The translations under genes were made by a program, and so were the position numbers. A stretch of DNA of 64,000 nt from positions 620,001 through 684,000 of the forward strand of contig NW_024881673.1 in assembly GCF_019059575.1 (NCBI RefSeq), read 5' to 3'. Positions 1-64,000 of the stretch are shown piece by piece; within the stretch, counting starts at the first letter, position 1; every line of letters begins with the position of its first letter. Source of the stretch: Amphibalanus amphitrite (Eukaryota; Arthropoda; Thecostraca; Balanomorpha; Balanidae). Below the pieces are notes generated by a model. The model did not search any database. It was given only the letters and a program-made list of their open reading frames with translations, and was not told where the DNA came from.

Positions 1-700
1 TAAGGGGGTCCCCCTTCGCCCCAAAAAAACTTTGAATGCCTCTAGGGGCCAAAGTATATGTGGCGAAAAATTGACTTCACCATTGGAATCAGCGTCCAAA
101 ACTGTACCCATGGACCAGTTTTTATGAAAATCTAAGGGGGTCCCCCTTCGCCCCAAAAAACTTTGAATGCCTCTAGGGGCCAAAGTATAATATGTGGCGA
201 AAAACAGACTTCACCGTTGGAATCAGCGTCCAAAACTGTACACATGGACCAGTTTTTATGAAAATCTAAGGGGGTCCCCCTTCGCCCCAAAAAAACTTTG
301 AATACCTCTAGGGGCCAAAGTATAATATGTGGTGAAAAACAGACTTCACCATTGGAATCAGCGTCCAAAACTGTACCCATGGACCAGTTTTTTATGAAAA
401 TCTAAGGGGGTCCCCCTTCGCCCCAAAAAACTTTGAATGCCTCTAGGGGCCAAAGTATAATATGTGGCGAAAAACAGACTTCACCGTTGGAATCAGCGTC
501 CAAAACTGTACACATGGACCAGTTTTTATGAAAATCTAAGGGGGTCCCCCTTCGCCCCCCCAAAAAACTTTGAATGCCTCTAGGGGCCAAAGTATAATAT
601 GTGGCGAAAAACAGACTTCACCATTGGAATCAGCGTCCAAAACTGTACCCATGGAAAAGTTTTTATGAAAATCTAAGGGGGTCCGAATGTGATTCTGAAA
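1..700. repeat. Tandem repeat, about 134-bp unit, five copies plus a partial one
   Basis: The phrase TAAGGGGGTCC recurs at 1, 133, 267, 403, 537 and 673, giving unit lengths of 132-136 bp. Every unit carries CTCTAGGGGCCAAAG, a GGCGAAAAA stretch and AATCAGCGTCCAAAACTG. Units differ by single bases and by the length of the C-runs and A-runs. The array runs off the left edge and stops near 690, where a different sequence begins. Minus-strand open frames through it only reflect the repeat. I see no coding signal. Confidence 0.9.
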
Positions 701-1364
701 GTGAATCAGAATCTGAGGCTGTCTTGACAGACGTGAAGAAGGCAACATCTTGCATGGGGTGATGCTCTTCGAGGAGTCAGCTCCCCAGCATACAGTAAAT
801 TAAATACAAAATCTCCTGAAACGGAGGATCCCGCAAACTGTACCCAAGGGAAAATGCCCCCTTCCTCATTAAACCTCAGCCCACACAAGTTCTGGTTGCT
901 GGGGCGTTTTTGCGGGTGAGTCTAACGAACGTCCCCATGTGACTGTGGCGAGCCTCAGCAGTGCCAGTCGGCTACAATTGCGAGCCATTTCAGACGGAAG
1001 ATCTCGCCGCGCGTGCAGTCAGTCCAGGCACCGACAAGGACTGATGCAGGTGGACCACGGTGACCATATTTGGTGATAAACGTGTAAAATTGGTGTGATA
1101 ATATGTGATCCAAATTTGAAATGCCTATGTTTACAAATTTCTAAGCTACGGCGTTTTAAATGCAAATGCGTATTTTGTCCCAATTTATCTGCCCAACCCT
1201 GTATTCCCGTTTTGCTGTATTCGTAGAGTTCGACGCACCTTTCAACGATATGCGTCTCGTTGCCAATAACCCTTTTTATTGTGATTGCAGCTCTGGCCTG
1301 GTGTTACTGTGACTGGTGCTGCCACCTACACAAGCATCAGTCGATGGTGCTGCCATCTGTCAAA
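701..1364. other. Unassigned sequence after the 134-bp array
   Basis: A short plus-strand frame at about 685-765 reads an acidic SESESE run and then stops, perhaps a gene remnant. Otherwise I see no domain, repeat or RNA gene here. No function is proposed. Confidence 0.3.
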
Positions 1365-1500
1365 CTACTTTCGGCACCGACTGCAGCTCATATTTTGGAC
1401 ATTTGGCTCCAAGGGCAGTCTTCCCTACTGAGGCTTTTCAACACCGTGGTATTGGTATTGTATTGGAGGTATGAACGGGATTGCATTAACTTTGACGTCA
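1365..1500 (-). repeat. Dispersed repeat, inverted copy of 31338-31455, with an unoccupied TTAA
   Basis: Read on the minus strand this segment matches 31338-31455 with only a few substitutions over about 115 bp. At 31338 the shared sequence begins at the TTAA that ends a TTAA element. Here the same TTAA (1486-1489) continues into different flanking DNA with no element. It therefore acts as a paralogous empty site for the right junction of that insertion. Confidence 0.75.
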
Positions 1501-1892
1501 TTTGAGAGATGCAAACTTTACAGATATTCACTAGCATGACATAGCTAAATCGCATTTAGATCATATAATAGAGCCTAGGTACATACATCTAATCATATAA
1601 TCATACTAATCATAACATCATATCATATACTTTACTTATATATGTAGAATTGATCAATGTCACGGGTCACATTCTGATTCAGGGTCGGTCCACGGCCATT
1701 GAACAGTCGGTGGTCTCTCGTATTGCCGACAGTGATGACCAATCCGGTCCAGTGTTGTGGCCACCGGGTGACGGAGTGCACCGCCCACTTGTGTGTGTGT
1801 GTGTGTGTCTGTGTGTCAGAGGGAGGGGGAGGAGCCACCCGGAGAATAATCCACTTCTCCTTATAAATCACTAATAAGTCGTTCCAAGAAAA
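1501..1892. other. AT-rich spacer with a short (GT)n tract
   Basis: ATCATA-type low complexity occupies about 1550-1640 and a (GT)n run lies at about 1792-1818. The rest is unassigned. It lies 3' of the Mab-21-like exon donor on the minus strand, so it may be intron. Confidence 0.4.
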
Positions 1893-1966
1893 GTGGCTGC
1901 GTGGCGTAATAGTTAGCGCAGTCGCATTCCAAGCGAAATGTCGCGGGTTCGCGGTCGGGTTGATCC
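1893..1966 (+). ncRNA. tRNA-like sequence (degenerate tRNA or SINE head)
   Basis: A box-A-like TGGCGTAATAGTTAGCGCAG and a box-B-like GGGTTCGCGGTC lie about 30 bp apart. Between them a possible anticodon arm TCGC-ATTCCAA-GCGA would place TCC (Gly) at the anticodon. The T stem and acceptor stem do not pair, so a functional tRNA is unlikely. A tRNA-derived SINE head or tRNA pseudogene fits better. Confidence 0.45.
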
Positions 1967-2061
1967 ATTTGCTTTTGCCTGTGTTTCTAAATAGCATTTA
2001 TTCAGTCAGTAACTCGGTTGCCAAAGCGAAACCCGCGCGGCGGCGCCGGCGGCGGACTTAC

Positions 2062-3168
2062 CTTGTGTGTTGTCCTCCGCCAGGTAATGCTGCAGCAGCT
2101 GCCACCGGTCCGGCCACCGGCCGACGGCCGCGTCGTAGGCCGCGCGCAGCCGGTCACCGGACAGCAGCTGCTGCGTCCGCCGGCGCCAGAGGCCGGCCGT
2201 GGCGACCACCGTCGGGCCGTCCATCTCTGGTAGTTTGAGACGGAGGTTGTACTGCAGGTCACAGCTGAGGTGCTGCTCCAACCTCTCCCGGCACCGCTGG
2301 TAGGTGACCGGTGGTTGGAAGTTCCCCTCCCAGGCCTCCTTCCTCTTCCGGTCCACCTCTCCCCACCGGTCCATCTCCCCCGGCACGGCCTCACCGAGGG
2401 CCCGCAGCAGCAGCTCGGGCCGCAGCAGCAGCTCGGCCCGGCCCCGCGGCGTGTCCGGCTCGGCGGTCAGGCCGGCCGGCCGCTCCCGGCGACACCAGGC
2501 GGCCACCGCGGCCGGCTCACCCAGCAGGTCATCCAGGTCGGAGTCGGTGAGGAGCCGGGTGAGCGGCGTCACGTCCAGCGTGACGGCGTCACCGACCGGT
2601 GACGTCATCGGCTCGCCGTCCGCCAGGTCCGCCGGGTCCACCACGCTCCAGGCCATGAGCAGGTGACACTGCTGGCGGTGTGTCCCCGACATCATGTGGT
2701 GGAACCACTGGAGCAGGCGGGGGGCCGCGCGGGCCAGGTGGGGGATGGCGTCACTCCACCAGCTCTCCCAGCAGGGGGCCGTGGGGCGGAGCCTGATACC
2801 TTCCAAGACAGCCTGCCGGAGGAGCGTCCGTCCCAGACGGAGCCGCAGCTGGCGCTCTGAGAGCGGCTCCGTCGGCCGCCCCTCCAGCAGGATGTCCAGG
2901 GACCACCGCTTCTCACAGCAGGCCATCAGGAGGGGTGTCAGGTGCTCCCTCACCAGCCGGAGGGAGCCGATGATGGCCTGCCGCTGGTCCGCGGTCAGCT
3001 CCGCCGCCACGTTGATGGCCGGGTAGAAGTAGCAGGGCAGCCATTCTTCATCGAGGCGCCGCTCCAGCCAGTCCAGGAGCCGGTGGACGCCGTCCGTGAC
3101 GCCCGTCCGCGGTCCACCGTGCGGCTCCTGGGCCACCCAGAGCGCCGCCGTCTTGATAAAGTACGACT
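2062..3168 (-). CDS. Mab-21-like protein, 3' part of the interrupted coding exon
   Basis: On the minus strand this open frame starts at the junction with the TTAA element and reads KSYFIKTAALWVAQE, the typical start of the Mab-21 C-terminal helical half. It continues with GVHRLLDWLERRLDEEWLPC and a YFYPAINVA segment, the usual Mab-21 order. A further 280 residues or so, rich in Leu, Arg and Trp, extend past the usual family length of about 360-400 and match nothing I recognise. The exon stops at a consensus donor, CACAAG then GTAAGT (minus strand, donor bases 2061-2056), so more coding sequence should lie downstream, beyond or near the left edge. GC content is far above the surrounding repeats, consistent with a host gene. 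Apart from the element at 3169-4362 I see no stop or frameshift. Confidence 0.8.
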
Positions 3169-4362
3169 TTAACCTTCGCCCTGGTGGGGGGGGGGCCATT
3201 TTGGCCCCCCCCCTGTGGTTTTTCAGCGATAACTCAGAAACCACTTGAGTTAGCGCCCTGAAACTTTGTATAGCTGTTTATTCAACATTTTTACATCATG
3301 TCCTTTTTTGGGGGGTTCGGGTCAGGTCAGGTCAGGTCACAAGGTCACCAAAACTGACACCACCTCTAAAAAAGTTCAAAGCTCTCTCAAAGGCACAGCT
3401 TTTATCCGATCGATGTAAAATTTACAGTACTTGAAGATGTCACCCAGCTCTACAAAATGGCTATCTCGGATTTTTTATAAATGTGACCTAAGGTCAGGTC
3501 AGGTCATCGCTGCTCCCCATTATAAGTCAATGGGAGAATCGAAAAGTAGTTGTTTTTCAGCTAAATCGGGCGTGATTGTTCCTATATTTCGTTATTGAAG
3601 TGTCTTGGGTCAGCAAATCACAGCCCATGTGAAACCATTTGCTTGTGACCTCGCTGAGGTCACGCTAGGTCATCTCCCTGGTCACCAGAGGTCACCAGCG
3701 GTTTTTCTGCACTTACTTGTTATTGAATAGAGATAGAGACTCCGTTCGACGTTTATCGTGTTTGTCTCGTCAATGCGGATCGAATGATATGCAGCATGAC
3801 CTATTTCGGTAAGGTCATGACCTTGACCTGAGGTCAAATTTTCAAAATGACCTTTCGAGGTCAAACTATATATCATTCGACGCGTCTCGACGAGCCAAGC
3901 ACGATGGTGCATGAATCGTTTCTCTATTTTCTCGTGAATGCATGCTATAGTTAAAAACATTTTCAAAGAAATTTGCCAAGTTGACCTTGCATGACCTCTG
4001 TAGGCCAAACCGTTGAGCTGAGGTCAAATCTGACGAACCTTGGCGAAAGAGCTTGAAAAGAGCTATCGATTGCTTTTTTCCGCGGCTCTCTAGCTCTTCT
4101 AGTTTCCGAGCTACAGCGGAATATGTCCGGCAACACCGAAAACACTGAAATTTGACCTATGATGACCTCTAGCGACCTCAATATTGACCTTAGCGAAAAA
4201 ATGACCGAAATACTTTCGAACGTACTTGTTATGGGCTTTCGTTTGCTTTTTTCCGCGTCTTCCTAGCCCTCTTCGTTTTCGAGTTAGACGGGGGGGGGTC
4301 ATTTTGGCCCCCCCCCCCACCAGGGCGAAGGTGGCTCAGACCCACACCAGGGCGCGGGTTAA
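3169..4362 (-). mobile_element. TTAA element (piggyBac-like MITE) inside the Mab-21-like gene
   Basis: TTAA at 3169-3172 and 4359-4362 bounds 1,190 bp. The left end reads TTAACCTTCGCCCTGG, then a G-run, core CCATTTTGG and a C-run. The right end reads G-run, TCATTTTGG, C-run, then the tag ACCAGGGCG twice (the 'long' end) and GGCGCGGGTTAA. The interior is non-coding and dense in TGACCT/AGGTCA. It carries the CATTATAAGTCAATGGG block shared with the elements at 45701, 52081 and 54904. Removing the element and one TTAA restores the host frame (GAC TTA TTA AAG). Its length is not a multiple of three and the junctions bring in a stop, so it disrupts the gene unless spliced out. Confidence 0.9.
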
Positions 4363-5328
4363 TAAGTCGATGGCTACCCCGCTCTCCTTCAGGATGTTTT
4401 TGATGGCCTTTAGGGCTGTAACCGCAGCCCGCAGCCCCGGGCAGAGCTGACGGACGGCCAGCAGCTCCGCCCGAGACAGCGAGATGCGGTACTCAATAGA
4501 CTCCGTCTCACTGCCCGGCCGGCCGGTGGGCACCAGGTGGACCCCGAAGCTGGTGTCCCAGGGGGCGCCGTCGGGCCAGACTGGCGCGGGCCACCAGCCG
4601 CGCACCAGCAGGCAGAAGACGAAGTCTATGCCGCCGTCTTTAGCATCAGGCCTTTTGACATTGACTGCCGGGCCGGTGGGGGTGATCTCACCATCCCCCA
4701 CGACCCGGCAGAAGTCCACCATCAGCCGACGGACCGAGTCGGCCGGCAGCGCCTCCAGCGGCTCCTCGTGGCCGCACCGGTCCGTCCGCACCCAGTGCAG
4801 CGTCACGAAACCGGCGTTGTCGGTCGGCCGGGCCCACAGCTGCGGCGCAGAGCGCGGCTCGATGACGGCCGGCTTCTCCGCGCCCGGTGGCGCCCAGCGG
4901 AAGGGGCCGTCAAACTCTAACATAATGTCGAAATCTGACGTGCTGTCCTCACCGATGATAAGGTCCTCCAGCCCCTCAGCCGAGCTCCCCGACCTGTTAC
5001 AGGTGACCAGCCGGAGCGGCTGGCGGGGCTGGCAGTGACGACACCGGGCGGCGGCGGCGGCCCCGACCTCCGCCAGCGCCGACAGCAGAGGGCGGCGCAA
5101 CAGATCACCGACGGCGTCACCGACCTCACAGCCGGTGATGTACGCCTGTTTGCCCGGGCCGTGGTTGTCCACCAGGTCTGTGGCCACCAGCAGCGTGTCG
5201 GCGACCAGATGGGCCGCCGACCCGCACCTCGCCACCAGCTGCTGCACCACCGGCTCCAGCCTCCTCTCCACCAGCCTCCAATTCCGCTCCACCCTGTAAA
5301 AGCGAGCGGCATCAATGATTTTAGACAT
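4363..5328 (-). CDS. Mab-21-like (cGAS-like nucleotidyltransferase fold) protein, 5' part
   Basis: Starting from the methionine at 5328 (MSKIIDAARFYRVERN) the frame runs 322 residues to the TTAA insertion. An N-terminal helix with VVQQLV precedes a nucleotidyltransferase core. That core has GSSAEG at about residues 114-119, an acidic pair DFD at about 132-134 in DFDIMLEF, and a third aspartate at about 235 in GIDFVF followed by a Trp-Pro turn. These positions correspond to the Gly-Ser motif and metal-binding acids of cGAS/Mab-21 enzymes, so catalysis is possible, though untested. The C-terminal part (LKAIKNILKESGVAIDLL) leads directly into the KSYFIKTAA segment at 3168. The start is uncertain: an upstream in-frame Met exists at 5394, and a TTTTACAG acceptor-like site lies just after residue 10, so the true first exon could lie further upstream. 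Confidence 0.8.
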
Positions 5329-5394
5329 ACTTGTATCTATGTAGGTAGTTATAATAGGTAAGCGATCTAACGTAAGGCAAACACTAGGTGTCAC

Positions 5395-5620
5395 TGATCA
5401 CTGTCACAGACGGACTGGCCGGTGCCGGCCGGCGCCGCTGCTGATATACCGACCGCCGGCGGCGGCCCCGATAAGAGCCGCCGGCCGCCGGCAGCGACAG
5501 GCGCGCGGCGCCGACTGGAGCCGGCCGGCGGCCACCTCCGGCTGCCGGCGTCACGGCCAGCACAGAGACGAGCCGGGCCGGGTAGGGCCACACACCAGAG
5601 GTGGTACCTGCGCCGACTGG
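5395..5620 (-). promoter_or_regulatory. Very GC/CpG-rich upstream region of the Mab-21-like gene
   Basis: The 200 bp directly upstream of the gene on the minus strand is built of GCCGGC-type motifs and is much richer in CpG than anything nearby except the exon. It could be a 5' UTR, a promoter or an upstream coding exon. A 66-69 residue Arg/Pro/Ala frame across it shows no domain. The regulatory call is an inference from position and composition only. Confidence 0.3.
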
Positions 5621-6009
5621 TTTATTATGAAATGGTTGGTTATTTAGTCTTGTTAGTTCAAAACAAACATAATAACCTTGTTCCGTGCTGTTTATACACG
5701 ACGGGGATAGAAACTACCCCCCCCCCCCCGTCTGGCTGAGCAAAATAATGGACTCGTCCGTCTATACTGGAACGTCCAATGAGCACCGGTGTAAATGTTT
5801 TTGAATAAACAACTTCTTAGAACCCTTTGCTGTATGTTGGAGGGGGAGGGGGAGCTGGAGAGGGGGGGCACGCAGCTCATACCTGTTCTGAAAACTGAAG
5901 GTTCAGCATCGTTTGTAGAACGGTGATTGGTGATTGCTTAGAAATGAAGACCAAACCATCGAACTTAGGTAACATGCAAGCACAATACAACGATTTTATA
6001 TGTATTTAG
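5621..6009. other. Unassigned interval
   Basis: There is a poly-C tract near 5717-5730 and a G-rich tract near 5842-5867. I see no domain, RNA gene or clear transposon end. Confidence 0.3.
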
Positions 6010-6565
6010 TGTTTAGAAGGTTGGGGGTTGAATACAACCCCCCCCCCTGAGATCTCGAAAACGGCGCAACGTAGCGACAAGCGGTAAACGGCGTTGGGTA
6101 GGTTGAGATGAGATCTACAAGAAATACAAAGATCATTTTTGGGTCAGGTCAAAAACGAGGTCAGCGGAGGTCACCAAACTCAAAATGTTGCGATTTTTTA
6201 GCGATCTCGACATCCCTCCATATTTCCCGATTTATCTCGGGAACTAGATGAGCTAGAAATTTGCGATAAAAAGCATTCGGTAGCTGTTGAAACGCTCTTT
6301 CGCTAAGCTGTCCTCAAATTTGACCTAAGGTCAACGGTTCAGCCTACAGAGGTCATGTAATGTCAGATCAATATTGCAAATTTTCCGGAAATGCTTTTTC
6401 TGCAATAACTTTTCTTCCCAATGAGATAGAGAAATAATTCACACACCATCGTTCTTAGCTCGTCAAGGTGCATCGAATGGTATATAATATGCCCTCGAAA
6501 GAACAAGTTCAAAAGTTGACCTCAGGTCAAGGTCATGACCTGACCGAAATAGGTCATGTTGCATA

Positions 6566-8626
6566 GGGGAGAGCGAGGCCATTTGAACCACTTTTTATAT
6601 ATTGACATGCACAGCGAGATCTAGTTGTCATATCGAAAAATGCACAATACCATGAAAAAAATATGCTCTTTTGGCTTTATTTTAAGATATATAAAATTAT
6701 GTTTCAAACATATTTTGCTGCCAAACGCATGCTTATAAAACAGCTCTACGCCCGTTTCAAATGACCCCGATGCGAGGGTCAATTGAACCAGCCCATGGGG
6801 TCAATTGCACCTATCCTTAACAATGAAATGTTTTCCTCTTTAAGGCCACTTTCTTAACCCTCGCCCTGGCAGGGCATTTTTCATAACACGGCCTGGCAGG
6901 GGGGGAGGGTCGATGCGACCCCCCCTCGCGATTGGCTCCTATGGCACCTAGAAACACCAAATTTAGTGTGTAGGTGGGCCCCCTGGAGATCTCCCCCCTG
7001 TGCAAATTTGGTTGCTCTAGGGCAATATTTAGGGGGGTTTTGGGGGGGTTTAAATGTAAAAATTTCGCGAAAAACAGGTCAAAAGTTTTTCGCTTATAAC
7101 TTTTGATCTAATTAAGATAGAGCAAAAAGAAAAGCACCAGTGAACTCAGCACGTCAAGGCGCGTCGAATGATATACTTTTTAGCTTGCTTAAGTGTACTT
7201 AAAGTTTTTGTTAAATTTTAAGTAAACTTAAATTTATAAATTAAGTTCAAGTTAACCAAATTGCATCATATCGCATATCATCCGATTCGGCTGATCACCA
7301 GGAACACAATGATACCATTATTTAAGCTCTAGCGTCATTATGTGCCAAGTTATTGGCAAAAACGTCATTTGACCTCAGTTGACCTGATTTGACCTGACCC
7401 ATGGATAAGTACACCAAACAAAGAAGCACCAAGTGACCTGCTGTTAAGTACTGTGGTTTCAAAGCACAAAAGTGATAGAACGAAGCGGATATCTCCAGTA
7501 TTTTCCGAATTTAGTATTTTCCCATAGGCTTAACATTACGACGTAATGACCTCTAACTGACCTCAGGTCAGTGACCTCAAAAAGCCCGAACTATATGTTA
7601 TACAACTCGGTGAACTTAGCACATCCTGAAAGTTTGAAGGAAATCAGTGCAAAACTGTGAGTTGGGGAGGTGGAAAAAGAAAATTGAAATTTGACCATGA
7701 CCTTGTACCGGTTTTTCTGACCTGGTGACCTGACCCAAGGTCACCCGGACCTGAAATTTTCAGGTCATATGTAAAAAGGTTGCCCCATAGGCTGTGCCAA
7801 ATTTGGCGGCGCTGCGCGCCGCCGTTTTTACGCTATCTTCGAAAAACCTTAGGGGGGGGTCGCATCGACCCCCCCCCCTACCAGGGCGAGGGTTAAGGAG
7901 ATATTTTGTCCGGTTTACTTTTCCAAATGTTACATTCAATAGGTCGTTGGAAAGCTAAAAGTGCAAAGTTCCTCAAAATAGGTGACATAAAGTACATAGA
8001 CTATGGTAAAATGGGCGGATGAGGAAAATGAGAAATATCTCAGGCTATAGTGTGCTTTCAAGCAAAAGGCTGGAGAAAAGGGGTCAAAAATTGAGCTCTG
8101 TTAAAATACTATTTCAGTTTAAAAGCTCATTTCAAAGGTGGACTATTTCCTTTAATGTTTACAGACCCTGAACAATAACCATTGCAAAGGTCACCGGGGT
8201 CCATTGAAAAGGCCTGTGGCCCTGTTTCAACTGACCCTCAGAGAAGCGTTTCAATTGACCCCATCCGCTCCCGCCATCTCGCACGCGCCGTAAAGCACAT
8301 GTCAAACGAGCTGGAGGGACGGCATCATGCTGAATGAAGGGCCAAATAAGATGTTATTCCGGAGCCAGGCGTTCTTCTTTCAGCAAACAAAGGTATATGA
8401 GATATCACAAAATATTCATAAAAACGATTTCTCCCAAACGCCCCTAAAAAACACAAAAACAAGTGTCAAATCAAAATTACCGTCCGTTTGCCGCCCAAAC
8501 GCCGTTGTCAAAGGAAGTGGTCGAGCGCGGATGCGCAGTGGTGTCGGCAACGCTATATGTTGCATACTGTTGAAAATAAAGCCATGTTTCATCTGACCCC
8601 GTATTTCAACTGGCCCCGCTCTCCCC
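6566..8626. mobile_element. TA-target DNA transposon relic (non-autonomous)
   Basis: Inverted ends GGGGAGAGCGAGGCCA (6566) and its near complement ending at 8626 are flanked by TA at 6564-6565 and 8627-8628. Deleting it rebuilds TTGCA-TA-TCATTCG, the sequence found uninterrupted in related elements. GGTCAATTGAACC-like motifs recur near both ends. Without the nested TTAA element it is about 1.0 kb and has no transposase. The TA duplication suggests a Tc1/mariner- or ISL2EU-like mechanism; the superfamily is not certain. Confidence 0.65.
6854..7896 (-). mobile_element. TTAA element, core TCGATGCGA, tag CTGGCAGGG
   Basis: It spans 1,039 bp plus TTAA (6854-6857, 7893-7896). Left: TTAACCCTCGCCCTGGCAGG, a second CCTGGCAGGG, G-run, TCGATGCGA, C-run. 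Right: G-run, TCGCATCGA, C-run, CCAGGGCGAGGGTTAA. The tag is doubled on the left, so the long end is left. A second copy lies at 40881-41923 with the same length and near-identical sequence. Confidence 0.9.
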
Positions 8627-9224
8627 TATCATTCGATCCGCATTGACGAGTAAAACACGATAAACGTCGAACGGAGTCTCTATATCTATTCAATTAAAAG
8701 TGATTGAAGAAAAACCGTTGGTGACCTCAGTTGACCTGAGATCGAGGTCATGTTAGGTCAAACATTGACCAAACTAGGTCAAGTTGCATCTTGATCGACG
8801 CGTCTTGATAAAATAAGCGGGATGGTGAAAGAATTATGTTTCTATGTCCCATACTTCTCGAGTTATGTCCGAAATTGCATGCCGGGCCCCAAAAGTGACC
8901 TGACCTAAGGTCACAGAAATAAAAATTTCGAAATATACATAATGTTCCTTATGGTCTCCTAATATGTTTCTGAAAGTTTCATAGCATTCAGTCAAATGGT
9001 GTGGGTGTAGCACAGCGTCAAACTTTTTATGAGGTGAGGTCACTTATCGTGACCTGGTGACCTGACCTTGCATGACCTAACACTAATTTTTCAGAGGTGA
9101 TGTAAAATTGTTTGATGAGCAGCTATACAAAGTTTCAAAGTCGTAGCTTCACTTGTTTTTGAGTTAGGTACAGCAAAAAAATCAGAGAAGGGGTTGAAAC
9201 CCCCCCCCCCCTGCAGTGCGCGTG

Positions 9225-10401
9225 TTAACCCTCGCCCCGTTGGGGGCCATTTTGCCCCCCTGTGGTTTTTCCTGAATAGCAAGAAAACAGCGGCGCGCAG
9301 CGCCGCCAAATTTTCAGTACCTTCCCGGGCATCAATTTGACACCTTCACACCAAATTTCAAGTCTAAGGTCACCTTAGGTCAGGAGTTATTGAGGTCATA
9401 CTGAGGTCATGTTCGAGCAAAAATGAGCAAAAAACATGCAATTTTGAAACGCTCACCAAATCTACAGTTATCAAGCAATTTCAAAGTTCTTTATATGGTC
9501 TAGTAGACAAAAAGCGGCGCTACAAAACTGCTATCTCGGATTTTCAAAATTTTGGGTTGTTGACCCAAAAAAATTCAAAAAATTGATTTTTTTAGAAAAA
9601 CTAAAAAAAATCCAAAATTTTTTTCCAAATTTCGAAAAAAAACAGAATATATGTGATAGTCCATGCGCTCTTCTGTATACATACCAAATTTCAGATCGAT
9701 ATCTCGTTTTTTGGCCAAGTTATAGCGAACAAACTGTTCAAAAATGATGACGTCAAATTTTTGAACTCAATTTTTGGCGATTCTAGACCACTTACGGCAA
9801 AACAAAGACTACCATTGAACTCCCCGTGACAAGCTGCATCGATTTGATACCCATTTTATGCAAAAATATTAATTTTAAAATTTGACCTAATTTGACCTGA
9901 CCTTGTCCTGACCTTGGCCTGAATTTGACCAAAACGTGACCTAAGCTGGCCCCAAAGGCTGCCTGACCCACATAATCGCATTTGTCATGTAAAATGGACC
10001 ATAAAACATGTATCACACGACACGTTCATATTGTGACCCCCCCGTGACCTGACCTCTGTGACCTGACCTGGTATCAGTGACCTCAAATAGCAAAATATGT
10101 GTTTGAAGAGCATTTCCTCATCGATGATTTTCAATGAAATGCATTTTACTCGATTTTACAACGCATTCCTTGAAATGCCTGTAAACGATGAAAATTAGAA
10201 CTTTGACCTGACCTGTGACGTCATCAGTTTGACCTAGGTCAATAAAATTGGGTCACAAGGTAGTTCCCTGATAGGGCTATCCAACACCGTTTGCCGCTTG
10301 TCGCTAGGTTGCGTGGTTCTCGAGATCTTAGGGGGGGCAAAAATGCCCCCCCTCCCCAACGGGGCGCGTTGCTCGGCAGAGCCCAACGGGGCGCGGGTTA
10401 A
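9225..10401 (+). mobile_element. TTAA element, core GCAAAATGC, tag CCGTTGGGG
   Basis: It spans 1,173 bp plus TTAA. Left: TTAACCCTCGCCCCGTTGGG, then CCATTTTGCC. Right: GGCAAAAATGCC, then CCCAACGGGGCGCG twice around TTGCTCGGCAGAG and GGGTTAA (long end right). The subterminal palindrome GGCGCGCAGCGCC follows the left hairpin. The interior has the CATAAAACATG block shared with the families at 17239, 22670 and 53710. Its left TTAA is also the right end of the older element 6010-9228. The closest relative is at 44516-45698. Confidence 0.9.
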
Positions 10402-10468
10402 TTTCCACGATAGGTAGGTACTCTCACTTCTAGAGCTCAGCTCAAAATTCACTTCAACAGGCGACGTC

Positions 10469-11373
10469 ATAACCCTCGCATGTGTGCGGCGTTTGCCAGC
10501 TTCTAATGTGTAGGGGGGGGGTCGGTTGGACCCCCCCCCTTGCCGTTTGGCCCCTGATCGAGCTAGAGCTTCGCAGAAAAAACGAGCGTGTTGCCCGTGA
10601 CGAGAGGAAGCCGATGATACCCAATTTTAAGGTCCTAGGTCATTGGTTGACCTTCCAGGTCAGGTCAATGACCCAAAGTCGGGAAAATCGGGACCAATTA
10701 GAAAGTCGTAAAGTGTGGTTGCTAAGGGGTTTTTCGGGGTGCTGATCACGAATATCGTGTTAGTTTTGATCACAGATGATGTCTTTAAGCATTTACACCA
10801 GGTCGGGTCAGGTCAGGTCAGGTCAACCAGTAGGGGTTGTGACGGGTATTCGTAGTACGTGTCAACCGCCTCTGACAGCTTCGTAACATGTTACGAAGGC
10901 ACCAAAACTACTTCGTAAATGTTCAAATGGTTGCTAAATTCGAATTCAGCTAAAAAAACTAGCCTAGAAACATGTAAAACTCGAAAAAGTGAACCGAGGT
11001 CACCCGAGGTCACCAAAGGTCAATGACCTGACCTGACCTTCAGGTGACCTTGACACCCATTCTAATGCATGGGAGCAACATCAAATCACATGTTTGAACG
11101 TTTGAAACCACGAAAAGCTTGCAAACGCGCGGCTAATGCGAGCCGACATACGCGGAATCGCGATTCCGGCCAAACATGGTCTCGGAAAAGAGGTCACAGG
11201 TCAAAGGTCATTTGGGTCAGGGTCATGAAATTTTCAGGGTAGGTGTAAAATTGATCAATGAGAGGGCACTGAAAGTTTCGTCGCGATCGGCCGCTTTTTA
11301 CGCGAGTTATTCGCGAAAAACCATGGGGTGGTCCATCCGACCCCCCCCCCCCCCCTACACATGCGAGGGATAA
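10469..11373 (-). mobile_element. TTAA-type element flanked by ATAA instead of TTAA
   Basis: Ends ATAACCCTCGCATGTG and CACATGCGAGGGATAA lie in inverted orientation, 901 bp apart plus one ATAA. Left core TCGGTTGGACC and right core GGTCCATCCGACC match as inverted copies, and the ATGTG tag is doubled on the left. The interior is AGGTCA-rich. Architecture is that of the TTAA elements but the duplication is ATAA on both sides. Confidence 0.8.
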
Positions 11374-11678
11374 CTCATATAGGTATAATGTAATCTCCCT
11401 GCGTTCTAGCTTTCAGAGGTGACCCCAGAGGTCACATATGGGTGACCTGGGTTTGACCCGAGAGGCCGGCCGTCGCAGGAACCTCTCCAACGATAGCTGA
11501 AAGCCGACGGCCGATAGCTGATCCGCCGATTGCAGGTCACCTCATGTCTGAGTCTGCCCTGGGTGGTGTGACACTCGGGCCTCTATAATCCTGTAGAGCC
11601 TGTCGTCGGAACAGTCGAGGTGGGCTCGATAACGCGGCGTCGTTCAAACATTGCATGCCGCTAACGGCTCTTCATCGG
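11374..11678. repeat. Dispersed repeat segment, related in inverted form to 56545-56700
   Basis: The stretch with GATAGCTGAAAGCCGACGG and GCTGATCCGCCGATTGCAG (about 11495-11540) recurs as the reverse complement near 56555-56620. Both copies are next to GTGACCT-containing text. It precedes the satellite leader and may belong to the same large repeat. Confidence 0.5.
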
Positions 11679-12505
11679 GAAACTTCCACTGCAATGAGTG
11701 GTCCGATATCGATATAGCTAATGCCCAGCGAAGGCCAGCCCGTCTTCACTAATCCAAACAAGGTAGGTATGTCTGTTGGTGAGCTCTGTCCTGTGTCACG
11801 TGAACTCGACTGACGTCTTGGAGGGGTGGGGGGGGGGCGCTGCAGGCACGGTACCCTGTCGGTCACGGGGCCGACAATATACTGCTGACCTGACTAACTG
11901 ACCAGGTCAGTCAGCCCCCCAACGGTCTGGGCTGAATCCCGGCTGCAACGAATGGGGTGGCGTTTATTTGAAGGTACAATCTGTCCCGCTGAGGTCAAAC
12001 GGGGCCGCACATATCGAGACGCTGTTTTCAAGGAACGTTACTACGGCTTATAACCTGACTGCAATGATGTGCTTTGATTTGGAAATCGGCCGAAGCTCAT
12101 ACTCGAGAACCGCTGTGCAAGTTTATTTTCGAAATACCTAACCCAAACATAACCAGTTTGGTCAACATATGACCTTGGAGGTCAATTTGCTAGCGAGAGA
12201 GAAAGATGTAATGCTGGCGAGTCGTTTGAGTGTCATTTTTTGGCGCTTTAGCTCTACTGCTACAATCTCTTCAGTGCTCTGCAAATTTGTGTCATGTGAA
12301 ATTTGTTGACCTCTGGAGGTCAAACGGCTGGAGGTGCCACCGAATGGCTCGGGCTGTGAATTGTGTACGTCACAACTTCTATTGTGTGCATGTTTCAGCT
12401 CGATATCAAGTGTCCAAAATCTGGGCTGAATCCTGCCTAAGTCTGGGCTGAATATGGGCTGTCTTGAAGTCCTCTGGCCTCGATCATGACTCGATGATGA
12501 CGTCA
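11679..12505 (+). repeat. Conserved leader of the 89-bp satellite, copy 1
   Basis: About 830 bp here is collinear with 31462-32290. It includes GAAACTTCCACTGCAATGAG at the start, a G-run near 11830, CTGACTAACTGACCAGG, TTGTTGACCTCTGGAGGTC and a final GATGACGTCATCGAACAT just before the array. Copies differ by substitutions and small indels. No coding frame is shared by both. Confidence 0.85.
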
Positions 12506-14835
12506 TCGAACATATCAGTCATCGCCAGCGTGTTGATGGTGGTGCCGTCCCATATGATCGCTGGACTCCATCTCTGTGGACTGGGTGGGACCGACAGAAC
12601 ATGTCAGTCATCGGCAGCATGTTGATGGTGATGCCGTCCTATATGATCGCTGTACTCCATCTCTGTGGACTGGGTGGGACCGACAGAACATGTCAGTCAT
12701 CGGCAGCATGTTGATGGTGGTGCCGTCCTATATGATCGCTGTACTCCATCTCTGTGGACTGGGTGGGACCGACAGAACATGTCAGTCATCGGCAGCATGT
12801 TGATGGTGGTGCCGTCCTATATGATCGCTGGACTCCATCTCTGTGGACTGGGTGGGACCGACAGAACATGTCAGTCATCGGCAGCATGTTGATGGTGATG
12901 CCGTCCTATATGATCGCTGTACTCCAATCTCTGTGGACTGGGTGGGACCGACAGAACATGTCAGTCATCGGCAGCATGTTGATGGTGGTGCCGTCCTATA
13001 TGATCGCTGGACTCCATCTCTGTGGACTGGGTGGGACCGACAGAACATGTCAGTCATCGGCAGCATGTTGATGGTGGTGCCGTCCTATATGATCACTGTA
13101 CTCCATCTCTGTGGACTGGGTGGGACCGACAAAACATGTCAGTCATCGGCAGCATGTTGATGGTGGTGCCATCCAATATGATCGCTATACTCCATCTCTG
13201 TGGACTGGGTGGGACCGACAGAACATATCAGTCATCGGCAGCATGTTGATGGTGGTGCCGTCCTATATGATCGCTGAACTCTATCTCTGTGGACTGGGTG
13301 GGACCGACAGAACATGTCAGTCATCGGCAGCATGTTGATGGTGGTGCCGTCCTATATGATCGCTGTACTCCATCTCTGTGGACTGGGTGGGACCGACAGA
13401 ACATGCCAGTCATCGGCAGCATGGTGATGGTGGTGCCGTCCTATATTATCGCTGGACTCCATCTCTGTGGACTGGGTGGGACCGACAGAACATGCCAGTC
13501 ATCGGCAACATGGTGATGGTGGTGCCGTCCTATATGATGCGCTGGACTCCATCTCTGTGGACTGGGTGGGACCGACAGAACATGTCAGTCATCGGCAGCA
13601 TGTTGATGGTGGTGCCGTCCTATACATATAATCACTGGACTCCATCTCTGTGTACTGGGTGGGACCGACAAAACATGTCAGTCATCGGCAGCATGTTGAT
13701 AGTGGTGCCGTCCTATATGATCGCTATACTACATCTCTGTGGACTGGGTGGGACCGACAGAACATATCAGTCATCGGCAGCATGTTGATGGTGGTGCCGT
13801 CCTATATGATGCGTTGTACTCCATCTCTGTGGACTGGGTGGGACCGACAGAACATGTCAGTCATCGGCAGCATGTTGATGGTGATGCCGTCCTATATGAT
13901 CGCTGGACTCCATCTCTGTGGACTGGATGGGACCGACAGAACATGCCAGTCATCGGCAGCATGGTGATGGTAGTGCCGTCCTATATGATGCGCTGGACTC
14001 CATCTCTGTGGACTGGGTGGGACCGACAGAACATGTCAGTCATCGGCAGCATGTTGATGGTGGTGCCGTCCTATATGATCGCTATACTCTATCTCTGTGG
14101 ACTGGGTGGGACCGACAGAACATATCAGTCATCGGCAGCATGTTGATGGTGGTGCCGTCCTATATGATGCGTTGTACTCCATCTCTGAGGACTGGGTGGG
14201 ACCGACAAAACATGTCAGTCATCGGCAGCATGTTGATGGTAGTGCCGTCCTATATGATCGCTATACTCCATCTCTGTGGACTGGGTGGGACCGACAGAAC
14301 ATGTCAGTCATCGGTAGCATGTTGATGGTGATGCCGTCCTATATGATCGCTGGACTCCATCTCTGTGGACTGGGTGGGTCCGACAGAACATGTCAGTCAT
14401 CGACAGCATGTTGATGGTGATGCCGTCCTATATGATCGCTGGACTCCATCTCTGAGGACTGGGTGGGACCGACAGAACATGTCAGTCATCGGCAGCATGT
14501 TGATGGTAGTGCCGTCCTATATGATCGCTATACTCCATCTCTGTGGACTGGGTGGGACCGACAGAACATGTCAGTCATCGGCAGCATGTTGATGGTGATG
14601 CCGTCCTATATGATCGCTGTACTCCATCTCTGTGGACTGGGTGGGACCGACAGAACATGTCAGTCATCGGCAGCATGTTGATGGTGGTGCCGTCCTATAT
14701 GATGCGCTGTACTCAATCTCTGGACTGGGTGGGACCGACAGAACATGTCAGTCATCGGCAGCATGTTGATGGTGGTGCCGTCCTATATGATCGCTGTACT
14801 CCATCTCTGTGGACTGGGTGGGTCCGACAGAACGA
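12506..14835 (+). repeat. 89-bp satellite array A1, about 26 monomers
   Basis: The monomer contains ATGTCAGTCATCGGCAGCAT, GTGCCGTCCTATATGATCGC and CATCTCTGTGGACTGGGTGG. The 89-bp period is not a multiple of three, so the many 75-residue open frames are by-products. Several monomers are 90 bp because GATCGCT became GATGCGCT (for example near 13535, 13805, 13985 and 14165). A1 monomers are more diverged from one another than those of the array at 32.3 kb. Confidence 0.97.
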
Positions 14836-15322
14836 TAGGCGTTATCACAAGTGTATTCGCGGCCATTGGGGCGACGTAAGAAAAGAAGAAAACAACTGGC
14901 CCCAAGAACTATAAATTATCAGTTAGCATGCACCTTTTCCTTGATATGTAGAGAATTTACCATTAATTGTTAGAGAAAATTGCATTTAAAATCTTCCATT
15001 TATGCTTTTTTCATCGTTTGCACAGTATGTTCTTTTACTAAGCTAGAAACACTAATTATAAATAGTTCCCGCATCATCAAGAACAATAGGAAAGGCTTGA
15101 AGTGAATACAATAATCTAAACGGTTTTGTAATCCATGTGAAGACACTTCTAAAATTGCCTGTAGAATTATTTAAGGCAAAAGTTCAACTTTTTCACAAGA
15201 CGGATGGCTATAAACCTATTCAACGTGTGACAACTCAGCCGGTATTTCGTCGCCTACAGCCCAGCTTTTCCTAGTGACCGATAGAGGCGCTGCTATCGAT
15301 GTCCGCCCGTGCCGCCTAACGA
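14836..15322. other. AT-rich spacer between arrays A1 and A2
   Basis: About 490 bp of AT-rich, non-repetitive sequence interrupts the satellite. I see no transposon ends or coding signal. Confidence 0.5.
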
Positions 15323-17057
15323 CATGTCAGTCATCGGCAGCATGTTGATGGTGGTGCCGTCCTATATGATCGCTGTACTCCATCTCTGTGGACTGGGTGG
15401 GACCGACAGAACATGTCAGTCATCGGCAGCATGTTGATGGTGGTGCCGTCCTGTATGATCGCTGTACTCCATCTCTGTGGACTGGGTGGGACCGTCAGAA
15501 CATGTCAGTCATCGGCAGCATGTTGATGGTGGTGCCGTCCTATATGATCGCTGTACTCCATCTCTGTGGACTGGGTGGGACCGTCAGAACATGTCAGTCA
15601 TCGGCAGCATGTTGATGGTGGTGCCGTCCTATATGATCGCTGGACTCCATCTCTGTGGACTGGGTGGGACCGACAGAACATGTCAGTCATCGGCAGCATG
15701 TTGATGGTGGTGCCGTCCTATATGATCGCTGTACTCCATCTCTGTGGACTGGGTGGGACCGACAGAACATGTCAGTCATCGGCAGCATGTTGATGGTGGT
15801 GCCGTCCTATATGATCGCTATACTCCATCTCTGTGGACTGGGTGGGACCACCAGAACATGTCAGTCATCGGCAGCATGTTGATGGTGATGCCGTCCTATA
15901 TGATCGCTGGACTCCATCTCTGTGCACTGGGTGGGTCCGACAGAACATGTCAGTCATCGACAGCATGTTGATGGTGATGCCGTCCTATATGATCGCTGGA
16001 CTCCATCTCTGAGGACTGGGTGGGACCGACAGAACATGTCAGTCATCGGCAGCATGTTGATGGTAGTGCCGTCCTATATGATCGCTATACTCCATCTCTG
16101 TGGACTGGGTGGGACCGACAGAACATGTCAGTCATCGGCAGCATGTTGATGGTGGTGCCGTCCTATATGATCGCTGTACTCCATCTCTGTGGACTGGGTG
16201 GGACCGACAGAACATGTCAGTCATCGGCAGCATGTTGATGGTGGTGCCGTCCTATATGATCGCAGTACTCCATCTCTGTGTACTGGGTGGGACCGACAGA
16301 ACATGTCAGTCATAGGCAGCATGTTGATGGTCGTGCCGTCCTATATGATCGCAGTACTCCATCTCTGTGGACTGGTTGGGACCGACAGAACATGTCAGTC
16401 ATCGGCAGCATGCTGATGGTGGTGCCGTCCTATATGATCACTGTACTCCATCTCTGTGTACTGGGTGGCACCGACAGAACATGTCAGTCATCGGCAGCAT
16501 GTTGATGGTGATGCTGTCCTATATGATCGCTGTACTCCATCTCTGTGGACTGGGTGGGACCGACAGAACATGTCAGTCATCGGCAGCATGTTGATGGTGG
16601 CGCCGTCCTATATGATCGCTGGACTCCATCTCTTTGGACTGGGTGGGACCGACAGAACATGTCAGTCATCGGCAGCATGTTGATGGTGGTGCCGTCCTAT
16701 ATGATGCGCTGTACTCCATCTCTGTGGACTGGGTGGGACCGACAGAACATGTCAGTCATCGGCAGCATGTTGATGGTGGTGCCGTCCTATATGATCGCTG
16801 TACTCCATCTCTGTGGACTGGGTGGGACCGACAGAACATGTCAGTCGTCGGCAGCATGTTGATGGTGGTGCCGTCCTATATGATCGCTGTACTCCATCTC
16901 TGTGGACTGGGTGGGACCGACAGAACATGTCAGTCATCGGCAGCATGTTGATGGTGGTGCCGTCCTATATGATCGCTGGACTCCATCTCTGTGGACTGGG
17001 TGGGACCGACAGAACATGTCAGTCATTGGCAGCATGTTGATGGTGATGCCGTCCTAT
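15323..17057 (+). repeat. 89-bp satellite array A2, about 19.5 monomers
   Basis: Same monomer and orientation as A1. The last monomer is cut in CCTATAT at 17057, where the left end of a TTAA-type element (CCTTCGCCCCAGTGG) begins. One 90-bp GATGCGCT monomer lies near 16700. Confidence 0.97.
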
Positions 17058-19258
17058 ATCCTTCGCCCCAGTGGAGGGGGGGGGGGCATATGTTACCACC
17101 CTGTCGCGTTTTTTGCGTGTGAATAAATAACCGCGGCGCGTAGAGCCGCGCCGCTGGGGTAGCTTTTGGTACATCAATTTTGGACAATGTGTGAAATTTT
17201 TTACCCCAGGTCATGTCAGGTCAGGTCACCAGGTCAAGTTAACCCGCGCCCCACTGGGGCGGGCTATTTATAGCCCCCCTCCCGTTTTTCGGCAATAACT
17301 TCCAAACCGCTTGACGGATCGACTTTAAACTTTCAGTACCTTCGGCTGCATTAATTTGACACCTTGTGTCAAAATTTGAACTTCGTAGCTACCATAGGTC
17401 GGCCGGAAATGACGTCAGAGTGACGTCATGTTCGTCCGATTTCGACGCAAAACATTGAACCACGGCAATCGCTCCCAAGAGCTCAGTTTTTAAGCTAGAT
17501 CCAATTTCTTTGCATGAAAGAACTCAGAATTGACCGTGCTATCAAACTGCTATCTCGGATTTTCAAAATTTTGAAAATTTCAAAAATTTTATATAATAAT
17601 ATTCAAAATTTATATTTTTATATTTTTTTCAAAAAGTTTTTGACTTTTCGAAAAAACCGGAACATATGTGACAGAACGCATGATTATGATTAACTCTAGC
17701 AAGTTTTAGCTAAATATCTTCAAAAATGGCCAAGTTATACGCATTATTGCAAAAAATTCACAATTATTAATTTTTCAAATCAATTTTTCAGTACGTATTG
17801 GGCATCGTACACCAATATAAATGGCACCATCGTGTTCCTGAGCTCAAACTGCATCCAATAGACACCTTTTTTGTTGAAAAATTTCAACTTTAAAATTTGA
17901 CCTTTTTTGACCTGAAGGTGACCTGACCTAAGCTAAATTCGACTCAAAATGACCTCGAATGACATAGACGACATCAAATTCGAAATCTATGGCCTAAATG
18001 GACCATAAAACATGTGTCACGTGACCGACGCATGATATAATATTTTTGTGACCTGTGATGACCTGACCCTGACCTGAAAATCAAAGTACAAGTTTGGTAC
18101 CCTTAAGGTATCTAGAGCATCTGTTCACGAGTGTGGAAACCAAAAATGAGCCTGATCTGACTTGTAAGACGGCGGCCAGAGCCCAAAATGTGAACAAGCC
18201 AAAGTGCTAATAATTTTTACTTTGACCTGACCTGTGACGTCATCGGTGACCTCGAGGTCAATGAAATTAGGTTTCGCTCAACAGTTTTTCCGGGGCTATC
18301 AGACGCCGTTTGAATTTTGACGATCGGCCCAGTAGTTTCGGAGTTAGGAGGGGGGGCTATGAATAGCCCCCCCCCCCCCAGTAGGGCGTGTTATACACAG
18401 ACCCCAGTGGGGCGCGGGTTAACTGACCAAGCCTAAAAAAGTTTGCTATCATGTCCACCCTGCAGTGTTTGTCAGAAAGGTTTCAAACCTCATGGATTGC
18501 ATTATGTTATGGGCGCCTACAATTTGCATATCTCGGATTTTTTATATCCGTGACCTAAGGTCAGGTCAGTGGCGTGACCTTACCATTATAAGGCAACGGA
18601 GAAAAATGAAAATGCCTCTAGATCCGTGTGTACGCATAGGAACGGTCCAAATATTTCAGAATCACAATGATTAGGACCACCCGTGACGACCAAGGTGTGT
18701 TTTTTGCTGATAGCCTCTAGAAAGGTCATCCGAGGTCATTTGAGGCTACAAACACATTTTTGCCAATAACTCTCGATTGGAAAGAGATAGAACGCTGGAG
18801 ATGGCCTCATTGTGTTTGTCATGCCGAGACTCATCGGTTGATATGCAACATGACCTTTTCCGGTCAGGTCATGACCTTGACCTGAGGTCAAATTTTCAAG
18901 TTGACCTTTCAAGGTCAAATTATAGTTCATTCGACGCGTCTCGGCGAGAGGAACACGATTCTGGCAATAGAAATGTCGTGGCTTTTTTTAGGCGAAAGTT
19001 ATTGTCGAAAAACACTTTTCGTAAAAACAGCTATTTTTGGAGTTTTTGCCCTCTGGAGGCTAAACCGTTGACCTGAGGTCAATTTTGATTATGACATTAT
19101 CAAAAGAGGAGTTCAAAAGCTATCGATTGCTTTTCCATTTGTTTTTCTAGCTATCGTAGTTCCTGAGATAAATGCATGTTTTCTGAGAAATATAATGACA
19201 TTTGGCAAATTTGGACCTTTGATGAACTCCAGTGACCCCAATATTGCTCTAAGATGCT
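17058..19258 (+). mobile_element. TTAA-type element (core CATATGTTACC), left part, split and interrupted
   Basis: The left end CCTTCGCCCCAGTGG, G-run and GCATATGTTACCACC is followed by CGCGGCGCGTAG and a TGACCT-rich interior. That interior is homologous to the element in the Mab-21-like gene, with AGGTCATGACCT at 18866-18877. Another TTAA element sits inside at 17239-18422. Homology stops at about 19258 (AATATTGCTCTAAG), directly before RT coding sequence. The matching right end, core GGTAACATATGCC, is at about 30241-30418. Confidence 0.7.
17239..18422 (+). mobile_element. TTAA element, core CTATTTATAG, tag CCACTGGGG
   Basis: It spans 1,180 bp plus TTAA. Left: TTAACCCGCGCCCCACTGGG, then GCTATTTATAGC. 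Right: GCTATGAATAGC, C-run, CAGTAGGGCG, then CCCCAGTGGGGCGCGGGTTAA-type ending (long end right). The interior carries the CATAAAACATGTGTCAC block. It is nested in the element 17058-19258. The second copy is at 58468-59652 and nearly identical. Confidence 0.92.
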
Positions 19259-20297
19259 CTAAGACCTTGGCAGGCGCAAACAGAGAGTGGTTTTGAATGG
19301 GAAGGTATCCGACTGGGTCCCGGCTGTGTCCGGAACCCCAGAGGGCGGCCATATTTCTCCGCTTCTGTTTTCTCTTTTTATTAACGACCTGCCCACTGCA
19401 ATATCTACAAATTGTTTGCTTTTTGCTGACGACCTCAAACTTTTCAACGAGATCAGGTCAGCAGCTGATGTGCTAGCACTTCAGAGGGACTTAGATGCAG
19501 TAGCACGATGGGCGGCTGACTGGAAACTGGTACTTAATGCTTCAAAATGTAAATCTTTCAAAATCACGTTGAAACGAAACTTTATTAACTCTTCCTACAA
19601 AATCAACGGAATTACCTTAGAAAACGTCACATCCATTCGGGATTTAGGAGTTATTCTTGACCAAAAGCTGGACTTTGCTGAACATGTGGGTTCAATTGTC
19701 TCGAAAGCCAATAGGGCTTTAGGACTTATCATTCGCACTTTCCAGTCAGCCTCCCCCCGGTGCAAGATAGACAAGCAGGCGGCTCTGGCGGCTTACGATG
19801 CAAACGTCCGATCGATTCTTGAATACTGTTCAATCATATGGGGCGGTGCAGCCAGATGCCATCTAGTTCGTGTGGAGAGAGTGCAACATAAGTTTTTAAT
19901 GTGGCTTGCGCGTCGTACGGGCTATGTCGGAGCCTCTCTGGCCTACTGTGATCTACTGGCATCGTACGATGTGCTCCACTTGGGTGCTCGGCGAGCACAG
20001 CATGATGTCATGTTTTTATCCAAAGTGTTTAAAGGTTTCATCTCTTCGTCGTTTTTATTACAGTGTTTTGGGTTACAGGTACCGATCAGACAAGCCAGAA
20101 CCATGAACAGAGCATTATTTACTCTGCCGTTTGCTCGAGTGAACACTGTATCATCCGGCTTGTTCTCGCGCATCCCACGCACTGTCAACCGGCCCCCGGT
20201 CAACAGACATGGTAGCCCAAATCTAGTCGGATATGAAAATTCTTCTAAATCCATAGACTTTAATGCTAAATTGACTATATTTGAGAGGGTTTTATGA
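19259..20297 (+). pseudogene. Non-LTR retrotransposon reverse transcriptase, C-terminal half (5'-truncated)
   Basis: A 340-residue open frame begins at the stop codon at 19260-19262 and runs to TGA at 20295-20297. It covers the RT palm with GTPEGGHISPLLFSLFINDL (canonical G-x-PQGS-x-x-SP-LLF) and the catalytic FADD box in LLFADDLKLF. The thumb follows with WAADWKLVLNASKCK, IRDLGVILD and ILEYCSIIWGG. Neither endonuclease nor RNase H is attached. The architecture fits the CR1/Jockey group. The 5' half is missing: upstream sequence at 19258 belongs to a TTAA-type element. The frame is otherwise intact, so this copy is probably young. It would have acted in target-primed reverse transcription of its own mRNA. 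It differs from the RT at 59.8-62.5 kb. Confidence 0.85.
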
Positions 20298-20887
20298 AGA
20301 TACATGACCAGATACAGAAAAAAGCGAGATGCTATCTTGTAGATTAAATCGTCTACTATCTGCGACTTTTGAAGTGTTTTTCAATCTGAGGTACAGAAAT
20401 CGTGTTCCCAAGAGACTGAATGTAGCCATGCTTTACATTAGATCCAATGGCAAAAATTCGAAATCTGACGAAATTGGCCATTTTTACGTCTGATTTATGA
20501 AAATTCTAGACAGGATATATAAAAACTCGAGATTCTATCAGGTGGGAAATTTCATTGTCTATTACCGCTTTTTGAAGTGTTTTTTTCGATTTGAGACCGG
20601 CAAATCGTGTTCCCAAGAGACTGAAAGTAACCCTGTTCTACAGCAAGACAATGACAGAATTCTAATATTTGATGGAAGCTATCTTAGGTGATAATAACCT
20701 TACTACTAATTGCAATGCTTCATTGGAAAGCTCAACAGTGGCACCATCATCGGTCTTTGTATTGCTATTTCACAGAACAACAAGAAATAACGTTTTGAAG
20801 CCTTTGAATATTGACTTACTTTTCATCGGCGGGCTCGATCCCCATCACCACCAACAATTTTCCGGGAAGCCAGGATTTTGCAGATAT
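20298..20887 (+). repeat. 3' region of the RT element with an imperfect direct repeat
   Basis: The phrase CGTGTTCCCAAGAGACTGAA occurs at about 20400 and again at about 20608, inside an imperfect repeat of about 190-200 bp. A third partial start follows near 20675 (AGCTATCTTAGGTGATA). This probably is the 3' UTR of the retroelement. No poly-A tail is visible. Confidence 0.5.
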
Positions 20888-21373
20888 TTAAAGGGACCCT
20901 CCCACCTTCAAAAAAGTTTATGAATTGGCATGAAAGTGATGTCGCTCGGTTCAGAAAGAGCGAAAACGAATATCTACCAAATTTCACCGAAAAATATTCA
21001 CCGGTTTTCAAGATATTAGACTTTTACTTTTGTTTACTTTTTTGGGATCTCCGCTGTTTCTAGCGACTTTATTTTAGAAGTGCGGCGTTTGCGGCAGATG
21101 TTGCGCGCAAATAGCATATACCACCGCGTGCTACAAAACGTTTTAGTCAAACATTTAAAAATCGTTAGATATCTGCGCTGACGTCACACATTCAGAGGGG
21201 TATTCCTAAGCATTAGCCCCTCTGAATCAAAATGCTGCAATTTTGAAATTCAATATTTCCGATTTAAGACATTTTTCGATGTTGTGAGTGCCGAAACCGG
21301 TAATTGTGAGCCAGGGACCCCATTTTGGCTATCTCAACTCAAATCTAATGTTAAGGTGGGAGGGTCCCTTTAA
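20888..21373. mobile_element. TTAA-flanked MITE with AGGGACCC ends (Kolobok-like?)
   Basis: TTAA at 20888-20891 and 21370-21373 flank inverted ends AGGGACCCTCCCACCTT and AAGGTGGGAGGGTCCCT (17 bp, exact). It is 482 bp including one TTAA and has no coding frame. The ends are unrelated to the TTAACCC elements. TTAA plus purine-rich AGGG ends is consistent with Kolobok, which remains a guess without a transposase. Confidence 0.75.
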
Positions 21374-21424
21374 GCAGAATTGCAGAGCTGTGTTAATACT
21401 ACGGCATTTAAATACACGTTTTAA

Positions 21425-22456
21425 GAACAGGGGCGTCGACACCGGTCCGACTTTTCCGACTAGTCGGACCACTTTTTCGACTAGGCGGTGCCCTGCTGTG
21501 GCTCGCGGGGGCCCCTGCTGCAGACCGCGGGGGCCCTACTGCGGCTCGGGGGGCCCTGCTAGAGACCGCGGGGGCCCTGCTGCGCCTCTGAGGCCCTGCT
21601 AGACACCGCGGGGCACTGCTGCGGCCCGCGGGGTCCCCTTCTGCGGCCGCGGGGGCCCCTGTTGGGGCTCTCGGGGGCCCTGCTGCGGCCACGGGGGCCC
21701 CTGCTGCGGCAACGGGGGCCCTGCTGCGCCTCGCGGGGCCATTCTGTAGCTTGAGAGGGCCCTGCTGCGGCTCTCGGGGCCCTGCTACAGCTCGGGGGCC
21801 CCTGCTGTAGAATGCGGGGCCCTACTGTGGCTCGGGGCCCTGCTGGGGCTCGCAGGGGCCCTGCTGCGACCGCGGGAGCCCCTGCTGTGGCCGCGGGGCC
21901 CCTGTTGGGGCTCTCGGGGGCCCAGCTGCGGCCACGGGGGCCCTGCTGCGGCTCGCGGGGGCCCCCGTTGGGGCTCTCGGGGGCCCAGCTGCGGCCACGG
22001 GGGCCCCTGCTGCGGATCGCGGGGGCCCTTCTACAGACCTTGGGGCCCTTCTGTAGCTTGAGGGTGCCCTGCTTCGGCACGTGAGGCCCTGCCTCGCCAC
22101 GTTTGGGCCCATGGTTCGCCAGGGCCCTTCTGCGGCCCGTGGGGCCCCTAGTCTTGCAGATCGCGGGGCTCTACTGTGGCTGGCGGGGAACCTGCTGCAG
22201 ACCGCGTGAGGCCCTACTGCGACCCGCAAGGACCCTGTTGTGGCCCGCGAGACAAAACTGCAACTCAAGGGGCCCCCTGCTACGGCTCACGGGGGTCCTG
22301 CTGTAGGGGGGGGGGTTGCTGCGGCCTATGGGCCCTTCTGCGGCACACGAGGACCCTGCTGCGGCCCACGTATTGGGTTTCTCACAAAGTGACATCAAAG
22401 CTTCCCTGGCCGGGGGCTGCCCCCTCCCCACTTTTCGTGACGTGCCTACACCCCTG
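21425..22456. repeat. GC-rich minisatellite built on GGGGCCCTGCTGCGGC, copy 1
   Basis: Units of about 24 bp (GGGGCCCTGCTGCGGCTCGCG and variants) fill about 21480-22370. The block is entered by CAGGGGCGTCGAC at 21430. It ends with the inverted hAT-like end CCTACACCCCTG at about 22444-22455. Long frames of Pro/Arg/Ala/Gly repeats on both strands come from the repeat and are not genes. Confidence 0.85.
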
Positions 22457-22669
22457 GTCGACGGTATCAAGATAATTCCCTGTGCCGAAAAGGATAACTT
22501 ATAGTGTCACTACTCTAAAACAATGTATTAAAAAAAAATGTCGACTTTACAAACAAGAGTAATTTTTAACATTGGTTTAAAAATTAACAAAAGGATCATG
22601 TATTGAATGACAATGATTAAAATCATCTTCGAATAATATAACCTAGTTATATCATTTAATAAATATTTA

Positions 22670-23592
22670 TTAACCCGGCAGTTGCTGGGGTATTTCGCCA
22701 CCCACCGTTTGCTGGGGGGGGGGCGTTAAACGCCCCCAGCCGATAACTCGAGAACCAATAGGCGCAGCGAAACGCACGAGGCGGCAAACGAAAGAGCGTG
22801 ACGAGACGCTTCAGATAAGTACTTTAAAGTTGAATTTTGAGGTCACAGGTCAGGTCAAGGTCAGGTCAAACACCTGAAATCGGGCTTTCAGTAGCATGGA
22901 CTTCAGGACTTCGCAATGGGCGCCTCTCGTCATAAACTCTGTCAAAACGGTGCACAATCCTTCATATAAGGCCTACAAGAGTGTCAGCTCCATGTAGGGG
23001 TCAGTCAAGCTTAGGTCAGGGTCAAGGTCAGGTCAACCGGGTAGGCACATATCCCCGAAAATCAAAACTGATATTCGCAGCCTGTAACACATGTTTTATG
23101 GGTAATCTGGGGCGTAAAACACGATGGTGACATTCGTTTTGTCATACGTGTACGTGTTTGGCTTAAAAAGTTCAATTTAAGAAATGCATGTATCATGGTC
23201 GTGAAGTAGTCACGGGAAATTGCCAAGATTCAGTTCAAGATTATGGAAAATGCGGAACGATAATCAATAATCGAAGATAGCCATTTGATTGTTCATGGTA
23301 TTGGCAGTCTAATGGCGTTTACGGCATGTCTGTATGTCTATTTTGTGATTTTATATGATTTTTTGAACATATGCCGTTTTTGGTCGAAAACTCAGAAATC
23401 ATGACGTCACTAAAACCTCGATATCTCAAAAATTTTCCGACCGATTTTTTTGAAACTTTGTCACAATAAATTTCAATCAATTTCCTACAGGTACCCAAAA
23501 TTTGGCGCGCCTGCGGCGCGCCGTTTTTATGCTATGGCCCGGCGAAAAAAGTGGGGGCGTTTAACGCCCCCCCCCAGCAACTCGCGGGTTAA
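22670..23592 (-). mobile_element. TTAA element, core CGTTTAACG, tag GTTGCTGGGG, with an empty-site control
   Basis: It spans 919 bp plus TTAA (22670-22673, 23589-23592). Left: TTAACCCGGCAGTTGCTGGG, a second TTTGCTGGGG, G-run, CGTTAAACG (long end left). Right: GCGTTTAACGC, C-run, AGCAACTCGCGGGTTAA. The interior has CATAAAACATG (inverted) and GGCGCGCC-type palindromes. The duplicate unit has the same flanks at 25608-25640 with a single TTAA at 25625-25628 and no element. Relatives are at 30415-31341 and 40464-42434. Confidence 0.95.
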
Positions 23593-23743
23593 GCCAAATA
23601 TAACGTAAGTATATTTGACTGAGAAAACCAAATTATATGTTAACACATAAATATTATTCTTGATATGGAAAGAGGGAAGCAGAACTGAGTTGATCCCTGT
23701 TGCCCACGTGAGTCAACTCGGCCGACTTGGCGCGGGTTCAGAG

Positions 23744-23994
23744 CAGGGCTGCGGAGTCGATGGATTTTCGGCGACTCCGACTCCGACTCCGGGCAGAATT
23801 GTCGACTCCGACCGACTCCAACTCCCGACTCCGACTCCGCAGACCTGGCAGGGCTGCGGAGTCGACAGATTTTCGGTGACTCCGACTCCGACTCCGGCTC
23901 GGGTTTCTAAAATCGACTCCGACTCCGACTCCGACTCCGGTCACAGCTGTCGACTCCGACCGACTCCGACTCCGACTCCGACTCCGCAGCCCTG
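23744..23994. mobile_element. hAT-type MITE with (GACTCC)n interior, tandem dimer, copy 1
   Basis: Ends CAGGGCTGCGGAGTCG and CGACTCCGCAGCCCTG are inverted copies. An exact 8-bp duplication GTTCAGAG flanks them (23736-23743, 23995-24002), as hAT transposition leaves. A second CAGGGCTGCGGAGTCG starts at about 23849 after an inward CCGCAGACCTG, so two units sit head to tail. The interior is GACTCC repeats. Confidence 0.88.
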
Positions 23995-24066
23995 GTTCAG
24001 AGTGCTGCGAGTACCTTTTAACCTATAATTTCTGTTGATTTCCTTGAATTGTATAATTTCGAAACC

Positions 24067-24201
24067 ATGAGTGGTCGTTCGAGCAAAAGAGCTTACACAT
24101 CTGGGTGTCAGAAACGAAAGCGGAAGATGCTACGAGAATTGGAAAATGACCAAAGACATTCGAAGAAACTCTCCTCATATTTTCGGCCCAGTGTCAGGTA
24201 A
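24067..24201 (+). CDS. Short first exon resembling ZMYM/hAT-type zinc-finger proteins, copy 1
   Basis: ATG at 24067 opens 44 codons. They read MSGRSSKRAYTSGCQKRKRK, then an acidic/basic helix and KKLSSYFRPSV. The frame runs to GTCAG followed by GTAAAT, a plausible splice donor at 24198. The 'SG-x-QKRKRK ... KLSSYF' pattern resembles the start of ZMYM1-like/hAT-derived proteins. That is family recall, not a search result. No downstream TTF zinc finger or transposase exon is visible, so it is an orphan exon or lies in a truncated gene. The identical copy at 26147 comes from the segmental duplication. Confidence 0.45.
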   Translation: MSGRSSKRAYTSGCQKRKRKMLRELENDQRHSKKLSSYFRPSVR

Positions 24202-24424
24202 ATAGGTACCTACTGCACTACATGCATATGCAAATTGCATTGTGCTCACCATTGAGTAACTGTACTACCCTGAAATCTGAATATTTATGTATTATGGTAG
24301 TGGTTGTACTCGTGTCCCGTTGTGCTCATATGCAAGGCCGACGTCATGTGCGCATGTTATGTATTACTCAAATTCTTCATAGTGTATCCCATGGCCCATG
24401 TCCCACTGGTGAGTACAGCCGCCC

Positions 24425-25413
24425 CATGGGTGTAGGAGCGTTACGAAAAGTGGGGGGGGGGGGCAGACCCCGGTCAGGGAAACTTTGATTTTGATCTCAC
24501 TTTGTGGGAAATTCAATAGGTACCCCTACGGAAAAAAATGAGGGCAGTTTTGAGCTCCTCTTGCTGAATCTCTCAGTCTGACGGTCACGTGAAAATAAAA
24601 TAAAACCCAAAATCCGTCCGAAACGTCAATTTTTCAAACAATTTTTCAAACAATTTCAATCGGCAACGGGGGCCCTGCTGCGCCTCGCGGGGCCATTCTG
24701 TAGCTTGAGAGGGCCCTGCTGCGGCTCTCGGGGCCCTGCTACAGCTGGGGGTCCCTGCTGTAGAATGCGGGGCCCTACTGTGGCTCGGGGCCCTGCTGGG
24801 CTCGCAGGGGCCCTGCTGCGACCGCGGGAGCCCCTGCTGTGGCCGCGGGGCCCCTGTAGGGGCTCTCGGGGGCCCAGCTGCGGCCACGGGGGCCCTGCTG
24901 CGGCTCGCGGGGGCCCCCGTTGGGGCTATCGGAGGCCCAGCTGCGGCCACGGGGGCCCCTGCTGCGGATAGCGGGGGCCCTTCTACAGACCTTGGGGCCC
25001 TTCTGTAGCTTGAGGGTGCCCTGCTTCGGCACGTGAGGCCCTGCCTCGCCACGTTTGGGCCCATGGTTCGCCAGGGCCCTTCTGCGGCCCGTGGGGCCCC
25101 TAGTCTTGCAGACCGCGGGGCCCTACTGTGGCTGGCGGGGAACCTGCTGCAGACCGCGTGAGGCCCTACTGCGACCCGCAAGGACCCTGTTGTGGCCCGC
25201 GAGACAAAACTGCAACTCAAGGGGCCCCCTGCTACGGCTCACGGGGGTCCTGCTGTAGGGGGGGGGGGGGTGTTGCTGCGGCCTATGGGCCCTTCTGCGG
25301 CACACGAGGACCCTGCTGCGGCCCACGTATTGGGTTTCTCACAAAGTGACATCAAAGCTTCCCTGGCCGGGGGCTGCCCCCTCCCCACTTTTCGTGACGT
25401 TCCTACACCCCTG
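24425..25413. mobile_element. hAT-like non-autonomous element carrying the GC-rich minisatellite
   Basis: The left end CATGGGTGTAGGAGCG continues TTACGAAAAGTGGGG, and the right end reads CCCCACTTTTCGTGACG and CCTACACCCCTG. These are inverted copies over about 50 bp, including CAG-CCCC-GG text inside. The GGGGCCCTGCTGCGGC minisatellite occupies 24661-25250. Flanks do not match as an 8-bp duplication, probably because recombination between copies produced the tandem duplication. Confidence 0.55.
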
Positions 25414-25779
25414 GTCGACGGTATCAAGATAATTCCCTGTGCCGAAAAGGATAACATATAGTGTCACTACTCTAAAACAATGTATTAAAAAAAATGTCGA
25501 CTTTACAAACAAGAGTAATTTTTAACATTGGTTTAAAAATTAACAAAGGATCATGTATTGAATGACAATGATTAAAATCATCTTCGAATAATATAACCTA
25601 GTTATATCATTTAATAAATATTTATTAAGCCAAATATAACGTAAGTATATTTGACTGAGAAAACCAAATTATATGTTTACACATAAATATTATTCTTGAT
25701 ATGGAAAGAGGGAAGCAGAACTGAGTTGATCCCTGTTGCCCACGTGAGTCAACTCGGCCGACTTGGCGCGGGTTCAGAG

Positions 25780-26074
25780 CAGGGCTGCGGAGTCGATGGA
25801 TTTTCGGCGACTCCGACTCCGACTCCGACTCCGGCTTTCAAAAACCAGCTCCGACTCCGACTCCGACTTCGGGCAGAATTGTCGACTCCGACCGACTCCA
25901 ACTCCCGACTCCGACTCCGCAGACCTAGCAGGGCTGCGGAGTCGACAGATTTTCGGTGACTCCGACTCCGACTCCGGCTCGGGTTTCTAAAATCGACTCC
26001 GACTCCGACTCCGACTCCGGTCACAACTGTCGACTCCGACCGACTCCGACTCCGACTCCGACTCCGCAGCCCTG
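25780..26074. mobile_element. hAT-type MITE with (GACTCC)n interior, tandem dimer, copy 2
   Basis: Same ends and same GTTCAGAG duplication (25772-25779, 26075-26082) as the copy at 23744. The first unit is longer here and includes GGCTTTCAAAAACCAGC, so unit 1 of the duplication has probably lost about 45 bp by repeat slippage. Confidence 0.88.
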
Positions 26075-26146
26075 GTTCAGAGTGCTGCGAGTACCTTTTA
26101 ACCTATAATTTCTGTTGATTTCCTTGAATTGTATAATTTCGAAACC

Positions 26147-26281
26147 ATGAGTGGTCGTTCGAGCAAAAGAGCTTACACATCTGGGTGTCAGAAACGAAAG
26201 CGGAAGATGCTACGAGAATTGGAAAATGACCAAAGACATTCGAAGAAACTCTCCTCATATTTTCGGCCCAGTGTCAGGTAA
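26147..26281 (+). CDS. Short first exon resembling ZMYM/hAT-type zinc-finger proteins, copy 2
   Basis: Identical in protein to the exon at 24067, with the same donor GTCAG/GTAAAT at 26278. It is part of segmental duplication unit 2. No continuation exon was recognised downstream. Confidence 0.45.
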   Translation: MSGRSSKRAYTSGCQKRKRKMLRELENDQRHSKKLSSYFRPSVR

Positions 26282-26724
26282 ATAGGTACCTACTGCACTA
26301 CATGCATATGCAAATTGCATTGTGCTCACCATTGAGTAACTGTACTACCCTGAAATCTGAATATTTATGTATTATGGTAGTGGTTGTACTCGTGTCCCGT
26401 TGTGCTCATATGCAAGGCCGACGTCATGTGCGCATGTTATGTATTACTCAAATTCTTCATAGTGTATCCCATGGCCCATGTCCCACTGGTGAGTACAGCC
26501 GCCCCATGGGTGTAGGAGCGTTACGAAAAGTGGGGGGGGGGGGGGCAGACCCCGGTCAGGGAAACTTTGATTTTGATCTCACTTTGTGGGAAATTCAATA
26601 GGTACCCCTACGGAAAAAAATTGAGGGCAGTTTTGAGCTCCTCTTGCTGAATCTCTCAGTCTGACGGTCACGTGAAAATAAAATAAAACCCAAAATCCGT
26701 CCGAAACGTCAATTTTTCAAACAA

Positions 26725-27385
26725 AAGTGCCCACACAGGTGCACGTGGTGCGAGCCATCCCCTGCACCGCACATCATTCGATAGCCCGTTCGATTCTCTA
26801 CACGATGCTGTTTTCCCCGTTCCGATCGGGTGCACGGTTACCGAGATATTGCACGGGAACCGGACCCGTGTCGGGCAAATTTAGCCATTTTCGCCCGTTT
26901 TTGCAGGCCGATTTATACATGCAATGTCTATGACGCGATTTTGCACTTTTTGGGCAGGCGCCACGTGTTCGCTATCGACCCGATCGAGCTGAGACCCCTC
27001 AAAGGCACGTTGTCCATCCTTGTTCTATGAGTTGCGCAAACTTCAGCGCGGTAGGTGCAACGGTGTGACCTGTAACCCGCGCTACGTAGCACCATGTCGC
27101 GACCTCGGTAACAGACAGAAACTACGTCACCACAAATAGTAATATAGACAAGCGGCTGCGCCACTTGCTTCGCGGCGTAGCCATAAATTACGCAGCAGCC
27201 AGTTTGCTTTCGAATGGTGTTTGATTCATACCGATGAGCCGTCTGGAAGCAGATATATAAAGGAATATTCTGATGGCTTAGTTGGATAAAATTTGGGTCA
27301 TACGGGGTCACGTCAGGGCAAGTCGGTTATCCCTGGTCACACTGGTTCAGGCCAGGTCGTATAGGTCACCACGTCACATTGGATC
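26725..27385. other. Unassigned interval
   Basis: It contains ATTCGATAGCCCGTTCG and ACCGAGATATTGCACGG, phrases like those near the hairpins of the TTAA elements, so a heavily decayed element is possible. I see no ends, genes or RNAs. Confidence 0.3.
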
Positions 27386-27768
27386 GGCCTGTACCACACT
27401 TCTACTACTTCTACCCGTACCACTATCTACCCAACCACTACCTACCCCTACCACTACCCCTACTAATACCCCTACCACTACCCCTACCACTACTCATACC
27501 ACTACCACTACCACTACCCCTAACACTAACCCTACCACTACCCCTACCTCTACCCCTACCCCTACCACTACCCCTACCACTACCCCTACCACTACCCCTA
27601 CCACTACCCCTACTACTACCACTACTACTACCTCTACCACTAACCCTACCAATACCCCTACTACTACCCCTAACACTACCCCTACCACTACCCCTAATAC
27701 TACCACTACCTCTACCGCTACTCCTACCATTACTACTACCATTACACTACTACCACTACCACTGGGTC
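27386..27768. repeat. Minisatellite of 12-bp and 6-bp TACCCC/TACCAC units
   Basis: About 380 bp of alternating CCACTACCCCTA-type units with occasional CCCTAACACTAACC and CTACTACTAC variants. The minus strand is G-rich (GGGGTAGTGGTAGGGG). Long Thr/Pro, Leu/Pro and Val/Gly frames are repeat artefacts. Confidence 0.93.
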
Positions 27769-28960
27769 ATGTGAGGTCACAGACTATCATATAAACTGAT
27801 GAACTAAAAAAAGAGTTCCTAACCGTGCTCCTACTCCTGTAATTCCATTATTCTTCATCATATTTGGTGGAAATGGCGCCTTGTGACGAATGTGGCGCGT
27901 TGCGACAAAAGTGGCGCATTTGTACCTGTAATTTTGTCATGCATCCTTCCACTAAATTGCACCGTTATCGGGCCATATTTGAAAAACTTGTGCGATTTGC
28001 GGCAAAAATGGCACCTCGTGACAAATGTGGTGCATTTCGGCAAACGCGGTGCATTCTGTTAAGCGCATTGAAAACTGTCTTTATTTACCGAAAATCAACA
28101 CCTTCATTCGCCTCTGTTTATCAAAATAAATAAGCTGTCAATCCGCAAATGAGAGGCACCCGCCGCCGATCGTCATGCATTTTAATTGCAAAGTCCATCA
28201 AACCCGGCTGCCGATGCCTTGAAGACCGAGCCAAGGCCCTATATAGAAGGTATGCTCATTAGGCCGAAGCAGCGATTTCCTTGACGTCACAGGTACGAAG
28301 GGTCGGACGGCTGTAATGCAATCCTATGGAAAATGACCCAACTTTAGGGCTCTCCCACATAGCTGCCAGACTCGACACTAAGGTAAAAATTATATCACAT
28401 AAAAGCTCGAATCAAGACGAACAAGAAACCTATCTGACGTTTTTACGTATTACAGACGGCTTAGACTCTATTCAAGTATATTCAGAGCTCTGCATTAGCT
28501 CACTTTTTCTGCTGTCAATGCCACTACAAATGCCTAGTCGGCGCACGTGCGCTTCTCGAGCGGGGACCACCAGTTGGGCGATTCGGAGCTGCCGCCCAAT
28601 CAGAACGCCGCAATGCCGTGACGTCATTGGTCGCACACGACACGTTACAGAGATAGGGATGAGACAGCCCTGAGACCGAGCAAATTTGTGAAGAAATACG
28701 CACTTTTCCAGGGCGTGCCACGTGCGAACCATCCACCCCCCGGGACTCGCATCTTGACACTGCACGTGCGCGTGACGTCATCAACACCCTGCGAAAATTT
28801 CAGCCCAATCGACCGCACCGTTTGACCTGCGCACGGTGTCAAAGCACACCTCTGCACGGTGCAAACAGACACACATTCACACATACAGAGTTTCATTCTA
28901 CAAATAGTATAGTAGATAACCACAATTTGAATGATGTTTCCAATGTCAAAATGCTGAAAC
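27769..28960. other. Unassigned interval with short GTGGCGC-type repetition
   Basis: At 27870-28060 the motif ATGGCGCC/GTGGCGCGTTGCGACAAA recurs four to five times in diverged form. The rest (28060-28960) holds open frames of 60-115 residues without any domain or supporting splice pattern. Confidence 0.3.
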
Positions 28961-29345
28961 ATTTATTTCTTTTATTTTTTTTTTGGCCATGGGCCTGGGC
29001 CTGACCCATGGGCCTCGCCATGGGCCTCGCCAACAGAAAGTTATTAATTTTATTTACATTTAGCTTTTGTATGTGAATTTGGGCCTGTCTCGAAAAAATA
29101 GTGGGCCCAATTCGCTGACTTTGGTTTTTGATAGGGGGTATCTTGACCCCCGGCCTTCGCCCCCCCCCCCGCAACAGTTTCCATAAATTGGCACCCCTGC
29201 ACTATACATTTGTATACTCGTGTATGTATGTAAATGTACGTTGGGAAGCCGTTCGACACCTGGGGGCCCCCCACCGGTGGGGGCCCCCCGAGAAAAAGTC
29301 GGACCAGTTTTCCTTACGCGTCGACGCCCCTGAAGAAAACTGTTT
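28961..29345. repeat. Fragments of hAT-like ends around G/C-run palindromes
   Basis: GCCATGGGCCT units repeat at 28986-29035. Right-type ends GGCACCCCTG (about 29200) and GTCGACGCCCCTG (about 29333) are present. The latter is the complement of CAGGGGCGTCGAC at 21430. GGGGGCCCCCCACCGG and its complement form a palindrome near 29263-29290. Matching left ends were not found. Confidence 0.4.
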
Positions 29346-30240
29346 TCTTTTCTTAGCATGATTAGGTCTCAGAAACAGCAACAATCAACATGTCGATATA
29401 ATGAGGAAAAATAAGTGCAAATGATTACGCAAGAGAGTATCCTTAGCTCCCTAGCAACCACCTAGCAACGTAAGGCAAAATAGTAAACAACTCCTGTTGA
29501 TATCAGGTACTCAGCCTTGGAAGCACACCAGACGGTCACCATACTGGGCTTCATACTGAAATTTGCATACCAGAATGGATGTTTCCAACTAAAATTATTT
29601 TTTCGCGAAATTTATCTTTGTTGCCCTACTATTTTTCGTAAAACCGAGATATACAAACTTCATGATATCAAAATAATATTGTGATAATGTAAACCGCCAT
29701 ATAAAACAAGATAATTGCTGAGATCACGCCTACTAAACTTGGTCCTACCCCCTAATTCAATATACCCTGCTGTCAACCACTTTCTAGGGTCTGTTGAAAC
29801 AGCAGACTTATTTTTCGATTCACTTGGTCAGTTGAAGAGGCAGAGCGTGCTGTATGTGTCAACCCTTCCTCCTGTCGTGTAAAAATTAGCTTGTGGTGTT
29901 TAAAGCTTCTTATCTTGTGCACATCATACATCACTAATGCTTTATTTTTAGGTAGGTAGATATTCAGTACTTTCAGTATTTTATACAGTGTTTTAATGTT
30001 TATGTATATCGTATGTACTTCTATAGTAGGTACTATTTATCTGTTATGCCTTCGTAGTCATTTACACTCTGCCTTTATAGTCTTTTTTTACACTATAGGT
30101 ACTACTTTTACTTCTATAGTCTTCTGTACTTGGAACAGATCATTATTTTTATAGTGTGTTTGGTGTGTGATATACTTATATGACTTCACCTGTCATTGGG
30201 CCAAGCCTGTTGCTGATTTGCGCAAATACAGAAATACAGA
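29346..30240. other. AT-rich unassigned interval
   Basis: No open frame of note and no transposon ends. AAATACAG is tandemly doubled at about 30223-30240, directly before the element fragment, and could be a retroelement-tail or target-site trace. Confidence 0.35.
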
Positions 30241-30418
30241 AAAGATGAAAATGACCTGCATACTTTCAAACGTACGCATTGAGAGCTATCGACTGCTTTT
30301 TACCGCGTCTTCCTAGCCCTCTTAGTTTTTGAGTTAGAGGTGGGTGGTAACATATGCCCCTCCCCCCCCCCTCCACTAGGGCGAAGTTGGCTGAGACCGC
30401 CACTGGGGCGCGGGTTAA
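30241..30418 (+). mobile_element. Right-end fragment of the TTAA-type element begun at 17058
   Basis: It starts in ACTTTCAAACGTACG, homologous to 4205-4230 of the element in the Mab-21-like gene. Then come GTGGTAACATATGCC and the tag CCACTAGGGCG/CCACTGGGGCGCG twice, ending GGGTTAA. Core and tag are the inverted match of the left end at 17058. The final TTAA is shared with the next element. Confidence 0.7.
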
Positions 30419-31341
30419 CCCGCGAGTTGCTGGGGGGGGGCGTTAAACGCCCCCACTTTTTTCGCTGGGTCATAGCATAAAAACGGCGCGCCGCAGGCGC
30501 GCCAAAATTTGGGTACCTGTAGAGAATTGATTGAAGTTTATTGTGACAAAGTTTCAAAAAAATCGGTCGGAAAATTTTTGAGATATCGAGGTTTTAGTGA
30601 CGTCATGATTTCTGAGTTTTCGACCCAAAACGGCATGTGTTCGAAAAATCATATAAAATCACAGAATAGACATACAGACATGCCGTAAACGCCATTAGAC
30701 TGCTAATACCATGGACAATCAAATGGCTATCTTCGATTATTGATTATCGTTCTGCATTTTCCAAAATCTTGAACTGAATCTTGGCAATTTCTCGCGACTA
30801 CTTCACGACCATGATACATACATTTCTTAAATTGAACTTTTTGAGCCAAACACGTACACATACGATAAAATGAATGTCACCATCGGGTTCTACGTCCCAA
30901 ATTACCCATAAAACATGTGTCGTAGGCTGCGAATATCAGTTTTGATTTTCGGGGATATGTGCCTACCCGGTTGACCTGACCTTGACCCTGACCTATGCTT
31001 GACTGACCCCTACATGGAGCTGACACTCTTGTAGGCCTTATATAATGGATTGTGCACCGTTTTGACAACGTTTATGACGAGAGGCGCCCATTGCGAAGCC
31101 CCGAAGTCCATGCTACTGAAAGCCCGATTTCAGGTGTTTGACCTGACCTTGACCCGACCTGTGACCTCAAGATTCAACTTTAAAGTACTCATCTGAAGCG
31201 TCTTGTCGCGCTCTTTCGTTTGCCGCCTCGTGCGTTTCGCTGCGCCTATTGGTTCTCGAGTTATCGGCTGGGGGCGTTTAACGCCCCCCCCCCCCCAGCC
31301 AAACCGTGGGTGGCGAAATACCCCAGCAACTGCCGGGTTAA
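30415..31341 (+). mobile_element. TTAA element, core CGTTAAACG, tag GTTGCTGGGG
   Basis: It spans 923 bp plus TTAA (30415-30418, 31338-31341). Left: TTAACCCGCGAGTTGCTGGG. Right: GCGTTTAACGC, C-run, CCAAACCGTGGGTGGCG, CCCCAGCAACTGCCGGGTTAA-type ending (long end right). It starts in the TTAA that ends the preceding fragment, so the two lie back to back. The site where another copy is interrupted (CATTTCTTAAATTGAAC, near 30820) is intact here. Confidence 0.93.
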
Positions 31342-31461
31342 TGCAATCCCGTTCATACCTCCATTACAATATCAATACCACGGTGTTGAAAAGCCTGAGT
31401 AGGGAAGACTGCCCTTGGATACAAATGTCCAAGATATGAGCTGCAGTCGGCTCATAACAGG
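31342..31461 (+). repeat. Dispersed repeat matching 1365-1489 inverted
   Basis: TGCAATCCCGTTCATACC to GAGCTGCAGTCGG is the inverted counterpart of the segment at 1370-1489. It bridges the TTAA element and the second satellite leader. Confidence 0.75.
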
Positions 31462-32299
31462 AAACTTCCACTGCAATGAGTGGCCCGATATCGATATAGC
31501 TAATGCCAAGCGAAGGCCAGCCCGTCTTCACTAATCCGAACAAGGTAGGTATGTCTGTTGGTGAGCTCTGTCCTGTGTCACGTGAACTCGACTGACGTCT
31601 TGGAGGGGTGGGGGGGGGGGGGGGCGCTGCAGGCACGGTACCCTGCCGGTCACGGGGCCGACAATATACTGCTGACCTGACTAACTGACCAGGTCAGTCA
31701 GCCCCCGAACGGTCTGGGCTGAATCCCGGCTGCAACGAATGGGGTGGCGTTTATTTGTAGGTAGGTACAATTTGTCCCGCTGAGGTCAAACGGGGTCACA
31801 TCTCGAGACACTGTTTTCAAGGAACGTTACTACGGCTTATAACCTGACCAATGATGTGCTTTGATTTGGAAATCGGCCGAAGCTCATACTCGAGAGCCGC
31901 TGTGCAAGTTTATTTTCCAAATATCTAACCCAAAAATAACCAGTTTGGTCATCACAAGACCTTGAAGGTCAATTTGCTAGAGAGAGAGTAAGATGTAGTG
32001 CTGGCGAGTCGTTTGAGTGTCATTTTTGGCGCTTTAGCTCTACTGCTACAATCTCTTCAGTGCTCTGCAAATTTGTGTCATGTGAAACTTGTTGACCTCT
32101 GGAGGTCAAACGGCTGGAGGTGCCACCGAATGGCTCGGACTGTGGATTTTTGTACGTCACATCCTCTATTGTGCGCAAGTTTCAGCTTGATCTAAGGTGT
32201 CCCGAATCTGGGCTGAGTCCGGGCTGAATCTGTACTGAATTATGAATATGGACCGTCCTGAAGTCCTCTGACCCCGGTCATAACCCTATGATGACGTCA
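31462..32299 (+). repeat. Conserved leader of the 89-bp satellite, copy 2
   Basis: Collinear with 11679-12505 and followed by an array in the same position and orientation. Differences are substitutions and short indels, such as a longer G-run near 31610 and a missing base at TTTTTGGCG near 32022. Confidence 0.85.
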
Positions 32300-35200
32300 T
32301 CGAACATGTCAGTCATCGGCAGCATGTTGATGGTGGTGCCGTCCTATATGATCGCTGGACTCCATCTCTGTGGACTGGGTTGGACCGACAGACCATGTCA
32401 GTCATCGACAGCATGTTGATGATGTTGCCGTCCTATATGATGCGCTATACTCCATCTCTGTGGACTGGGTGGGTCCGACAGAACATGTCAGTCATCGGCA
32501 GCATGTTGATGGTGGTGCCGTCCTATATGATCGCTGTACTCCATCTCTGTGGACTGGGTGGGACCGACAGAACATGTCAGTCATCGGCAGCATGTTGATG
32601 GTGGTGCCGTCCTATATGATCGCTGGACTCCATCTCTGTGGACTGGGTGGGACCGACAGAACATGTCAGTCATCGGCAGCATGTTGATGGTGGTGCCGTC
32701 CTATATGATCGCTGGACTCCATCTCTGTGGACTGGGTGGGACCGACAGAACATGTCAGTCATCGTCAGCATGTTGATGGTGGTGCCGTCCTATATGATCG
32801 CTGGACTCCATCTCTGTGGACTGGGTGGGACCGACAGAACATGTCAGTCATCGGCAGCATGTTGATGGTGGTGCCGTCCTATATGATCGCTGTACTCCAT
32901 CTCTGTGGACTGGGTGGGACCGACAGAACATGTCAGTCATCGGCAGCATGTTGATGGTGGTGCCGTCCTATATGATCGCTGTACTCCATCTCTGTGGACT
33001 GGGTGGGACCGACAGAACATGTCAGTCATCGGCAGCATGTTGATGGTGGTGCCGTCCTATATGATCGCTGTACTCCATCTCTGTGGACTGGGTGGGACCG
33101 ACAGAACATGTCAGTCATCGGCAGCATGCTGATGGTGGTGCCGTCCTATATGATCGCTGGACTCCATCTCTGTGGACTGGGTGGGTCCGACAGAACATGT
33201 CAGTCATCGGCAGCATGTTGATGGTGGTGCCGTCCTATATGATCGCTGGACTCCATCTCTGTGGACTGGGTGGGACCGACAGAACATGTCAGTCATCGGC
33301 AGCATGTTGATGGTGGTGCCGTCCTATATGATCGCTGGACTCCATCTCTGTGGACTGGGTGGGACCGACAGGACATGTCAGTCATCGGCAGCATGTTGAT
33401 GGTGGTGCCGTCCTATATAATCGCTGTACTCCATCTCTGTGGACTGGGTGGGACCGACAGAACATGTCAGTCATCGGCAGCATGTTGATGGTGGTGCCGT
33501 CCTATATGATCGCTGTACTCCATCTCTGTGGACTGGGTGGGACCGTCAGAACATGTCAGTCATCGGCATCATGTTGATGGTGGTGCCGTCCTATATGATC
33601 GCTATACTCCATCTCTGTGGACTGGGTGGGTCCGACAGAACATGTCAGTCATCGGCAGCATGTTGATGGTGGTGCCGTCCTATATAATCGCTGTACTCCA
33701 TCTCTGTGGACTGGGTGGGACCGACAGAACATGTCAGTCATCGGCAGCATGTTGATGGTGGTGCCGTCCTATATGATCGCTGTACTCCATCTCTGTGGAC
33801 TGGGTGGGACCGACAGAACATGTCAGTCATCGGCAGCATGTTGATGGTGGTGCCGTCCTATATGATCGCTGTACTCCATCTCTGTGGACTGGGTGGGACC
33901 GACAGAACATGTCAGTCATCGGCAGCATGTTGATGGTGGTGCCGTCCTATATGATCGCTGGACTCCATCTCTGTGGACTGGGTGGGACCGACAGAACATG
34001 TCAGTCATCGGCAGCATGTTGATGGTGGTGCCGTCCTATATGATCGCTGTACTCCATCTCTGTGGACTGGGTGGGACCGACAGAACATGTCAGTCATCGG
34101 CAGCATGTTGATGGTGGTGCCGTCCTATATGATCGCTGTACTCCATCTCTGTGGACTGGGTGGGACCGACAGAACATGTCAGTCATCGGCAGCATGTTGA
34201 TGGTGGTGCCGTCCTATATGATCGCTGGACTCCATCTCTGTAGACTGGGTGGGACCGACAGAACATGTCAGTCATCGGCAGCATGTTGATGGTGGTGCCG
34301 TCCTATATGATCGCTGTACTCCATCTCTGTGGACTGGGTGGGACCGACAGAACATGTCAGTCATCGGCAGCATGTTGATGGTGGTGCCGTCCTATATGAT
34401 CGCTGTACTCCATCTCTGTGGACTGGGTGGGACCGACAGAACATGTCAGTCATCGGCAGCATGTTGATGGTGGTGCCGTCCTATATGATCGCTGGACTCC
34501 ATCTCTGTGGACTGGGTGGGACCGACAGAACATGTCAGTCATCGGCAGCATGTTGATGGTGGTGCCGTCCTATATGATCGCTGTACTCCATCTCTGTGGA
34601 CTGGGTGGGACCGACAGAACATGTCAGTCATCGGCAGCATGTTGATGGTGGTGCCGTCCTATATGATCGCTGGACTCCATCTCTGTGGACTGGGTGGGAC
34701 CGTCAGAACATGTCAGTCATCGGCAGCATGTTGATGGTGGTGCCGTCCTATATGATCGCTGTACTCCATCTCTGTGGACTGGGTGGGACCGACAGAACAT
34801 GTCAGTCATCGGCAGCATGTTGATGGTGGTGCCGTCCTATATGATCGCTGTACTCCATCTCTGTGGACTGGGTGGGACCGACAGAACATGTCAGTCATCG
34901 GCAGCATGTTGATGGTGGTGCCGTCCTATATGATCGCTGGACTCCATCTCTGTGGACTGGGTGGGACCGACAGAACATGTCAGTCATCGGCAGCATGTTG
35001 ATGGTGGTGCCGTCCTATATGATCGCTGTACTCCATCTCTGTGGACTGGGTGGGACCGACAGAACATGTCAGTCATCGGCAGCATGTTGATGGTGGTGCC
35101 GTCCTATATGATCGCTGGACTCCATCTCTGTGGACTGGGTGGGACCGTCAGAACATGTCAGTCATCGGCAGCATGTTGATGGTGGTGCCGTCCTATATGA

Positions 35201-38200
35201 TCGCTGGACTCCATCTCTGTGGACTGGGTGGGACCGTCAGAACATGTCAGTCATCGGCAGCATGTTGATGGTGGTGCCGTCCTATATGATCGCTGGACTC
35301 CATCTCTGTGGACTGGGTGGGACCGTCAGAACATGTCAGTCATCGGCAGCATGTTGATGGTGGTGCCGTCCTATATGATCGCTGGACTCCATCTCTGTGG
35401 ACTGGGTGGGACCGTCAGAACATGTCAGTCATCGGCAGCATGTTGATGGTGGTGCCGTCCTATATGATCGCTGTACTCCATCTCTGTGGACTGGGTGGGA
35501 CCGTCAGAACATGTCAGTCATCGGCAGCATGTTGATGGTGGTGCCGTCCTATATGATCGCTGTACTCCATCTCTGTGGACTGGGTGGGACCGTCAGAACA
35601 TGTCAGTCATCGGCAGCATGTTGATGGTGGTGCCGTCCTATATGATCGCTGGACTCCATCTCTGTGGACTGGGTGGGACCGACAGAACATGGCAGTCATC
35701 GGCAGCATGTTGATGGTGGTGCCGTCCTATATGATCGCTGTACTCCATCTCTGTGGACTGGGTGGGACCGTCAGAACATGTCAGTCATCGACAGCATGTT
35801 GATGGTGGTGCCGTCCTATATGATCGCTGTACTCCATCTCTGTGGACTGGGTGGGACCGTCAGAACATGTTAGTCATCGGCAGCATGTTGATGGTGGTGC
35901 CGTCCTATATGATCGCTGTACTCCATCTCTGTGGACTGGGTGGGACCGACAGAACATATCAGTCATCGGCAGCATGTTGATGGTGGTGCCGTCCTATATG
36001 ATCGCTGTACTCCATCTCTGTGGACTGGGTGGGACCGACAGAACATGTCAGTCATCGGCAGCATGTTGATGGTGGTGCCGTCCTATATGATCGCTGGACT
36101 CCATCTCTGTGGACTGGGTGGGACCGACAGAACATGTCAGTCATCGGCAGCATGTTGATGGTGGTGCCGTCCTATATGATCGCTGTACTCCATCTCTGTG
36201 GACTGGGTGGTGCCGACAGAACATGTCAGTCATCGGCAGCATGTTGATGGTGGTGCCGTCCTATATGATCGCTGTACTCCATCTCTGTGGACTGGGTGGG
36301 TCCGACAGAACATGTCAGTCATCGGCAGCATGTTGATGGTGGTGCCGTCCTATATGATCGCTCTACTCCATCTCTGTGGACTGGGTGGGACCGACAGAAC
36401 ATGTCAGTCATCGGCAGCATGTTGATGGTGGTGCCGTCCTATATGATCGCTGGACTCCATCTCTGTGGACTGGGTGGGACCGACAGAACATGTCAGTCAT
36501 CGGCAGCATGTTGATGGTGGTGCCGTCCTATATGATCGCTGTACTCCATCTCTGTGGACTGGGTGGGACCGACAGAACATGTCAGTCATCGGCAGCATGT
36601 TGATGGTGGTGCCGTCCTATATGATCGCTGTACTCCATCTCTGTGGACTGGGTGGGACCGACAGAACATGTCAGTCATCGGCAGCATGTTGATGGTGGTG
36701 CCGTCCTATATGATCGCTGTACTCCATCTCTGTGGACTGGGTGGGACCGACAGAACATGTCAGTCATCGGCAGCATGTTGATGGTGGTGCCGTCCTATAT
36801 GATCGCTGGACTCCATCTCTGTGGACTGGGTGGGACCGACAGAACATGTCAGTCATCGGCAGCATGTTGATGGTGGTGCCGTCCTATATGATCGCTGTAC
36901 TCCATCTCTGTGGACTGGGTGGGACCGACAGAACATGTCAGTCATCGGCAGCATGTTGATGGTGGTGCCGTCCTATATGATCGCTGGACTCCATCTCTGT
37001 GGACTGGGTGGGACCGACAGAACATGTCAGTCATCGGCAGCATGTTGATGGTGGTGCCGTCCTATATGATTGCTGTACTCCATCTCTGTGGACTGGGTGG
37101 GACCGACAGAACATGTCAGTCATCGGCAGCATGTTGATGGTGGTGCCGTCCTATATGATCGCTGTACTCCATCTCTGTGGACTGGGTGGGACCGACAGAA
37201 CATGTCAGTCATCGGCAGCATGTTGATGGTGGTGCCGTCCTATATGATCGCAGTACTCCATCTCTGTGGACTGGGTGGGACCGACAGAACATGTCAGTCA
37301 TCGGCAGCATGTTGATGGTGGTGCCGTCCTATATGATCGCTGTACTCCATCTCTGTGGACTGGGTGGGACCGACAGAACATGTCAGTCATCGGCAGCATG
37401 TTGATGGTGGTGCCGTCCTATATGATCGCTGTACTCCATCTCTGTGGACTGGGTGGGACCGACAGAACATGTCAGTCATCGGCAGCATGTTGATGGTGGT
37501 GCCGTCCTATATGATCGCTGTACTCCATCTCTGTGGACTGGGTGGGACCGACAGAACATGTCAGTCATCGGCAGCATGTTGATGGTGGTGCCGTCCTATA
37601 TGATCGCTGTACTCCATCTCTGTGGACTGGGTGGGACCGACAGAACATGTCAGTCATCGGCAGCATGTTGATGGTGGTGCCGTCCTATATGATCGCTGTA
37701 CTCCATCTCTGTGGACTGGGTGGGACCGACAGAACATGTCAGTCATCGGCAGCATGTTGATGGTGGTGCCGTCCTATATGATCGCTGTACTCCATCTCTG
37801 TGGACTGGGTGGGACCGACAGAACATGTCAGTCATCGGCAGCATGTTGATGGTGGTGCCGTCCTATATGATCGCTGGACTCCATCTCTGTGGACTGGGTG
37901 GGACCGACAGAACATGTCAGTCATCGGCAGCATGTTGATGGTGGTGCCGTCCTATATGATCGCTGTACTCCATCTCTGTGGACTGGGTGGGACCGACAGA
38001 ACATGTCAGTCATCGGCAGCATGTTGATGGTGGTGCCGTCCTATATGATCGCTGGACTCCATCTCTGTGGACTGGGTGGGACCGACAGAACATGTCAGTC
38101 ATCGGCAGCATGTTGATGGTGGTGCCGTCCTATATGATCGCAGTACTCCATCTCTGTGGACTGGGTGGGACCGACAGAAAATGTCAGTCATCGGCAGCAT

Positions 38201-38355
38201 GTTGATGGTGGTGCCGTCCTATATGATCGCAGTACTCCATCTCTGTGGACTGGGTGGGACCGACAGAAAATGTCAGTCATCGGCAGCATGTTGATGGTGG
38301 TGCCGTCCTATATGATCGCTGGACTCCATCTCTGTGGACTGGGTGGGACCGACAG
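32300..38355 (+). repeat. 89-bp satellite array A3, about 68 monomers
   Basis: Monomers are markedly more uniform than in A1. Two main variants alternate at one site (GCTGTACTCC or GCTGGACTCC). The GACCGTCAG variant clusters in consecutive monomers from about 35150 to 35610. A GATCGCAGTACTCC variant clusters near the right end. One 90-bp GATGCGCT monomer lies near 32440. The array ends inside GGGACCGACAG at about 38355. Confidence 0.98.
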
Positions 38356-38586
38356 TTCCGTCGGAGCGGCTGGCTGCGGACGGACCACCACCGACCCTGT
38401 TATCAGTGAACTATCGCGGTATCGGGTGGGCCTCTCAGCCAGGTTCACCAGGGGGGAGGGGAGGTAGTTGATCACACTAGGTTGTCTCGGAAAGTAGGAA
38501 AGGCAGAAAGACGCTGTAAAAAGGAATAGATATCTTGCTGTAAGATATTTCAGAATAATTACCACGGGCCGGACCGGTGCTCGTCG
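38356..38586. other. Short flank right of the satellite
   Basis: Unassigned, GC-rich at first (GGAGCGGCTGGCTGCGG). It separates the array from the next TTAA-type element. Confidence 0.3.
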
Positions 38587-38875
38587 TTAACTGAGCCGGG
38601 CCCTTGGGGGGGGGGGGTGTTTGAACACACCCCCCTCTTCTAACTCGGCTCCTGAGCCACGTAGCGACCTGCGGTACGCAGTATTCTAAAACGCCCAAAT
38701 CAGTATAAAATACGTTCGTCATTTCGAAGCCAGGTCGAAGGTGCAGGCCACCAGTGGCCATCAAAAGTAAAATGTTGCGATTTGCGAATTTAAACTTTTT
38801 CAACACGAACACATTAGCTCGGGGACGAATATAGGTGCAGCACCGCAGCAAAGCGCATTCGATAGCCCTTTCTTT
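38587..38875 (+). mobile_element. Left fragment of a TTAA element, core GTGTTTGAACAC
   Basis: TTAA at 38587-38590 is followed by CTGAGCCGGGCCCTTGGG, a G-run, GTGTTTGAACACAC and ACTCGGCTCCTGAGCCACG. This matches the left 300 bp of the element at 52081. It is interrupted near 38876 by another TTAA-type left end. Confidence 0.65.
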
Positions 38876-39061
38876 TACCCGACGGCCGCTGGGCCTCCGG
38901 GTTGCGTATTCGCCAATTGTATTACACGAATCGGCCCATCAACTAGCGACATCTCTAGTGCGACGTCATAGCCATCCGCCGCGACAATGCATGCATTGAG
39001 GCTAGATTTGAGTTGAGACTATTTTTGCATTGTACATGGCTATCAGACATGTATGTGTCGC

Positions 39062-39132
39062 CGTGGCCGAGTGGTTAGAGTCTCAGTGTGATGGACGACA
39101 GGTCGGTGGATCGATTCTTGCTTCAGCGGTTC
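39062..39132 (+). ncRNA. tRNA-like sequence in the left end of the MULE
   Basis: CGCCGTGGCCGAGTGGTTAG has a good box A. The second half, GGTGGATCGATTC, is a weakened box B. Stems do not close well, so it is probably a tRNA pseudogene captured by, or part of, the inverted end. Confidence 0.45.
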
Positions 39133-40121
39133 TTTTCTCTTAAAAAGAAGTCGGTCGTAGACGCGCATTTTTGGCCCCTACGTTCGCACGCCAATATCGT
39201 ACGCCCAATAAATCTCTGACAAGTGTTCATCTGATTAAGGAATAAGTTGCAAAAGAACTGCAGTTGCAGTCTATACCTGAACTACCAATTTTGTTACGGC
39301 ACTGTCGATATTCGTCAAAGTCGGAAGAGCTATTATGAAACACACTCGAATGACAACGGATTCCTGTATTATTTCATCGATCAGATAAGGCATGTATAGA
39401 GATAAATTGATGACAGCCCGCCGTGAGCATGCAACTTAACAACCAGTCCCAAGTTATCTTCATAAACGTCTAATATAAATCTTTTGACTTTAACTAGATT
39501 CCAAGTAAGAGGACTTAGGTATCCCCCTGGCGGCTGAAATGTAAAAGTTATAGTTAGGGCATAGCTCCTATAGATGACGCTCTGACGGCTGGAAACTGAT
39601 TATCTCGTCCCGTGATTACGCTAACAGCTATGCCGAACTTTTTTTGTGCATGGTGATTCTTACACGAAAAGCTATCTAATAGCCTGCTTACCAGCGTGCG
39701 ATTTTTACTTTTCATCTTAGGTTTCGCTACTTTTAGGTACTTTACCTTGCCAAGTGCCCACCTACTTTCAAAAGGTCAGCGCCGCCCCTGTCAATGCTGC
39801 GTGCGATCACCCATTGGCAGTGAGAAATATTGATCAATGAATGGCCATCGCCCAGCACCATTTGTCTTTCCATTGGCTCCGTTCGCATAGTATGCACTAT
39901 GCATTAGTGATGTCAATCACAGAAAATCAGAACACCGCTCCCAAACCAAATACAAACAAAGACCATTGGAAAATACCGAAACCGAACCAATCGGTTGGAC
40001 TGCAAATATCTATCTTATGCAACATATTCATTAGAAGAATGCCTACGTCTGATTTCTTAGTTGCACGCCGTTACAAATGTATAAAAAACGCACAATGACA
40101 GATGACACGAAAATCGAAGTC

Positions 40122-40192
40122 GCCGAGTGGATTCGAACCACCTACCTCTGAATCACCATTCCGAGACTCTAACCACTTCGCCACGGCGATAA
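40122..40192 (-). ncRNA. tRNA-like sequence in the right end of the MULE
   Basis: On the minus strand it reads TCGCCGTGGCGAAGTGGTTA, later GGTGGTTCGAATCCAC, and ends TCGGCGA. The acceptor stem pairs at 6 of 7 positions, and the T arm GTGG-TTCGAAT-CCAC is perfect. The anticodon arm is doubtful. The first 30 bases match the copy at 39062 in inverted orientation. Confidence 0.5.
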
Positions 40193-40463
40193 TGTACCCC
40201 ATGTAGCTTAAATGTCAATAAGTTAAAACCTAGCTTCAATAGACGCCACCAGGGCGAGGACCGAAAGTATGACGCCACGCTGACGTCACTCAGGAGGCAA
40301 GCTATTGGTTGGCCGATTCGTGTAATACAATTGGCGAATACGCCTCCGGGTTACCCGTCGTCCGCTGGGGGGGGGGGGGCGGCAGTTGCCCCCCTTTACT
40401 TCTCCAACGATATCGTTGCAACGCAGAAAGATAGAGAAACCGGAAACTTTGCACTCATATGTC

Positions 40464-42434
40464 TTAACCCGCGAGTTGCTGGGGGGGGGGGGGGCGTTAA
40501 ACGCCCCCACTTTTTTTCGCCGGGCCATAGCATAAAAATGGCGCACCGCAGGCGCCAAAGTTTGGATACCTGTAGGGAATTGATTGAAGTTTATTGTGAC
40601 AAAGTTTAAAAAAATCAATCGGAAAATTTTTGAGATATCGAGGTTTTAGTGACGTCATGAATTCTGAGTTTTCGACCAAAAACGGCATATGTTCAAAAAA
40701 TCATAAAATCACAGAATAGACATACAGACATACCTACCGTAAACGCCATTAGACTGCCAATACCATGAACAATCAAATGGCTATCTTCGATTGTTTATTA
40801 TCGTTCCGCATTTTCCAAAATCTTGAACTGAATCTTGGCAATTTCTCGTGACTACTTCACGACCATGATAAATGCATTTCTTAACCCTCGCCCTGGCAGG
40901 GCATTTTTCATAACACGGCCTGGCAGGGGGGGGGGGGGTCGATGCGACCCCCCCCCTCGCGATTGGCTCCTATGGCACCTAGAAACACCAAATTCGGTAG
41001 GTAGGTGGGCCCCCTGGAGTTCTCGCCCCTGTGCAAATTTGGTTGCTCTAGGTCAATATTTAGGGGGGTTTTGGGGGGTATAAATGTAAAAATTTCGCTA
41101 AAAACAGATCAAAAGTTTTTCGCTTATAACTTTTGATCTAATTAAGATAAAGCAAAAAGAAAAGCACCAGTGAACTCAGCACGTCAAGGCGCGTCGAATG
41201 ATATACTTTTTATCTTGCTTAAGTGTACATAAAGTTTTTCTTAAATTTTAAGTAAACTTAAATTAATAAATTAAGTTAAAGTTAACCAAATTGCATCATA
41301 TCGCATATCATTCGATTCGACTGATCACCAGGAACACAATGGTACCATTTTTTAAGCTCTAGCGTCATTATGTGCCAAGTTATTGGCAAAAACGTCATTT
41401 GACCTCAGTTGACCTCATTTGACCTGACCCATGGATAAGTACACCAAACAAAGAAGCACCAAGTGACCTGCTGTTGAGTACTGTGGTTTCAAAGCACAAA
41501 AGTGATAGAACGAAGCGGATATCTCCAGTATTTTCCGAATTTAGTATTTTCCCATAGGCTTAACATTACGACGTAATGACCTCTAACTGACCTCAGGTCA
41601 GTGACCTCAAAAAACCCGAACTATATGTTATACAACTCGGTGAACTTAGCACATCCTGAAAGTTTGAAGGAAATCAGTGCAAAACTGTGAGTTGGACAGG
41701 TGCAAAAAGAAATTTGAAATTTGACCATGACCTTGTACCGGTTTTTCTGACCTGGTGACCTGACCTAAGGTCACCCGGACCTGAAATTTTCAGGTCATAT
41801 GTAAAAAGGTTGCCCCATAGGCTGTGCCAAATTTGGCGGCGCTGCGCGCCGCCGTTTTTACGCTATCTTCGAAAAACCTTAGGGGGGGGTCGCATCGACC
41901 CCCCCTGCCAGGGCGAGGGTTAAATTGAACTTTTTGAGCCAAACACGTACACATATGATAAAATGAATGTCACCATCGTGTTCTACGCCCCAAATTACCC
42001 ATAAAACATGTGTCACAGGCTGCGAATATCAGTTTTGATTTTCGAGGATATGTGCCTACCGGGTTGACCTGACCTTGACCCTGACCTATGCTTGACTGAC
42101 CCCTACATGGAGGTGACACTCTTGTAGGCCTTATATGATGGATTGTGCACCGTTTTGACAGAGTTTATGACGAGAGGCGCCCATTGCGAAGTCCTGAAGT
42201 CCATGCTACTGAAAGCCCGATTTCAGGTGTTTGACCTGACCTTGACCCGACCTGTGACCTTAAAATTCAACTTTAAAGTACTCATCTGAAGTGTCTCGTC
42301 GCGTTTTTTTTCGTTTGCCGCCTCGTGCGTTTCGCTGCGCCTATTGGTTCTCGAGTTATCGGCTGGGGGCGTTTAACCCCCCCCCCCCCAGCAAACGGTG
42401 GGTGGCGAAATACCCCAGCAACTGCCGGGTTTAA
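40464..42434 (+). mobile_element. TTAA element, core CGTTAAACG, split by a nested element
   Basis: Left: TTAACCCGCGAGTTGCTGGG. Right: CCCCAGCAACTGCCGGGT then TTAA (42431-42434, one extra T). Without the nested 40881-41923 copy it is 928 bp, like its relatives at 22670 and 30415. The nested insertion is at CATTTC-TTAA-ATTGAAC, which both relatives keep intact. Confidence 0.93.
40881..41923 (-). mobile_element. TTAA element, core TCGATGCGA, nested copy
   Basis: It spans 1,039 bp plus TTAA (40881-40884, 41920-41923), the same length as the copy at 6854-7896 and near-identical. The doubled tag CTGGCAGGG is at the left. It inserted into the element 40464-42434. Confidence 0.95.
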
Positions 42435-42948
42435 TAGCTAGCCGATGTTGTGTCCAAATTTGGTGTTGATTCCATTTGCAATGACGATACAGTGACATCA
42501 GAAGTCAAAGGCGTTTCCTAGTTTCCTCACGATATATCCGACATATGATATCAACTTATATGTAGAACGACTGATCACTCGTCAGGAACTAGTTGAAAGT
42601 GTACCAAGATGTGTCAGGATGACAGCAGGTGCTGTTTGGTTCATTTGCTGTTGCGTTTCATGCTCAGCGACATCAGAAATGTTCCATATAGGAGGGCGAC
42701 AGCAGTTTATGACGCCAGCACTGCGACGTCATCCTCAGTGCTAAAACCACTAAATTGTCATCAAATATCTGAATCTGAATAATACCTTAGGTCTATTCAG
42801 ACGGCAGACCTAGACCTAGGTCTATTCAGACATCTTGAATAAATGTGAATACACCTTAGGTGTTTGTATCGCTCTTCCATGTCTATCAGAAACTATTGCC
42901 AAAAAGCTGATGGGGACCTTTCAGGGCCTTGGATGACCTCGGGGACAT
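42435..42948. other. Unassigned interval with a short palindromic stretch
   Basis: AGACCTAGACCTAGGTCT and nearby GTCTATTCAGAC repeats (42790-42830) form small palindromes. From about 42900 the text resembles the decayed TTAA-type element that continues after the hairpin. Confidence 0.35.
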
Positions 42949-43110
42949 ACACCTTTTTGCACTCAAAATAGGCATCTTTTCATTCAATTTCGGCGAATTG
43001 CATTCAATTTCAGCGATCTCTCTATTCGAAGCAAATGAGAGATCGCTAAAATTGAATGCAATTCGCCGAAATTGAATGAAAAGATGCCTATTTTGAGTGC
43101 AAAAAGGTGT
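42949..43110. mobile_element. Near-perfect hairpin, 74-bp arms and 14-bp loop (fold-back MITE)
   Basis: Left arm 42949-43022 (ACACCTTTTTGCACTC to GCGATCTCTC) and right arm 43037-43110 are reverse complements with one mismatch. The loop is TATTCGAAGCAAAT. No clear target duplication was found. It sits within a decayed TGACCT-type element. Confidence 0.9.
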
Positions 43111-43552
43111 AATAAGGGATGACAGACCTGCACATTGTCTATTCAGTATGTCAAGTGTACTTACCTGTATCCCGATGTTTGAGAGTGTCTAGAATGGCGT
43201 TCGTCCAAAAGTGACGCCATTGAACTATTAGGTATTTTTCTTCCATTGACTGATAATGGAGAGTTTGTGAAATTGACCCGACCGTTGATCATCGATACCG
43301 ATATTCCGATATGTAAATTTGTATAGATACTACTACTCTTGTCAATAGCTGAGAGTTTTAAAGCGATCGTTCAGTCGATGAAGCCATGACGAGCTCTCTA
43401 ACTTTGTACGGCCGTAGAAAGCTCCATCACAGCTTTTTTTCTGAGGTGAGGCAACTTAGCGTCACCCGGTGACCTGGCCTTAGGCGACCTGGGTCTGGAA
43501 TTCTCACAACTTGGGCGGAAAAGATGGATGAATTGGTGTACACGAAAAAGCG
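43111..43552. mobile_element. Decayed piece of a TTAA-type element
   Basis: GTGTCTAGAATGGCG, TTGACTGATAATGG, AAAGCGATCGTTCAGTCG and GTGAGGCAACTTAGCG-TCACC align in order with 52850-53160 of the element at 52081. Ends are lost. Confidence 0.5.
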
Positions 43553-43792
43553 TTGCTCTGCGCCGTCGTTTTTTATATATCTGCTAAAATCGCAGGGAGT
43601 TGGGCTGCCAAAACCCCCGGGCCCAGCGCGGTTGAGGATCATTTTTCGATCTCGTCTTCCAATCCGTCATTAGTAGTCATCTCGTCTCCCAATCCACCAC
43701 CAGTCGTCATCCCGTCTCCCAACCCGTCACCAGTGTCACCGCCAACAGCACCGGATGAACGGCAGTCAACGATAAGAACTGACCGATAGAGA
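43553..43792 (+). other. Short open frame with four Ser-Pro-Asn-Pro repeats
   Basis: A 78-residue frame contains SSPNPPPVVIPSPNPSPV, coded by a 24-bp repeat (TCGTCTCCCAATCC variants). It has no domain and ends near a short GA microsatellite. It could be a protein remnant or just a minisatellite. Confidence 0.25.
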
Positions 43793-44310
43793 GAGAGAGA
43801 CTGCATGGGTGTAGGAGCGCCAAAAATATTGGTGAAGGATGTCACCTAAACCTTCGGAGAGGGTGCAGGACCTTACCGCAGTGGAGGGGGGGGGATTTCG
43901 CCAACTCCTGTTTTTTTTTCTCGCAAATGTCTCACGCCAATCGCCATTATCATCTAATTAACGTCAACTTTTCAGTACACGTCTAAAATTGAATTTTTAG
44001 GTATCCAAGCATACCTTTGGATACCTACCAAAGGTATCCACCATCCAAGCATACCTTTGGAACCTAAAGGTATGCTCCACTGCATTTTTTCGTGACCAAA
44101 GTCTTACAACTTTCCCACGAGTAAAAACAAGCCAATTTATTTCGATATTCACGGCATTTACTGAGACGCATTTACACGTTTACCAACTTCAATACAGTTT
44201 TCGGCTTTACCATATGGTGGAGTATCTCTTTAGTATTGGCACGAGCGTTCGGAAAATGTTGGTATATGCTTTCGCCCCGCTCAGACTGTAATGCTTTAGG
44301 TATCTGGGAA
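43793..44310. other. Unassigned interval with short repeats
   Basis: GCATGGGTGTAGGAGCG at about 43803 matches the hAT-like left end seen at 24425. A G-run and GATTTCGCC near 43885-43910 look like a decayed hairpin end. AGCATACCTTTGG repeats near 44008 and 44047. Confidence 0.35.
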
Positions 44311-44515
44311 TATATATTCCCGACCGGGGCTGGGAAAATGCGTTTTATTCACCGAGGTTTTTGTGCGGAGGACCGAGTGCCGGTAGGCACAAGGTCCGTA
44401 GCAAAAAACCGAGGTGAATAAAACTGCATTTTCACAGCCCAAGGTTGGGAAGAGATTTACCACATGCCGGTACCGGCGCAACAGTTAATATCATATTCAT
44501 TTGATATTTTACACT

Positions 44516-45698
44516 TTAACCCTCGCCCCGTTGGGGGGGGCCATTTTGGCCCCCCCTGTGGTTTTTCCTGAATAGCAAGAAAACGGCGGCGCGCAGCGCC
44601 GCCAAATTTTCAGTACCTTCCCGGGCATCAATTTGACACCTTCACACCAAATTTCAAGTCTTAGGTCACCTTAGGTCAGGAGTTATTGAGGTCAAACTGA
44701 GGTCATGTTCGAGCAAAAATGAGCAAAAAACATGCAATCTTGAAACGCTCACCAAATCTACAGTTATCAAGCAATTTCAAAGTTCTTTATATGGTCTAGT
44801 AGACAAAAAGCGGCGCTACAAAACTGCTATCTCGGATTTTCAAAATTTTTGGTTTTTGACCAAAAAAAAATCAAAAAATTGATTTTTTTAGAAAAACTTT
44901 GAAAAAATCCAAAATTTTTCCGAATTTCGAAAAAACCGGAATATATGTGATAGTCCCAGCGCTCTTCTATATACATACCAAATTTCAGATCGATATCTCG
45001 TTTTTTGACCAAGTTATAGCGAAAAAACTGTTCAAAAATGATGACGTCAAATTTTTGAACTCAATTTTTAGCAATTCTAGACCACGTACGGCAAAACAAA
45101 GACCACCATTGAACTCCCCGTGACGAGTTGCATCGATTCGATACCCATTTTATGCAAAAATATTAACTTTGAAATTTGACCTAATTTGACCTGACCTTGA
45201 CCTGACCTTGACCTGACCTTGACCAAAACGTGATCTAAGCTGGCCCCAAAGGCTGCCTGACCCATATAATCGCATTTGTCATGTAAAATGGACCATAAAA
45301 TGCATGTATCACACGACACTTTCATATTGTGACCCCCCCGTGACCTGACCTCTGTGACCTGACCTGGTATCAGTGACCTCAAATAGCAAAATATGTGTTT
45401 GAAGAACATTTCCCCATCGATGATTTTCAATGAAATGCATTTTACTCGATTTTACAACGCATTTCTTGAAGTGCCTGTAAACGGTGAAAATTGGACCTTT
45501 GACCTGACCTGTGACGTCATCGGTTTGACCTAGGTCAATAAAATTGGGTCACAAGGTAGTTCCCCGTTGGGGCTATCCAACGCCGTTTACCGCTTGTCGC
45601 TATGTTGCGTGGTTCTCGAAATCTTAGGGGGGGGGGGGCAAAATGCCCCCCCCCAACCGGGCGCGTTGCTCGGCAGAGCCCAACGGGGCGCGGGTTAA
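44516..45698 (+). mobile_element. TTAA element, core GCAAAATGC, second copy
   Basis: It spans 1,179 bp plus TTAA (44516-44519, 45695-45698). It is collinear with 9225-10401, with the same CCGTTGGGG tag and the long end right. TTAA at 45695 and the next element's TTAA at 45701 are two bases apart. Confidence 0.93.
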
Positions 45699-45700
45699 TC

Positions 45701-46735
45701 TTAACCCTCGCCGGACCTATTGGTTTTCTACATACGCGCCGGCCGAGGGGGGGGGGCGGGTACGACCCCCCCCCTCGCCGTTTCGCCCCTGGTGGAGCTA
45801 GCGCGTCGCGGAAAAAACGAGCGTGTGCGCCGTTACGAGACGCAGAGATTGGTACCCGATTTTAAGGTCCTAGGTCAACCGGTGACCTCTGAGGTCAGGT
45901 CAAGTGCCCCAAGGTACGGTTCAGTTTTTGGTGAATAACTTCGCAAAAAACGGCCGCAGAGCGCCGATTTTGGCAGCATCGTGTTCGTCTCGCTCAGGCG
46001 CGTCGAATGATATACTTTTTGTCCGGGTCAGGTCAACTTGGGGTGTTGACCTCAGGTCAAGGTCAGGTCAGCACCCCCAGGTCACGAAGTTGGTCGAAAG
46101 AGGTCATGTCGCATATCGTTCGATTCGGCAGGTCTTCCTGAGTCCATTGGTGGCTTTCCCGACTCGCTAGCTCAATTTGATCAAGAGTTATTGACGAAAA
46201 ACTAATATGACCTTGATGACGTCATAAATGACGTCACGCAAGGTCAACATTGCAAAAGTGACGCATCTAACCTTGCAAGGAGTGCATCAAATCACGATTC
46301 TGTGTGCTTGAGATAGTTGGAGATCGTTCCCGGCGCCAGAATAGCAGTTTGAATTTTTCCCCATTGACTTATAATGGTGAGGTCACGAAAATGACCTGAC
46401 CTCATATGACCTTTAGGAAAAATCCGAGATATACAAGTTGTGGGACTCATAATGGATACTAGATCCTGCAAGTTTCATTTCCCTGTGACATCTCCTCTGG
46501 CAGTGAGGGCGTTGCGAAGTTGAGACATCTGAAGACCGTGCAGAGGTTCACTTATGACGTCATAGGTCAGTGACCTGACCTGACCCAAAAATGCGGTTGG
46601 TGTCAAAAGATCCGGCTTGGATCAAAGGTCAGGTATGCCAAGTTTCAGCTCTCTATCGCCAGCGTGTTCGGAGCTATCGCGAAAAAACCCTATGGGGGGG
46701 CGGCACCCGCCCCCCCCTCGGCCGGCGAGGGTTAA
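45701..46735 (-). mobile_element. TTAA element, core CGGGTACGAC, tag GGCCGAGGGG
   Basis: It spans 1,031 bp plus TTAA (45701-45704, 46732-46735). Left: TTAACCCTCGCCGGACC, CGCCGGCCGAGGGG, G-run, CGGGTACGACC. Right: GCGGCACCCGCC, C-run, TCGGCCGGCGAGGGTTAA. The interior has CATTGACTTATAATGG and paired TGACGTCA sites. Nearly identical to 61064-62109. Confidence 0.93.
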
Positions 46736-48364
46736 TATTGTGTTAATATTATATTAGTACTATGTTCATATTTATAGTCACGGTGATTATTTTTTGTGTT
46801 TTTCATTATTGGGCTGGGTTGAGTATGAAAGATGAAATTCCTACTTCCCCCTTATGTAGGGTTTGAAAAAGCTGAGGATGAAGATGGTGAAGCGCCAGAA
46901 GTTAGAATAAAGATATGGAGTCCAGCAGGAGTGAGGAAACCGTGAGGAAAACTGAAAATTGGGTGAAACGCTGAATCAAACGCGTCTTGGATCCCAGCTG
47001 GAACAATATCAAATGTTTCATTGTGGCACGTTAAGATGCTTGACGCATTTAAATTGATCGTTTTTTGCGTACATTATGTAGAAATAATTATTATTCCGAC
47101 CGATGTTCTGCAGCAATAAATACATTGGCATTGGAACGATAACCTTGTTTAGTTGAATTACGTTGACAGCAAAAGTAAGTAAACACGCAGTCACTTACTT
47201 TTGCTGTTGCTCTTAGTGAACACACAATCCGTAAATATCTTCTTTGAAATTGGTTCTTCCGCTCAGAATATTCAGTAAAATTTTGTCTGGGAAAATCAAA
47301 AAGCCCTAGGGCCGAATCGTTTCCCAAATACCTTCAACATTAGCCGAGGCGGGCCGAAGCCATTTCCCAAATGCACGTGCTAATGTTAAAGGGATATCTC
47401 GGCATGTGGTAAACAGTTTTGGCCCGTGGTCATTTTTCGTTTACCACATGCCGAGATATCCCTTTAACATTAGCACGTGCATTTGGGAAATGACTTCGGC
47501 CCGCCTCGGCTAATGTTGAAGGTATTTGGGAAACGATTCGGCCCTAGGGCTTTTTGATTTTCCCAGACAAAGTTTTACTGAATATTCTGAGCGGAAGAAC
47601 CAATTCCAAAGAAGATATTTACGGATTGTGTGTTCACTAACAGCAACAGCAAAAGTAAGTGACTGCGTGTTTACTTACTTTTGCTGTCAACGTACTTCTA
47701 CTATAAACAAGGGTATCGTTCCGATGCCAATTTATTTATTGCTGCAGAACATGGTCAGAATAGTCATTATTACTATATAATGCACGCAAAAAACGAACAA
47801 TTCAAATGCGAGAGGCATCTTAACGTGCCACAATGGAACATTTGATATTGTTCCAGCTGGGATCCAAGACGCGTTTGATTCAGCGTTTCACCCAATTTTC
47901 AGTTTTCCTCACGGTTTCCTCACTCCTGCACTGGACTCTATATACTTCTTTGTTCTAACTTATTGATCCAGCTAGCATTCAAGACGCGTTTGATTCAGCG
48001 TTTCACCCAATTTTCAGTTTTCCTCACGGTTTCCTCACTTCTGCTGGACTCCATATACTTTTTGTTCTAACTTCTGGCGCTTCACCATCTTCATCCTCAT
48101 GGCTTTTTCAAACCCAAAATAAGAGAAAGTATGGAATTTCATCTTTCATTCTTAACGCAGCCCCACAATAAAAAATACAAATACAATATTAACTGTCACG
48201 CCGGTACGGCATGTGGTAAATCTCTTCCCAACCTTGGGCTGTGAAAATGCAGTTTTATTCACCTCGGTTTTTCGCTACGGACCTCGGCCTACCGGCACTC
48301 GGTCCTCCGCACAAAAACCGCGGTGAATAAAACGCATTTTCCCAGCCCCGGTCGGGAATATATA

Positions 48365-48914
48365 ATACCAGCAGATTGTTTTGAGCTTGGTTTTGAGGTC
48401 ATTGACCCGTCTTTCAACATTGCTTACAAAGCTCATTTCTAGCTATGCTTCTTTTATCTTTGCGTTGCCCAGAAGACGCGATAACTTTGGTGGGCCATGT
48501 GGCGATTCTATCCGTAGGTACGAAACGCAAATAAACGCCAATAATCAATTTTTTATTCAGGTAGGTACACGTCATTTTGGACTAGTCGACAGGGCAGTGT
48601 TGACAGCTCCGGGTGTTACCGTGCCGTGCTTCTTACTTCATTTTGATGTTCACGATTCCACGGTTAGGTACTGATGTTGAACACGATATAAGGGGAGCTG
48701 GAAACTGATATTTCGAAGTAAGGATTCAACTTCTTCACGTATTGTTCACTTTTTTCTTAGCGTTTCCCTACTTTTTATTTTTTAATAACAAAACTCAATG
48801 CAATATTAATTGTCATCACCAAAGCCAAATCCTAAGAAACTGGTGAGAAGCGTGGTTTTGAGAAGGCTCATTTTGCAACTACGTGCACCATATGATAAAA
48901 TAAATACCACACTT
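48365..48914. other. Unassigned interval
   Basis: A 97-residue plus-strand frame (48381-48674) has no recognisable domain. Nothing else is supported. Confidence 0.3.
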
Positions 48915-49034
48915 AGGCCGGAATGATTTCTTGAGGACCTCGGTCGTTGTTGATATTCCGCCCGAGGCCGAAGGCCGAGGGTGGAAAATCAAACAACGAC
49001 CTCTGTCCTCAAGAAATCATTTACCGGCCCCGTG
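48915..49034. repeat. Fold-back hairpin with GAGGCCGAAGGCCGAG centre, copy 1
   Basis: Arms GGCCGGAATGATTTCTTGAG and CTCAAGAAATCATTTACCGG close around CCCGAGGCCGAAGGCCGAGG. ACCTCGGTCGTTG also pairs with CAACGACCTCTGT imperfectly. Confidence 0.75.
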
Positions 49035-49243
49035 TGGTATTTTATATTACTGTATGCCTGGCCTATTCAAATACATTAGCCTGAGGGGTGTGGTAATAAC
49101 TGGTGTAAGCGAAGTGACCACGGTCAAAAATGCATTACCAAGTCAACATTTTGGGATGGCTTCGTTCAAAAAACCGCTAAGAGCTTCGGTCTAGACAATT
49201 GTTTTATCATTGGCATACAGTAAAATACATACCAAACTCGGCC

Positions 49244-49366
49244 GGTGATAAATTGTCAAGACCTCAGTCCTTACTGATTTTTGAACTCGGCCTTCGGCCT
49301 CGTTCAAAAATTCAGTTAGGAATGGACCTCGGTCTTGAAAATTTATTTACACCGGCCTCGTTCAGT
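49244..49366. repeat. Fold-back hairpin with CTCGGCCTTCGGCCTCG centre, copy 2
   Basis: GGCCGGTGATAAATTGTC pairs imperfectly with AAATTTATTTACACCGGCC, and the centre is the same as in the hairpin at 48915. It is a diverged relative. Confidence 0.7.
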
Positions 49367-49897
<531 letters not shown>

Positions 49898-49899
49898 AG

Positions 49900-50115
49900 A
49901 GACTGAGATCCTGATCGGGTCATGACCGGGGTCAAGGGTCACCAGTATGGTCGGTGACCGCCAGTGCAACGTGTCTGCAGCGCTCCCTCCTCCCCCCATC
50001 CTATCCCAGACGCCAGTCGAGTTCACGTGACATAGGATAGAGTTCACCAACAGACACGCCTTGTTCGGATTAGAAAAGACGGGCTGGCCTTCGCTGGGCA
50101 TTAGCTATATAAGTA
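49900..50115 (-). repeat. Inverted partial copy of the satellite leader, attached to (AG)n
   Basis: GACGGGCTGGCCTTCGCTGG and GCATTAGCTATAT are the reverse complement of 11700-11770. AGTCGAGTTCACGTGAC and CAGACACG match 11780-11815. Where leaders 1 and 2 continue towards the 89-bp array, this copy goes into the (AG)n tract. Confidence 0.75.
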
Positions 50116-50142
50116 CCGGGCCACATATTTCAGTGATGGATT

Positions 50143-50379
50143 GCAGTGGCGCAGCCAGGGGGGGTGAAAGGGGTGAGATCTCACCCCCGTCTCTTATCCT
50201 AGGGGCCCACCGTCGATTCTAACTGTAACGTTATGCAGCCCGTTATCTTTTTATCACTAATGTCAAGGTCCGTCATAGGACTGAAAGACAGTCTTCAGGC
50301 CTGATAGCCCCCCCCCCTTAGGATATATAGTCCCATTTTATGATTTAAGGGGTGATCCAAGGCCCAATTGAACTAATCC
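50143..50379 (+). mobile_element. hAT-like end CAGTGGCGCAGCCAGG
   Basis: CAGTGGCGCAGCCAGG followed by a G-run and GGTGAGATCTCACCCC looks like a hAT-type left end. An opposite end (TCTGGCTGCGCCACTG) lies at about 56384-56400, possibly from another copy. Target duplication could not be shown. Confidence 0.4.
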
Positions 50380-51060
50380 AAGGCCTAGGAGGGCCCGTTC
50401 CATGGCATGAAAGGGCTTTTCAGGCCTGAGAGGAGGGTCCATTTCAGGTATGTGAGGGCCCATTTCAGGCCTGAAGGGGCCCAGTTGAAGCTTGAGAGGG
50501 CCCAATTCAGGCCCTAGAGGGCCTGTTTGAGGCTTGAGAGGGGCCATTCCAGGCCTGAGAGGGCCCATTTCAGGCCTGAAGGGGTCCATTTCAGGCCCTA
50601 GATGGCATGCTTGAGGCCTGATAGGGCCCATTTCAGGCCTGAGAGGGGCCATTTTTGGCCTGGGGGGGCCATTTCAAGCTTGAGGGCTCATTTCATGCCC
50701 TAGAGGGCCTGTTTGAGGCCAGAGAGGGCCCGTTTTAGGCCAGAGAGGGCCCGTTTTAGGCCAGAGAGGGCCCATTTCAGGCATAAGAGGCACCATTTCA
50801 GACCTGAGAGGGCCCAGTTACGGTATGAGGAGCCAGGGGGCCCTTTTTCGACATGATAGGGACCATTTACGGGCTGAGGGTTCAGGCCCTTGAGGTCCTA
50901 TTTGAGGCCTGAGAGGGGCCCATTTCAGGTCTGAGAGGGCTAATGTCAGGCCTGAGAGGGCCCATTTCAGGCCCTAGAGGACCTATTTGAGGCCTGAGAG
51001 GGTCCACTTCAGGCCTGAGAGGGGCCCATTTCAGGCCTGAGAAGACTCATCCCAGGAATG
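50380..51060. repeat. Degenerate 30-bp minisatellite
   Basis: Units of about 28-30 bp (GGCCTGAGAGGGCCCATTTC with variants) repeat more than twenty times. The minus-strand frame reading GPLRPEM repeats is a by-product. Confidence 0.85.
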
Positions 51061-52080
51061 AAAGGATCATCCTATGTGTGGGAGGGTCCGTACTCCGTGC
51101 CTGGTCTGGGTCTGAGAGGGCCTATCCCAATCCTGATTGAGCCGATAGGTATCATGTTTGATATAGGTCAACTCACCACATGTATATTGATGGCCCAGTT
51201 CATGTCTAATGGGCCCATCTCAAGACTCAGAGATTTTATGCTTCAGGAAGTCTACCCCAAGCGCGAGGGGGCCCATAGAGGTTTTTGAGGCTCATGGAGG
51301 TCCCGCAGTACGATATGTCAGCCTCTGAGAAAGCCATGCAGGGCCCCACCACACGGTGGGTGTCTGGGGAGGGGTCAGGTCGGGTCACTGAGCAGGAGAA
51401 CCACGCGGTGTTAAGATGCCAAGCCGACATCTGAAAATTTCTCTTCTCTTCAGGTCTGTGCCTGCCTCACCGCCCGGCCCCACCCTGACGTCTAGGGGTT
51501 TGACGCCTAGGTATTCATCAGGACTTCACACCGGTCCATGATGGCTCCAAACTGACACCCGAGGCTCCTGCACCGGCTTTTGAGGGGCCCACCGACCTCT
51601 GATAGCCACCACGCAGGTCTCAAAAGACCATGTCGATTGTTGATATCTAAACCCCCAAGTCTTGGAAGGCCTGTGCTCTATGCAGATTTTTGAGGGCTTT
51701 ACGTGGGCTTGTAAACATCCCGAACTGGCTCTAGCCTTGCTCGACCGCGCCCCGCAGAGCAGGGCCCCAGGCTTTTCAGTTTTACGCCCCTAAGGGGTGT
51801 TTGAATATTCCCTTCTAACCCGACTCCAGGGTCACGTAGCGACAAGTGCGGTGGTAGGCAGCTTTCTAAAGAGCGTCGAAAATCATGGAGAAATTACTTC
51901 AGTCATGTTGCAGTTCAGACCAAAGCCCACGTCATCATGTTCATTGAAGGAAAAGTTTCGCCTATTTCGACCCCCGAGGACATATAAAGCTATAGCGCGC
52001 TGAAAGTGGGTTCGATAGCTCTCTAACGCGTGCAAGCAGCCATGGGGGGGGGGGGCGTATCGGCCAAACCCGATCATAAT
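51061..52080. other. Unassigned interval, decayed TTAA-type element at its right
   Basis: From about 51785, GGGGTGTTTGAATATTCCC and GGGTCACGTAGCGACAAG resemble the left end of the element at 52081. G-run CGTATCGGCC lies at 52040-52065. Before that I see only diverged GGGCCCA-type repetition. Confidence 0.4.
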
Positions 52081-53282
52081 TTAACCCGCGCCCGGCTGGG
52101 GGTCCTGGATTTCCACGCCCTGCTGGGGGGGGGGGGGGTGTTTGAACACCCCCCCCCCCTTGTAACTCGGCTCCTGGGCCACGTAGCGATACGCGGAAGG
52201 CGGCGTTCGAAAGAGCGTCAAAAATAATGACGAAATCACTTCGGTCAATTTTTTGGTCAGGTGAAAGGTCAGGTCACCAGAGGTCATTGAAGGCAAAATT
52301 TCGCCGATTTCCAGGTCGAATGTCGAAAATTTCTAAGAAGCCAACGCATAGCTCGGGAACCAATAGAGCTACAGCGCCGCGGAAAAGCGCATTCGATAGC
52401 CCTATTAACGTCCTTTCTGAGTAATTCTCTCAGATTTGACCTAACGTCAACGGTTTTGCCTGCAGGGGGCAAAAACTGCAAAAATAGCCGATTTTTTCGA
52501 AAACAGTTTTTCTGCAATAACTTTTGACCCAAGCCTTGTACGAGCTTACTTTTACCAGCATCGTGTTCCTCTCGTCAAGACGCATCGAATGAACTATAAC
52601 TTGACCTTGAAAGGTTAACTTGAAAATTTGACCTCAGGTCAAGGTCATGACCTGACCGGAAAGGGTCATGTTGCATATCAGTCGATCCGTACCGTCGAGC
52701 TGAACACATCTAAGGCGTTTTCATCGCTCTGGCATGCCTCTATCAAAAGTTATTTGCGAAAAACTGTTAGATACCATTCGTGTCCTAAGATGACCTCAGG
52801 GCATAAACAAGGGTCACGGACACCATTTTCATGTTCATTGTGTCTAAAACACTTGTAATTCGGTGTTTGGGAGTGTTTTTAATGTCTTGCATCCAAAAGA
52901 GGCGCATTTCAATTTTCTCCCATTGACTTATAATGGCGAGGTCGCAAAATTGACCTGACCTTAGGTCATCGATATCAAAATTCTGAGATATACATTTTGT
53001 ACATGCTATTGTCCTTAGCAATCGCTGAAAGTTTCAAAGCGATCGGTCACTCGGTGTAGCTATGACAGACATTGAAAGTTTTTATGAGGTGAGGTCACTT
53101 CAAGTGACCTGGTGACCTGACCTTGAATGACCTTGGTCTGAATTTTTTACAACATGTGTAGAATTGATGTATGATAAGGTGTACCAAAAACGGCGGCGCT
53201 CCGCGCCGCCGTTTTTGAGATATTCGCGAAAAAACCACAAGGGGGGGTGTTCAAACACCCCCCCCAGCAGGGCGCGGGTTAA
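52081..53282 (-). mobile_element. TTAA element, core GTGTTTGAACAC, tag CCTGCTGGGG
   Basis: It spans 1,198 bp plus TTAA (52081-52084, 53279-53282). Left: TTAACCCGCGCCCGGCTGGG, a second CCCTGCTGGGG, G-run, GTGTTTGAACAC (long end left). Right: GTGTTCAAACAC, C-run, AGCAGGGCGCGGGTTAA. The interior carries AGGTCATGACCT at 52642-52653 and CATTGACTTATAATGG. Truncated relatives start at 38587 and 62468. Confidence 0.93.
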
Positions 53283-53709
53283 GAAGGCTAGAAAGACGAG
53301 AAAAGCAACAGATCGCTGTAGGATGCTTCAGAATCGTAGAGGTCATTTTTCGATTAGGTCATCGCTGAGGTCATTGAAGATGAAATTATGATAAAATTAT
53401 GATAAACACAAAGACAAGATTACGACGAAAAAATTCTTGTTTTTATATTTTCACAAATAACCGTTACCGTATAACTCGTGAACCAAAGAGCTAGAGCTTC
53501 GCGGAACAACTCATTCGATAGGCCTTTCAAAACGCTTTCGCTTTTAAGATTTGACCTCAATGCCTCATGTCAAGTTTGGCAACAGAGCAGAGGGCGAAAC
53601 CATCTAAATAGTCGCATTTTACCAAAATAGTTTTGCTAATTGCTAAGAATTTTTCCAAGAACTTTGTTGAGAAAAATTATGAGACATTTACTTTGTCATC
53701 ATTCTCTCG
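53283..53709. mobile_element. Decayed host element between TTAA insertions
   Basis: AGCTAGAGCTTCGCGG, ATTCGATAGGCC and TTTGACCTCA match element interiors. It probably belongs with 54891-54903 and 55912-56110 as the host into which the elements at 53710 and 54904 inserted. Confidence 0.4.
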
Positions 53710-54890
53710 TTAACCCGCGCCCCGTAGGGCTACCGGCGGACCCTACCAACCGTAGGGGGGGGGGGCCGTATCGGCCCCCCCCCTAAGATCTCGGAAAGTT
53801 ACCGGCCGATTTTCAAAATTCAAACGGCGTTCGATAGCCCCATCCGGGAAATACCTTGTGACCAAATTTCATTGACCTAGGTCAAACCGATGACGTCACA
53901 GGTCAGGTCAAATGTCAGATTTTCACCGTTCACAGGCAATTCAAGAAATGTGCTGTGAAAGCGAGTAAATTGGTAATTTATTGAAAACCATCGATGGTAC
54001 ATTGTTCGTCAAACACATACTTTGCTATCTGAGGTCACTGATACCAGGTCAGGTCACAGCGAGGTCAGGTCACCGGGGGTCACAATATGAATGTGTCGTG
54101 TGATACATGTTTTATGGTCCATTTTACATGACAAATGCGATTATGTGGGTTAGGCAGCCTTTGGGGCCAGCCTAGGTCACGTTTTTGTGAAGGTCAGGTC
54201 AAGGTCAGGTCAAATTAGGTCAAATTTCAAAGTTAATATTTTTGCATAAAATGGGTATCGATTCGATGCAGCTCGTCACGGGGAGTCTAATGGTGGTCTT
54301 CGTTTTGCTCTACGAGTTCTAGAATTGCCAAAAATTGAGTTTGAAAATTTGACGTCATCATTTTTGAACAGTTTTTTCGCTATAACTTGGCCAAAAACGA
54401 GGTATCGATCTGAAATTTGGTATGTAGATAGAAGACGGTAGGCACTATCACATATATTCCGGTTTTTTTCGAAACTCAAAAAACTTTTTGGATTTTTTGG
54501 CGAATATATCCAAAAAAATGCTTTTTTGATTTTTGGGGGTCAAAACTCAAAAATTTCAAAAATTCGAGATAGCAGTTTTGTAGCCCTGTCAATTCTACAC
54601 CTTTTATGTCTAGATCATTTTTCTGTATCTTCAAAGCTGTAGTCCTGACATGTCTTCTTGCGAAGGTCTTTTTTCGGTCGAAAATGACAGAACATGACGT
54701 CACTCTGACGTCATTTGTGGCCAACCTATCATAGCCTCTAGAAAAATTTTTGGTCACAATGTGTAAAATTGAGGCCCGGAGGGGTCCTGAAAGTTTGGTG
54801 GCGATATCTCCAGCCGTTTAGGAGATATCGACCGAAAAGGACAGGGGGGGGGGGCCGTTTCGGCCCCCCCCCCTACGGGGCGCGGGTTAA
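53710..54890 (-). mobile_element. TTAA element, core CCGTATCGG, tag CCGTAGGG
   Basis: It spans 1,177 bp plus TTAA. Left: TTAACCCGCGCCCCGTAGGG, GACCCTACCAACCGTAGGGG, G-run, CCGTATCGGCC (long end left). Right: GCCGTTTCGGCC, C-run, CTACGGGGCGCGGGTTAA. The interior (inverted) aligns with the 9225 family, including the CATAAAACATG-type block and TGACGTCA. Confidence 0.92.
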
Positions 54891-54903
54891 CATGCATCGA
54901 ATG

Positions 54904-55911
54904 TTAACCCGCGCACCGACGGGGGGGGGCGGATATCCGCCCCCCTGAGGTTTTTCGCGGATAGCGGGAAAACCGCGGCGCGTAGCGCCGCGAAATTTGG
55001 TATGACTATTCTCTCATCAATTTTACACATGGTGTGCAAGTTTGAACCTCCTAACTTTTAAGGTCAGGTCACCAGGTCACTTTGAATGACCCAACCTCAA
55101 GTCACTTTTTTGCAACTTTGTCACCGTGCCAGAGCTACAGTAGATGTCGGAGGCCTTTGAAAGTCGCAGGATGTTATAAGGTCATTAGTAGCTACAATTT
55201 GTATATCTCGGAATTTTGATGTCGGTGACCTAAGGTCAGGTCAATTTTGCGACCTCCCCATTATAAGTCAATGGGGGAAAAATCAACTCCCTGTTTTTAC
55301 CACTAAAACGGGTCGGAATGGCCCCATATACCATACATGACTTCACATACGATCAACCTTCACTACCTTGAGGTCTGTTTTGCTGTTGGGCAGCTGTAAG
55401 GTCATGTGACGTCATCAAAGGTCACCAAAGGTTTTTTGCCAATAACTCCTTACAGGAACAAGATACAGCCGCGCGGATGGTCTCATTGTGTTCAGCTCGT
55501 CAAGACGCATCGAATGATATACATGATGACCTCGAGGTCACGTGACCTGAGGTCAACCTTTGACCTTGACCTTTCGAGGTCAACATATATATCATTTGAT
55601 GCGGCTTGACGAGAGGATCACGATGATGCCCTTAGTTTGTTCCTATCTTGACTAATTCGAAAGTTATTCGAGAAAAACCCTCTCAATATCTAGCGCCGCC
55701 ATTTTGACCTTTTCGACCCCTGTGACGTCATCTTTGACCTGACCTGAAAATGACCTTAGTAAAAATTGTAGACCTTGTCCGTGCGTATCCGATGCCGTTT
55801 ACCGCTTGTCGCTATCTTGCTTCGTTCTCGAGATCTCAGGGGGGGCGGTCATCCGCCCCCCCCCCCCGTCGGTACTAAGTTGGCGCAGACCCCCGTCGGT
55901 GCGCGGGTTAA
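54904..55911 (+). mobile_element. TTAA element, core CGGATATCCG, tag ACCGACGGGG
   Basis: It spans 1,004 bp plus TTAA. Left: TTAACCCGCGCACCGACGGG, then GCGGATATCCGC. Right: GCGGTCATCCGC, C-run, CCGTCGGTACTAAG, CCCCCGTCGGTGCGCGGGTTAA-type ending (long end right). The interior has CCCATTATAAGTCAATGGG. Only 13 bases separate it from the element ending at 54890. Confidence 0.92.
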
Positions 55912-56289
55912 CACCTATAATTTCCATTAAAAAGTTCAACTTCAAAATGTGACCGCAGATCAAGGTCATGCCCTTACTTGAGAAGTTCATGATGGTCATC
56001 AACTGATCCGAATGAATGATCAACACCTTCAAGACAATTTCATTACTCTACCTCGTCTCCTATATCAAAAGTAATAGTCGAAAAACTGATGTTGAGCTTT
56101 TTTAAAAGCTTTTTGACCTAGCCCGACCATTTGAGTGGCCGCTTGCCATGAATTGCACGCTGTCCATCAAATATGGGCAGAATGGTCGTGTTTCTGTAAA
56201 TATGCTGTTGTTTTTTACGTGCCTCTTCAGATCAAGAGATATTTGTCCTTTTCCCCGATTTGGCTGGTTATTATCAGGACAATGATCTG
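55912..56289. other. Host sequence of the preceding insertions, then unassigned
   Basis: AAAATGTGACCGCAGATCAAGG resembles a TTAA-type element interior up to about 56120. Nothing is recognised in the remainder. Confidence 0.35.
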
Positions 56290-56400
56290 TCCTTTCGTTG
56301 TTGGTAAGGGGCCCCCATTAGGTTGAGGGGGCCCACTTTGCTGGGGGGCCCATCGCGAACGTCTCTCACCCCCGTCGCCAGAGTTCTGGCTGCGCCACTG
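56290..56400 (-). mobile_element. hAT-like end CAGTGGCGCAGCCAGA (inverted)
   Basis: The minus strand begins CAGTGGCGCAGCCAGA at 56400, followed by GGGGGTGAGAGACG and GGGCCC-rich text. It resembles the end at 50143. Confidence 0.4.
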
Positions 56401-56544
56401 ATAAATTGTCCGTTGGAGAGCTGCTTGCGCCATGCAATGTTTGACCAACGCCGCGTTATCGAGCCCACCTCGGCTGTGCCGTTGGCAGTGTCAACAGCAC
56501 TGAAGAGGTCCCAGCGCGTCGCCACTCTGAAAAGCGGCGGGGAA

Positions 56545-56700
56545 AGCGGCTCTCTGCAATCGGCGGATCAGCTATCGGCTCCGTCGGCTCTCGACTATCG
56601 TCTGAGGGGCTCCTCCGACGGCCGGCACTAGCCGGAAGTGGTGTCTGAGGTCAAACTCGGGTCACACCTGTGTGACCTCTGGTGTTCCGGAACAGTCACA
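56545..56700 (-). repeat. Inverted copy of the segment upstream of satellite leader 1
   Basis: CTGCAATCGGCGGATCAGC and TATCGGCTCCGTCGGCT are the complement of about 11500-11540. GGTCACACCTGTGTGACC follows. As at 49.65-50.1 kb, a long CT/AG tract lies close by. Confidence 0.6.
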
Positions 56701-56877
56701 ATTGTGACCCCGGGCGGGCCACACGGCCTGTGTGAAGAGTTGAACAGTGGAACAGTGACCTGACGTGAATGAACAGCTGTGTGACGTCATATCGTACGGT
56801 GACGTCATAGTTAGGGATCTGGTCATTCCGGCTACATTCACTGTGGCATGTCTGTTGGTGTAACGTGTCGACGACTG

Positions 56878-57090
<213 letters not shown>

Positions 57091-57299
57091 AAATCACACA
57101 TCCTCTCCAAATGTATTCCCTCGTCGTTCCATCTCGGTAACACAAACCCCCTAAATCACCACACACGACGTCAGTACAGTCCCAGTCTGTAGGTCACAGA
57201 CAATGGGCGGATATTCAACACTAAAACACGGCCACCACTCAGAGCGGTACCCAGATATCACGTGACGTCGGTACAACGCTGTCAGAACGTTCAGTATAG

Positions 57300-57375
57300 C
57301 GCCAGCGCCCTGATGGGGTCAGCCGAGCAACGCACCCTGATGGGGGGGGGGGCATTTTGCCCCCATCAGTGACCT
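57300..57375 (-). mobile_element. Solo end of a TTAA-type element
   Basis: GCGCCCTGATGGGG, CAGCCGAGCAACGCACC, CTGATGGGG, G-run and GCATTTTGCC reproduce, inverted, a doubled end like that at 10345-10401. The tag is CCTGATGGGG. No partner end is visible. Confidence 0.6.
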
Positions 57376-58467
57376 CAGTGAGTCAGTGACATCAGTGACG
57401 CTAATAGAGCGTGACCTCTAGGAATCGCCCGAGGCTACATCTCGGAAACCGTTGTTCGAAGAAAAATCCTTGCTGCAGCTGGCTTCCCCGCCCATCACAA
57501 CCCATTCAGCCAATTTTGAGCGAGAAAAAATGAGGGTGTACGGCTTTGATCGATCTATCGTGGAACGCCCGTACTCATATCACAATGGTATTTTCAGACG
57601 CTTCGCCGTGTCGTCACTAGAGGTCTGCACCGGCCGGCTGCAGCCGCGGCTGGCTGCAGCCCCACGGCTGTGGGCCGGGGCGGCTGCAAATATCTCCAAG
57701 AACACGGCTACGGCTGTGGCCACGGCTGTGAGATTTCAAGCTCAATCTTAAGTACTCAAATATAAAATTTTAAATCCTTAATCTTACATTCTGATAAGCA
57801 GTCTAGCCTGTAAAAATCATGCAAAGGATGCCCAGCAACATTGAAAGTGTTGAAGCCTTTGAGAACCTGTAATGGTTTTACCATTTGCTGTAGGGGAGTT
57901 TGCACTCTGGTACAGAATACTAATAATAGGTACCAATTGTTCCTTCATCATCAAGAGCTTGACAGTTTCAGAAAATGCAACATGTTGCATTGTCACATCC
58001 CTCTCAAATCAATCTCACCTGGTCATTAGGAGAGCACCTTACAGCTATTGAAGACGAGCGTTCAATAATTCTTTCAGGTAATAGAAAAAGAAATCATGCC
58101 TAGGTAAAGGCAGGTAAAGGCTTAATAAAATATTATCTAAAATACCTCTTAGATGAATTTCTGGATTTTCGGCAAGTCCAATTACATAATATAAAACTGG
58201 CGCTTTATGTTCTAACTGGTGTGTGAGTGACCGCTAACAGAAAATGCCGATCAATGAAGCCAATGGAATTAGATTATAAGTGAGCATGAACCTTACTTAC
58301 GGTTAATTCACATGATGGTGAAAAAAACCCTGAACACGTAATTTACATGCCGGTGAAAACCCTGAACACAATATTTCTTACGCGAGCTGTTGACTTTACT
58401 AACAAAATGACGTCTTCTTCTAAAAATGTAAAAATTTGATACTTGATCTTTGTTTTAGAGCAAGTTT
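57376..58467. other. Mostly unassigned, with CGGCTG-rich repeat at 57620-57740
   Basis: TGCACCGGCCGGCTGCAGCC and ACGGCTGTGGCC repeats form a short GC-rich block that may be a MITE. The rest is AT-rich without features. Small open frames lack domains. Confidence 0.35.
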
Positions 58468-59652
58468 TTAACCCGCGCCCCACTGGGGGGGCTATTTATA
58501 GCCCCCCCCTCCCGTTTTTCTGCAATAACTTCCAAACCGCTTGACGGATCGACGCCAAACTTTCAGTACCTTCGGCTGCATCAATTTGACACCTTGTGTC
58601 AAAATTTGAACTTCGTACCTACAATAGGTCGGCCGGAAATGACGTCAGAGTGACGTCATGTTCGTCCGATTTCGACGCAAAACATTGAACCACGGCAATC
58701 GCTCCCAAGAGCTCAGTTTTTAAGCTAGATCCAATTTCTTTGCATGAAAGAACTCAGAATTGACCGCGCTATCAAACTGCTATCTCGGATTTTCAAAATT
58801 TTGAAAATTTTGAAAAAAAAAATTAATAATATTCAAAATTTATATTTTTATATTTTTTTCAAAAAGTTTTTGACTTTTCGAAAAAACCGGAATATATGTG
58901 ACAGAACGCATGATTATGACTAACTCTAGCAAGTTTTAGCTAAATATCTTCAAAAATAACAAGTTATACGCATTATTGCAAAAAATTCACAATTATTAAT
59001 TTTTCAAATCAATTTTTCAGTACGTATTTGGCATCGTACACCAATATAAATGGCACCATCGTGTTCCTGAGCTCAAACTGCATCCAATAGACACCTTTTT
59101 TGTTGAAAAATTTCAACTTCAAAATTTGACCTTTTTTGACCTGAAAGTGAACTGACCTAAGCTAAATTCGACTCAAAATGACCTCGAATGACATAGACGA
59201 CACCAAATTCGAAATCTATGGCCTAAATGGACCATAAAACATGTGTCACGTGACCGACGCATGATATAATATTTTCGTGACCTGTGATGACCTGACCCTG
59301 ACCTGAAAATCAAAGTACAAGTTTGGTACCCGCAAGGTATCTAGAACATCTGTTCACGAGTGTGGAAACCAAAAATGAGCCTGATCTGACTTGTAAGACG
59401 GCGGCCAGAGCCCAAAATGTGAACAAGCCAAAGTGCTAATAATTTTTACTTTGACCTGACCTGTGACGTCATCGGTGACCTCGAGGTCAATGAAATTAGG
59501 TTGCGCTCGACAGTTTTTCCGGGGCTATCAGACGCCGTTTGAATTTTGACGATCGGCCCAGTAGTTTCGGAGTTAGGAGGGGGGGGCTATGAATAGCCCC
59601 CCCCCCCCCAGTAGGGCGTGTTATACACAGACCCCAGTGGGGCGCGGGTTAA
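58468..59652 (+). mobile_element. TTAA element, core CTATTTATAG, second copy
   Basis: It spans 1,181 bp plus TTAA (58468-58471, 59649-59652). Collinear and near-identical to 17239-18422, including the doubled right tag with GTTATACACAGACC between copies. Confidence 0.94.
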
Positions 59653-59844
59653 CTGCATAGCGTTATTATTTAGAAATTATAATTTTTATGGCTGTTTATA
59701 GTGAAACAAAACAATTTATTGCCACTTCTTTTCTATTGACGTCATTAAAAACTCAAGTAAAATTTTTGATTGAAACAGGCAATTGTGGCTCGCACGTCCT
59801 TGGGGATTTGAGCGAAGATCATTATTGTGCTAACATTTTCTGTC
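59653..59844. other. Unassigned flank before the RT fragment
   Basis: About 190 bp of AT-rich sequence without a recognised frame. RT homology begins only at about 59845, so the retroelement copy is 5'-truncated or rearranged here. Confidence 0.4.
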
Positions 59845-59940
59845 CGCTATTCGCTTTTTGCTGATGATATAGCAATATGGGTATCCCACAAAAACACAAA
59901 CAGGCTTATTCTATATTGCAAACAGTGGTTGATCACTGCG
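59845..59940 (+). pseudogene. RT-RNase H retroelement, RT catalytic segment (piece 1)
   Basis: The frame reads YSLFADDIAIWVSHKN, containing the FADD catalytic box. It then shifts by one base into QAYSILQTVVDHCV, which leads directly into the TTAA insertion at 59941. The frameshift lies around the ACAAACAGGC stretch near 59900. The pattern FADDIAIW fits I-clade/Jockey-like non-LTR elements. The upstream RT and endonuclease are absent. Confidence 0.75.
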
Positions 59941-60857
59941 TTAACCCTCGCCCGCACATGCCATTTTCCCATCCTAGAACGCACATGGGGGGGGGTGGTT
60001 GCCACCCCCCCCCCCGCGCCATTTCGTTCCTGTTGGAGATAGAGCTTAGCAGTAAAGACAAAAAAGATTCTTTGGGAAGAGACGAATCCAATGATACCCA
60101 GTTTTACCTTCTCAGGTCAGTCATTGACCTTCCAGGTCAGGTCAAACTAAAAAATGTTGCTGTTTTGGGTCACCGTTGGATATCAAGTGCGCTGCTTATC
60201 AAATACCGATGACGATGCTGTTTTCTGGTGCCAAGCCAGCTAGAACCTCTTTGTCACACTATCCGACCAGAATTTTGCTGCTGAGGTCATTTCAGGTCAA
60301 GTTAGGTCAAGGTCAATTATATGTGTTTGTATGTCTGTGTGTGTCTGTGTGTATACTGATGTGTGCACCGATTGTTTTTGGGTCCATATCACATGAAATC
60401 ATGATCTGAGAAGCTTTTACCAAAAATGCAGTCAAAAAACTTCACAAAAAGTAAATTCAGCTTGCCTAAAACGCAATTATCTTAGATGACCTAGGTTGAC
60501 CTTGACCCTGACCTTGACCCCTGTACATCGTCGAACAACATGTTCCATGATAGGTGGGAGGTAAGACTGGCAAAAAAGGCCGAAATCAGGGTGTCAAAAG
60601 CTCACAAGGCCCATGGCAAACGCAAGATGTTGAGAATTGGCCATTTGGGTCATGACATGACCTGAAAAACAAGGTCATATCTCCGAAACCAAAAATCACA
60701 GAAACTTGAAATTTTCAGTGGACATCAAGAATGAATAGACGAGCAGCTATACGAAAAATCAGCCTTCTAGCTCTAAAAATGTTGAGTGCAGAGCAGAAAG
60801 ACTGCCTGGGGGGGGGGGGGTGGCAACCACCCCCCCCCATGTGCGGGCGAGGGTTAA
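59941..60857 (-). mobile_element. TTAA element, core GTGGTTGCCAC, tag GCACATGGGG
   Basis: It spans 913 bp plus TTAA (59941-59944, 60854-60857). Left: TTAACCCTCGCCCGCACATG, a second GCACATGGGG, G-run, GTGGTTGCCAC (long end left). Right: GTGGCAACCAC, C-run, ATGTGCGGGCGAGGGTTAA. It inserted into the RT gene. Removing it and one TTAA joins HCV to KWCTKWGF in frame. Confidence 0.93.
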
Positions 60858-61063
60858 ATGGTGCACTAAATGGGGATTCTTTTTGTCAGCGCCAAAATCA
60901 GTCATGATGGTCTTCAAACGTGGACCCCGTCCATCGCTTGAAAGATCCCCACACATCGATGGGATTAAAATTCCTTTTTCCACGTCACACAAATTTCTAG
61001 GGATCATTTTGGATACTAATCTAACCTTCCGTCAACACGTTGAGCACCTAAGAGCACGTTGTA
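60858..61063 (+). pseudogene. RT-RNase H retroelement, RT piece 2
   Basis: The frame reads KWCTKWGFFLSAPKSVMMVF, then IDGIKIPFSTSHKFLGIILD and LTFRQHVEHLRARCI. This is the palm-to-thumb part of a non-LTR RT (LGIILD box). It is open from one TTAA insertion to the next and continues piece 1 once the 59941 element is removed. Confidence 0.85.
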
Positions 61064-62109
61064 TTAACCCTCGCCGGACCTATTGGTTTTCTACATACGC
61101 GCCGGCCGAGGGGGGGGGGGCGGGTACGACCCCCCCCCCTCGCCGTTTCGCCCCTGGTGGAGCTAGCGCGTCGCGGAAAAAACGAGCGTGTGCGCCGTTA
61201 CGAGACGCAGAGATTGGTACCCGATTTTAAGGTCCTAGGTCAACCGGTGACCTCTGAGGTCAGGTCAAGTGCCCCAAGGTACGGTTCAGTTTTTGGTGAA
61301 TAACTTCGCAAAAAACGGCCGCAGAGCGCCGATTTTGGCAGCATCGTGTTCGTCTCGCTCAGGCGCGTCGAATGATATACTTTTTGTCCGGGTCAGGTCA
61401 ACTTGGGGTGTTGACCTCAGGTCAAGGTCAGGTCAGCACCTCCAGGTCACGAAGTTGGTCGAAAGGGGTCATGTCGCATATCATTCGATTCGGCAGGTCT
61501 TCCTGAGTCCATTGGTGGCTTTCCCGACTCGCTAGCTCAATTTGATCAAGAGTTATTGACGAAAAACTAATATGACCTTGATGACGTCATAAATGACGTC
61601 ACGCAAGGTCAACATTGCAAAAGTGACGCATCTAACCTTGCAAGGAGTGCATAAAATCACGATTCTGTGTGCTTGAGATAGTTGGAGATCGTTCCCGGCG
61701 CCAGAATAGCAGTTTGAATTTTTCCCCATTGACTTATAATGGTGAGGTCACGAAAATGACCTGACCTCATATGACCTTTAGGAAAAATCCGAGATATACA
61801 AGTTGTGGGACTCATAATGGATACTAGATCCTGCAAGTTTCATTTCCCTGTGACATCTCCTCTGGCAGTGAGGGCGTTGCGAAGTTGCGACATCTGAAGA
61901 CCGTGCAGAGGTTCACTTATGACGTCATAGGTCAGTGACCCGACCTGACCCAAAAATTCGGTTGGTGTCAAAAGATGCGGCTTGGATCAAAGGTCAGGTA
62001 TGCCAAGTTTCAGCTCTCTATCGCCAGCGTGTTCGGAGCTATCGCGAAAAAACCCTATGGGGGGGGCGGCACCCGCCCCCCCCCCCCCCCCTCGGCCGGC
62101 GAGGGTTAA
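61064..62109 (-). mobile_element. TTAA element, core CGGGTACGAC, second copy
   Basis: It spans 1,042 bp plus TTAA (61064-61067, 62106-62109). Near-identical to 45701-46735, apart from homopolymer length and scattered substitutions. It inserted into the RT gene. Removing it and one TTAA joins RARCI to KRINVLRCICGF in frame. Confidence 0.94.
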
Positions 62110-62467
62110 ACGAATTAATGTCCTAAGATGCATATGTGGGTTTTCCTGGGGTGCGGACCGAAAAACGTTGCAAATGTTGTATATTGGGCTAATCAGATCT
62201 ACGATTGAGTACAATTGTTTTCTGTTTAGCACACTGTCGCCCAGTTTATGCAAACGTCTAGAAGCCGTTCAATCAACGTGCTTGAGACTTCTAACTGGGG
62301 CCTTTCGCACATCGCCAGTTCTTGCTCTTCGTGCAGATACCGGCATTCCAGCACTTGATAACCGACGCGTCTTTCTTTTCCTCCGCTATTACTCAGGGCT
62401 GGAAAAAGTGTTTCGGTGGTTGTCGTCCAAAGGAAAACGGGCTTATTTGGTTGTCAACTCAAGATGT
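62110..62467 (+). pseudogene. RT-RNase H retroelement, RT thumb (piece 3)
   Basis: KRINVLRCICGFSWGADRKT, LYIGLIRSTIEYNCFLFS, LRLLTGAFRTSPVLALRAD and IPALDNRRVFLFLRYY follow the order of I/Jockey-like RT thumb regions ('WGADRxTL', 'GAxRTSPV', 'PxLxxRR'). The frame is open until CTAA at 62468, where another TTAA-type left end starts. Confidence 0.85.
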
Positions 62468-62800
62468 CTAACTCGCGCCCCGCTGAGGGTCCTTGATTTC
62501 CACGCCCTGCTCGGGAGGGGGGGGGGGGGGGTCAAACACCCCGCCCTTTTTAACTCGGATCCTGGGTCACGTAGTGACAAGCAGTAAACGGCATTCGAAA
62601 GAACGTCCAAAATAAGGGCGAAAATCAATGACATTCGTTTTATAGGCTAAGCTAAGTCAAAGGTCAGGTCAACGGAGGTCATGAAAGATATTGCCTTTCA
62701 ATATTTTTTTTTTTAACACCGGCGCACAACTCGGGAACAAATTGTATAGAGCTGTACAGCGCCGCGGAAAAGATTAGACAGCCCTTTTGACCCTTTCGGT
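62468..62800 (+). mobile_element. Truncated TTAA-type element, core like GTGTTTGAACAC
   Basis: CTAACTCGCGCCCCGCTGAG, CACGCCCTGCTCGGG, G-run and GTCAAACACC match the left end of the element at 52081. Homology continues to about 62793 (GCCGCGGAAAAG, ACAGCCC) and then ends. The first base of TTAA is C here. No right end was found. Confidence 0.65.
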
Positions 62801-63695
62801 GACCCTTCGACGGTGCCACTGGTGGACTTCCACTCACCTTTGAACAAAAGGTGCTCAAGTTGGTACACTTCAGTCGTGCAGACGCCACGGACCCTGCGTG
62901 CGAATATATTATAATTCCGCTCCTTTTTGATAGCGCAGGGTGATCAGCCATCAGGCTCAATTGTCCGACGATCCGTGTTCCTCGACCTCGGAAGTCCTGA
63001 GCCACCATATCCTCGTGGGCATATGACATAGCGTGCCCTCCCCTCGGCCTCACCAAAACATTACCGGCACTGACACGGTCCCACTCAAGATGTCCCGCCG
63101 CGGACCTACCCCCAGGCGCCACCGGGGTGGGTTTTGACGTCACAAAAGGAGCCCCGGCGGATTAGAGGGGACGCTAACTGGCCGCCGGCCGGGGGCGGCG
63201 CTGAAGGGTGCGGGCAGGGGCCGGCCGAGTCCTGGAATGTACTAGATTTGCCAGACACGTGTTGCCAGCGGACAACCACGGCGACCACTTGGTATGCCAT
63301 TGGTCGTCTTTATGAGGGTCACCGATCGGCCGTCCGAACGATGGTCGAACGACGCAGTATATACTAAATAGCTACGGAGAGTTGGAATATGTCTGTAGCT
63401 ACCAGGAAATTTTCCACTGGGATGCCGCCGCGTACGGGAGGTAACGGACTCGAGAACTGCGAGTCGATGTGATGGGGAGGGACAGAGAATGGTTTGCGTG
63501 GGCAGAGGTGATTGGGTTTCGTGGGCAGAGGCGGATGGGTTGTGCGCTTCTAACCTCACTAAGCGGAAGGAGTTAATCAGTTCAGGCGCTACGCGTGGTC
63601 GCCATAAGATCGTCTTCTCGGTTGTCGTCGACAACGACAAAACGATACAATTTTTCACCCCTGCTATTACTACAGAGCAAAAAGTGTTCGAAATC
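62801..63695. other. Unassigned interval between RT and RNase H parts
   Basis: GC-rich with GGCCGCCGGCCGGGGGCGG near 63180. Frames of 154 and 183 residues on the minus strand and 77 on the plus strand show no domain I recognise. It is probably an insertion in the retroelement or a rearrangement. Confidence 0.3.
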
Positions 63696-63715
63696 ACATT
63701 GCTATACCAGCGATG

Positions 63716-64000
63716 GAGGTGAGGAAACCAAGAACCCGACGCCCACTGCGTAGATCGTGCTTTCTCCCTGGGTGCCTTGAGCAAGCTCATCAACTGCTAA
63801 ACATTAGGTACACTGAAGTTACTCTAAATCCTCCTATGATTCCATTTTGGCTCCTCAAAGACCTATCCATCGAATTTCTTTTCGATTATAAGAAGACCAG
63901 TATACCTCCGGTGGAAGCTCAAATGCTCTTCCAGGAGTATGTAGAGCTCAACTGCGACTCTGCTTTTTTCTTTACAGATGGCTCATGTCACGAAAATAAG
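63716..64000 (+). pseudogene. RT-RNase H retroelement, linker and start of RNase H (runs off the edge)
   Basis: An open frame reads MEVRKPRTRRP, LEQAHQLLNIRYTEVTLNPP and IPPVEAQMLFQEYVEL, then FFFTDGSCHENK at the window end. TDGS is the first catalytic motif of retroelement RNase H domains of I-type non-LTR elements. Being in the same reading frame number as piece 3 is suggestive only, because of the intervening DNA. The rest of RNase H lies outside the window. Confidence 0.75.

Follow-up and report, generated by a model that had tools for sequence, protein, structure and literature searches.

Family-matched tags and palindromes at the ends of piggyBac-like TTAA elements in a barnacle genome

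Why should both ends of a short transposable element carry the same tag and palindrome, when related elements nearby carry different ones? The question is raised by a 64-kb stretch of DNA (the window) from a barnacle, Amphibalanus amphitrite or a very close relative, which holds 17 TTAA elements of ~0.9–1.2 kb each from 11 families, one of them with a nested insertion (Table 1). An initial annotation had counted 17 elements and about 11 families, and this count stands with two elements of decayed or interrupted boundaries included; 15 of the 17 are TTAA-delimited, the other two being 40464–42433 and 10469–11373. The cores that it listed are present in the window. Allowing up to one mismatch, TTAACCCKCGCC occurs 29 times there (shuffles: mean 0.56, maximum 3). 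An Rfam scan of the window returned a single weak tRNA and nothing else. We consider it very probable that these are non-autonomous elements belonging to the piggyBac superfamily, and that the family-specific barcode is a CRD-dimer site, matched at the two ends for one transposase.

Table 1. Elements and related features in the window (LE, RE, element ends).
Feature	Position	Strand	Core	Tag	Remarks
F1 element	3169..4362	+	LE (left) CCATTTTGG; RE (right) CCAAAATGA	CCCTGGTG	
F2 element	6854..7896	-	TCGATGCGA at both ends	CCTGGCA/CCTGGTA	
F3 element	9225..10401	+	CATTTT(T)G	CCCCGTTG	
F11a element	10469..11373	-	LE TCGGATGGA; RE TCGGTTGGA	ATGTGT	TTAA decayed at both ends
F4 element	17239..18422	+	CTATTTATAG / CTATTCATAG	CCCCACTG	
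F5 element	22670..23592	-	CGTTAAACG at both ends	AGTTGCTG	
F5 element	30415..31341	+			
F5 element	40464..42433	+			Split by nested F2 copy (40881-41923); TTAA at right end decayed
F2 element	40881..41923	-			Nested inside F5 element
F3 element	44516..45698	+			
F6 element	45701..46735	-	LE CGGGTGCCG; RE CGGGTACGA	CCGGCCGA	
F7 element	52081..53282	-	GTGTTTGAACAC at both ends	CCCTGCTG	
F8 element	53710..54890	-	CCGAAACGG / CCGTATCGG	CCCCGTAG	F3-like interior, other ends
F9 element	54904..55911	+	CGGATATCCG / CGGATGACCG	CACCGACG	
F4 element	58468..59652	+			
F10 element	59941..60857	-	GTGGTTGCCAC at both ends	CCCGCACA	
F6 element	61064..62109	-			
F12 (further family), lone RE	30279..30418	-	CATATG...		
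Lone decayed RE, F7-related	62469..62612	+			
LE palindrome of F1, example	3186..3213				Proposed CRD-dimer site
RE palindrome of F1, example	4290..4318				After spacer and second tag copy
Empty TTAA target	25625..25628				Site filled by F5 element 22670-23592; in duplicated segment

Left–right matching of tags and cores

Every element carries at both ends a family-specific tag and a palindrome made of a G-run, a core and a C-run. With one element taken from each of 11 families, left and right cores matched at 0.816 within families, a value that none of 20,000 permutations reached, and at 0.365 between them; left and right cores, whose independence the initial annotation had named as refuting its proposal, are therefore not independent. 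The own partner was the best core match in ten of the 11 families, the exception being F3, which has CATTTTG in common with F1. Tags behaved similarly in three comparisons (own 0.82–0.93, other 0.39–0.45; 0 of 20,000 permutations as high), with the own partner ranking first save for F2 in one comparison. A control stretch of 60 bp inside the palindromes had no left–right match (equalled or exceeded in 7,555 of 20,000 permutations). Among elements, left ends are similar to one another, as are right ends, and the inner flanks are unmatched across ends. The earlier description of the ends as matched inverted copies holds for tag and core, which agree by family, but the ends are not mirror images. 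Likewise, the families do differ in core on a common framework, except that the cores of F1 (CCATTTTGG) and F3 (GCAAAATGC) are nearly the same; their tags differ. Core matching was poor in two of 18 end sets (own RE ranked 6th for F11b and 10th of 18 for F15), and the own RE ranked 2nd of 18 for F1 and F16.

Matched ends might simply reflect shared ancestry, each family having arisen once with matched ends and having had too little time to drift. The multi-copy families are indeed fairly young, since their copies are ~91–99% identical. The families are nevertheless homologous, as their left ends align, yet their cores differ and agree across ends; both ends must therefore have changed since the common ancestor. 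Moreover, the interiors of F3 and F8 are 84–95% identical from ~bp 450 to 1050, whereas both ends differ. Core diversity therefore does not simply follow the interiors, so that the second outcome named by the initial annotation as refuting its proposal did not occur either, and subfamilies of F11 combine related flanks with different tags and partly different cores. On this evidence we regard ancestry alone as unlikely.

A conversion process that copies one end onto the other, as the initial annotation had also suggested, would make the matching a product of homogenization and not of recognition. The F11 subfamilies, in which tags and in part cores changed at both ends on related flanks, are what such a process might leave. 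The matching, however, ends at the palindrome: the inner flanks have no left–right similarity, and the resemblance is of left ends to left ends and of right ends to right ends. A conversion mechanism would have to work in short tracts confined to tag and palindrome, passing over the spacer. Conversion of whole ends is thus unsupported, and we find conversion improbable, slightly more so than ancestry.

End layout and the predicted transposase footprint

The cores, when trimmed by hand, showed dyad symmetry in 73 of 98 pairs (0 of 20,000 shuffles), with weak palindromes in F6 RE (1 of 4 pairs) and F11 (2 of 4 pairs). In these hand-trimmed cores, left and right differed at 10 of 36 centre positions versus 5 of 70 arm positions (p = 0.007), and the matched part of the core is the arms, the centre often differing. 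Among copies, the G-run that separates tag from core ranges from about 5 to 16 bp, and arm length drifts among copies with the same core. These properties bear on the proposal that the G-run, core and C-run form a DNA or RNA hairpin or cruciform whose loop or shape serves as the barcode. The long G and C arms could, judging by their composition, form very stable hairpins, but arms that are kept around a changing centre are the reverse of a loop that is read, the drift in arm length also speaks against a read shape, and the CRD dimer of piggyBac binds its palindrome as duplex DNA, according to the sections of PMC7351741 used here. A hairpin barcode is thus without support, and we hold it to be very improbable.

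The two ends have an asymmetric layout. One is short, consisting of tip and palindrome, and the other is extended by a ~17-bp spacer and a second copy of the tag, displaced by 26–28 bp in 17 of 17 elements and by 27 bp in ten (ties in the search were resolved towards 27). In all 17, the TTAA position is followed at both ends by CCC or CCT, consistent with the CC(C/T) termini of the superfamily. This is the layout of Trichoplusia ni piggyBac (LE35/RE63; structures 6x67 and 6x68, CRD NMR 5LME), in which, as excerpted from PMC7351741, RE bp 34–63 repeat LE bp 7–35, a 27-bp displacement with a 17-bp insertion. Further likenesses are a TTAA target, asymmetric ends in the order tip, tag and palindrome, a second tag and palindrome displaced 27 bp in the long end, and a CRD with cross-brace cysteines. 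In piggyBac the spacing is fixed, with the palindrome centre at about bp 25 from the tip, whereas the barnacle G/C-run arms vary in length; as parsed, LE cores start anywhere between bp 18 and bp 31, owing to the variable length of the G-run. Also unlike piggyBac, the barnacle has many families with different tags and palindromes in one genome, and its elements bear long subterminal AGGTCA arrays.

By analogy, tag and palindrome at each end would be the docking site of a piggyBac-type transposase, and the long end, where the tag recurs ~27 bp further in and is followed by a palindrome, would seat a second transposase dimer. Binding of the palindrome by a CRD dimer is predicted, and the putative domain contacts are placed by their positions in piggyBac. 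We infer that the CRD of each transposase recognizes its own palindrome. Because a single transposase would have to bind both ends, only copies with the code of a living transposase at both ends would keep moving, and such filtering would preserve the match between the ends even as mutation and recombination alter the interiors. Selection for like ends through transposase recognition, one of the readings in the initial annotation, thus fits the family-wise matching best, and selection presumably maintains that matching.

TTAA insertion and transposase-bearing relatives

The empty TTAA at 25625–25628, compared with the site filled by the F5 element, shows seamless insertion with target-site duplication. 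An uninterrupted F5 copy overlaps both flanks of the nested F2 element by 4 bp (TTAA 23177–23180), and 4-bp overlaps also accompany two further nested insertions, that of L015 within a copy of F6 and that of L033 within a copy of F2.

Transposase-bearing relatives, for which a search had been proposed, exist in the same genome and carry family-specific cores. At L035 (433–5155), a 666-aa transposase lies between F1 ends; the F1 copy of the window is 99.0% and 99.4% identical to the two flanks of this element and is its deletion derivative. L030, L032 and L033 share the ends of F13, a family absent from the window; the reading frame is complete in L032, is missing its first part in L033 and shifts before the CRD in L030. 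F3 probably also has such a partner, the single-copy L038. DDE_Tnp_1_7 (PF13843) was found, with the Asp triad and between the same ends, for F1 (L035, 1e-59), F13 (L033, 3.4e-68) and F3 (L038, 2.1e-64). The L035 and L033 transposases match piggyBac 6x67 to the C-terminus (1.3e-56 and 9e-79), the alignment reaching residue 593. The three Asp aligned with piggyBac D268, D346 and D447 are the same in all 11 aligned rows, and the CRD-aligned C-terminal cross-brace zinc domain keeps its eight ligands in ten of 11, P0182 being cut short. Further F1 and F13 copies had the same cores in five of eight ends sought; three were not at the predicted place. L046 has an F5-like LE and a 480-aa ORF whose sequence ends before the CRD; an RE was sought and none found, so that this one end is suggestive of an F5 partner. 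Partners were thus found for F1, F3 and F13, and none for F2, F4 and F6–F11. With TTAA insertion, CC(C/T) termini and these partners, the designation as piggyBac-like is borne out. That the palindromes serve a host DNA-binding protein instead of the transposase is the least probable reading, for although the AGGTCA arrays are dense motifs of another kind within the elements, palindrome position and tag repetition track the piggyBac transposase footprint, and the transposase lineages of F1, F3 and F13 are associated with different tags and, in two of the three, different cores.

Among 35 piggyBac-domain loci, 29 had no G-palindrome ends attributable to the transposase within stretches of 4 to 8 kb, although an end lying further away may have escaped notice. 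The piggyBac loci L020, L023, L027 and L029 of the same genome have no G-palindrome, and past TTAACCC their ends are different. We withdrew L024, with a 604-aa piggyBat-like transposase, as the autonomous partner of the TCGGATCCGA family because its ORF sits in an inner TTAACCC element and six of six other transposase copies lack such ends at the predicted places. A query with frog Uribo2 gave 352 matches, and among the 120 listed none was named as barnacle, many having no name. A pattern scan of viral contigs gave five matches, which we take as chance: L003 has a G-run and C-run behind the tip, but the 14-base core between them is not clearly palindromic, a matching second end is missing and its 12.7 kb contain just 2 AGGTCA sites, and the other four have no G-run, core and C-run behind the tip.

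Related systems and AGGTCA arrays

The initial annotation knew of no description of such hypervariable matched cores. Matched palindromic internal repeats, the asymmetric tip, tag and palindrome layout and the domain that binds it are, however, already known for piggyBac (PMC7351741, in the sections used). piggyBat of Myotis lucifugus, also of the piggyBac superfamily, has palindromes on the left end only, three times, whereas the barnacle elements have them at both ends; its CRD fold differs. As far as the excerpts of PMC2872659 go, coral CMITEs (Acropora) are likewise piggyBac-type TTAA MITEs with family-specific terminal repeats and a conserved interior, but are ~100 bp long, with no mention there of G/C-run palindromes or a duplicated tag. 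Pokey/mPok of Daphnia are, in the material available, similarly crustacean piggyBac superfamily elements with MITE derivatives. Within the literature sampled, in part as excerpts, we found no account of this many families coexisting with distinct codes. What is new here is that a single genome contains many families whose matched codes differ, together with their mosaic interiors and their inward-facing AGGTCA arrays.

What is understood of how piggyBac transposases distinguish their own ends from others comes from a handful of solved systems. The barnacle genome alone provides a dozen or more related families whose end codes differ, and three of them have transposase-bearing partners. Comparing these families would make it possible to test for a CRD recognition code, for the way in which asymmetric ends arose and for orthogonality between transposons; piggyBac systems that are orthogonal would be of use in genome engineering as well. 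Tentatively, and with more doubt than confidence, we suggest that a barnacle piggyBac clade may have radiated into many families distinguished by an end code of two parts, the tag and the CRD palindrome, with the code exchanged at both ends together, interiors passed between families and the CRD diverging faster than the catalytic core, giving mutually orthogonal systems, and that nuclear-receptor-type AGGTCA arrays at nucleosome-like spacing may recruit a host factor. These arrays pose a separate host-factor question. As the initial annotation had noted, the interiors are rich in the motif: AGGTCA/TGACCT occurs at 257 sites in the 18,080 bp of elements versus 88 in the 45,920 bp outside, and the arrays face inward with a spacing of ~167–188 bp.

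Matched ends and the anatomy of the elements

The initial annotation had described 17 delimited elements in about 11 families, whose two ends match within each element. We delimited 17 elements in 11 families (F1–F11, defined by tip, tag and core, the core being the centre of a G-run/core/C-run palindrome), and TTAACCCKCGCC occurred 29 times in the 64-kb window, against 0.56 expected. Other ends, either lone or decayed, occur at 6023, 9228, 17060, 30418, 38565, 57305 and 62469, and perhaps at 40364 and 43629. The short end (LE) consists of TTAA, tip, tag and palindrome, and the long end (RE) of TTAA, tip, tag, a 16–18 bp spacer, a second tag and the palindrome. The second tag was located as the 10-bp stretch that matched best (6 to 10 positions identical) at offsets of 16 to 51, with ties resolved towards 27; its displacement is 27 bp in 10 of the 17 elements, 28 bp in four and 26 bp in three.

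Within-element matching was borne out. Using one element per family (11 of the 17), we found that core similarity was 0.816 between an element's own ends and 0.365 with others, and none of 20,000 permutations was as high; tags behaved in the same way across three comparisons. The feature is real and strongly non-random. With seven sets from other loci added (18 in total; cores hand-trimmed, F11b and F11c ends paired across different elements, F3 taken from another copy), the values were 0.789 and 0.374 (0 of 20,000 permutations as high). The own partner ranked first in 14 of the 18 sets, second in F1 and F16, sixth in F11b and tenth in F15. This last family, known from other loci, has matching tags at both ends and unlike cores, an exception to the rule; it was possibly mobilized by a different transposase, or is possibly a hybrid.

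No left–right match was detected in the 60 bp inside the palindromes (7,555 of 20,000 permutations were as high; with the reverse complement, 1,611 of 20,000). Between families, left flanks are alike (mean local score 23.5), right flanks more weakly so (16.5), and the left and right flanks of one element show no likeness (12.0, versus 11.9 between different elements). Likeness within sides and not across them, together with the matched cores and tags, indicates that the families are descendants of one asymmetric ancestor; the restriction of matching to tag and palindrome, with inner flanks unmatched, indicates that the ends changed jointly there only.

Hand-trimmed cores contained 73 dyad pairs out of 98, a number reached by none of 20,000 shuffles. 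Mismatches between ends were concentrated in the core centre (10/36) relative to the arms (5/70; p = 0.007). The F6 RE and F11 are poor palindromes. Because G- and C-run lengths vary among copies having the same core, run length lies outside the code. This pattern of dyad, conserved arms and variable runs would suit a dimeric protein reading two half-sites.

Mosaic interiors and mobility

Identity between F3 and F8 is 84–95% from approximately bp 450 to 1050, against 43–64% over the initial 300 bp and 64% in the final comparison window. The pair is a mosaic, with a recent interior common to both and different ends. Among F11 subfamilies a, b and c, LE flanks are 83–96% and RE flanks 69–94% identical, and tags differ at both ends; cores track the tags in a and c and do so less closely in b.

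A duplicated segment retains an empty site for the F5 element located at 22670–23592: there, a TTAA at 25625–25628 is bordered by the same flanks. An F2 element (40881–41923) is nested in an F5 copy, and in an uninterrupted F5 relative the two flanks overlap by the TTAA at 23177–23180. Two further nested cases with 4-bp overlaps were found in fetched loci L015 and L033.

Transposase-bearing partners and likeness to piggyBac

The window lies at C176:620001–684000 of the barnacle assembly (807.6 Mb, 2644 contigs), in which a search with PF13843 (DDE_Tnp_1_7) returned at least 116 scored matches. Of 35 loci fetched, picked to span different families, five had their own G-palindrome ends; a sixth, L046, had an F5-like LE only. 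The 604-aa transposase of locus L024 was rejected as owner of the ends surrounding it, which are not its own. Alignment of the window F1 element with the L035 element covers 1–513 at 99.0% and 512–1194 at 99.4%, which makes the window copy an internal deletion derivative of L035; F3 matches its transposase-bearing counterpart at 89.5% and 88.7%. L032 is the one F13 copy that retains both the frame start and the C-terminal cross-brace zinc domain (CRD); L030 has lost the CRD frame and L033 the frame start. Eight ends were predicted for two further F1 and two further F13 copies; five turned up, each carrying the core of its family, and the other three were absent from the predicted place.

The transposases of F1, F3, F5-like L046 and F13 share 34–45% identity in the pairs reported, and alignments of those of L035 and L033 to piggyBac (structure 6x67) extend through the CRD. 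Across 11 aligned transposases, eight of them database relatives of the F3 enzyme, identity averaged 51% for the DDBD together with the catalytic part and 44% for the CRD, falling to 33% when the zinc ligands were left out of the CRD.

According to PMC7351741, the T. ni piggyBac RE carries a 17-bp insertion and a duplication, with RE bp 34–63 almost identical to LE bp 7–35; contacts are made by the catalytic domain at bp 2–6, by the DDBD at bp 7–16 and, at the palindrome (bp 17–33), by a CRD dimer. Judged by position, the barnacle tag and palindrome would coincide with the two sequence-reading domains. The basis of the matched ends is most likely the known piggyBac transposase–end recognition, in unusually diverse form. 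A comparable pattern, in which interiors are conserved and termini differ, is seen in coral CMITEs (PMC2872659). We found no description of a comparable set in barnacles in the literature searched, including passages of PMC7351741, PMC11707139, PMC13405395 and PMC2872659.

AGGTCA arrays and other features

Element interiors are AGGTCA-rich, as first proposed: the elements, 18,080 bp in all, contain 257 AGGTCA/TGACCT sites, and the 45,920 bp outside them 88. AGGTCA is a putative receptor site. Clusters have a period of 169 bp (summed power 116.9; mean 52.1 and maximum 84.8 in 500 null placements) and sites are oriented inward (LE half, 50 forward and 19 reverse; RE half, 21 forward and 90 reverse), figures that are not independent counts because the families are related. 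Cluster spacing is approximately 167 bp in elements generally and 188 in F13. Flanks of transposase-bearing elements contain 33 sites in L035 and 12–13 in the F13 copies; at five further piggyBac loci in this genome, delimited by the nearest TTAACCC and GGGTTAA, sites are nearly absent (0–4 each). The arrays of F13 (lag 188 bp, 74%) and the F1 RE (lag 171, 68%) are diverged tandem repeats; no unit homology above threshold was found in those of the ten other window families.

Features of the window and of other loci (L, fetched locus; C, assembly contig)
Feature	Position	Strand	Remarks
Mab-21-like gene piece (ORF)	2006-3244	minus	PF20266, below curated cut-off
AGGTCA-cluster examples	3169-4362, 45701-46735, 52081-53282		also L030, L032, L033, L035
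Two large repeat arrays, 89-bp step	12501-17059 and 31448-38355		~94-98% identical; flanking sequence in common
Reverse transcriptase fragment	19287-20297		RVT_1 1.7e-14
Segmental duplication	21707-23791 and 24661-25827		98-99% identical; F5 element in one copy, absent from other
Weak tRNA match	40118-40190	minus	29.5 bits, gathering 29
F8 interior	53821-54584		compared with F3 interiors 9519-10293 and 44815-45588
F1 transposase-bearing locus	L035		own G-palindrome ends
F13 transposase-bearing loci	L030, L032, L033		own G-palindrome ends
F3 transposase-bearing element	C702 33509-39481		one copy; F15 nested inside
F15 ends	L050 1276 / L038 670 (C702:33975-34974)		
Found ends of further F1/F13 copies	C257 RE; C431 both; C42 LE; C171 RE		TTAA mutated in C171

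On a contig from a viral collection (L003, 5987–6042), TTAACCCGCGCC precedes a G-run and a C-run that flank a 14-base core; no second end was observed. The weak tRNA match is perhaps a tRNA-derived repeat. The Mab-21-like piece aligns over 93% with an Amphibalanus amphitrite protein at 91% identity, and many similar proteins occur in this species.
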